Origin: Rhodovulum sp. PH10 | GTDB lineage: Bacteria; Pseudomonadota; Alphaproteobacteria; Rhizobiales; Xanthobacteraceae | NCBI RefSeq assembly: GCF_000293785.1 | Contig: NZ_AKZI01000052.1 | Coordinates: forward strand, 1-39,122 | Length of the DNA: 39,122 bases | Direction of reading: 5' to 3' | In this document: positions 1-39,122 of the stretch, piece after piece | Numbering within the stretch: the stretch's first letter is position 1 | Layout: every line of letters starts with the position of its first letter | Translations under genes and position numbers: made by a program | The notes under the pieces: model-generated | What the model was told of the DNA's origin: nothing | What the model saw: the letters and a program-made list of their open reading frames with translations, nothing else | Databases searched by the model: none

Positions 1-85
1 GAAAGCGGCTCCGGCGCAGCCCCGTCGGAGTTCCCAAACGGGCTCTGACGGCTCGGGACGCGGCCCGGGCCGTCGTCCGCTCATC

Positions 86-125
86 TGATCACGACGCGAT
101 GTCGGCCACCCGACGATCGTGATCA
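86..125. repeat. Inverted repeat TGATCACGA / TCGTGATCA
   Basis: TGATCACGA at 86-94 is perfectly complementary to TCGTGATCA at 117-125, with 22 bases between. It lies upstream of the EcfG-like promoter of the DUF892 gene. It could be an operator for a dimeric regulator or the hairpin terminator of a gene to the left; there is no T-tract. A related ATCGTGATCA string occurs at about 4265-4274, upstream of the manganese catalase gene, which weakly favours a shared regulatory site. Confidence 0.35.
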
Positions 126-163
126 CGCGACACGTCGCCGCCGGCATGCCGGTCCGCCGGCAC

Positions 164-188
164 GGAACGCGAGCCACTCGGCAAGGTT
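164..188 (+). promoter_or_regulatory. Possible EcfG (general stress response) promoter
   Basis: GGAAC at 164-168, a 16-base spacer and GGTT at 185-188 match the alphaproteobacterial EcfG consensus GGAAC-N16/17-CGTT at all but one base. A transcript would start about 30-35 bases before the ATG at 230. The downstream protein belongs to a family often linked to stress, which fits. A short motif like this can arise by chance, so the call is moderate. Confidence 0.4.
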
Positions 189-229
189 GGTCCACGGACG
201 AGGGTCCAACACACTTCCGAGAGGCACAC

Positions 230-736
230 ATGAGCGAGAAGCACGACCGATTGGCGCTCTGGCTGCGCGATGCGCACGCCATGGAGCAGCAGGCCGAAAC
301 CATGCTGAAGGCGCAACAGCAGCGCCTCGAGCACTATCCCGAGCTGAGAGCCCGGATCACGCAGCACATCAGCGAAACCCAGAGCCAGATCGAGCGCGTC
401 GAGGCCTGCATCGAGCGGGTCGGCACCAGCACCTCGACCCTCAAGGATCTCGCCGGCTCGGCGATGGCCACCCTGCAGGGGCTCGGCGGCATGTTCGCCG
501 GCGACGAGGTGCTGAAGGGCGCGATGGTGAGCTACGCGTTCGAGAACCTCGAGGCGAGCGGTTATCTGATCCTCGCCGTCGCGGCCGAGGAGGTCGGCGA
601 CGCCCAGACCGCGCGCGTGTGTCGCGACATCATGGAGGAGGAGATCGCGATGGCCTCCTGGATAAAGGACCATCTGCCCCAGCTGACGCGTGCGTTCCTC
701 ACGCGTGAAGAAGCCGATCTCGCCGCGCAGCGCTGA
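230..736 (+). CDS. DUF892 / YciF-type ferritin-like protein
   Basis: This 168-residue protein looks like the DUF892 (YciE/YciF) family, a ferritin-like four-helix fold of uncertain biochemical role that is often stress-induced. It is almost entirely helical and rich in E, Q and H. An N-terminal helix reads LALWLRDAHAMEQQAETML; later helices carry IEEE-like acidic runs (IMEEEIAMASW, about residues 138-148) that could bind metal, as in related ferritin-like folds. The ATG at 230 was chosen over the in-frame ATG at 119 because homologous sequence begins here and GAGAGG precedes it at a good distance. It stands alone, converging on the SDR gene, under an EcfG-like promoter. Family assignment rests on motif and length recognition; function is inferred. 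Confidence 0.75.
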   Translation: MSEKHDRLALWLRDAHAMEQQAETMLKAQQQRLEHYPELRARITQHISETQSQIERVEACIERVGTSTSTLKDLAGSAMATLQGLGGMFAGDEVLKGAMVSYAFENLEASGYLILAVAAEEVGDAQTARVCRDIMEEEIAMASWIKDHLPQLTRAFLTREEADLAAQR

Positions 737-899
737 GCATCGGCGATCGCGCGAGCCGATGCCGACCGCACGGCCGACCGCACGATAGTCCGAACAGTCG
801 AGAAGCCGGTCGCCGCGGGCGACCGGCCCATCACGATCCCGACGGGTCGCCGCCTCCCGGCTCCCGGCAGCGACCACCCCGCAGCGCGGATGGTGCCAG

Positions 900-1008
900 C
901 GACCTCGTCCCGAGGGTCGCCGAAGGCGACGTCTCGACGGACGAGGCCCGCACCGTGGCTCCGCCCTTCGAGACGCACTCCTGCGGAGTGCTCCTCGGAA
1001 CGAGGTCG
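900..1008. repeat. Nested palindromes, REP-like, in a convergent intergenic region
   Basis: The 291-base gap 737-1027 separates two convergent genes. It holds an outer inverted repeat (CGACCTCGT at 900-908, ACGAGGTCG at 1000-1008), an inner one (CGTCTCGA at 930-937, TCGAGACG at 968-975) and two tight hairpins: GTCGCC-GAA-GGCGAC at 916-930 and GCACTCC-TGC-GGAGTGC at 975-991. This resembles the REP/BIME-like palindromes common between convergent genes in Rhizobiales. It may also end transcription from both sides, though no T-run follows. Confidence 0.5.
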
Positions 1009-1027
1009 AACTCCGTCGCCGTCGGTA

Positions 1028-1816
1028 TCACTCCGACGCCGAGCCGGGCTCGGCCATCTTGCGGTGCTGGCGCGCCAGCATCTCCGGCGAGCTGATGTCG
1101 GCGAGCGTCGCGGCGAGCTTGTTCTTCCAGCCCGAGACGACGTCGCCGGTGCCGCTCATCATCGCGTCGAATCCGTCCTTCGCCACCTTCGCCGGATCGT
1201 CCTTCTTCTGCTGGCCGACCTTGGTGTCCATCATCTCCGCGCGGCGGAAGAACTCGGTGTCGGTCGGTCCCGGCATCAGGCAGGAGACGGTGACGCCGGT
1301 GTCCTCCAGCTCGTCGCGCAAGCCGAAGGCGAAGTTGTCGAGAAACGCCTTGGTGCCGTTGTAGACCGCCTGGAAGCTGCCCGGCATCCAGCCGGCGATC
1401 GACCCGGTGATCAGGATGCGGCCCTCGCCGCGCCGGCGCATGTCGTTGCCGATGCGATGGATCAGATAGACGGTGCCGGTGATGTTGGTGTCGATCACGT
1501 GCCGCACCTTGCCGAAATTCTGATCGAGAAAGCCCTTGCCGAGGCCGCGGCCGGCATTGGCGAGCAGCGCGTCGACCGGCCGCCCGTGAAGCGCGTCGTA
1601 CAGCTGGTCGACGCCCTCCAGCGTCCCGAGATCCGCCCGAACGGCCGTCACCTCCACACCGAGCGCGCGAAACTCCTCCGCTGCACGCTCGATCTCCGGC
1701 TCGTCGGCCGCGACCGCGAGATCGAAGCCGTTTCGGGCGCAGATCTTTGCCAGCTCGTAGCCGATGCCGGAGCTGGCACCGGTGACGACGGCGAGACGCG
1801 AATGCTCGGCCATCAC
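1028..1816 (-). CDS. SDR-family NAD(P)-dependent oxidoreductase
   Basis: A classical short-chain dehydrogenase/reductase of 262 residues, the usual length. The Rossmann glycine motif TGASSGIG lies at residues 12-19, NAGRG at 87-91, the catalytic Ser near 139 (ITGSIAG) and YNGTK gives Tyr152 and Lys156. The substrate cannot be read from the sequence. It starts with two adjacent Met codons; GAGGAGATCCG in front favours the second (1813), so the true protein may be one residue shorter. It lies 57 bases downstream of the zinc dehydrogenase gene on the same strand, so the two probably share a transcript and may act on related carbonyl or alcohol substrates. Confidence 0.85.
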   Translation of the reverse strand: MMAEHSRLAVVTGASSGIGYELAKICARNGFDLAVAADEPEIERAAEEFRALGVEVTAVRADLGTLEGVDQLYDALHGRPVDALLANAGRGLGKGFLDQNFGKVRHVIDTNITGTVYLIHRIGNDMRRRGEGRILITGSIAGWMPGSFQAVYNGTKAFLDNFAFGLRDELEDTGVTVSCLMPGPTDTEFFRRAEMMDTKVGQQKKDDPAKVAKDGFDAMMSGTGDVVSGWKNKLAATLADISSPEMLARQHRKMAEPGSASE

Positions 1817-1873
1817 GGATCTCCTCGTTTCGCGGGCCTCGGCGGGTGGACCATCGGTCCGCCCAGACCCAAA

Positions 1874-3043
1874 TCAGGGCTTCAGCACCACCTTCACGCA
1901 GCCGTCCTGCTTGTCGCGGAACGTCTTGTAGAGCTCCGGCCCGTCCTCGAGGCCGGCCCGATGCGTGATGATGAAGGACGGGTCGATCTCGCCCCGCTCG
2001 ATCCGCGCCATCAGCTCCGGCAAATAGCGCTGCACGGGTGTTTGCGCCATCCGGAAGGTGAGACCGCGATTGACCGCCGAGCCCATCGGCATCTTGTCGA
2101 GCAGCCCGCCATAGACGCCGACGATCGAGACGGTGCCGAAGTTGCGGCAGCAATTGATCGCCTGGCGCAGCACGTGCGGCCGGTCGGTGCCCATGAAGGT
2201 CGCCGTCTTGACACGATCGAGCACCGAGTCGGCGCTGGCGGTGACGTGCGCCTCGGTGCCGACCGCGTCGATGCAGGAGTCGGGGCCGCGTCCGCTCGTC
2301 ATGTCCTGCAGCTTGTCGTAAATGTCCTCGTCCATGAAATCGAGCGTCACCGCCCCGCTGCGGCGCGCCAGCGCGAGCCGTTCCGGCACCGTGTCGATCG
2401 CGATCACCCGTTCGGCGCCGAGCAGGAACGCGCTCTTGATCGCCATCTGGCCGACCGGACCGCACCCCCACACCGCGACCGTGTCGCCGCCGTGAATGTT
2501 GCAGTTCTCGGCCGCCATGTAGCCGGTCGGGAAGATGTCGGAGAGAAACAGCACCTGCTCGTCGGTCAGCCCCTCCGGCACCTCGATCGGCCCGACATCG
2601 GCATACGGCACTCTCAGATACTGCGCCTGCCCGCCGGGATAACCGCCGAGCAGATGCGAGTAGCCGAACAGCCCGGCCGGCGAGTGGCCCCACAGCTTCT
2701 CGGCGGCGGCCTTGTCGGGATTCGATCGCTCGCAGCCCGAATAGAGGCCGCGCCGGCAGAAGAAGCACTCGCCGCACGAGATGGTGAACGGCACCACCAC
2801 CCGGTCGCCCACCTTCAGCTTGGTGTTGTCCTTGCCGACCTCGACGACCTCGCCCATCGTCTCGTGGCCGAGCACGTCGCCCGTCTCCATGCCGGGCATG
2901 ATGCCGTCGTAGAGATGCAGGTCGGAGCCGCAGATCGCGCAGGCGGTCACCTTGATGATGGCGTCCCGCCCGTCCTCGATGGTCGGATCGGGCACGGTCT
3001 CGCAGCGGATGTCGTGCTTGCCGTGATAACAGAGCGCGCGCAT
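1874..3043 (-). CDS. Zinc-dependent alcohol dehydrogenase (formaldehyde dehydrogenase-like)
   Basis: A 389-residue medium-chain dehydrogenase. [13 protein letters not shown] carries the catalytic-zinc Cys, followed by GHETMGEV with the zinc-site His/Glu pair. [16 protein letters not shown] supplies the four cysteines of the structural zinc. The NAD(P)-binding glycine motif is [10 protein letters not shown]. The long insert and the C-terminal CVKVVLKP resemble the glutathione-independent formaldehyde dehydrogenase-like branch, but the substrate is inferred. The ATG at 3043 was preferred to the longer open frame because homology starts at [15 protein letters not shown] and AGAAGG sits upstream at the correct spacing. 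Cytoplasmic. It probably leads an operon with the SDR gene. Confidence 0.88.
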
Positions 3044-3332
3044 GGAATTCCTTCTCTGTCGATGCGACCTCGGTCGATGCGAACTCGTTCGATGCCGTGT
3101 TTTGGCGGTGCAGCCGCCGGCGGGGCGGCCGTCGCGGGGCGGGCCGAGCGCTCGTGAGGCCGAAGGGATCCACTCTCGCTCGTGATCGTCTCGCACGAGA
3201 GAGCGTCTCACGCGGGAGAGTTTCACGAGGCCGACGCCGGAGAGCGAGCGGCGGCTGCCGCACCGCGCTCGCTCCCACGACGCCGACGGCCGGCGCCTCG
3301 TGACGGACTGCCGACGGAGGCGCCGGCAGGGC
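3044..3332. other. Intergenic region upstream of the zinc dehydrogenase
   Basis: No gene is seen. From 3060 to 3100 the sequence TCGATGC recurs three times with a 15-base period (GTCGATGCGACCTCG, GTCGATGCGAACTCG, then TTCGATGCC), a short tandem repeat that could hold regulator sites in the dehydrogenase promoter region. At 3173-3203 an imperfect hairpin (CTCTCGCTCGTG with CACGAGAGAG) may end transcription from the catalase gene, which runs the same way. It has no T-tract. Confidence 0.35.
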
Positions 3333-4202
3333 TCACTCGGCCGCCATGCGGCGGTCGATCTGCTCGCGCTGGGCGCCCGAGTGCGGCCGCGCCGGGCCGA
3401 GCACCGGCTCCTCGCCGAGCGGCTCGAAATGACCGGCGGAGAACTCGCCCCGGCCGTCGAGCGACGGCCCGTGCGAGAAACGGCCGCTCGGCGGCTTCTT
3501 GCCGTCGCGCTGCGTGCCCATCAGGAAGTAGCTGTAGTCGGTGTGCTCCTTGCTCTGGTCGAAGCTGTTCGGGATCGGCAGCGTCTCGGCGCCGCCGAGC
3601 TCCTCGACCACCGCGAGCCACTGCTGCTGATGCATGGTGTCGCGCGCGATCATGAAGTGCAGCATGTCTTTCATGCCGGGATCGTTGGTCGAGTTGTAGA
3701 GCCGCACCGCGAGCGTCCGCCCGGTCGCCTCGGCGGCGACGTTGCAATACATGTCGGCGACGATGTTGCCGCTCGCATAGATGTGCGAGCAGTCGAACGG
3801 CACCCCGTCGGAGTTGGCGGGAAAGGCCGCGAGCCCGGTCGACAGGATGTGCCGCTGCAGCATGCCCTCCATCACGTGGCGGGCGCTCTCGCCGCCCATC
3901 ACCGCGCCGACGATCGCGTCGCTCGCCGCCTCCTCGGCCTGGAGCGGCGCCTTCTCGAGATTGAGCGCGACGGCGGTCGCCAGCATCTCGACGTGCCCCA
4001 TCTCCTCGGTGGCGGTGTTGAGGAGCAGGTCACGATACTTGTTGTTCGGCGCGCGCGCACCCCAGGCCTGGAAGAAATACTGCAGGCAGACGCGGATCTC
4101 GCCCTCGATCCCGCCGATCGCCTGCTGGAGCTGGCGCGCGAACAGGGGATCTGGCTTCTCCACACGAACGGGATATTGCAGTCGCTTGTCGTGATAGAGC
4201 AT
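3333..4202 (-). CDS. Manganese catalase
   Basis: A 289-residue non-haem (dimanganese) catalase that would break down hydrogen peroxide to water and oxygen in the cytoplasm. Ligand motifs of the family are all present: Glu35 in GGIEGEIRV, Glu67 and His70 in TEEMGHVEM, Glu158 in NVAAEATGR and His191 in [11 protein letters not shown]. Length and the N-terminal [12 protein letters not shown] are typical. The ATG at 4202 was chosen because homology begins at [10 protein letters not shown] and GAGGAA lies 8-10 bases upstream. It reads away from the DUF6766 gene on the same strand, 343 bases apart. Its neighbours (ferritin-like protein, dehydrogenases, membrane stress protein) suggest an oxidative or general stress cluster. 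Confidence 0.93.
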
Positions 4203-4545
4203 GGTCGGTTCCTCGGCATGCCGTCGGACGATGTCGCACCGAATGCGCTGCACGGGACCGCCACGATCGTGATCAGATCGATTGTCGGAGATCCGACCGA
4301 TACGGCCGTTCTCCCGTCCTGCAGCGGCTGTTCGGCGGTGCGTGTGGTGACGTGATCGTGTCCGTCACCGCCGGATCAATCGGGTCCGAGGAGGATCGTT
4401 CCGGGAACCCGGACAATTCGACGAGCGGCCTTTCCGCAGGCTTGCGGAATGTCGGATGCCGCTCACGAACGACGGTCCGCTGCCGGACGGTGGCGACGCG
4501 ACACCGCCTTGCCGCCACCGGTCGACGCCCCCTGTTCGCCCGCAC
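4203..4545. other. Intergenic region between two minus-strand genes, with palindromes
   Basis: No gene is supported. Two perfect hairpins are present: TCCGGG-AA-CCCGGA at 4400-4413 and TTCCGCA-GGCT-TGCGGAA at 4432-4449. The second lies about 100 bases past the stop of the DUF6766 gene and could end its transcript; neither has a T-tract. ATCGTGATCA at about 4265, close to the catalase start, resembles an arm of the inverted repeat at 86-125. On the minus strand, GGAAC at about 4402-4398 is a possible EcfG -35 box, but the matching -10 reads GATT, which is poor. Confidence 0.35.
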
Positions 4546-5193
4546 CTACTCGTTCGTCTCGCCCGTCTCGTCGTCGGACGATTCCACCGGCTTCGACTCC
4601 GCCGAGCCCTGCTGACGCAGAACGATGCTCAGGAGCAGGAAGGTGCCCATCGCGAAGAACTCGGCCTGCCATGTCTGGAACAGCTCGAACCACAGCTTCG
4701 CCGAGAGCAGGAACGCGCCCGCGTCGAGCGCCGCCTCGCCGTGCCGTAGCCGCTCGTCGTTGTACTCGATCAGCTCGGCGAAGAAGAACCCCACGAACGC
4801 GATGACGAAGAGGCTGGCGAAAGCGAGCGACAGCGAATTGCGATAGGCCCAGGACTCGTGACGTCCGAACCAGTGGAGCGACCTCGCGCGACGGTCCACC
4901 GTCTGCTCGTGCGTCTTCTTGGAATGCGACGCGCCGCGCTGGCGAAGGAACACCGCAAGCAGGATCAGAACCAGAAGCTGGAACAGCGCGGCCTGCCAAT
5001 TGCCGAACACGCCCTCGAGAAAGCTGGCGCTCGTCACCAGCTGTCCGATGCTCGACGCATGCAGCTGCCCGCCCGGGTGCTCCGCCTGCAAGAGGTAACC
5101 GGCCACGATCTGGCCGACGAGGCAGACGACGAACAGGCCGCAGAAAGCGAGCGACAGGCTGTTGTCCCTCACGACGTCACGCACCGTCTTCAT
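4546..5193 (-). CDS. DUF6766-type membrane protein with internal duplication
   Basis: A 215-residue integral membrane protein with four hydrophobic helices at about residues 13-35, 65-82, 118-140 and 172-190 and a charged C-terminal tail rich in E, D and S. The two halves are clearly duplicated: RDNSLSLAFCGLFVVCLVG matches YRNSLSLAFASLFVIAFVG, and NWQAALFQLLVLILL matches TWQAEFFAMGTFLLL, each ending in an LRQxG motif. It resembles the DUF6766 family, whose role is unknown to me. The ATG at 5193 has a near-perfect AGGAGGTG ribosome site; the longer open frame upstream is spurious. It is divergent from the kdp operon. Confidence 0.75.
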   Translation of the reverse strand: MKTVRDVVRDNSLSLAFCGLFVVCLVGQIVAGYLLQAEHPGGQLHASSIGQLVTSASFLEGVFGNWQAALFQLLVLILLAVFLRQRGASHSKKTHEQTVDRRARSLHWFGRHESWAYRNSLSLAFASLFVIAFVGFFFAELIEYNDERLRHGEAALDAGAFLLSAKLWFELFQTWQAEFFAMGTFLLLSIVLRQQGSAESKPVESSDDETGETNE

Positions 5194-5635
5194 TGCGAAG
5201 CACCTCCTGAGCAATCCGACACGCCGCTCGTGGTGAAGCCGCCGCCGAACCGACCCCTCGGCGGGGAGAGCGAGATCGCCACCGGCACGCCACCAGCCCG
5301 CCACCAGCCCGCCTCGACAACGACGAAGCCGCCTCCTCGTGCGCCCGCCCGCCGAGGAAACCGCGAGAGACGGCCGGTCACCGCGTCGCCGGGCGCCGCG
5401 CGCCACCTCGGCGCGAAGAGCGGGTGAGCGGCACGCGGACCCGCATCGACGAGAGACGGTGCGCGGCCGGCGCGCAGCACACCGGGCGGACGAGCTCGCC
5501 GTGCGGCACTCCCCGCGGAGCGGCGATTTACGCCGGCTTTACGCCGAAGCCCCGCCTTCGCCATCGCGACGTTACGGGCGCCGGCGCTACGGCTCGCCAT
5601 ATCGTGGACGTTCGTCCTCGCCAATGGAGAGCCGC
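5194..5635. other. Divergent promoter region between the DUF6766 gene and the kdp operon
   Basis: No gene is supported in these 442 bases. The right part holds the tandem TTTACGCCG repeat at 5527-5546, listed separately. A possible -10 for the kdp transcript is TATCGT at 5600-5605, but no convincing -35 is seen, as expected for an activator-dependent promoter. Open frames here have arginine- and proline-rich translations typical of non-coding GC-rich DNA. Confidence 0.45.
5527..5546 (+). promoter_or_regulatory. Tandem TTTACGCCG repeat, candidate KdpE operator
   Basis: TTTACGCCG occurs at 5527-5535 and again, identical, at 5538-5546, an 11-base repeat period. OmpR/PhoB-class regulators such as KdpE bind tandem direct repeats about one helical turn apart, and the known enterobacterial KdpE site is built on TTTATA/TTTACA-like half sites. 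The repeat stands out in GC-rich sequence and lies about 90-110 bases upstream of the first small kdp gene, with kdpE encoded in the same operon. The regulator assignment is inference. Confidence 0.55.
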
Positions 5636-5722
5636 ATGCTCCTCGACCTCCTGTATCCGCTCCTCGGCCTCGCCGGCTTCGCCGCGTTCGGCCTCGCCGT
5701 GCTCGCGGCCGAGCGCTTGTGA
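5636..5722 (+). CDS. Small membrane peptide upstream of kdpF
   Basis: This 28-codon reading frame encodes a single hydrophobic helix (LLYPLLGLAGFAAFGLAVLA) ending in the charged ERL. GGAGAG at 5625-5630 gives the ATG at 5636 a proper ribosome site; an in-frame ATG at 5624 would add four residues but has none. The stop is followed eight bases later by kdpF. It is about the size of KdpF and may be a second small subunit or stabilising peptide of the Kdp complex. I recall similar tiny frames before kdpF in other alphaproteobacteria, usually left unannotated. The function is inferred from position only. Confidence 0.6.
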   Translation: MLLDLLYPLLGLAGFAAFGLAVLAAERL

Positions 5723-5730
5723 GGGCCGCC

Positions 5731-5823
5731 ATGACGACCTTCGATCTCGTGCTCGGGCTCGCGGTCGCGATCGGGCTCGCCGCGTATCTGGTGGCGGCGC
5801 TGCTGCGCCCCGAACGGTTCTGA
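5731..5823 (+). CDS. kdpF: KdpF, small subunit of the potassium-transporting ATPase
   Basis: A 30-residue single-helix membrane peptide. The C-terminal [12 protein letters not shown] matches the KdpF pattern (YLVYALxxAExF in enterobacteria). KdpF is a small lipid-like stabiliser of the KdpABC complex in the inner membrane. GAGGG precedes the ATG by about six bases, and the stop lies ten bases before the kdpA start, so translation is probably coupled. It is too short for routine gene calling and easily missed. Confidence 0.85.
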
Positions 5824-5833
5824 GGAGGCCACC

Positions 5834-7567
5834 ATGCCTTCCACTTTCGCGTCTTCCGCCCTCGTGCCGCCCGGCCTCGCCGCCGATCTGATTCAGATCG
5901 TGCTCTGTCTGGCCCTGCTGGTGGCGATCGCCGCGCCGCTCGGCGTCTACATGGCAAAAGTGTTTTCCGGCGAGCTAACGTTCTTCGCACGCGCGGAGCG
6001 GGCTCTGCTCGCGCCCGCCGGCGTGCGGCCGAAGGCGGAGCAGCACTGGAGCACCTACGCCTTCTCGCTGCTCGCCTTCAACGCCGCGGGCTTCGTCGTG
6101 CTGTATCTGGTGCTCCGGGCCCAAAACCTTCTGCCGCTGAACCCTCGAGGGTTCGCCGGCCTGCCGCCGCATCTCGCCTTCGACACCGCGGTCTCGTTCG
6201 TCACCAACACCAACTGGCAGAGCTATGGCGGCGAGACCACGCTGTCGAACTTCTCTCAGATGGTCGGGCTGACGACGCAGAACTTCGTGTCGGCGGCGAG
6301 CGGCATGGCGGTCGCGGCGGCGGTCGCGCGCGGCCTCGCCTCGCGCCAGGTGCGCAGCATCGGCAATTTCTGGACCGATCTCGTCCGCGCGATCCTCTAT
6401 GTGCTGCTGCCGCTCTCGATCGTCGTGGCGCTGGCGCTGGTGTGGCTCGGCGTGCCGCAAACGCTCGACGCGTCGGCCACCGCGACGACGCTGGAAGGGG
6501 CGAAGCAGACGATCGCGCTCGGCCCGGTGGCGAGCCAGGTCGCCATCAAGCAGCTCGGCACCAATGGCGGCGGCTTCTTCAACGTCAATTCCGCCCACCC
6601 GTTCGAGAACCCGACGGCGATCTCCAACCTGATCGAGTGGCTGGCGATCCTCGTGATCCCGGTCGCCTTCTGCTTCACCTATGGCCGGATGGTCGGCGAC
6701 CGCCGCCAGGGCCGCGCGCTGTTCGTCGCGATGGGCCTCATGCTGGTCGCGTCGATCGGCGCCATCTATGCGGCCGAGCACGCCGGCAACCCGCTCCTCG
6801 CCGGCCTGGTCGATCCCGCCGCCGGCAATATGGAGGGCAAGGAGGTCCGCTTCGGCGTGGTCGGCTCGGCGCTGTGGGCGGCCGCCACCACCGCCGCCTC
6901 GAACGGCTCGGTGAATGCCATGCACGATTCTCTGACGCCGCTCGGCGGGCTCGTCGCGATGCTGCAGATCCAGCTCGGCGAGGTGGTGTTCGGCGGCGTC
7001 GGGGTCGGCCTCACCGGCATGCTGCTGTTCGTCGTGCTGACGGTGTTTCTCGCCGGCCTGATGGTCGGGCGCACGCCGGAATATCTCGGCAAGAAGATCG
7101 AGGCGCGCGAGGTGAAGCTCGCCGCGCTGACGCTCCTGATCATGCCGATCGGCGTGCTCGGCTTCGCGGCGCTCGCCATCGCCACCGGCCACGCGCAAAC
7201 CGCGGTGCAGGACGCCGGACCGCACGGCCTGTCGGAGCTGCTCTACGCCTACTCGTCGGCGACCGGCAACAACGGCTCGGCTTTCGCCGGCTTCGGCGCC
7301 GCGACGCCGTGGCACGACACCTGGCTCGGCCTCGCGATGCTGCTCGGCCGCTTCGGCTACATCGTGCCGATCCTCGCCATCGCCGGCTCGCTCGCCGCCA
7401 AGAAGACGACGCCGGCCTCCGCCGGCACCTTCCCGACCCACGGGGCGCTGTTCGTCGGCCTGCTGATCGCCACCATTCTGATCGTCGGCGCGCTGACCTT
7501 CTTCCCCGTCCTCGCGCTGGGGCCGATCGCCGAGCAGGTGTCGATCCTCGCCGGCCATACGTTCTGA
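5834..7567 (+). CDS. kdpA: KdpA, potassium-binding channel subunit
   Basis: A 577-residue polytopic inner-membrane protein, the usual KdpA length, with about ten hydrophobic helices. The four selectivity-filter-like segments of the superfamily of K+ transporters are visible, including [14 protein letters not shown] (about residue 120), [21 protein letters not shown] (about 240), [12 protein letters not shown] (about 357) and [13 protein letters not shown] (about 475). It selects and conducts K+ into the cell while KdpB hydrolyses ATP. GAGGAGG precedes the ATG. It is followed nine bases later by kdpB in a tight operon. Confidence 0.97.
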
Positions 7568-7576
7568 AGGTGCGCC

Positions 7577-9622
<2,046 letters not shown>

Positions 9623-9631
9623 GAGGACGCC

Positions 9632-10219
9632 ATGCACAAAATCCTTCGCCCCGCGCTCGTGCTGCTCGCGCTGTTCACCGTGCTCACCGGCATCGCCTAT
9701 CCGCTGGCTGTCACGGGCCTCGCCGCCGTCCTCGCCCCGCAGCAGGCGGGCGGCAGCCTGATCGTGCGGAACGGCACGGTGGTCGGCTCGGCACTGATCG
9801 GCCAGTCCTTCGCCTCGGAGCGCTATTTCCACGGCCGCCCGTCGGCGACCACCGCCCCCGACCCCGCCGATCCGAGCAAGACCATCGCGGCGCCCTACGA
9901 TGCGTCGGCCTCGGCGGGCTCCAATCTCGGCCCGAGCGCGGCGGCGCTGAAGGAGGCCGTCGCCCGCCGCGCGGCGGCGCTCGGGCCCGGACCGGCGCCC
10001 GCCGATCTCGTCACCGCCTCCGCCTCGGGGCTCGATCCGGACGTCTCGCCGGCGGCGGCCTTGGTGCAGGTGCCGCGCGTCGCCGCCGCCCGCCGGCTCG
10101 ATCCGGCAAGACTGCGCGCGCTGGTCGAGGCCCATGTCGAGGAACCGCGGTTCTTTTTCGGCGAGCCGCGTGTCAACGTGCTGGCCTTGAACCTCGCGCT
10201 CGACGCGACGAATCCCTGA
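9632..10219 (+). CDS. kdpC: KdpC, chaperone-like subunit of the potassium-transporting ATPase
   Basis: A 195-residue protein with one N-terminal membrane helix (about residues 8-30, LVLLALFTVLTGIAYPLAV) and a soluble domain facing the periplasm. Family motifs are visible: GSALIGQSF, YFHGRPSAT, SGSNLGPS-like SAGSNLGPS, ASGLDPDVSPAAA, and the C-terminal VNVLALNLALD. KdpC stabilises the complex and raises ATP affinity of KdpB. It sits between kdpB and kdpD, which is the standard gene order. Confidence 0.96.
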   Translation: MHKILRPALVLLALFTVLTGIAYPLAVTGLAAVLAPQQAGGSLIVRNGTVVGSALIGQSFASERYFHGRPSATTAPDPADPSKTIAAPYDASASAGSNLGPSAAALKEAVARRAAALGPGPAPADLVTASASGLDPDVSPAAALVQVPRVAAARRLDPARLRALVEAHVEEPRFFFGEPRVNVLALNLALDATNP

Positions 10220-10247
10220 GAGCCGACCCCGCGAGAGCGACCGTGGC

Positions 10248-12959
10248 ATGACCCCTGGCGAGCCCGACCGTCCCGATCCCGACGCCCTGCTGGCGGAAGC
10301 CGGCAAGGCCGGCCGCGGCCGGCTGAAGGTGTTTTTCGGGTCGGCGCCGGGCGTCGGCAAGACCTATGCGATGCTGGAGGAGGCCCGCGCCCGCCGCGCA
10401 GCCGGCATCGACGTCGTGATCGCGCTGATCGAGACGCACGGCCGGCCGGAGACCGCGGCGCTGCTCGACGGCCTCGAGCAACTGCCGCGCCGCGACGTCC
10501 CCTATCGCGGCCGGGTGGTCGCCGAGATGGATCTCGACGCCCTGCTCGCCCGCCGGCCGCAGCTCGCCATCATCGACGAGTTCGCCCACACCAACGCGCC
10601 GGGCGGCCGCCACACCAAGCGCTGGCAGGACGTGACCGAGGTTCTCGACGCCGGCATCGACGTCGTCACCACCCTCAACGTCCAGCACGTGGAGAGCCTC
10701 AACGACGTGGTCGCCGGCATCACCGGCGTGCGGGTGCAGGAGACGGTGCCCGACGACGTGCTGGCGCGCGCCGACGACATCGAGCTGATCGACCTGACGC
10801 CGGAAGAGCTCGCCGAGCGCTTGAAGGAGGGCAAGGTCTATGTGCCGGCCCAGGCCGGGCTCGCGCTCGACAACTTCTTCTCGCGCGGCAATCTCACCGC
10901 GCTGCGCGAGCTCGCGTTGCGCACCGCCGCGAGCCATGTCGACGCCGACGTGCTCGCCTGGATGCGCTCGCACGGCGTGCGCGGGCCGTGGCCGACACAG
11001 GACCGCCTGTTGGTCTGCCTGAGCGACGCACCGACCGCCAAGACCCTCGTACGGGCCGCCCGGCGGATGGCCGACCGCGCCCGCATCCCGTGGATCGCGG
11101 TGACCGTCTCCACCCCGCGCGACGAGGCCGCGGGAGCCGCCCGCGAGCATCTGCGCGCCGCGCTGCGGCTCGCCGAGACGCTCGGCGGCGAGGCGGTGCA
11201 GCTGCGCTGCGAATCGAACGTCGCCGGCGAGCTGCTCGCCTATGCCCGCAAGCGCAACGCGACCCGGCTGGTGATCGGCCGGCCGCTGCGGACCGGCTGG
11301 CGGTCGCTCGCCCGCTGGCTCCACGAGCCGGTGTTTCAGCGGGTGGTCGAGGGGGCGAGCGACTTCGAGGTGACGATCGTCACGCCGAAGGCGGAGGCCG
11401 GCCGGCCCGGCGCCTACACCGACATCCGCACCGCACGGCGCTGGCGCCGCTGGGGGCTGGCGGCGTTCGAGGCGACCGCGGTGACGCTGGCCGCGACCGT
11501 GGTGGCGTGGCCGCTGTGGCGGGTGGTGCCGGTCGGCTCGCTGGCGGTGGTCTATCTGTTCGCGGTGTTGCTGGTCGGCGTGCGCAACGGCCTGGCCGGC
11601 GCCTTGCCGGCGGCGCTCACCGGCTTCCTCGCCTACAATTTCTTCTTCACGACGCCCTATTACACCTTTCTGGTGGCGCAGGACGAGGCGATCGTCGCCC
11701 TCCTGATGTTCCTGATCAGCGCGGTGTTCACCGGCACGCTGGCGGGCCGGCTGAAGATGCAGGTGGAAAGCATGCGCGCCTCGCAGCGGCGCACCGAGAC
11801 GCTCTACGACTTCGCCCGCAAGATCGCCTCGGTCACCAAGGCCGACGACGTGCTGTGGGCGGCGGCGGCCCACATCGCCACCACGCTGAACTGCCGATCG
11901 CTGATCCTGATGCCCGATGCGAACGGCCGGCTGGAGCAGGTCCAGGGGCATCCGTCGATCGAGGAGGACCTCGACACCCGCGCCGAAATGGCCGCCCAAT
12001 GGGCCTTCACCCGCAACGAGCCGGCCGGTGCCGGCACCGACACGCTGCCGACCACCGAGTGGCTGTTCGTGCCGCTCGCCACCGCGCAGACGGTGATCGG
12101 CGTGGTCGGCGTGTGGTTCCACGACCGCTCGCACACGCTCGACCCCGACACCCGCCGCCTGCTCACCGCGGTGGAGGACCAGGTGGCGGTCGCGGTCGAG
12201 CGGCTCAAGCTCACCGCCGACCTCGAAGCGCGACGCCTCGAGGCCGAGGGCGAAAAACTGCGCGCGGCCCTCCTCAACTCGGTGAGCCACGATCTGCGCA
12301 CCCCGCTGGTCAGCGTGATCGGCGCCCTGACCGGCCTCGCCGACGCCGACGGCAGCCTGCCGCCCGAAAGCCGCCGCGAGCTGACCGCGACCGCGCTCGA
12401 CGAGGCCCGGCGGCTGAACCGCTTCGTGCAGAACCTTCTGGACATGACCCGGCTCGGCTACGGCGCGCTGACGCTGCGGCGCTCGCCGGTCGAGCTGCGC
12501 GAGATCGTCGGCCGCGCCCGCGCCGACCTCGCCCGCCCGCTCGCCGGCCACCCGGTGGAGATCGACATCCCACGCGACACGCTGGTCGACGTCGACCCGG
12601 TGCTGATCGGCCAGGCGGTCACCAACGTGCTGGAGAACGCCGCCAAATACGCCCCGCCCGGCACCCCGGTGCGGATCGCGGCGGCGACCGCCGAGGGGCG
12701 TGTCACGCTGTCGATCGGCGACCAGGGACCCGGCATTCCGCCGGAGGACGCCGAGCGGGTGTTCGACCTGTTCTACCGGGTGCGCCACGGCGACGGCGAG
12801 CCGGCCGGCACCGGGCTCGGGCTCGCGATCGTGCGCGGGCTGGTCGAGGCGCACGGCGGCAGCGTCCGCGCCCATCCCGGCGACGGCAGCCGGGGCACCG
12901 TCATGGAGCTCGTCCTGCCGGCGGCGGTCGCCGAGCCGGACCCGGAGGATTTGTCATGA
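10248..12959 (+). CDS. kdpD: KdpD, potassium-sensing histidine kinase
   Basis: A 903-residue full-length sensor kinase. An N-terminal KdpD domain carries the Walker A GSAPGVGKTY (31-40) and DEFAHTNAPG; a Usp-like domain follows (about 250-370). Four closely spaced membrane helices lie at about 400-500 and a GAF-like region at about 520-650. The dimerisation/phosphorylation domain has HDLRTPL with His681, and the ATP-binding domain shows NVLENAAKYAP, DQGPGIP and GTGLGLAI. It responds to K+ limitation or turgor and phosphorylates KdpE. Its stop overlaps the kdpE start by four bases (ATGA), so the two are translationally coupled. Confidence 0.97.
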   Translation: MTPGEPDRPDPDALLAEAGKAGRGRLKVFFGSAPGVGKTYAMLEEARARRAAGIDVVIALIETHGRPETAALLDGLEQLPRRDVPYRGRVVAEMDLDALLARRPQLAIIDEFAHTNAPGGRHTKRWQDVTEVLDAGIDVVTTLNVQHVESLNDVVAGITGVRVQETVPDDVLARADDIELIDLTPEELAERLKEGKVYVPAQAGLALDNFFSRGNLTALRELALRTAASHVDADVLAWMRSHGVRGPWPTQDRLLVCLSDAPTAKTLVRAARRMADRARIPWIAVTVSTPRDEAAGAAREHLRAALRLAETLGGEAVQLRCESNVAGELLAYARKRNATRLVIGRPLRTGWRSLARWLHEPVFQRVVEGASDFEVTIVTPKAEAGRPGAYTDIRTARRWRRWGLAAFEATAVTLAATVVAWPLWRVVPVGSLAVVYLFAVLLVGVRNGLAGALPAALTGFLAYNFFFTTPYYTFLVAQDEAIVALLMFLISAVFTGTLAGRLKMQVESMRASQRRTETLYDFARKIASVTKADDVLWAAAAHIATTLNCRSLILMPDANGRLEQVQGHPSIEEDLDTRAEMAAQWAFTRNEPAGAGTDTLPTTEWLFVPLATAQTVIGVVGVWFHDRSHTLDPDTRRLLTAVEDQVAVAVERLKLTADLEARRLEAEGEKLRAALLNSVSHDLRTPLVSVIGALTGLADADGSLPPESRRELTATALDEARRLNRFVQNLLDMTRLGYGALTLRRSPVELREIVGRARADLARPLAGHPVEIDIPRDTLVDVDPVLIGQAVTNVLENAAKYAPPGTPVRIAAATAEGRVTLSIGDQGPGIPPEDAERVFDLFYRVRHGDGEPAGTGLGLAIVRGLVEAHGGSVRAHPGDGSRGTVMELVLPAAVAEPDPEDLS

Positions 12960-13651
12960 CCACCGCCGTGGTCGGCCGCGTGCTGTTGATCGAGGACGAG
13001 GTCGCGATCCGGCGGTTCCTCAAGGTCGCGCTGCCGAGCGTCGGCTTCGAGGTCGACGAGGCCGACCGCGGCCGCACCGGCATCGAGCGCGCCGCCACCA
13101 CCGCGCCCGACGTGATCGTGCTCGACCTCGGCCTGCCCGACATGGACGGCAAGGCGGTGGTGAGCGCGATCCGGGAATGGTCGCAGGTGCCGATCCTGGT
13201 GCTGTCGGTGCGCGACGCCGAGACCGAGAAGATCGCCGCGCTCGACGCCGGCGCCGACGACTACGTGACCAAGCCCTTCTCCACCGGCGAGCTGTCGGCC
13301 CGCCTGCGCGCGCTGCTGCGCAGCCGGCGGGCGCCGGCGAGCGAGGCGGCGGTGCTGCAGTTCGGCCGGCTGACGATCGATCTCGCCCGGCGGGTCGTCA
13401 CCGTCGACGGGGCGGAGGTGAAGCCGACCCGCAAGGAGTTCGACGTGCTGGCGCTGCTCGCCCGCCACGCCGGCCGGCTGGTCACCCACAAGCAGCTCCT
13501 CACGGCGGTGTGGGGGCCGGCGCATCTCGGCGACACCCACTATCTGCGCATCGCCATCGGGCACCTGCGCGAAAAGCTCGGCGACGACGCCGCGGCGCCG
13601 GAGTTCATCGTCACCGAGCCGGGCGTCGGCTACCGGCTGACGACGTCGTGA
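12956..13651 (+). CDS. kdpE: KdpE, OmpR-family response regulator
   Basis: A 231-residue response regulator. The receiver domain has the acidic pair in LLIEDEVAIR, the phospho-acceptor Asp57 in VLDLGLPD, and DYVTKPF with the conserved Lys. The C-terminal OmpR/PhoB winged helix has the typical TRKEFDVLALLARHAGRLVTH and a final VGYRL. It activates the kdp operon on phosphorylation by KdpD, probably at the tandem repeat at 5527-5546. The ATG overlaps the kdpD stop. It is the last chromosomal gene before the island. Confidence 0.97.
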   Translation: MTTAVVGRVLLIEDEVAIRRFLKVALPSVGFEVDEADRGRTGIERAATTAPDVIVLDLGLPDMDGKAVVSAIREWSQVPILVLSVRDAETEKIAALDAGADDYVTKPFSTGELSARLRALLRSRRAPASEAAVLQFGRLTIDLARRVVTVDGAEVKPTRKEFDVLALLARHAGRLVTHKQLLTAVWGPAHLGDTHYLRIAIGHLREKLGDDAAAPEFIVTEPGVGYRLTTS

Positions 13652-13675
13652 CGGCGGGAGGGAGCGGACGGCGGT

Positions 13676-13693
13676 GCGACCGGGCTCGGTCGC
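13676..13693 (+). terminator. Hairpin after kdpE
   Basis: GCGACCG at 13676-13682 pairs perfectly with CGGTCGC at 13687-13693 across a GGCT loop, 25 bases past the kdpE stop. It is a plausible transcript end for the kdp operon, but no T-tract follows, so it could act only as a weak or factor-assisted terminator. Confidence 0.4.
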
Positions 13694-13766
13694 GCGACGG
13701 GCGGCGGACGGCACGGGACCGCCGGATGCGTGGTTCGAAGCGTCGGATGGGGAAAGGAAAGCCGTG

Positions 13767-13784
13767 CTGGCTGGGGGACGAGGA
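13767..13784. repeat. attL: 18-bp copy of the tRNA-Gln 3' end
   Basis: The 18 bases are identical to 32923-32940, which cover the encoded CCA, the discriminator, the 3' acceptor strand and the start of the T stem of tRNA-Gln, plus one base outside. The next base on each side differs. Duplication of a tRNA 3' end beside an integrase is the classic sign of site-specific integration. Confidence 0.85.
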
Positions 13785-13858
13785 CCCCAAGTCCACCATA
13801 CATCAAGACCCTGTCATGCAATACTTCTTCTGAAATTCAGCTGCTTGTGAGCTAAGGC

Positions 13859-13881
13859 CGTGTACTAAGCTCGTGTGCTAA
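13859..13881 (+). promoter_or_regulatory. Left paired decamers, probable integrase arm-type sites
   Basis: CGTGTACTAA at 13859-13868 and CGTGTGCTAA at 13872-13881 are separated by three bases. The same arrangement (CGTGTACTAA, three bases, CGTGCACTAA) occurs near the other island end at 32849-32871. Tandem short repeats close to both att sites are typical of tyrosine integrase arm-binding sites. The pair ends 12 bases before the integrase start, so binding there could also repress the gene. Confidence 0.55.
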
Positions 13882-13893
13882 TGGGGGCGAGGC

Positions 13894-15591
13894 ATGGCCG
13901 ACACGCGGTATCTCAAGCAGCGACGGCAGGGGTGGTACTTTCAGTTGGGCGTGCCCGCAGACCTGCAAGCCAAGGCTGGCCGGAAGGTGATCGTCGAGAG
14001 CCTCGGCACACGCGATTTGGTCAAAGCGCAGAAGCTCCGCTGGCCGAAGGTCGCGCAGTGGACCGAGGCGTTCGAGCGGATGCGCGGCAACATCCCGCTC
14101 ACCTCTGCCGAGATCGAGGAACACGCACAGCGTGCTTTTCAATCCCACCTCGTCGAAATGGACAGAATGGGCAAGGACCGCCACGTCGGAGGCAGCTCAG
14201 AACTCTTCGAGTTGGGACAGCAGTTGGAGCTGCTGGCGGATGCTGCAGCGGCCGGGGACTTCGGGTCCGTTGCCCGCGAGATCACCGAGATCGAGAAGCG
14301 AGTCGGCGTCGAAGTTCCTGAGGGCTCGCGCGAGCACAGGAAGCTCAGCGAGGCGCTCATGAAGGCGCAGTATCATGCCGTCATGGGGCGCCAACACGCG
14401 CTTCAGGGTCGGCCGTACGATCCACCTCCGAGCTTTGGCTCCGCTCCCCTGATCGACCCCATCCTTCTCCGCCCTATCCGTCCCGCAGTCGCTGCCCGTC
14501 CTCATCGCGACGGCGCCGGAATGCGGTTCACTGAAGCGGCGACCCGGTACATCGACGAGCTACAACGCGACGACACTGCGAAGGTCACCGAGCAGACGCG
14601 GATGCAGCACGAAGCCGTGTTCCGGCTGTTCGGGCAGTACGTGCACGACGCCCCGTTGACCGACATCACGGGCGAGAATGCCAGCGCGTTTCTCGAGGCG
14701 GTGGCGAAGCTGCACCCGTGCTGGGGGCGATCCCCGGCGACCAAGAAGCTCACTGTTTGGGAGCTGCTCGACCGCTTCGCCGGCGGTGAGGAGCACCTCA
14801 GCAACAGGACGCTCAACCGGTACGTCTCATCCCTCGCGTCGGTGTTCAAGTGGGCGAAGAAGCGCCAACACTACAAGGGCCCGAACCCATTCGCGGAGCA
14901 GGGCTACGCGAAGCCGGACCCGAAGGAGACGATCTGGCTACCCTACCGGAACGACGAGTTGAGCAAGCTCCTGCGTTCCTCTTTACTTCTCGGGGCTGTC
15001 CCATCGGAGCGCATCGAGCCCAAACAACACGGGATGAAGCACTGCTTGATGTGGTTGCCGCTCATGGCCCTGTTCACCGGCATGCGCTCCGGCGAGCTGT
15101 GCCAGCTCCACACCGACGACTTGGCCGAGGAAGACGGCGTCACCTACTTCCGCGTTCACGCGGACCGGGAAGGTCAGCGCGTGAAGACAGAAGCCGCGAT
15201 CCGACACGTGCCCGTGCATTCCATGCTCATCGAATGTGGGCTGCTCGACTACGTCCGGGCTCTGCCGAAGGGACAGCTCTTCCCGGCATTGAAGCCCGGC
15301 GGCCCCGACCAGAAGCTGAACTGGTATTTCGGCAAGCGGTTCACCACCTACCGCCGCAGTGTCGGGGTGAACCGCCGTCGCGTGTCATTCCACAGCCTGC
15401 GCAAGAACGCGGCGCAGGCACTCAAAAATGCCCGAGCCACACCGGCCGAAATCGCTGAGCTGATTGGTCACGAGCGTGGGTTCACGGTCGAGACGTATGC
15501 GCCGCTGGAGCTGCCCATGCCGGCCCTCCAGGAGCTGATCGAGCGGATCGCGTATCCGGGCCTCGATCTTACCCACCTTCTGGCACGATGA
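13894..15591 (+). CDS. Tyrosine site-specific integrase (DUF6538 type)
   Basis: A 565-residue phage-type integrase, probably responsible for inserting the island at tRNA-Gln. The N-terminus (RYLKQRRQGWYFQLGVPADLQ) is the DUF6538 arm-binding-like region, followed by a helical core-binding domain (about 205-320). The catalytic domain has Arg398 in FTGMRSGELC, His500 and Arg503 in FHSLRKNAA, His526 in LIGHERG and Tyr535 in VETYAPLE, so all active-site residues are present. GGGGGCGAGG precedes the ATG. It lies just inside attL and reads into the island. Its stop overlaps the ATG of the integrase remnant behind it. Confidence 0.93.
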   Translation: MADTRYLKQRRQGWYFQLGVPADLQAKAGRKVIVESLGTRDLVKAQKLRWPKVAQWTEAFERMRGNIPLTSAEIEEHAQRAFQSHLVEMDRMGKDRHVGGSSELFELGQQLELLADAAAAGDFGSVAREITEIEKRVGVEVPEGSREHRKLSEALMKAQYHAVMGRQHALQGRPYDPPPSFGSAPLIDPILLRPIRPAVAARPHRDGAGMRFTEAATRYIDELQRDDTAKVTEQTRMQHEAVFRLFGQYVHDAPLTDITGENASAFLEAVAKLHPCWGRSPATKKLTVWELLDRFAGGEEHLSNRTLNRYVSSLASVFKWAKKRQHYKGPNPFAEQGYAKPDPKETIWLPYRNDELSKLLRSSLLLGAVPSERIEPKQHGMKHCLMWLPLMALFTGMRSGELCQLHTDDLAEEDGVTYFRVHADREGQRVKTEAAIRHVPVHSMLIECGLLDYVRALPKGQLFPALKPGGPDQKLNWYFGKRFTTYRRSVGVNRRRVSFHSLRKNAAQALKNARATPAEIAELIGHERGFTVETYAPLELPMPALQELIERIAYPGLDLTHLLAR

Positions 15592-15900
15592 AGGTCTCGC
15601 TGCGGACCCGCGAGCCGGGAGTCGCCAAGGCACGGATGGGTCTCGCGGAAGCCCGGTTCCAGGCGTTTTGTGACGGTGTCCGCCACGGCCCCGTCACCCT
15701 CCTCACCTTCAGCGGTGCCCGCATCGGCGAGATCGCCCAGCTCTGGGGCAAAGGCATCACCATCATCGACGGTGTTCCGGTGATGAAGATCGTGCTGGCC
15801 GAGGATGGTGGCTCACTGAAGAATGCGAACTCCGAGCGGACCGTGCCGATCCATCCAGCCGTCATCGAGCGCGGATTTCTCGAGTTCGTGCGGTACCGAC
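15588..15900 (+). pseudogene. Remnant of a second tyrosine integrase
   Basis: The reading frame stays open from 15588 to 16103 (171 codons), but only about the first 100 residues look like a protein. Residues 1-32 (VSLRTREPGVAKARMGLAEARF) match the N-terminal stretch of alphaproteobacterial integrases. Residues 36-102 (FSGARIGEIAQLWG, then SERTVPIHPAVIERGFLEFVR) match the start of a catalytic domain, with its first Arg. The whole core-binding region between them is gone, as are the HxxR and Tyr boxes. After FLEFVR the translation becomes Arg/Pro-rich noise. It is an internally deleted, truncated integrase, evidence of an earlier or composite integration event. An ATGA overlap joins it to the intact integrase. 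Confidence 0.75.
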
Positions 15901-16241
15901 CGAGAACGCGTCGAAGACCGGCAAGCGCCCCCCCCTGTTTCACCGGGCCGAGTAGCGAACGCGCCGGCCGATGCCGCTGCGCGAGCAGGTCGCACCGCCT
16001 CGCCTTCCACCGGCGTCGACCGGGAACGGCAGCGCCGAGAGCGGCGGATCGACGGCCGACCTTCGGGTTCGGCGGCCCCTTGCCGGCGCCCAGAATGGGG
16101 TGACAGGCCGGCCGGAGTGACGCACACCGGAAGCTCGCGCCGTTCGCGGCGGCGAGCGAGTCGCAGGGTGGCGCCGCCGGTTCGGCGGACACGGGCGAGA
16201 GGGGACCGGCGGATCCGGCTGCCGGGGGCGAGGAGACGGGC
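15901..16241. other. Non-coding stretch before hsdM
   Basis: The tail of the integrase-remnant frame crosses most of this region but its translation looks non-coding. No convincing promoter, hairpin or other gene is seen. GGGGCGAGGAGACGGG just before 16242 provides the hsdM ribosome site. The promoter of the hsd operon presumably lies here but could not be located by eye. Confidence 0.5.
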
Positions 16242-17777
16242 ATGCTCACGGGCGATTTGCGCAACAAGATCGACCTGATCTGGAACGATTTTTGGACGGG
16301 CGGGCTGTCGAACCCGCTCCAAGTCATCGAGCAGCTCACCACCCTGATGTTCATCAAGGGCCTCGACGAGGAGCAGACCCGCGAGGAACGGAAGGCCAAC
16401 ACGCTCGGCACGCCCGCCCGGCGCATCTTCCCGAGCGGCAAGGACAAGGCCGGCGAGCCCTACGAAAACCTCCGCTGGTCGAAGTTCAAGCACTTCGAGC
16501 CGCGCGACATGTTCCGGGTGGTCGACGAGCACGTCTTCCCGTTCATCCGCGAGCTGAACGGCGACGGCACCGCCTATGCCAAGCACATGCGGGACGCCCG
16601 GCTACAAATCCCCGGCCCCGCGCTGCTCGCCAAGGTGGTCGACAAGCTCGACGCGCTGGAGATGGGCGACCGCGACACCCGCGGCGACGTCTACGAGTAC
16701 ATGCTCGCAAAGATCGCCTCGGCCGGCCAGAACGGGCAGTTCCGTACGCCGCGGCACATCATCGCGACGATGGTCGAGCTGGTGCGGCCGACCCCGGACG
16801 ACACGCTGTGCGATCCCGCCTGCGGCACCTGCGGCTTCCTGGTCGCAGCCGGCGAATATTTGCGGCAAAACCACCGTGAGCTGTTCCGCAGCGAGCGGCG
16901 CAAGGCGCACTTCAACGAGACGCTGTTCAACGGCTTCGACTTCGACCCGACGATGCTGCGCATCGGCGCCATGAACATGGCCCTGCACGGCGTCGAGAGC
17001 GCGAACATCGCCTATCGCGACAGCCTCGCCCAGGACCACGCCGAGGACGCCGGCCGCTACACGCTGGTGCTCGCCAATCCGCCGTTCGCCGGCTCGCTGG
17101 ATTACGAGACCACCGCCAAGGAGCTGCTGCGCACCGTCAAGACCAAGAAGACCGAGCTTCTCTTCCTGGCCCTCTTCCTGCGGCTCCTGAAGGTCGGCGG
17201 CCGCGCCGCGGTGATCGTGCCGGACGGCGTGCTGTTCGGCTCGTCGAAGGCCCACAAGGACATCCGCAAGCTCCTTGTCGAGGAGAACAAGCTTGAGGCG
17301 GTGATCAAGCTGCCGTCGGGCGTGTTCCGCCCCTATGCCGGCGTCTCGACCGCCATCCTGGTGTTCACCCGCACCGGCGTCGGCGGCACCGATGCCGTGT
17401 GGTTCTACGACGTGCGGGCCGACGGCTGGTCGCTCGACGACAAGCGCCAGCCGCTGCTGGCGGACGAAAAGCTCGGGCCGACGCCAAAAGCCGAGCTGGA
17501 CGAGGCCGACGCGGCCAAGAACGATCTACCAGATCTCGTGATGCGCTGGGAGGAGCGCGACGGCGCCGAGCGCGAGCGCCCCCGCACCGCGCAGAGCTTT
17601 TGCGTGCCCAAGGCCGACATCGCCGCGGCGGGATACGACCTCTCGCTCAACCGCTATCGCGAGATCGAGCACGAGGAGGTTTTGCACGAGAGCCCGGCGG
17701 CGATCTTGGCCGATCTTCGCCGGATCGAGGCGGAGATTTCGGAGGGAATGACGCGGCTCGAGGAGATGCTGGGGTGA
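16242..17777 (+). CDS. hsdM: Type I restriction-modification methyltransferase (HsdM)
   Basis: A 511-residue N6-adenine DNA methyltransferase subunit. The N-terminal helical HsdM domain (LRNKIDLIWNDFW) is followed by the SAM-binding motif DPACGTCGF at 191-199 and the catalytic NPPF at 279-282, with FDFDPTMLRIGAMNM between them. It would form M2S complexes with HsdS to protect host DNA, and R2M2S2 with HsdR to restrict. It overlaps hsdS by four bases (GTGA), so the two are coupled. The subunit set looks most like the EcoEI-type group, judged from HsdR. Complete and apparently functional. Confidence 0.94.
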   Translation: MLTGDLRNKIDLIWNDFWTGGLSNPLQVIEQLTTLMFIKGLDEEQTREERKANTLGTPARRIFPSGKDKAGEPYENLRWSKFKHFEPRDMFRVVDEHVFPFIRELNGDGTAYAKHMRDARLQIPGPALLAKVVDKLDALEMGDRDTRGDVYEYMLAKIASAGQNGQFRTPRHIIATMVELVRPTPDDTLCDPACGTCGFLVAAGEYLRQNHRELFRSERRKAHFNETLFNGFDFDPTMLRIGAMNMALHGVESANIAYRDSLAQDHAEDAGRYTLVLANPPFAGSLDYETTAKELLRTVKTKKTELLFLALFLRLLKVGGRAAVIVPDGVLFGSSKAHKDIRKLLVEENKLEAVIKLPSGVFRPYAGVSTAILVFTRTGVGGTDAVWFYDVRADGWSLDDKRQPLLADEKLGPTPKAELDEADAAKNDLPDLVMRWEERDGAERERPRTAQSFCVPKADIAAAGYDLSLNRYREIEHEEVLHESPAAILADLRRIEAEISEGMTRLEEMLG

Positions 17778-18967
17778 GTGTCGTCGCCCGCTCGTGCCCG
17801 ACCGTCTCCCCGCCTGTTGGCATGCGACCACTGGGAGAGGTGATCGAATTCCGAAATGACATCGTTCATCCCAAGGATCGCCCTCACGGACCGGCGACCT
17901 TTGTCGGCCTGGAGCACATCGAGCGTGACACCGGCATCAGGATCGGATCGGAGCAGATACGCCTCGAAGATATGACCGGCCGGCGGGCGAGATTCTGTCG
18001 CGGCGACATCGTGTATGGCTACCTTCGCCCCTATTTGAACAAAGTTTGGATCGCCGAGTTCGATGGCTTGTGTTCGGTCGATCAGTACGTATTCAAAGTC
18101 CGCTCAATCGCCGATCGCAATTACGTCGCATATTTTCTGAGAAGCGACCAGTTTCTCAAGACGGCTCCTATCGGGATCTCGCCAGGCCAACTGCCAAGGA
18201 TCAGGTCCGGCGAGATCGTCGAAACGCTCATTCCCCTCCCGCCTCTCGATGAGCAGCGGCGGATTGCGACGATCCTCGACCAAGCCGACGACCTGCGGCG
18301 GAAGCGGCGGCAGGCGCTGGAATATCTAACGCTCTTGCCGCAAGCTTTCTTCACTAACATGTTTGGGGACTGGTCGCGACCAGGCTTCAATGGTCGCTTA
18401 TTCGAACTGGGCGAAAGGATCGATTTTCTAACTAGCGGATCGAGGGGCTGGGCTGAATTTTATCGAGAGACAGGCGACCTCTTTATTCGCATACAAAACG
18501 TTAAACATGATGAGTTGGACCTGGGTGACGTTGCCTTCGTTAATCCTCCGCCAACGGCCGAAGCGCGCCGTACAAGGGTTCAACCAGGTGATGTTTTACT
18601 CAGCATCACGGCCGACCTCGGAAGAACGGCCGTTATTCCAACTGGTATTGGAGATGCGTACATCAATCAACATCTTTCAATCATCAGGTCTTCGAGGCTT
18701 GAGCCGCGTTATTTGTCGGCAGCGTTGGCTAGCCGTGCCGGCCAAGCTATAATACAGCGAAAAAATCGCGAGGGTGTGAAAGCTGGATTGAACTTCGACG
18801 ACATCCGAACACTGAGGGTTCCCGATGTGCCCCTCGACCTCCAACGTGCCTTTGCGGCTCGCGTCGCCGAGATCGATGCGCTGAAAGCAAAGCACCGCGC
18901 CCACTTGGCAAAACTCGACGCGCTGTTCGCCTCCCTTCAGCATCGCGCATTCCGAGGAGAGCTGTGA
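17774..18967 (+). CDS. hsdS: Type I specificity subunit (HsdS)
   Basis: A 397-residue DNA-recognition subunit with the usual two target-recognition domains. TRD1 covers about residues 17-150 and ends in the conserved PLPPLDEQRRIATILDQAD helix. TRD2 covers about 200-345, followed by a second conserved helix (LQRAFAARVAEIDALKAKH). GTG at 17774 overlaps the hsdM stop and is taken as the start; ATG at 17822 is an alternative that would lose 16 residues outside TRD1. Codon use in TRD2 (about 18400-18800) is visibly more A+T-rich than in hsdM, which fits the well-known swapping of these domains between strains. The DNA target cannot be predicted. Confidence 0.9.
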   Translation: MSVVARSCPTVSPPVGMRPLGEVIEFRNDIVHPKDRPHGPATFVGLEHIERDTGIRIGSEQIRLEDMTGRRARFCRGDIVYGYLRPYLNKVWIAEFDGLCSVDQYVFKVRSIADRNYVAYFLRSDQFLKTAPIGISPGQLPRIRSGEIVETLIPLPPLDEQRRIATILDQADDLRRKRRQALEYLTLLPQAFFTNMFGDWSRPGFNGRLFELGERIDFLTSGSRGWAEFYRETGDLFIRIQNVKHDELDLGDVAFVNPPPTAEARRTRVQPGDVLLSITADLGRTAVIPTGIGDAYINQHLSIIRSSRLEPRYLSAALASRAGQAIIQRKNREGVKAGLNFDDIRTLRVPDVPLDLQRAFAARVAEIDALKAKHRAHLAKLDALFASLQHRAFRGEL

Positions 18968-18978
18968 TGCCCTCTCCC

Positions 18979-19140
18979 GGCCTCATGGTGAGGAGCGGCC
19001 ACCCGGGCCCGCGCATCGCGCGGCCCGAGTGTAAACTCCGGCCGCGTGTCGAACCATGGGGCCGCCCCGGCCCTTCGAGTCTCGGCCTTCGGCCCAGCGC
19101 CTCGGGACGAGGGCGGATCGAAGCTGCGGACGCGTGGGGA
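18979..19140. repeat. REP-like dispersed palindromic repeat between hsdS and brnT
   Basis: The 183-base gap after hsdS has features of an intergenic repeat frequent in Bradyrhizobium-like genomes: CTCATGGTGAGGAGC near 18982, a GC-rich palindrome around 19000-19030 (GCGCATCGCGC), and GTCGAACCATGGGGC near 19048 that answers the first string (CATGG/CCATG). A GGCCTTCGGCC hairpin lies near 19084. This is recognition from memory, and only one copy is in the window. Its position inside the hsd operon suggests that it, or the brnTA pair, came in later. Confidence 0.5.
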
Positions 19141-19150
19141 GCGCACTGAC

Positions 19151-19450
19151 ATGCCCCTCCTGTTCGACTGGGACCCGGCGAAAGCGGCGAGCAACCTCGT
19201 CAAGCACGGCGTCGCCTTCGACGAGGCCATGACGGTCTTCCGCGATCCGCTGGCGCTGTCGGTGCTCGACCCGGACAGCGCCGACGAGGAACGCTGGATC
19301 ACGCTCGGCTCCGCCGCGACTGGAAATCTGCTTCTGGTTGTGCACACTTGGGCCGACATCGGTCGGCATCGCACCGTGGTCCGCATCATATCGGCGCGAC
19401 GGCCGACCCGTAACGAGGCGCAGCGCTATCGCGAGGAACCTCCGACATGA
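19151..19450 (+). CDS. brnT: BrnT-family toxin
   Basis: A 99-residue protein of the BrnT family (RelE-like fold ribonuclease of a type II toxin-antitoxin system). FDWDPAKAASNLVKHGVAFDEA is the family signature at the N-terminus, and RIISARRPTRNEAQRYRE is the typical C-terminal motif. ATG at 19151 was chosen since homology begins there; the frame is open further upstream across the repeat. Its stop overlaps the antitoxin ATG (ATGA), as is normal for this pair. It is unusual in lying between hsdS and hsdR, on the same strand. Confidence 0.93.
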   Translation: MPLLFDWDPAKAASNLVKHGVAFDEAMTVFRDPLALSVLDPDSADEERWITLGSAATGNLLLVVHTWADIGRHRTVVRIISARRPTRNEAQRYREEPPT

Positions 19451-19647
19451 GAGACGAGTACGATTTCTCGAAAGCCGAGCGCGGCAAATTCTTCCGGCCC
19501 GGCGCCGAGGTGATCCCGCCGGTGCATCTCGACCCCGAGGTGCTGGCCTTCCTCGCCGCCCGCGCCGAAGCCCGCGGGATTTCGCTGAGCGAGCTGGTCA
19601 ACACGCTCCTGAAGAAAGACATCGAGCTGATCGAGGCGGCCGAGTAG
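19447..19647 (+). CDS. brnA: BrnA-family antitoxin
   Basis: A 66-residue antitoxin partner of BrnT. The N-terminal part (YDFSKAERGKFF) is expected to wrap the toxin, and the C-terminal part is a ribbon-helix-helix-like DNA-binding segment (VHLDPEVLAFLAARAEARG, then SLSELVNTLLKKDIELI), so the complex should repress its own promoter. It overlaps brnT by four bases, and 13 bases separate it from hsdR, so hsdR is likely cotranscribed and may fall under BrnTA autoregulation. Confidence 0.93.
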   Translation: MRDEYDFSKAERGKFFRPGAEVIPPVHLDPEVLAFLAARAEARGISLSELVNTLLKKDIELIEAAE

Positions 19648-19660
19648 ACGCGCACCCGCG

Positions 19661-22600
19661 ATGTCCCAGTTCGCTTTCCTGCAAGCCGAATTTCCCGAAA
19701 TCTTTGCCCACGCCTCGCGGGCCGAGAGCTTGGTGCATGGCGACCCGCGCAGCGCGGCCTTCTACGGTCGCCTCGCTTTGGAGACCGCGGTCGGCTGGCT
19801 CTATCGGCACGACGGCAGCCTGAAGCATCCGTTCGAGCGGACGCTGGCGGCGCTGATCGCCGAGCCGACCTTTCAAACGCTGGTCGGGCGCACGCTCGCC
19901 GTCAAGGCGCGGTTCGTGAAGGACACCGGCAACGCCGCCGCCCACGGCAAGCCGGTCTCCCCCGGACAGGCCGCGACGGCGGTGCGCGAGCTTTTTCACG
20001 TCGCCTACTGGCTCGCCCGCACCTATGCCCGCGGCGAGAAGCCCGCGGCCGATGTGACGTTCTCCATGGAGGCGCTGCCGCGGCTCACCGAGGTGCCGGC
20101 GACGACGCTCGCCCGGCTCCAGGAGATCGGTCGCCGCTTCAAGGAGACGATCGAGGCGCGGGACGAGGCCGAGGCCGCCCGCCGAGCCAGCGAGGACGGC
20201 CGTGCGGCGCTCGAAGCCGAGCTGGCCGCGGTGCGGGCCGAGATCGCCGCCACCAAGGCCGCCAACCAGGCGATCCCCGACACCCACGACTACAGCGAGG
20301 CCGAGACCCGCGACCTCTTCATCGACCTCCTGCTGCGCGAGGCCGGGTTCGACCCGCAAGCGCCCGGCTGCACCGAGGTCCCGGTCACCGGGATGCCGAA
20401 CGGCACCGGCCAGGGTTTCGTCGACTACGTGCTGCGCGGCGACGACGGCAAGCCGCTGGCGCTCGTCGAGGCCAAGCGCACCCGCAAGGACCCGGCCGTC
20501 GGCCGGCAGCAGGCAAAGCTCTACGCCGACTGCCTGGAGGCGCAGCACGGTCAGCGGCCAGTGATCTTCTACACCAACGGCTACGAGCACTGGATGTGGG
20601 ACGACACCCGCTATCCGCCGCGGCCGATCCAGGGTTTTCTCGCAAAGGACGAGCTGGCGCTGCTGATCCAGCGGCGAAGCACCCGAAAGCCGCTCGCCCC
20701 CGAGGACATCGACCGCGCCATCGTCGAGCGCCCCTATCAGCACCGCGCCATCCGCCGCATCACCGAGGCGTTCGAGCGGGACAAGCAGCGCAAGGCCCTG
20801 GTCGTGATGGCGACCGGGGCCGGCAAGACCCGCACCGTGATCGCTCTGTGCGACCTCCTGATGCGGGCCAACTGGGTGAAGCGGACGCTCTTCCTCGCCG
20901 ACCGCACCGCGCTGGTGAAGCAGGCCGCCAACGCCTTCAAGGCGCATCTGCCGGGCGCCGCGACCGTGAACCTCTTGGAGGACAAGCGCCAGGAGGGCCG
21001 GGTCTATGTCTCGACCTACCCGACGATGATGGGGCTGATCGACGAGACGGACGTCGGCGGGCGCCGCTTCGGTGTCGGCCATTTCGACCTCGTGGTGATC
21101 GACGAGGCGCACCGCTCGGTCTATCGGAAATACCGGGCGATTTTCGAGTATTTCGACAGCCTGCTGGTCGGCCTCACGGCGACGCCGAAGGACGAGGTCG
21201 ACCGCGACACCTACCGCCTGTTCGATCTGCAGACCGGAGTCCCGACCGACGCCTACGGGCTCGACGAGGCGGTCGAGGACGGCTTTCTCGTGCCGCCCCG
21301 CGCCGTCTCGCTGACCACCGACTTCCTCGACCGCGGCATCCGCTACGATCAGCTCACCGACGACGAGAAGGAGGCGTGGGACGCGCTCGAATGGAGCGAC
21401 GACGGCACCGTGCCGGGGGCCGTGGAGGCGCCGGCGATCAACAAGTGGCTGTTCAACGCCGACACGGTCGACCGCGTGCTGCAGCACCTGATGGAGAACG
21501 GGCAGAAGGTCGCGGACGGCGACCGGCTCGGCAAGACCATCGTCTTCGCCAAGAACCACGACCATGCGGAGTTCATCGCTAGGCGGTTCGACGTCGCCTA
21601 TCCGCACCTCGCCGGGCGGTTCGCGCGAGTGATCGACTTTCAGGTCAATTATGCCCAGTCGTTGATCGATGCCTTCTCCGATCCCGACAAGGACCCGCAC
21701 ATCGCCATCTCGGTCGACATGCTCGACACCGGCATCGACGTGCCGGAGGTGGTCAATCTGGTGTTCTTCAAGCCGGTGCGCTCGAAGACCAAGTTCTGGC
21801 AGATGATCGGGCGCGGCACACGTCTCTGCCCGAACCTGTTCGGACCGGGCTCGCACAAGGAGTTCTTCTACGTCTTCGACTGGTGCCGCAACTTCGAGTT
21901 CTTCGACCAGAACCCGCAGACGACGGAGGGCTCGGGCGGCGAGAGCCTCGGCAAACGCTTGTTCACGGCCCGCGTCGACATCGTCGCGACACTGGACGGA
22001 GCCCGGCCGGCGCACGGCACCGGTGGCGCCGACTGCACTTACACGCAGGTGGAGACGCCGGTACTCCATGCCGGCGAGCCGGGATCCGAGGTGGATCGGG
22101 CGGCCGAGGTCGAGGCCCTGCGAGATGCCCTCGCGGTCGATCTCCGCGCGGAAGTTTCGGGCATGAGCCTCGACAACTTCCTGGTCCGGCCGAAGCGCCG
22201 CTTCGTCGAGAAGTACAGAACCGAGGCGCCGTGGCAGCGGATCGACGCCGATGCTCGCCAGGAGCTGGTCGAGCACGTCGCCGGGCTGCCGTCGGCGGTG
22301 ACGGACGACGACCTCGCGGCGAAGCAGTTCGACCTTCTGGTCTTCCGTGCCGAGCTGGCGCTACTGCGGGTCGAGGCTTCGTTTCAGCGGTTGCGGAAGC
22401 AGATCACCGACACCGCCGCGTCGCTCGAGCTGCTCGCCAACGTGCCGATGGTGGCGGCCGAGATGGCGCTGATCCACGAGGTGCAGACGGACGCGTTCTG
22501 GCAGGACGTCACCCTGCCCATGCTGGAGACCGTCCGCCGACGTCTCCGCGCTCTCGTGAAGCTGATCGAGCCCGGCAAGCGGCCGCTCGTCTACTCCGAT

Positions 22601-23125
22601 TTCGAGGACCGGACCGGCACCGCGACCGAGATCACGGTCGCCGGGATCTCGGTCGGCACCGATCTCGCCGCGTTCCGCCGAAAGGCCCGGGTATTCCTGA
22701 AACCGTTCGAGAACCACCTCGCCATCCTGAAGCTCAGGCGCAACGAGCCGTTGACGCCCACCGATCTCGTCGAGCTGGAACGCATCTTCACCGAGGCGGG
22801 CGTCGACGAGGAGTCGATCGACCGGCTGAAGACCGACGGAGGGCTCGGCCGCTTCGTGCGCTCGCTGATCGGGCTCGATCGCGAGGCGGCGAAACTCGCC
22901 TTCGCCGAGTTCCTGGATGGCCGCAATCCGACGGCCAACCAGCTGGAGTTCGTCGGCCTGGTCATCGACCACCTGACCGAGCGCGGCGTGATGGACCCGA
23001 AGCTCCTTTACGAGACCCCGTTCACGGACTTCGACACCAATGGCGTGGAGGGCGTTTTCCCCGAGCCGGATGTTCGCCGCTTGGTTCAAATCCTGCGAGA
23101 CGTCGAGGCCCGGACGGCAGCATGA
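19661..23125 (+). CDS. hsdR: Type I restriction enzyme, R subunit (HsdR)
   Basis: A 1154-residue restriction and translocation subunit. A DUF4145-like N-terminal helical region (about 10-125) is followed by a coiled coil (about 135-205). The nuclease domain has VDYVL near residue 254 and the E270-A-K272 of the PD-(D/E)XK fold. The superfamily 2 motor has MATGAGKT at 383-390, DEAH at 481-484 and IGRGTRLCPNLFG as motif VI. The C-terminal helical part resembles the EcoEI R subunit. With HsdM and HsdS it would cleave unmodified foreign DNA after translocation. No frameshift or lost motif is seen. Separated from hsdS by a repeat and brnTA. Confidence 0.95.
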   Translation: MSQFAFLQAEFPEIFAHASRAESLVHGDPRSAAFYGRLALETAVGWLYRHDGSLKHPFERTLAALIAEPTFQTLVGRTLAVKARFVKDTGNAAAHGKPVSPGQAATAVRELFHVAYWLARTYARGEKPAADVTFSMEALPRLTEVPATTLARLQEIGRRFKETIEARDEAEAARRASEDGRAALEAELAAVRAEIAATKAANQAIPDTHDYSEAETRDLFIDLLLREAGFDPQAPGCTEVPVTGMPNGTGQGFVDYVLRGDDGKPLALVEAKRTRKDPAVGRQQAKLYADCLEAQHGQRPVIFYTNGYEHWMWDDTRYPPRPIQGFLAKDELALLIQRRSTRKPLAPEDIDRAIVERPYQHRAIRRITEAFERDKQRKALVVMATGAGKTRTVIALCDLLMRANWVKRTLFLADRTALVKQAANAFKAHLPGAATVNLLEDKRQEGRVYVSTYPTMMGLIDETDVGGRRFGVGHFDLVVIDEAHRSVYRKYRAIFEYFDSLLVGLTATPKDEVDRDTYRLFDLQTGVPTDAYGLDEAVEDGFLVPPRAVSLTTDFLDRGIRYDQLTDDEKEAWDALEWSDDGTVPGAVEAPAINKWLFNADTVDRVLQHLMENGQKVADGDRLGKTIVFAKNHDHAEFIARRFDVAYPHLAGRFARVIDFQVNYAQSLIDAFSDPDKDPHIAISVDMLDTGIDVPEVVNLVFFKPVRSKTKFWQMIGRGTRLCPNLFGPGSHKEFFYVFDWCRNFEFFDQNPQTTEGSGGESLGKRLFTARVDIVATLDGARPAHGTGGADCTYTQVETPVLHAGEPGSEVDRAAEVEALRDALAVDLRAEVSGMSLDNFLVRPKRRFVEKYRTEAPWQRIDADARQELVEHVAGLPSAVTDDDLAAKQFDLLVFRAELALLRVEASFQRLRKQITDTAASLELLANVPMVAAEMALIHEVQTDAFWQDVTLPMLETVRRRLRALVKLIEPGKRPLVYSDFEDRTGTATEITVAGISVGTDLAAFRRKARVFLKPFENHLAILKLRRNEPLTPTDLVELERIFTEAGVDEESIDRLKTDGGLGRFVRSLIGLDREAAKLAFAEFLDGRNPTANQLEFVGLVIDHLTERGVMDPKLLYETPFTDFDTNGVEGVFPEPDVRRLVQILRDVEARTAA

Positions 23126-23649
23126 TCAGGAGAATGCTGTGGCCAACTCCCGTTGTTGGCGAAGCAACATTTGCACCCGATTGGCACCACCCGCGCATAT
23201 TGTCACCATTTTCGGCGGTAAATACCTGAGTTCGTTAGCTTCGCACGAGACACTTTGTCTCTTGGCAAAAGGTATTGATTTTTCGGTATTTTTCTGTTGA
23301 CGCAATGCCGAACATGTAGGATTGTCTCGCCATCGCGTTACCCAATCCTCGGGTCTGACGAGCCCCTGTAAAAAGCTCGCCACTCACCATAGCCAGAACC
23401 AGCGGCCTCGGGGCCGCATTCCCGATCATGGGCCGACCAAAGCCCGTGAGCGGATTGGGCATGGTAAGGCCGCCGTCCCCATAAAGCCTTCCCGTCCAGT
23501 AGAACGGCCCCATCGCACTGGTTTCCGGCAGCGACGATTAGTGTCGTCGCACAGGCCCTGAACGGGAGCCTGACCAAGCCTCGTTCACCAACGGCACTGC
23601 CACACGCCGATGCCTTCGATCCGATCTCGTCGGCGACTTGGAGAAAGAC
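23126..23649. other. A+T-richer intergenic region after hsdR
   Basis: No gene is supported in these 524 bases; minus-strand open frames here resemble nothing known. A hairpin (GCCAAC at 23142-23147, GTTGGC at 23155-23160) follows the hsdR stop by 17 bases, without a T-tract. From 23160 to 23330 the base composition is clearly more A+T-rich than anything nearby. A possible -35 box is TTGACG at 23297-23302, with a poor -10 (GATTGT) 17 bases on. The following gene, starting at 23650, may use it. Confidence 0.4.
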
Positions 23650-24339
23650 TTGAACACGACCACCAACAACATCAACGACACGACGAAGAACGCGACCCCG
23701 ACCGAAACTCGCGGATTGGGCCTGACCGAGCAGCTCGTCGAGGCGCGATGCTGGGCGCTCGGCGAGCAATACCGCCGCCTCCCGATCTGTGATGCGGAAA
23801 GTGCACTGCTCGAAAAAGAAGACTCCTTCATCATCGTGCTGGGCTACGGCTTCATCGCGCATAAAGCGAAGGAGCAGCTCGACCGCATTTTTAACGAGCG
23901 TCGATGGACGGACGAGGGGTCGCTCGACCACGTCGACCTGATGACGACGCTCGCGAAAGGATACGACTTACTGCTCCGGGGCGACGAAGAATGGTCCGAT
24001 CAAGTCGAGGAAACCGGAACTCAGCCGGACGCCGATGTGGACCAGTTCCTCGCCTTCTTGGCCGATGTCCATGCGACTTCCTCGGACGGCCGGACGACAA
24101 TCTGGGCCTACGCCTTCTCACAAGGCTTCGATCCGCAGTCTGCGAAACACATCGCGGACGGCATCTCGACCCTTGATGTGGTGGCCGATGCAATCGCGAC
24201 GGAGATGGGCGTCGTGGGAGAATGGAAGACCGTTCCCGAGCCCCTTCGCGATCTCGTCACGAGCGCCCAGATCTCCAGCTACCCCGAGGTGGTGTATGAG
24301 CGGGTGCTGCTGAAGCGTGCGCGATCGGTCGCGAACTGA
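23650..24339 (+). CDS. Unknown 229-residue acidic protein
   Basis: I do not recognise this protein. It is acidic and soluble, with no signal peptide or membrane helix. A Thr/Asn-rich N-terminus (about 1-20, with several NTTTNN-like runs) is followed by a mostly helical body. Distinctive stretches are LGYGFIAHKAKEQLDRIFNERRW, MTTLAKGYDLLLRGDEEW, and VDQFLAFLADVHATSSDGRT. The start is TTG at 23650, six bases after GGAGAAA; another in-frame TTG at 23638 lacks a ribosome site, and no ATG or GTG is available near the N-terminus. It lies alone between hsdR and the helicase-like gene, inside a defence-rich island, so a role in defence is possible but not shown. Confidence 0.6.
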   Translation: MNTTTNNINDTTKNATPTETRGLGLTEQLVEARCWALGEQYRRLPICDAESALLEKEDSFIIVLGYGFIAHKAKEQLDRIFNERRWTDEGSLDHVDLMTTLAKGYDLLLRGDEEWSDQVEETGTQPDADVDQFLAFLADVHATSSDGRTTIWAYAFSQGFDPQSAKHIADGISTLDVVADAIATEMGVVGEWKTVPEPLRDLVTSAQISSYPEVVYERVLLKRARSVAN

Positions 24340-24875
24340 TCGGCAGTCTGGCGGTGGGGCGCATTGCGCTCCATCGCCTCGCCGGCGCGGGCAGCAGATC
24401 AAGCTTCTGCGCGAGCCAAGCGATTGAGTTGCGGTATAGCCCAAGGGAGCCCTTTCCCGACATCACCGCCGCGCCTCCGCGGCACTCGGGCGGCCTGTAC
24501 TAAGGTTGCACACCAGCCCTAAGGAACCCCGCTTGAGCGCCCGTCATCCGCGATGGCGACGAGCCTCAGCTTGCCCTTCAGGAGCCGCGGCGAAGGTGCG
24601 TTCTGACGCTCGCCGCACGACGCCTCTCATCTTGATCCCCTTCCCCTGGGCGAACCGGCCATGGACACCGGCGGTCTGCCGAGTGCCGCGGGTTCACCGT
24701 GACGGCTCGTCCAGGGGCACAACTCGGAAATGCAACGCAGAGACTTTTCGACCTCATCCTCGGGCTGGGCGCCCGCCTGCTTCGCCCACTTCTCCCACGG
24801 CATCACCGCACTGCTCGTCGCGGATGTCGTGATGATCTACCTGCCGGCCACCCTGAGTGCCTTCGGGGGCCCGGT
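24340..24875. other. Non-coding region before the helicase-like gene
   Basis: No gene is supported in these 536 bases; the open frames give Arg/Ser/Pro-rich translations. CCTGTACTAA at 24494-24503 matches nine of ten bases of the decamer found near both island ends, and CCCTAAGG lies just beyond. It may be a degenerate integrase or accessory protein site, or the trace of an older element end inside the island. No clear promoter for the gene at 24876 is visible. Confidence 0.4.
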
Positions 24876-26801
24876 ATGACGGCGGCCCTGCATACGATCG
24901 CCGCCGCCCCGGTGCTCCCGTCCCGCGTGCCCTTGAACGCCATCAGCTCGTCCTCGTCAGTCGCGACGGCTGACCACCTGTACTCCGACGCGCTGACGCT
25001 GCCTGCCGTCCGGCGAACGCGCGAACTGCTGACCGGTTTCGGCTCGACCGTCTCCGCCGAGCATGCGGAGGCCCTGAACCGGATGATCGGCGGCTTCACC
25101 AGGCTGGCGAGCGGCGAGCTGTCCGGCCGCCACGCCTACGGCCTGCCGTGCGGCTGCGGCAAGACCGTCGCGGTGCGGGCGTGGTGCGGAACGCTGATCC
25201 GCGCCGGCCTGCCGTACAGCGTGATGATCACCGCGAGCCGCATCGACGAGCTGGACGACATCTACAGGCAGTTGATCGCCGAGGGCGTTCCGCCCGACGC
25301 GGTCGGCCTGATCCACAGCGAGCCGGCCGGGCACCGCTTCACGCCCCCGACCACCGACAACCAGCGGCGCCAGATCCTCATCGTCACCCACATGCGCCTG
25401 AAGAAGGGCGGCGGGCTCGACCACGACGAGCTGCTCTACCGCGGACGGTCGCGAGACGTGGTCCTCTGGGATGAGGCATGCATCATCTCGTCCTCTCGCG
25501 GCATCGGCTTCGAGAGCCTCGCCGGAGCGATCGGTTGGGTGGAGAACGTCGCCGCGGCTGGAGAACCGGACGCGCCCCTGGCACGGCTCGCTCGATGGGC
25601 GACGCGATGCTGGAGCGTGATCCAGCGCGAGAGGCGGGCGCAGCGGGACGACCCGCGACGCAAGCCAGAGCTGCTGAGCCTGCCCGCACTGACCGAGCGG
25701 CAGGCGGCCGAGTTCCGGGTGGCGTTGTTGCCGCCCCGCGACCTGCTCGACCCGCTCGAGGTGCTGATCGAGATCCACGCCGAGCAGCTTCGGCTTCTCG
25801 GCACGGGCCAGGGCGGCGGCGGGGTGCTGACCTACACGATCTCGGTGCCTCCCACGCTGCGCCACGTCGCAATCCTCGACGCCTCGGCCCCCATCCGCGA
25901 GCTGGTGAAGGAGGACCCGACCATTGCGGTCGATCCGTGGTTCGCCGGCCGCGCCATCAAGCGGTACTCCCGCGTCACCATCCGCCACTGGAGGATGAGC
26001 GGAGGGCGTCAGAGGATGGAGGCGGCGTTCGGCGGCCGCCGCGAGGATCGCGTGGTCTCGAAGGAGATCGCCGCGCGGGTGCTCGCCCTCGGCCCCGACG
26101 AGGCGGTGCTGTTCTTCACCCACAAGAAGCGCGGCAAGATCGACATGGCGGAGGTGCTGAAGGGCGACCTGCGGGCCGCCGGCATCGACCTCGACGCCAC
26201 CGTGCCGGACCCCGCCGACCCGGAGAAGCGGCTTCCGCGGTTCTGCTGGCTCACCCACGGCCGGGAGACGGCGAGCAACCGCTACAAGCACTGCTCGCAC
26301 GTCTTCTTCGTCGGCACCACGCATCTGCCCGACGTGGCGGCGGCCGGCCAGCTCGTCGGCCAGCGCGACGACCTTCTCAGCCCGCTCCCGCACAGCCGGA
26401 TCGCCGACATCCAGGCGTCCGAGAAGGCGAACAACATCTACCAGGGCCTGCACCGGGCGGCGTGCCGGGACACGGTCGACGGGGAAGCCAAGGCGACCAC
26501 CGTCCACGTCATCCTCTGGGACGCCAAGCCGGTCGCCCTCGCCGCCTCGCTGATGCCGGGGTGCCGGATCGAGCCGTGGCGGACGGAGGCCGAGGCGGAG
26601 GAGACCAGGACGGAGGCGGCCGCGGAAGCCATCCTGGCGTTCCTCGGCGGGCTTCCGGAGGGCACCGGGAAGGTCTCGATCAAGGCCGTGAAGGCGGCGT
26701 ACGGCGTCGCAGTGGGGCACAAGATCTGGTGCATCGCCCGAGATCGGGCCTGCAGCCGAGCCGGATGGAAGGTCGCCGGCCGCTCGCTGATCCGAGGATA
26801 A
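24876..26801 (+). CDS. DEAx-type helicase-like ATPase of the island
   Basis: A 641-residue protein with the layout of a superfamily 2 helicase. Motif I is GLPCGCGKTV (Lys96), in the place of the usual PTGxGKT. Motif II is VVLWDEACI (D199-E-A-C202). A second half around 440-560 has AVLFFTHKKRGK, FFVGTTHLPDVAAAGQLVGQR and IYQGLHRAACRD, the last like motif VI (Q...GR.R). The C-terminus (about 600-641, VSIKAVKAAYGVAVGHKIW) may be a small DNA-binding domain. I do not know the family; a replication, mobilisation or defence role are all open. ATG at 24876 is preferred to the upstream ATG at 24699, whose extra residues look non-coding. GC content matches the chromosome more closely than hsdS does. 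Confidence 0.65.
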   Translation: MTAALHTIAAAPVLPSRVPLNAISSSSSVATADHLYSDALTLPAVRRTRELLTGFGSTVSAEHAEALNRMIGGFTRLASGELSGRHAYGLPCGCGKTVAVRAWCGTLIRAGLPYSVMITASRIDELDDIYRQLIAEGVPPDAVGLIHSEPAGHRFTPPTTDNQRRQILIVTHMRLKKGGGLDHDELLYRGRSRDVVLWDEACIISSSRGIGFESLAGAIGWVENVAAAGEPDAPLARLARWATRCWSVIQRERRAQRDDPRRKPELLSLPALTERQAAEFRVALLPPRDLLDPLEVLIEIHAEQLRLLGTGQGGGGVLTYTISVPPTLRHVAILDASAPIRELVKEDPTIAVDPWFAGRAIKRYSRVTIRHWRMSGGRQRMEAAFGGRREDRVVSKEIAARVLALGPDEAVLFFTHKKRGKIDMAEVLKGDLRAAGIDLDATVPDPADPEKRLPRFCWLTHGRETASNRYKHCSHVFFVGTTHLPDVAAAGQLVGQRDDLLSPLPHSRIADIQASEKANNIYQGLHRAACRDTVDGEAKATTVHVILWDAKPVALAASLMPGCRIEPWRTEAEAEETRTEAAAEAILAFLGGLPEGTGKVSIKAVKAAYGVAVGHKIWCIARDRACSRAGWKVAGRSLIRG

Positions 26802-26802
26802 C

Positions 26803-26837
26803 GGCACCCGGCCTAAGGTCTATATAGACGAGGTGCC
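26803..26837 (+). terminator. Hairpin directly after the helicase-like gene
   Basis: GGCACC at 26803-26808 pairs with GGTGCC at 26832-26837, followed by TTTAT. Inside the loop lies a perfect 12-base palindrome GTCTATATAGAC (26818-26829). The outer stem begins two bases after the stop codon, so it is a good intrinsic terminator candidate, though the long loop is unusual. The inner palindrome could instead be a protein-binding site. Confidence 0.5.
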
Positions 26838-27358
26838 TTTATCGGCAGGTCGGTACGCCCAGCCATCCCCGCCGGGCCTCGGCTTTTTGCCCCCTCCTTA
26901 CTCCGCATCATTCCCGAAGCCCCGTTCAGCGGCTTCATCCGCCATCGGCGAGGGACGAGCATGGGGGGTGGGGCCGGCCACGGCATAGTCGATCGAAATT
27001 TCTGAAGCCCGGCCTCGATGGGCATCGAGGGTCCGATCCCCCCGTGCCCCGGTCTTCCGTCAACGCATCGTGCAGCCGGACGAAGGCCGACGACGGGGCG
27101 GGCTCGGCGCCGAGATAGGCCACCGCGGTCTGGCGGAGAGGCCCAGAGCGTCAACCGGACGACCGATCCGGCATCCGCCTCCACCGACCTCCGTCCAGCC
27201 GTCGCCCAGCCTCGCCTTCGTGGTGGTGGGACAGCGGGTCGCCCTCGACCTCCACGCCGTCCCGCGCATCGAGCCGCGTCCGCCCCTGTTCCGAAATCCC
27301 CCAACGAGGCCGCCCTAAAAACTCGTGCAATGACAAGGGCCATCCCCGGCCGAAACAG
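26838..27358. other. Non-coding region before the resolvase
   Basis: No gene is supported. A perfect hairpin CCTCGATG-GG-CATCGAGG lies at 27013-27030. Several minus-strand frames are open here, but they overlap each other and the resolvase gene in different frames and resemble nothing known. The region could hold accessory resolvase sites or an origin, but I see no iterons or nick-site pattern. Confidence 0.4.
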
Positions 27359-27388
27359 ATGTTCGATAGACACTTGATTTCGGAACAT
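27359..27388 (+). promoter_or_regulatory. 30-bp inverted-repeat site before the resolvase, res-like
   Basis: ATGTTC at 27359-27364 is mirrored by GAACAT at 27383-27388; with two more inner bases (GA/TC) the half-sites extend to eight with one offset. The total span of 30 bases and the A+T-rich centre fit a resolvase/invertase crossover or binding site, which usually lies just upstream of the recombinase gene and also represses it. The sequence stands out in GC-rich DNA and ends about 46 bases before the start codon. Confidence 0.5.
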
Positions 27389-27434
27389 ACGAGGCGCATG
27401 GTGCCGGCGGTTCCGACGAGGGAGGGGGATGGTC

Positions 27435-28064
27435 GTGAGTGCGAAGCGAGCCACCGCGCCGAAGCGTGTCGCGCTGTATCTGCGCGTCAGCACCACAGAG
27501 CAGACCACCGACAACCAGCGCCGAGAGCTGGAGGCGGTCGCGGAGCGGGCCGGCTGGGAGGTCGTCGCGGTGTTCACCGACGAGGGCCTGTCGGGTGCCA
27601 AGGGGCGCGACATGCGGCCGGGCCTCGACGCCCTGATGAAGGCCGTGACCCGCCGCGAGGTGGACATGGTCGCCGCGTGGTCGGTCGACCGCCTCGGCCG
27701 CAGCCTCACCGACCTGCTCGACCTCCTCCAGGAGATGCGGTCGAAGAACGTGGACCTGTTCCTGCATCAGCAGGGCCTCGACACGTCCACGCCCTCCGGC
27801 CGCGCCATGTACCAGATGCTCGGGGTGTTCGCCGAGTTCGAGCGGGCGATGATCCGCGAGCGGGTGATGGCGGGGCTGGCCAGAGCCAAGGCGCAGGGCA
27901 CCAAGCTCGGCCGCAAGCGGATCGAGGACACCGACGCGAAGAAGGTCGATGCCATCCGGGCGCTGCGGGCCGAGGGCAAGGGCATTCGGGCGATTGCCGG
28001 GAAGCTCGGGGTGGGTGTCGGGACCGTGATGCGGGTGCTCGGCGAGCCGAACGCGGTGGCATAG
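27435..28064 (+). CDS. Small serine recombinase (resolvase/invertase family)
   Basis: A serine recombinase of 209 residues from GTG at 27435. The catalytic motif is YLRVSTTEQTTDNQ (catalytic Ser19), with the DRLGRS motif near residue 95 and the long helix FAEFERAMIRERVMAGLARAK. A C-terminal helix-turn-helix (GKGIRAIAGKLGVGVGTVMRVL) binds DNA. GTG at 27435 is preferred because GGGAGGGG lies at the right distance; ATG at 27429 is only one base from the purine run. It would resolve cointegrates or dimers, or invert a segment, acting at the 30-bp site just upstream. No transposase or terminal repeats accompany it, so it is an island gene in its own right or the remnant of a transposon. Confidence 0.93.
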   Translation: MSAKRATAPKRVALYLRVSTTEQTTDNQRRELEAVAERAGWEVVAVFTDEGLSGAKGRDMRPGLDALMKAVTRREVDMVAAWSVDRLGRSLTDLLDLLQEMRSKNVDLFLHQQGLDTSTPSGRAMYQMLGVFAEFERAMIRERVMAGLARAKAQGTKLGRKRIEDTDAKKVDAIRALRAEGKGIRAIAGKLGVGVGTVMRVLGEPNAVA

Positions 28065-28201
28065 CCGCAACCACGACAGAGACCGGGCGTCCGCAACCCC
28101 CATAGACCAGCGAAGGGCGGAAAGCCTGCGCGTCACCGATCTTCGATCGCGCAGGGGAGGAGATGGCACGGGCGTGAGGAGCGCATTGCCCTCTGGGGCT
28201 C

Positions 28202-29299
28202 CTACGCTCCTTTCGACCAGTTCGGAAAAAGCTCCTTCAGGCGCTCGACCGTATGGCGCCACTTCGGCGTCTTCGGTGCGCAAACGGTGTTCTGGTTCCC
28301 GAACATGCCGGCCTCGTTCACCGCCTCCGACAAAGGCCGCGTTTCGGCCCAGTCGATCGCGACGAACATCTCGCGCCGGTCGGCATCGTCGAGAGACATC
28401 CGGTGGTAGTCGGCGCGGGCCAGAACCTCCAACGCGGGGCGTTCCACGCCATCCTCGCCGACCACCGTGAACTCGTTGGCCGGCGTGGCGCTCTTGCGGA
28501 CACGTCCGACGCCGACAAAACCGTAGCCGGGCGCCTTCACCCATACGAGATCGCCCGGCGTGAGCAGTCTCAGCGTGCCGCTGTACCAAGCGCCACCGCC
28601 AGCGGAGATGAAGCCGTAGCGCCGAGCGTCCTCCCAGTCACGGTTCTCCCCTTGCCCGAAGCAGGCGTAGTATTCTCCGTTCCACGGCTCCGAGCTTGTG
28701 AGGCTCCCACCGGCAGCGGCCGCGATCTGCGCCTCGACCGGATCGCGCAGCCAGGCGCGGCTCAACAAGAGGCCGGGTTCGGTGTCGAACACCTGGAAGC
28801 ACAGCACGTTGATCGGAATGTCCCGGCTGTTCAGGTAGCCGACGATCCGCTCGCTCGCGGCGTCGAGTTCTGATGCGACGATCACGATCTGATGGCTCTG
28901 GTTCAGAAGCTCCGGGTCGAGGGGCTGACCGAAGCGCTGGGCGAACGCCTCGTCGAGGGATCGCCCCTTGGCGAACCGCGTGTAGATGCGGGCGATGTCG
29001 TCGGCGTGGAGATGCTCGGCCCAGCTCGCGTAATCGAGCGCCTGCGCCACGACCTCACGCGGGGTTCTGCCGCGTTTCAGCTCGACCAGAATGAGCGTCC
29101 CGTCGGGTGCCAGCGCGAGCAGATCGATCCGTCCCCCGAAACCGGTGTCTTCCTGCCGGCCAACGATCATCCACTCCCGCGAGAGTATTTCCGGCGCGGC
29201 GACGATCATGTCCTCCAACAGCAATTCGCTCGGGAGGCTCGCCTCGCGAAGGGCGCGGGGCTCGCTTCCGACGCGCCAAAGGCTGTGCTGAATGGGCAT
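28202..29299 (-). CDS. PD-(D/E)XK nuclease, DUF91/NucS-like, with possible PUA/EVE-like domain
   Basis: A 365-residue protein. The N-terminal half has a restriction-type nuclease core: GRIDLLAL (Asp59), ILVELKRG (Glu73, Lys75) and a QALDY motif (86-90), as in RecB/NucS-like nucleases. The C-terminal part (about 240-310, FGQGENRDWEDARRYGFIS, then WYSGTLRLLTPGDLVWV and YGFVGVGRV) resembles PUA/EVE-like small domains that read modified bases; this is from memory and less sure. Such a pairing would suit a modification-dependent (type IV) restriction enzyme. ATG at 29299 was chosen over longer frames because GAAGGA lies upstream and homology begins near there. It is divergent from the TIR gene and convergent with the resolvase. 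Confidence 0.7.
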   Translation of the reverse strand: MPIQHSLWRVGSEPRALREASLPSELLLEDMIVAAPEILSREWMIVGRQEDTGFGGRIDLLALAPDGTLILVELKRGRTPREVVAQALDYASWAEHLHADDIARIYTRFAKGRSLDEAFAQRFGQPLDPELLNQSHQIVIVASELDAASERIVGYLNSRDIPINVLCFQVFDTEPGLLLSRAWLRDPVEAQIAAAAGGSLTSSEPWNGEYYACFGQGENRDWEDARRYGFISAGGGAWYSGTLRLLTPGDLVWVKAPGYGFVGVGRVRKSATPANEFTVVGEDGVERPALEVLARADYHRMSLDDADRREMFVAIDWAETRPLSEAVNEAGMFGNQNTVCAPKTPKWRHTVERLKELFPNWSKGA

Positions 29300-29681
29300 C
29301 GAATGTCCTTCTTCGCCGAATACGCCACTGGCGTGTGTTGCGATCGGCATTCTATCAGAGTCGTGCGGACGATGATGCACCGGGCTCCGCCGCTCGGGTC
29401 GACGACAAGCCGAACGGGCTCACCCGATGCATGGCATCAGGAACGAGCCGGTGGACCCCGAGGTGTCGCCGGCGAGCCGGGAAGGGAGGCGGCAGGGCGG
29501 GCACGGCCCGTGTTGATCCGCCCCTCTCGATCAGTGTTTTTGGCGGCTCGGTGCCAGCCGAGGGCGGGCTCAGCCGATGCTGGCCGACGAACAATCGTCG
29601 GCTGTTCTCTGCCACGCACGGTTGCCGTCCGTAGCTCTCCGGCCGTAGTCTCGTGCTCGGGCATCTCGGCGCGGGGCGCGG
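29300..29681. other. Divergent intergenic region between the nuclease and TIR genes
   Basis: No gene is supported in these 382 bases. On the minus strand TAGAAT at about 29355-29350 is a good -10 candidate for the nuclease gene, about 50 bases from its start, but no clear -35 is seen. A small hairpin (CGGCT/AGCCG near 29552-29568) is present. Nothing obvious serves the TIR gene. Confidence 0.4.
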
Positions 29682-31919
29682 GTGGCAAAAGTCTTCATCA
29701 GCTACACCGGGGTCGATCGTGCGTGGGCGCACTGGATCGGGGTGACGCTGCGCGACAACGGCCACGTTCCGTTCGTTCACGAGTGGGAGGTCGGAGCGGG
29801 CCAGAACGTGCCGCGCTGGATGGAGCAGCGGATCAGGGAGGCCGATCACCTTCTCGGCGTGTTCTCGAACGCCTATGCCCGAGGCGTCTACTCGAATGCC
29901 GAGCGCTGGGCCGCCTACTGGCAGGACCCGGAGGGCCGTGACGGGTTTCTGGTGCCGGTCGAGGTCGAGACCGTCACCGACTGGCCACCGCTCGCCAGGC
30001 CGCTGAACCGGCTGTCGCTGGTCGGGAAGACCGAGGGCGAGGCGGAGGAGGCGCTGCTCGCGTTTCTCGAGCCGCCGGCACCACCGGCCACACGGCCGCC
30101 GTTCCCCGGCGCGGCTCCGTCTGCGACGAGCACTGCGCCGGCCGCCGGAGGCAACGGATCGGGGACACCCTCTTCGTTCATCGACCGCAGCGAGCCTCTT
30201 CCGGCGGCCCGCCCGACGCTGCCGAGCGCCGAAAGCTCGGCCGGAGCAAGCGGCGGAGGAGGTGGAGGTCGCTCGAAGCCGCCCGGCGAGGTTCCCTCCG
30301 GGGCGGACGAAGTTCCAGACCCAAGCGACCGCGATGCCTTCGAGGCGTGGCTTCGATCGAAGCCCGGAAGTTGTTCGGTCGTGATCGCGGCCCGTGCGGC
30401 TCTACGAGCGCTGCCTTTCGTCAGATGGCGTAAACTGACAGAAAACGACGCTGCAACCATCGCGTTGCCGATCTTTCGTGCGACCGCGGTTTCGCGATTT
30501 GCCTCGGTGTACACAAATCACAAAACCGCCAACGCTGCCGACAACGCCGCCGTCGATATGAGTATCGCCGCCGAAATCACCGACATTGACCTCGACGCTG
30601 TCAGAGCCGAGGCTGCCGCTAAAGCCGCTGCCAGATTCGCCGCATACGCTGTCGCCAGAGCCGGCGACGCAAAAGCCGCCGCCACTGCCGCCGTCTACGC
30701 TGGTGACGCTACCGGCTTCGCCGCAACCGCCGCCACTCGAGCGGATGCTCGGCAGTTGAGCAGGGGTGTACCTCCCGCGCAACTAGCGCGAGTGCCGCTG
30801 TGGCCCACAGAAACCGACGGGATTCCGTCAGCACTCACTGAACGACGGAACGAATTGGCGGCCGACCTCGGACGTCTCGGTAGCCACTGGCGCGTCTGGC
30901 TGAACTGGTACGACGAGATCCTTGCCGGCTCGCCGCCGTCGCCGGAACGGAGCGAGGCATGGGACGCGGCCTTCACCGACGTGAACGAGCCGCTGCCGTG
31001 GGACGACGGACCCGAGGCCGTGAACCTCGCGATCCAGGCGCGGCTCGATGCGCTGAGCGTGGAAGAAGCGTCGGCCGAGATCCCGGATCAGACTGCGGCG
31101 CCAGTCCGTGTCGAGGAGCGAGGCGGCAAGGTCGCTTCCGTCCGTGATCGCGACAGTCCGCTCCGCGCGAGCGAACGCGACTTCGAGGCGTGGCGGGAGC
31201 CGGTCGTCGAGCACATCCAGGAACTGGCGTCCGGCGACTTCGCCGAAGGCACCAACCACAGCCGCATCCGTGATCGGCTCGTGAGCCTGGGGCGACTCTT
31301 GCCGGGCGACATCGCCGACGTGAAGGAGCGCCAGTTCCGCATCGGCTACGAGATCGAGCGCTTCGAGCGCCTGATCGCGGCCTACCGCTCCGGCGGGGAC
31401 GACATGCCGGCGATGAACGCGGCGAGCCTGGAGGACCTGGAGGCGCTGCGCATCGCGTTGTCCATGGGCGTCGACAAGCTCGAACGCTGGGGCGAGTTCC
31501 GGCGGCTCGCCGCCGCCGACCCGAAGCGCGAGGGTGAGGCGGACCGCGAGGCCGTGGGCGAAGCGATGGACGAGATGGCGGCCGACATGGAGCGGAAGCC
31601 GGCCTATTTCGATCCAGAGCTTCCGGCGTCGTTCCGCTTCCTCGCCGAAGCGGTGAAGGACCCGCTGGGCGCCACCAAGACCATCGTCTACGGCGCCGTG
31701 AAGAGCGTCGAGAACCTTTTCAGCTTCCTCGGAAGAAGGGCGCTCGGGCTCGGGCGAAAGGTGTTCGACGAAGCCGAGAAGCCGATCCCGAAGGCCGTCG
31801 CTGCGTCTCTCCTGCTTGGGCTTGCCGATGCCGCGCTGAAGCTGTCTGAGGCACTCCCCCAGGGCTGGGCATGGCTCGAGCCGCTGCTCGCAAGCCTCGC
31901 CCGATCGAGCGGGCTTTGA
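29682..31919 (+). CDS. TIR-domain protein with Ala-rich middle and C-terminal helical region
   Basis: A 745-residue protein starting at GTG 29682 (weak GC-rich ribosome site). Residues 1-130 form a TIR domain: VFISYTGVDRAWAHWIGVTL, then WEVGAGQNVPRWMEQRIREAD and SNAYARGVYSNAERWAAYW, where Glu74 is the likely catalytic residue of NAD-cleaving TIRs. A Pro/Ser/Gly-rich linker follows (130-225). An Ala-rich repeat-like stretch (about 285-355) is A+T-richer than the rest. After it comes a motif I have seen in many alphaproteobacterial proteins (LWPTETDGIP, then WRVWLNWYDEILAG). The end (about 660-745) is helical and moderately hydrophobic, perhaps membrane-seeking. Bacterial TIR proteins often cause abortive infection by NAD depletion; that role here is inferred. 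Confidence 0.75.
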   Translation: MAKVFISYTGVDRAWAHWIGVTLRDNGHVPFVHEWEVGAGQNVPRWMEQRIREADHLLGVFSNAYARGVYSNAERWAAYWQDPEGRDGFLVPVEVETVTDWPPLARPLNRLSLVGKTEGEAEEALLAFLEPPAPPATRPPFPGAAPSATSTAPAAGGNGSGTPSSFIDRSEPLPAARPTLPSAESSAGASGGGGGGRSKPPGEVPSGADEVPDPSDRDAFEAWLRSKPGSCSVVIAARAALRALPFVRWRKLTENDAATIALPIFRATAVSRFASVYTNHKTANAADNAAVDMSIAAEITDIDLDAVRAEAAAKAAARFAAYAVARAGDAKAAATAAVYAGDATGFAATAATRADARQLSRGVPPAQLARVPLWPTETDGIPSALTERRNELAADLGRLGSHWRVWLNWYDEILAGSPPSPERSEAWDAAFTDVNEPLPWDDGPEAVNLAIQARLDALSVEEASAEIPDQTAAPVRVEERGGKVASVRDRDSPLRASERDFEAWREPVVEHIQELASGDFAEGTNHSRIRDRLVSLGRLLPGDIADVKERQFRIGYEIERFERLIAAYRSGGDDMPAMNAASLEDLEALRIALSMGVDKLERWGEFRRLAAADPKREGEADREAVGEAMDEMAADMERKPAYFDPELPASFRFLAEAVKDPLGATKTIVYGAVKSVENLFSFLGRRALGLGRKVFDEAEKPIPKAVAASLLLGLADAALKLSEALPQGWAWLEPLLASLARSSGL

Positions 31920-31976
31920 TCTTCTCTGGCAAATGCGGGCGTCGTGCCGCGGCCCCGATCACACAGGCGATCAGCA

Positions 31977-32792
31977 ATGGCCGAACCAAAGGATCCCGCG
32001 CGACAAAGAAGGGCCGATCAGGGTGTGAAGGCGCCCATGAGAAGCCCGGCGCGTTCGGGGGCGGCTGATCGCAAGGACGATCGGGGATGCGAAGTCCCAC
32101 CGCCATTGCCGAAAGACGATCTGCACAAGCTGCTGTTCGCACATTCTCCCGAGGCTGCGCGAGAAATCCAGGACTACGTCGAGTGGCAATGCCGGGGGGA
32201 AGAGAAGGTGCTGCATGTGGAGAAGGTGGCGAGCGAGCGGGTGCTCGGCCGTGAGCACGCAGTCTGGGACGTTCACACCGACAAGGAACGATGGTGGGTC
32301 GTGACCAACCCGACCAACCTCTACTCACAGACGCTCATGCCGAGCCTCGACTACACGCTCTCGTTCCACATCGGGTCGAGCTGACGCCGGCCAACGAGAC
32401 GCCCAAGAATGCCGACTTCCCGGCCTGGAACGAGCTGATCGGCAACGCAGTCGCGCCAGGACACTCCGCCGAGTATGTCCGCGCGTACCTGAAGACGACC
32501 GCAGAACGAGCTTGGCGACTGGTGAACTGGCTGACACACGCCTCCAGCGCCACGCGTGACGACGCCCGGATTGCCGTCGGTGCCACCGCCCACGTCGTCG
32601 ACAACTACGCCCTCGGCACCCTCGAGCGAAAGGCGAAGGCCCCCGAGCGCTGCGGGCGCTGCAACTCGTACAGGATCTCCGTCAGGTGGCGTCCCGAGGT
32701 CGGCCGACACGGAACCTACGTTTCTTTTTTGCGAAGCCTGCGGAGCCGAGAAGCTGCCGGCAAAGCAGCGCCATCGAGCGAGGCGAAGCTGA
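31977..32792 (+). pseudogene. Frameshifted gene beside the right island end
   Basis: Three pieces in different frames read as one protein. Piece 1 (ATG 31977 to TGA 32384) contains LHKLLFAHSPEAAREIQDYVEWQCRGEEKVLHVEKV and ends at SLDYTLSFHIG. Piece 2 (another frame, from about 32376) continues with PKNADFPAWNELIGNAVA and WRLVNWLTHASSATRDDA, then a Cys-pair motif CGRCNSYRISVRWRPE. Piece 3 picks up after a T6 run near 32724 as FCEACGAEKLPAK, completing a zinc-ribbon-like Cys4 end. I recall this protein type, of unknown function, in other Rhizobiales, where it is longer between pieces 1 and 2, so an internal deletion is likely too. Probably non-functional, unless the T6 shift is a sequencing error. 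Confidence 0.65.
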
Positions 32793-32848
32793 GGGCGTGA
32801 CCGTAGGCGACCCGTGCTCCGCCGGGGTGCCCCCCAGCCTGCGATCGA

Positions 32849-32871
32849 CGTGTACTAACGGCGTGCACTAA
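32849..32871 (+). promoter_or_regulatory. Right paired decamers, probable integrase arm-type sites
   Basis: CGTGTACTAA at 32849-32858 and CGTGCACTAA at 32862-32871, three bases apart, mirror the left pair at 13859-13881 in sequence, spacing and orientation. They lie about 50 bases inside the tRNA-side att site, the expected place for arm-binding sites of a tyrosine integrase. Confidence 0.55.
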
Positions 32872-32922
32872 GAGATGTATTCCGCATCGCCTAAGTTATT
32901 GATTTTCAAGGCCGATAGGTCA

Positions 32923-32940
32923 CTGGCTGGGGGACGAGGA
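32923..32940. repeat. attR: 18-bp repeat inside the tRNA-Gln 3' end
   Basis: Identical to 13767-13784. Here the repeat forms the true 3' end of the tRNA gene, so integration kept the tRNA intact at this end and left only a copy of its 3' end at the other. Excision between the copies would leave a single site within tRNA-Gln. Confidence 0.85.
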
Positions 32941-32997
32941 TTCGAACCTCGACTAACGGAGTCAGAGTCCGCTGTTCTACCGTTAAACTATCCCCCA
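32924..32997 (-). tRNA. tRNA-Gln (anticodon CUG)
   Basis: Read on the minus strand, this 74-base gene starts TGGGGGATAGTTTAACGG, pairs its 5' acceptor strand TGGGGGA with TCCCCCA, has the T-loop GGTTCGAATCC, and encodes its own 3' CCA. The anticodon loop reads CTCTGAC, giving anticodon CUG, which decodes CAG as glutamine. Its 3' end faces the island and serves as the integration site. It is intact, as required if it is the only CUG-reading glutamine tRNA in the genome. Confidence 0.95.
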
Positions 32998-33324
32998 ACG
33001 AGGCGGGTCGCGATGCGGCCGTCTCGGGACCGGCCGGCGGGCGAGTTCGGCGGCTCGGGGCCGCCGCGCCGCGGCGCGGTGTCGCTCATATAATCGGGAA
33101 GTCCGCGTCGGTCTACCCCCTGTTCGCGGGCTGCGCACTGCCTCGATCATGGCGGTCCCGCACGCCGCAGCACGGGCGCCGCCGGCCGCCGAGCCGAGCC
33201 GCGCGCCGGGCTGCACGCCTGGCGAGACGCATCCGATTCGGCCGTGCCCGATTCGCCTGCGCCCGTGCGGTCGGACGCTCGCGTCGAGACCCGCTCGCGT
33301 CGAGACCGGCCCGCGGCGTTGGCG
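32998..33324. other. Region between tRNA-Gln and the SDR gene
   Basis: No gene is seen in these 327 bases. The only A+T-rich spot is ATATAA around 33088-33094, which on the minus strand gives a TTATAT/TATATG -10 with TAGACC 17 bases upstream as a possible -35. That would start the tRNA transcript about 85 bases before its 5' end. A GC-rich palindrome (CCGCGCCGCGGCGCGG) lies near 33063-33080. Confidence 0.4.
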
Positions 33325-34056
33325 TCACCCCTGCGCGGTGCCGCCGTCGACGAAGAACTCGATACCGGTGACGTAGCTCGCCTCGTCCGACAGCAGGAAG
33401 AGCGCGGCGCGGGCGACCTCCTCCGGCCGGGCCATCCGGCCGAGCGGCACGCTTTCGGCGATTCGCGCCTTCACGGCGTCGGGCGTGCCGGCGAAGGCGG
33501 CGGTGTCGGTCGGGCCGGGACTGACCACGTTGACCCGGATGCCGCGCCCCTTCAGCTCGCCGGCGAGCGTGCGGGCGAACGAGCGCAACGCCGCCTTGGC
33601 CGCCCCGTAGAGGCCGAATCCGGGCTGTCCGCGCACCGAGGCGATCGAGCCGGTGATCAGGATCGCGCCGCCGTCGGTGAGCAGCGGCAGCGCCTTCTGG
33701 ATCGTCAGCAGCGTGCCCACCACGTTGACGCGAAAGCTGCGGTCGATCTGCTCGCGGGTCGCCTCGGCGAGCGGCACCACGTCGATCGCCGCGGCGTTCG
33801 CCCAGACGAGATCGAGCCGGCCCGCCTCGCGGGCGACGGTCGCGAACAGGCGGTCGAGATCGGCGGGATCGCCGGCATCGCCCGCGACCGGCAGCGCGTT
33901 CGGGCCGATCGCCGCGGCGGCCTCGGCCAAACGGTCGGCCCGCCGGCCGGTGAGGAAGACCCGCGCGCCTTCGGCGGCCAGCTGCGCCGCGCCGGCCCGG
34001 CCGATCCCCTCGCTCGCCCCGGTGATCACCGCGACCTTGCCGTCGAATCGCCCCAT
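33325..34056 (-). CDS. SDR-family oxidoreductase
   Basis: A 243-residue short-chain dehydrogenase. TGASEGIG lies at 12-19, the catalytic Ser near 137 (ITGSIAS), Tyr150 and Lys154 in YGAAK, and the C-terminal signature DEASYVTGIEFFVDGGT is typical of FabG-like members. The usual NNAG/NAG motif reads ANAAA (86-90), a mild departure seen in some SDRs. ATG at 34056 has GGAGGGGG in front; the longer frame upstream is spurious. Substrate unknown. It is the first chromosomal protein gene right of the island and is unrelated by sequence detail to the SDR at 1028-1816. Confidence 0.87.
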   Translation of the reverse strand: MGRFDGKVAVITGASEGIGRAGAAQLAAEGARVFLTGRRADRLAEAAAAIGPNALPVAGDAGDPADLDRLFATVAREAGRLDLVWANAAAIDVVPLAEATREQIDRSFRVNVVGTLLTIQKALPLLTDGGAILITGSIASVRGQPGFGLYGAAKAALRSFARTLAGELKGRGIRVNVVSPGPTDTAAFAGTPDAVKARIAESVPLGRMARPEEVARAALFLLSDEASYVTGIEFFVDGGTAQG

Positions 34057-34190
34057 GTCGCCCCCTCCGGCCGCCTGCACCGAAACCGCGGTCCGGTTCC
34101 GAGATACCGCGCCGCACGGATACCGTGCCGCACGCCGGTGCGACCGATCAACGGGAAATTCCGGGTCCGTTCGGGAAACCCGACCGGCGT

Positions 34191-34559
34191 TCAGCCGATC
34201 AGCGGCGGAAACGCCAGCCGGGCGATATCGGCCATCTGCCCCACCGCGGTCTGGCCGAGGGCGCCGGCCTGCTCGAGCAGCGTGTGGGTCTGCGCCCGCA
34301 CGAAGGTGGCGTGCAGCGCGACCAGCTCGCCGGTGTCGGCCGCCTGGGCCACGCCTTGCGCGAAGTCGAGCATGGCGGCGAGATTCCGCTCGGCGAAGGT
34401 CAGCGCCTGCTGGCCGAGCACGACGCCGCCGAGCGCCGGCGTGAAGGCGACGCCGCGCTGCACGAGGTCGAGCCAAGTGCTCAGGCCGCCGTGCAGGGCG
34501 GCGAGGCCGGCTGCGGCCGACCGCTGTGTCTCACCCATGCGGAACGCCAGCGATTCCAT
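34191..34559 (-). CDS. Phasin-family protein
   Basis: A 122-residue helical, Ala-rich protein resembling phasins, small amphipathic proteins that coat polyhydroxyalkanoate granules. Typical segments are AERNLAAMLDFAQGVAQAADTGELVALHATFVRAQTHTLLEQAGALGQTA, laid out as one long helix. It is short for the family but complete. ATG at 34559 has GGGAGGGGG in front; the longer frame upstream is spurious. It may be cotranscribed with the SDR gene downstream (134 bases apart), but no clear signal shows this. A phasin could suit a reductase of the polyhydroxybutyrate type, though that link is speculative. Confidence 0.65.
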   Translation of the reverse strand: MESLAFRMGETQRSAAAGLAALHGGLSTWLDLVQRGVAFTPALGGVVLGQQALTFAERNLAAMLDFAQGVAQAADTGELVALHATFVRAQTHTLLEQAGALGQTAVGQMADIARLAFPPLIG

Positions 34560-34725
34560 GGCCCCCTCCCTTGGCTGGCGCGACGTGGGGTGTCGAGCCG
34601 AACACTCAGTATGAACACGGAGGCACCGAGACCGCCAAAGGAATCCGACGCTCGAGCGTGAGGCGCTTCCGCGCAGGCGGCCGAGCCCGATCGGCGGTGG
34701 CCGCGCGGCGGGCGGCCGGCGGCGA

Positions 34726-35046
34726 TCAGCCGAGCGGAGCGGCCGCGCCGTCGCCCAGCCAAACATTCGATTCGACCGGCGGGTGCTCCTCGGTGCGCCA
34801 GGCGGCGCCGCGCCAGTCGACGTCGGAAAGGCCGGCGATCACGTCGGCCACCGCCTCGTGCGGCACCGGATGCGCGGGCCCGCGAATCTCCGGGCCGGTC
34901 GGACCTCCCATCGCCCACACCGCGACGAACACGGCGCCGTCGGTGGTCGAGGGCGCGAGGATGAGCGCATGGACCCGCGATTCCACCAGCGTGGAGGCGA
35001 TCAGGCACTCCCCGGCCGATGGCAGCGAGACGTCGAGAGCCTCCAC
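34726..35046 (-). CDS. Small unknown protein (106 residues)
   Basis: I do not recognise this protein. It starts at GTG 35046, seven bases after a strong AGAGGAGG ribosome site. The sequence is soluble and compact: SAGECLIASTLVESRVHALILAP, then VFVAVWAMGGPTGPEIRGPAHPVPHEAVADVIAGLSDVDW, ending in a Gly/Ala tail. No membrane helix, signal peptide or Cys motif. It reads the same way as the phasin gene 167 bases downstream. Codon bias is chromosomal, which supports it being real. Confidence 0.6.
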   Translation of the reverse strand: MEALDVSLPSAGECLIASTLVESRVHALILAPSTTDGAVFVAVWAMGGPTGPEIRGPAHPVPHEAVADVIAGLSDVDWRGAAWRTEEHPPVESNVWLGDGAAAPLG

Positions 35047-35492
35047 GAAACCTCCTCTCGTGCGATCGCGATCGGAGGCGACGGTGCGCCGCAACATGCC
35101 GCCGCGCCATACGGGCCGGTGCGGAATTGACAGCCGCGGACCGGTGCCCGGCGGTGCGCGCGAATCTTTTCGCGAATGCAGCGACCAGCGGTCACGGGGG
35201 CCGCGGGCGAACCGAAAGGCGCCGACGGCGTTGTCTTTCGGGTTTCGCCACGACCGGCATGCGCCGGTGCGAGCCGGTTCTGCTCGTCGATGGCGCACCG
35301 AGGCGAAAGATCGCTGCCGCAATCGTCGGGCCACGAGGTGGGCTCGACGAGGGGCGGCGACCTCGACCGCCTCGCCGACCGATGGCCGCCACCGCGGCCG
35401 CGAAACCCTCGGCGACATCGCCGCGACACCGGGCCGCGCGGCGGCCCGTCCGCGTCACCCGATCTCCGAGTCACCCGATCGAGGAGCAATCC
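35047..35492. other. Divergent region with a possible EcfG-like promoter
   Basis: No gene is supported in these 446 bases. On the plus strand CGAAC at 35208-35212 and CGTT at 35229-35232, 16 bases apart, match the EcfG consensus except for the first base. This could drive the gene at 35493 with a long leader of about 250 bases, but may be chance. GAGGAGC just before 35493 is its ribosome site. Confidence 0.3.
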
Positions 35493-35711
35493 ATGTACAA
35501 GATCTACACCGCGCCGGAAGGCGTCGAGAGCATCTCGCCGATGGAGAAGCAGAACATGCTCTTCAAGGGCGTCGACACGATGGACGAGGCGATCGGCTGG
35601 GCCTCGCACATGAGCCGCACCGGGCACTCGGTGCTGCTGATCGAAGGCGACGACGGCACCAAGCTCGACAAGAGCGAGATCGCCGACGCGCTGCGGCGCT
35701 ACAAGATCTGA
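35493..35711 (+). CDS. Small unknown protein (72 residues)
   Basis: I do not recognise this protein. It is short, soluble and slightly acidic, with the pattern of a compact alpha/beta fold: MYKIYTAPEGVESISPMEKQ, then LFKGVDTMDEAIGWASHMS, then GHSVLLIEGDDGTKLDKSEIADALRRYKI. ATG at 35493 follows GAGGAGC at good spacing. It stands alone between divergent and co-directional neighbours, with a hairpin 17 bases past the stop. Strong third-position GC bias supports real coding. No family name is offered. Confidence 0.7.
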   Translation: MYKIYTAPEGVESISPMEKQNMLFKGVDTMDEAIGWASHMSRTGHSVLLIEGDDGTKLDKSEIADALRRYKI

Positions 35712-35727
35712 TCGCACACGAACGAGG

Positions 35728-35758
35728 CGGCGCCGGCTTCGCCCGACCGCCGGTGCCG
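35728..35758 (+). terminator. Hairpin after the 72-residue gene
   Basis: CGGCGCCGGC at 35728-35737 pairs with GCCGGTGCCG at 35749-35758 (ten pairs including one G-U) over an 11-base loop. It begins 17 bases past the stop codon. No T-tract follows, so it is at best a partial terminator. The rest of the region up to 36012 holds nothing else recognisable. Confidence 0.4.
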
Positions 35759-36012
35759 CTCTCCCGAGATCGAGGCGCCAAACCCTGCCCTCGTGCGCGG
35801 GGACGGGGCGGGTCATCCGTTGCGCTTTTCCTCCCGACGGCGCATCTCCTGACGAGCTTTTGCCCGCGGGCGCCCGTTTTCCGGACGCCTTCCTCGGGGC
35901 GGTGGCTTTTCCGGGGCGCGGCTCGTCCGGTGAGCGGAGCCGCCACCGGCGAGCCCGTCACGACGAGCCCGCGAGCAGGAGACCGCCAAGAGGGGTTCGC
36001 GAGGAGGAGACC

Positions 36013-36915
36013 GTGCGGATCGGCATCGATCTCGGCGGCACCAAGATCGAAGGCATCGCGCTCGCACCGGACGGCGCCGAGCGGTGGCGCAAGCGCGTGC
36101 CGACGCCGGCCGGCGATTACGACGCGACGCTGCGCACCATCGCCGCGCTGGTCGCCGCGGCCGAGGGCGCGACCGGCGAGGCCGGCACGGTCGGCATCGC
36201 CACCCCCGGCGCGATCTCGCCCGCCACCGGCCTCCTGAAAAACTCCAACAGCGTGGTGCTGAACGGCCGCCCGCTCGACCGCGACCTCGAGCAGATTCTG
36301 GTGCGCCCGGTGCGGCTCGACAACGACGCGACGTGCTTTGCGGTGTCGGAAGCGACCGACGGCGCGGCCGCCGGCGCGCGAGCGGTGTTCGGCGTGATTC
36401 TCGGAACCGGCGTCGGCGGCGGCATCGTGGTCGACGGCCGGCCGCTGTCCGGCCACAACCGGATCGCCGGCGAATGGGGCCACGTGCCGCTGCCCTGGCC
36501 GCGCGACGAGGAGCGCCCCGGCCCGCCCTGCTATTGCGGCAAGCACGGCTGCCTTGAGACGTTTCTCTCCGGCCCGGGCCTCGCGCGCGAGTTCCAGCGC
36601 GTCACCGGGCGCCCGGCGGTGGCGAGCGCGATCGCCGCGGCCGCCGCGGCCGGCGACACCGCAGCGAAGCTGGTGCTCGACGCCCATGTCGATCGCCTCG
36701 CGCGCGGGCTCGCGCTCGTGATCACGATCCTCGATCCCGACGTGATCGTGCTCGGCGGCGGCCTGTCGAACATCGAGGCGCTGTACGGCGCGCTGCCGCC
36801 GCTGGTCGAACGCTACGCCTTCTCGGACCGTATCACGACACCGATCGTGAAGAACCGGCACGGCGACTCGAGCGGCGTGCGCGGCGCCGCCTGGCTGTGG
36901 CCGCCCGCGCATTGA
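36013..36915 (+). CDS. mak: Fructokinase, ROK family (Mak-like)
   Basis: A 300-residue ROK sugar kinase very close in layout to the enterobacterial manno(fructo)kinase Mak. The ATP-binding start is VRIGIDLGGTKIEGIAL; sugar-site motifs are LKNSNSVVLNG and GEWGHVPLPWPRDEE. The zinc-binding motif CYCGKHGC lies at 173-180, and the end KNRHGDSSGVRGAAWLWP matches Mak closely. It would phosphorylate fructose or mannose at C6. GTG at 36013 has GAGGAGGAGA in front and marks the start of homology. Monocistronic by appearance. Fructose is the favoured substrate by family, not shown here. Confidence 0.88.
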   Translation: MRIGIDLGGTKIEGIALAPDGAERWRKRVPTPAGDYDATLRTIAALVAAAEGATGEAGTVGIATPGAISPATGLLKNSNSVVLNGRPLDRDLEQILVRPVRLDNDATCFAVSEATDGAAAGARAVFGVILGTGVGGGIVVDGRPLSGHNRIAGEWGHVPLPWPRDEERPGPPCYCGKHGCLETFLSGPGLAREFQRVTGRPAVASAIAAAAAAGDTAAKLVLDAHVDRLARGLALVITILDPDVIVLGGGLSNIEALYGALPPLVERYAFSDRITTPIVKNRHGDSSGVRGAAWLWPPAH

Positions 36916-37213
36916 TCGTCGACGGTCGACCGAGCACGACGTCGACACATCGAAACGTGCGCAAGTGTCGAACCGCTCGCGCAGCACGCATCGTTCCATC
37001 AGACTCGCTCGATCGGCCTAGGTACTCTCCCCGAGGGCTCCCGTTACCGTTCGTGCGCCGTTCAGAAGATTTCCTTTACGGATCTCATCACAATCATTTC
37101 GACATCGATCGCCACCGCGCTCCGGCGACCTTCCGCTCGTCTTTCGAGTCGATGTCCACCCGATCGATCCCGCCGGAGCTCGACCCGCGCAGAACGAGTC
37201 CGAGGCTCAGCAC
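36916..37213. other. Region before the chemotaxis receptor gene
   Basis: No gene, hairpin of note or clear promoter is seen in these 298 bases. The stretch 37060-37100 (AGATTTCCTTTACGGATC) is somewhat A+T-richer and may hold the promoter of the receptor gene. No good ribosome site precedes ATG 37214; CGAGGCTCAG is the best match. Confidence 0.4.
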
Positions 37214-39122
37214 ATGAGAATGCCCTCCGCCGTCGCCAAATCCATCCAGGCGAAGATCGCCTCCCTCGCGGGCATCTGTCTGGTCGGCACCGCCGGTGTC
37301 CTGGTCGGCTACGGCGTGCTGTCGTCGTCCTGGAACAACAGCTTCGTCGACGACACCGTGTCGTCGCTGATGAACAAGACCGGTCGCGAGTCCCTGCAGT
37401 TCGTCGCCAGCCGCGAGGCGCGCGCGGTGCAGCAGGAGTTCACCTCCGCGCTGGTCGCGGCGCGCACCATGGCGCAGACGTTCGGCGTGCTCGCGGCGGA
37501 GGGAGGCGAGGCGACGCCGGTCGCCGCGCGGCGCGACCAGATCAACAAGATCCTGCTCGACGTGCTGAAGAGAAATCCCACGCTCAACGGCACCTACTCG
37601 GCCTGGGAGCCGGGAGCGCTCGACGGCCGCGACCGTCAGTTCGAGAACCGCCGCGACGTCGGCTCCGACGACACCGGCCGCTTCCTGCCCTACTGGACAC
37701 GCGCCGAGGACGGCAAGATCGCGCTGCAACCGCTCGTCGAGTACGACAGCCGCGCGCTGCATCCGAACGGCGTGATGAAGGGCGGCTGGTACATCAGCCT
37801 GCAGGAAGGCGCCGAGGAGAGCGTGCTCGGCCCCCTGCCCTACATCGTGCAGGGCAAGAGCGTCTATCTCGCCACCCTCTCGGTCCCGGTGAAGATCGAC
37901 GGAAAGTTCCGCGGCCTCGCCGGCACCGACTTCAATCTCGACTTCGTGCAGAAGCTCGCCGGCGCCGTCGACCAGAAGCTGTACGGCGGCAAGGGCGAGG
38001 TGGCGATCCTCAGCGACATGGGCTTGGTGGTCGCCCACAGCCAGCACCCCGACCTGATCGGCAAGCCGATGTCGACCTTCGACAAGGGATGGCAGGCCGA
38101 CCTCGAGCACATCAAGAAGGGCACCGAGACGGTCGAGCTCGACAAGCAGGCGAAGATGTTCCGCGCGTTCGCGCCGATCACCCTCGGCCGAACCGGCAAG
38201 CCGTGGTCGGTGCTGATCCAGGTGCCGCAGGACGTGGTGCTCGCCGAGGCGAACGCCTTGTCGGCGAACCTCGCCGCCCGCGCCGGCTCGTCGACGCTGT
38301 GGCAGCTCGTGGTCGGCCTCGCGGTCGCGGTCGGTGCGATCGTGCTGATCTGGTTCGCCGCCCGCACCATCGCCCTGCCGATCCGCAAGAGCGCGGCGTT
38401 CGCCGCGGCGATCGCCGAGGGCGATTTCGGCCGCCAGCTCGACGTCGACCAGAAGGACGAGGTCGGCACGCTCGCGACCACGCTGAGCAAGATGCGCGAC
38501 GACCTCCAGCACATGATCGCGCAGCGCGCCGAGACTCAGGCGCGGGCCGAGGCGGAGCGCCGCCGCGGCATGCTGGAGCTCGCCGACGGCTTCGAGGCGG
38601 CGGTCGGCGAGATCGTCGAGACGGTGTCGTCCGCCGCGACCGAGCTCGAGGCCTCCGCCGGCACCCTCACCCGCACCGCCGAGGTGACGCAGCGGCTCTC
38701 CAACACCGTCGCGGCCGCTTCCGAGCTCGCTTCCACCAACGTGCAGAGCGTCGCCTCCGCTACCAACGAGATGACCTCCTCGGTGCAGGAGATCAGCCGC
38801 CAAGTGCAGGAGTCGAGCCGGATCGCCGGCGAGGCCGTCAAGCAGGCGGAGAAGACCGACGGCCGCATCACCGAGCTGTCGCAAGCCGCCGCCCGCATCG
38901 GCGACGTCGTGCAGCTGATCACGGCGATCGCCGAGCAGACCAACTTGCTGGCCTTGAATGCGACCATCGAAGCCGCGCGCGCAGGCGAGGCCGGCAAGGG
39001 ATTCGCGGTGGTCGCGCAGGAGGTGAAAGCCTTGGCGGCGCAGACCGGAAAAGCCACCGGCGAGATCTCGGCGCAGATCGCCGGCATGCAGACGGCGACC
39101 CAGGAGTCGGTCGGCGCGATCA
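37214..39122 (+). CDS. Methyl-accepting chemotaxis protein, cut by the window end
   Basis: The first 636 codons of a membrane chemoreceptor. TM1 is at about 14-36 and TM2 at about 360-382. The periplasmic part between them looks like a dCache sensor, with [13 protein letters not shown] near residue 130 and [15 protein letters not shown] near 236. A HAMP domain follows (about 385-437, [20 protein letters not shown]), then the signalling domain with the highly conserved tip [21 protein letters not shown] (about 573-593) and [13 protein letters not shown]. The 3' end lies beyond the window. ATG at 37220 is a possible alternative start. The ligand is unknown. Confidence 0.93.

Follow-up and report, generated by a model that had tools for sequence, protein, structure and literature searches.

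Non-conjugative integrative elements that carry defense genes are an already known kind of element. Among the closest described examples are the tmRNA islands I23, I44 and I55 of Pseudomonas fluorescens SBW25, which range from 23 to 55 kb. According to the main text, these islands have a tyrosine integrase near one end, a short direct repeat at the tmRNA 3′ end, defense cargo and no recognized transfer genes, and the shared genes named in its section 5 are intY, alpA, yqaJ, an HTH gene and a Gp2-like gene, with no helicase or serine recombinase among them (PMC12595487). Pipolins, in the part of their description consulted, are diverse and often tRNA-integrated, are marked by one DNA-processing protein and commonly carry tyrosine recombinases and RM genes (PMC9710591). 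Hitcher genetic elements form a broad class whose members depend on a helper for their transfer from cell to cell; the opening of the abstract names no helicase family (PMC11389934). Here, we analyzed a 39,122-nt stretch of DNA from Rhodovulum sp. PH10 (the window), and our results support the view that its 19.2-kb segment 13767-32940 is a non-conjugative, defense-carrying island integrated in tRNA-Gln(CUG) (Table 1). Like the I55-like class, it has a direct repeat at the 3′ end of a tRNA and an internal integrase, and the frames scanned contain neither conjugation nor virion genes. Whereas the pipolin hallmark is the DNA polymerase piPolB (PMC9710591), that of the family to which we assign the island is an SF2 helicase. 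In the open-access literature, a body of work that most subscription papers lie outside, we came upon neither this helicase nor a family marked by it.

The ends proposed in the initial annotation held up throughout. The 18-bp direct repeat around the segment (CTGGCTGGGGGACGAGGA) is perfect and has only two exact copies, one at each end; with up to three mismatches allowed, the window contains three matches, as compared to a mean of 0.11 in shuffles, 0 of 100 of which reached three. Given the position of the intact tRNA on the minus strand, the right copy comprises the last 17 bp at its 3′ end and 1 further bp outside the gene. The integrase inside the left copy is likewise intact and, within residues 395-536, shows an R / HxxR / H / Y pattern, which we take to be the catalytic motifs of a tyrosine recombinase. 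Paired GTGTACTAA-type repeats stand 62 bp (left) and 51 bp (right) inside the two cores and look like integrase arm sites; the repeat GTGTACTAAnnnCGTGYRCTAA (≤3 mismatches) had an expectation of 0 in 100 shuffles. The GC content is 66.2% within the element vs. 70.1% and 71.4% in its flanks. Insertion into tRNA-Gln(CUG) is further supported by another genome of the family (G122), in which the same tRNA holds a different element bounded by 17-bp repeats; the helicase of G122 matches the profile only weakly, and the integrase there shares 25% identity with that of the window. With an integrase, an 18-bp core at the tRNA 3′ end and arms at both ends, excision would rebuild attP (arms-core-arms) and leave the tRNA intact.

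Table 1. Features of the island and of its attachment site, in window coordinates.
Feature	Position	Strand	Evidence or remark
attL core, left 18-bp repeat copy	13767..13784		repeat search and shuffles
Integrase arm-type sites (probable), three tandem 9-bp units GTGAGCTAA / GTGTACTAA / GTGTGCTAA	13847..13881	+	
Tyrosine integrase, 565 aa, DUF6538 + Phage_integrase	13894..15591	+	Pfam; catalytic motifs present
Fragment of second integrase (remnant), adjoining the first	15588..16103	+	
hsdM, type I methyltransferase subunit	16242..17777	+	PDLC03021 E 1.1e-185
hsdS, specificity subunit; start uncertain, open frame from 17399	17774..18967	+	PDLC03069 E 1.9e-86
brnT, ribonuclease toxin of toxin-antitoxin pair; start approximate	19151..19450	+	PF04365 E 5.2e-25
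brnA-like RHH antitoxin	19447..19647	+	weak CopG/RHH matches, under cut-offs
hsdR, type I restriction subunit, DUF4145-like N-terminus	19661..23125	+	PDLC03047 E 6.2e-186
233-aa protein without family	23638..24339	+	chance-level SIR2 match only
SF2 helicase-like protein, 641 aa; GCGKT, WDEA, LDAS, FFTHK, QxxxRxxxR	24876..26801	+	
Small serine recombinase, resolvase/invertase type, 211 aa	27429..28064	+	
NucS-like PD-(D/E)XK, PADLOC candidate defense PDC-S11	28202..29299	-	E 1.3e-147
TIR-domain protein, 745 aa	29682..31919	+	PF13676 E 9.5e-22
One decayed gene in two frames, 31944-32384 and 32291-32800	31944..32800	+	
Integrase arm-type sites (probable), two units	32850..32871	+	
attR core, right 18-bp repeat copy	32923..32940		overlaps tRNA 3′ end by 17 bp
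tRNA-Gln(CUG), intact	32924..32997	-	ARAGORN (CTG); Rfam 67.9 bits

When the tRNA and right flank were compared with 40 genomes, the window's own included, no empty site was found at which the kdpE and SDR sides adjoin. At the tRNA-Gln loci of five relatives in the genus, the side expected to hold the empty junction differs and KdpE has no match. In other genomes, 22 tRNA-Gln loci (some included both as a short and as a long stretch) gave no match to KdpE or KdpD, and the sole SDR match at these loci is distant and 9 kb away from the tRNA. The arrangement that was initially said to speak against an island, namely the same genes in the same place without the 18-bp duplication, was not seen.

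The gene at 24876-26801, left as an unknown in the initial annotation, is an SF2 helicase. No family library names it, and a sequence search against solved structures gave a best E of 0.28. In a Foldseek search with the predicted fold, DinG/XPD proteins came out on top (6fws, E 4.1e-11 but TM 0.44), and the best 50 matches include Hna (9yhn), DdmD (9ix4) and CasDinG (7xf0, 8rfj) beside many housekeeping helicases. Helicases of the DinG/XPD family, CasDinG included, have the motif order Walker A, DE(A), helical insert, LDAS, FTHK and QxxxRxxxR, which that of the window protein resembles. Unlike them, it has no sequence-profile similarity across both RecA domains: a comparison of its profile with E. 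coli DinG and YoaA (a DinG profile of two sequences) aligned Walker A only, over 20 columns and at a probability of 3.9%. The protein may be called DinG/XPD-like by its predicted fold only. Since the helicase alignment (A4) contains no invariant or nearly invariant cysteine, an iron-sulfur cluster of the DinG type is not expected.

Searches of genome contigs gave no locus with the single helicase sequence and five with the alignment. Altogether, 18 helicase loci had usable context. A tyrosine integrase is present in 17 of these and a large serine recombinase, inserted in comM, in one; a small serine recombinase accompanies the helicase in 13/18 and was not found in 5/18. Thirteen loci (the window and 12 others) lie in repeat-bounded tRNA elements of 6.9-19.2 kb, with repeats of 17-122 bp and eight tRNA isotypes, whereas control tRNAs of the same loci, away from the elements (n = 4), gave repeats of ≤13 bp. 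No tRNA repeat was found in the stretch fetched at L051, L053, L067 and L093, and L077 has neither a tRNA nor a tyrosine integrase nearby. Four loci stand outside the 18: L065 is a 3.2-kb contig; L068, at a contig end, has a recombinase and no integrase in 10 kb; L079 has neither in the 12 kb from its contig end; and L080, a 340-aa partial relative, likewise lacks both over 12 kb. Also uncounted were L060 (G004, E 5e-4), which has no called helicase frame, L081, which repeats the element of L051 (the integrases and the recombinase are 100% identical), and weak helicase matches in G869, G916, G827 and G610. In density tests on 12 helicase copies in 11 genomes (excluding G500 and also G424, which lies at a contig end), a tyrosine integrase lay within 10 kb of the helicase in 10/12 copies vs. 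0.54 expected (P 8e-13), and a serine recombinase within 5 kb in 7/12 vs. 0.12 expected (P 4e-12). Moreover, the integrases of the tRNA-Val elements form one 100/100 clade while their helicases do not group together (AU p 8e-94), indicating that the modules have been reshuffled. Such repeated reshuffling of helicase and integrase lineages, along with co-occurrence far above chance, makes it very improbable that the island is an ordinary decaying defense island, in which a one-off integrase insertion was joined by unrelated genes and the helicase recurs by chance or shared descent, even though the second integrase fragment and one broken gene do attest to decay.

In our reading, the helicase, often joined by the serine recombinase, is the hallmark backbone of a compact, non-conjugative, mostly tRNA-targeting and often defense-carrying family, and its recurrence in similar inserted elements of distantly related bacteria suggests a mobile-element family that had escaped description. 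A different reading, which we consider rather unlikely, is that the helicase is itself a defense gene, for which the integrase and tRNA site are only the usual vehicle. Hna, DdmD and CasDinG are among its Foldseek matches, beside the housekeeping helicases, and the elements do hold other defense genes (type I RM at five helicase loci, i.e., the window, L055, L066, L078 and L096, and SIR2-HerA in G122). Against this, the helicase adjoins an integrase-type recombinase in 18/18 loci with usable context. These include the two smallest elements, from a Nitrosospira MAG (6.9 kb) and Azospirillum (7.2 kb), which retain integrase and helicase and in which PADLOC matched none of eight other proteins (10 proteins scanned). 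As a control, we used PDC-S11, a candidate defense gene of the same island, and took 10 of its 13 non-window matches, two of them on 7-8 kb contigs and three of them weak (E 1e-7 to 9e-4). An integrase was present in 2/10 of these relatives (1/7 of the stronger matches) and a serine recombinase in 0/10; the integrase profile of this control was built from helicase-locus integrases, which it finds by construction, and may miss others, while the density tests were made without it. Among plasmid records, 58 (32 of which are typed conjugative) contain PDC-S11, and three contain the helicase (four queries), which in all three lies within a repeat-bounded tRNA element. Both genes are absent from phage records, an absence that does not discriminate between the readings.

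Pfam was run on 23 frames of the island (some of them shadow frames) and PHROGs on 10, with small frames partly covered. In agreement with the initial annotation, which saw no transfer genes, the frames scanned gave no match to a relaxase or secretion system, the marks of integrative mobilizable and conjugative elements, or to virion, terminase or primase genes. Nor was there a match to a polymerase, as would be expected of a pipolin, or to AlpA, whose gene in the I55-like class lies at the opposite end from the integrase, and the 10 frames compared with PHROGs showed no P4-like or PICI-type traits (primase-helicase, capsid-altering, packaging). The lack of conjugation genes in these frames would also fit phage satellites of a new type, in which the helicase module would replicate the circle or ready it so that a helper phage can package it. 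BRO/Ant-type antirepressor genes in L052, L053, L094 and L096 point in the same direction, as do a 1304-aa internal virion protein in the Eleftheria element (PHROG 342, E 6.8e-113) and the carriage of similar tmRNA islands by a jumbo phage, as reported in the part of the source consulted (PMC12595487). We nevertheless regard such satellites as improbable: two helicase queries found no match in 50,697 phage records, the window frames scanned lack virion, terminase and primase matches, and only a single element showed a virion gene, which could be a separate insertion or a remnant, with few proteins of the other elements scanned for one.

Taken together, the locus is probably a helicase-marked, non-conjugative integrative element with its own DNA-processing module, exchangeable defense cargo and helper-dependent transfer. 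On the excised circle, the helicase and serine recombinase would form the element's own DNA-processing module, the former for replication or strand handling and the latter for resolving multimers or exchanging cargo. The defense genes (type I RM, PDC-S11, TIR and BrnTA) would be exchangeable cargo that shields both host and element. Since no transfer gene was found, we infer that a helper is required for transfer, the simplest candidate being a transducing phage. More tentatively, and at somewhat less than even odds, a hitherto overlooked family of minimal integrative elements (6.9-19.2 kb) may exist in Pseudomonadota and perhaps beyond. It would be defined by an orphan DinG-like helicase, in most cases accompanied by a small serine recombinase, which replicates the DNA or readies it for packaging in helper-dependent transfer. 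Such a helicase would pair with very different integrases, including the large serine recombinase in comM, and defense genes would be interchangeable payload. Many integrase-bearing defense islands have no visible means of transfer, and a recurring hallmark gene provides a handle by which to find them in genomes, to tell backbone from cargo in hunts for new defense systems and to test movement. A recurrent defense gene that prefers islands could also yield much of the pattern that we ascribe to a backbone, which is a point against that assignment.

All four defense-type modules initially named in the cargo, i.e., type I RM, BrnTA, the PD-(D/E)XK nuclease and the TIR protein, were confirmed by Pfam or PADLOC matches, and the type I restriction-modification system is complete as a gene set, with hsdM, hsdS and hsdR together. 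The inner genes had been put forward as possible defense cargo as well, a view that requires revision in two respects: our results suggest that the helicase belongs to the backbone instead, and they show that the pair of small right-end frames represents a single decayed gene. The 233-aa protein was present in one of 198 genomes of the family, its own. Relatives of the TIR protein match its N-terminal domain only, or pieces of the remainder, and the same gene context was seen in 0/5 loci inspected. The right-end small frames were considered as candidate new genes and rejected, being pieces of one broken gene, three relatives of which are single frames of 316-496 aa and a fourth (L104) a 151-aa piece.

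As the initial annotation had described, the island is bounded by an exact 18-bp direct repeat, whose right copy coincides with the 3′ end of an intact gene for tRNA-Gln(CUG); this copy extends one base further, and the repeat has only these two copies in the window. The tyrosine integrase that it placed inside the left copy was likewise borne out as an uninterrupted 565-aa frame with its catalytic motifs present. Arm-type repeats, of which none would be expected by chance, and a step in GC content from 66.2% within the island to 70.1% and 71.4% in the flanks give further support to these boundaries. On an excised circle, the arm repeats would flank the core at ~50-60 bp on either side, which is the expected attP layout, namely a lambda-type arrangement of arms around a core. 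Of the 12 other elements whose ends were delimited, 11 also share repeats just inside both ends, some of these repeats being only 9-10 bp long and possibly due to chance. A GTAC-centred motif is common to the inner-end repeats of loci L054, L063, and L097 from other genomes and of the window (GTGTACTAA, TGGTACACAG, CTGTACCTA, GCAATGGTACACG), and may be an arm-site motif that these integrases have in common.

From left to right, the island carries the integrase, part of a second integrase likely left over from an earlier or merged element, hsdM, hsdS, brnT, brnA, hsdR, an unnamed 233-aa gene, the 641-aa helicase-like gene, a small serine recombinase, a NucS-like nuclease on the opposite strand (PADLOC candidate defence gene PDC-S11), a 745-aa TIR protein, and a broken gene. 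All of the defence cargo claimed initially (type I restriction-modification, BrnTA, a PD-(D/E)XK nuclease, and TIR) is present, and the absence of visible transfer genes also held, with no relaxase, secretion, or virion protein among the island frames scanned. The broken gene is a single frame of 316-496 aa in three relatives within the family, whose residues 1-80 and ~153-247 correspond to two separate frames of the window, the middle being missing. By eye, these relatives have a Cys-rich, zinc-ribbon-like end.

Features of the island and of related loci in this and other genomes
Feature	Sequence	Position	Remark
18-bp repeat, left copy	window	13767-13784	
Arm-type repeats, left	window	13847-13881	
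Tyrosine integrase	window	13894-15591	
Second tyrosine integrase, fragment	window	15588-16103	directly behind intact integrase
Helicase-like gene	window	24876-26801 (+)	
Serine recombinase	window	27429-28064 (+)	
PDC-S11	window	28202-29299 (-)	
Decayed gene	window	31944-32800	two open frames
Arm-type repeats, right	window	32850-32871	
18-bp repeat, right copy	window	32923-32940	
tRNA-Gln(CUG) with integrase frame and serine recombinase	L025 (G004)	10038-11903	
Helicase and small serine recombinase	L077 (G399)	5249-14781	inside interrupted comM/yifB
Helicase frame	L092 (G763)	9224-11956	910 aa
Internal virion protein	L063	16434-20348	1304 aa
Integrase and serine recombinase matches	C41, own genome	14863-17278	adjacent
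Integrase and serine recombinase matches	C59, own genome	34435-36537	adjacent

The empty site in relatives that was proposed as a check was sought with the tRNA and right flank, in five genus relatives, and at 22 tRNA-Gln loci, and was not found; we infer insertion into such a site from the repeat. The tRNA and right-flank query matched 38 of 40 genomes (own genome counted), mostly via the tRNA. In the five genus relatives, window matches were confined to the tRNA, plus short right-flank stretches in two and the serine recombinase in one. When KdpE, KdpD, and SDR of the opposite flanks were compared with the 22 loci, the sole match was a distant SDR, 9 kb away at one locus. At the tRNA-Gln(CUG) of this last relative (L025), an integrase frame (profile E 5e-10) accompanies the serine recombinase, which is 90% identical to that of the window. 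The two are what is left of a different element at this site, so that the tRNA looks like a repeated insertion target.

The helicase recurs in such elements. Usable context was available for 18 of 22 distinct helicase loci fetched, the other four being left out. A tyrosine integrase accompanies the helicase in 17 of the 18, at no more than 10 kb in all but G122 (15.6 kb). The remaining one, L077, has a 528-aa serine recombinase in its place. A small serine recombinase is found in 13 of the 18. In 13 loci out of the 18, direct repeats of 17-122 bp enclose the helicase, one copy being a tRNA 3′ end, and the elements so bounded measure 6.9-19.2 kb; at four tRNAs away from elements in the same loci, repeats reached at most 13 bp. 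Eight isotypes are targeted: Gln(CUG) twice, Gln(UUG), Val(GAC) three times, Val(CAC), Leu(CAG), Ala(CGC), Met, Ser(GGA), Gly(CCC), and Phe(GAA). Among the hosts are Ruegeria, Azospirillum, Propionivibrio, Eleftheria, a Parvibaculum MAG, and a Nitrosospira MAG. In another MAG, labelled Nitrospira, the helicase sits on a 3.2-kb contig that gives no context. Two further integrase and serine recombinase pairs in the own genome (C41 and C59) are possibly elements of the same design.

Among 12 helicase copies in 11 genomes, a PF00589 integrase match lies within 10 kb of 10 (0.54 expected, P 8e-13) and a PF00239 serine recombinase within 5 kb of seven (0.12 expected, P 4e-12), P values that overstate independence because the copies share descent and two are in one genome. 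The helicase may itself be a defence protein, which is the main rival explanation, since its fold is also that of several helicases acting against phages or plasmids. PDC-S11, taken from the same island as a control, speaks against this: the fetched stretches contained an integrase in two of 10 relatives (one of the seven stronger matches) and in no case a serine recombinase, although few loci make up this control and the integrase profile used for it is biased towards helicase loci. Plasmid records with PDC-S11 number 58, of which 32 are typed conjugative; like the helicase, it occurs in no phage record.

Integrase and helicase trees are discordant. The integrases of four tRNA-Val elements and that of L093, for which no insertion site was found, form one clade (100/100), and the window integrase pairs with that of an Azospirillum tRNA-Gln element (98/99). 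The helicases of these elements are scattered: a tree uniting the four tRNA-Val helicases was rejected (AU p 8e-94), as was one pairing the window and Azospirillum helicases (AU p 5e-38), a pair picked after the integrase tree had been seen. The modules have therefore recombined repeatedly and yet are still found together, as would be expected if the helicase serves the element. From the observed boundaries, integrase, arm repeats, recurrence of the helicase, and exchange of modules, we infer that the integrase excises the element, that the helicase and serine recombinase act on the excised circle, and that a helper supplies transfer between cells.

The 641-aa protein receives no name from any family library searched. 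Pfam ResIII weakly matches seven of 13 aligned members (best 3.6e-5), all of which share GxGKT (Walker A), DE (Walker B), LDA, and Q...R...R; by its motifs and its modelled fold (AlphaFold pLDDT 78, pTM 0.68), the protein is an SF2 helicase. The best structural match is DinG (E 4.1e-11, TM 0.44), an identity that sequence-profile comparison does not support. In L092, ~300 extra N-terminal residues suggest a possible fusion. Relatives are rare: with the own genome counted at every level, matches were obtained in six of 198 family genomes (including a weak match that was discarded later), five of 385 class genomes, and nine of 398 phylum genomes (several weak). Five loci were found in the genome-contig collection (second of two scans), one contig in IMG/VR (the same element as a genome match), three among 72,556 plasmid records (four queries), and none among 50,697 phage records (two queries).

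The kind of element is already known. Islands of the I55 type, at tRNA or tmRNA genes, likewise combine a tyrosine integrase and defence cargo without transfer genes, and a jumbo phage moves I55 itself (PMC12595487). Pipolins follow the same logic with a different hallmark protein (PMC9710591). Searches of the open-access literature yielded no account of this helicase or of elements organised around it.

Among the proteins scanned, 12 of the 18 loci carry a known or candidate defence gene; proteins of the other six (L051, L064, L077, L092, L094, and L097) were scanned in part, and in L064 and L097, which are the two smallest elements, none of eight small proteins gave a PADLOC match at E 0.01. 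Five loci carry type I restriction-modification (window, L055, L066, L078, and L096), and other cargo comprises SIR2-HerA, SIR2, a GmrSD-like protein (NsnA and PD-T4-2 models), a type II methyltransferase, and weak to strong matches to PADLOC candidates PDC-S11, S32, S33, and M58A. BRO/Ant antirepressors recur (L052, L053, L094, and L096). Inside the helicase-bearing tRNA-Ala element of an Eleftheria terrae plasmid (L063), an internal virion protein (PHROG 342, E 6.8e-113) provides a possible link to phages.
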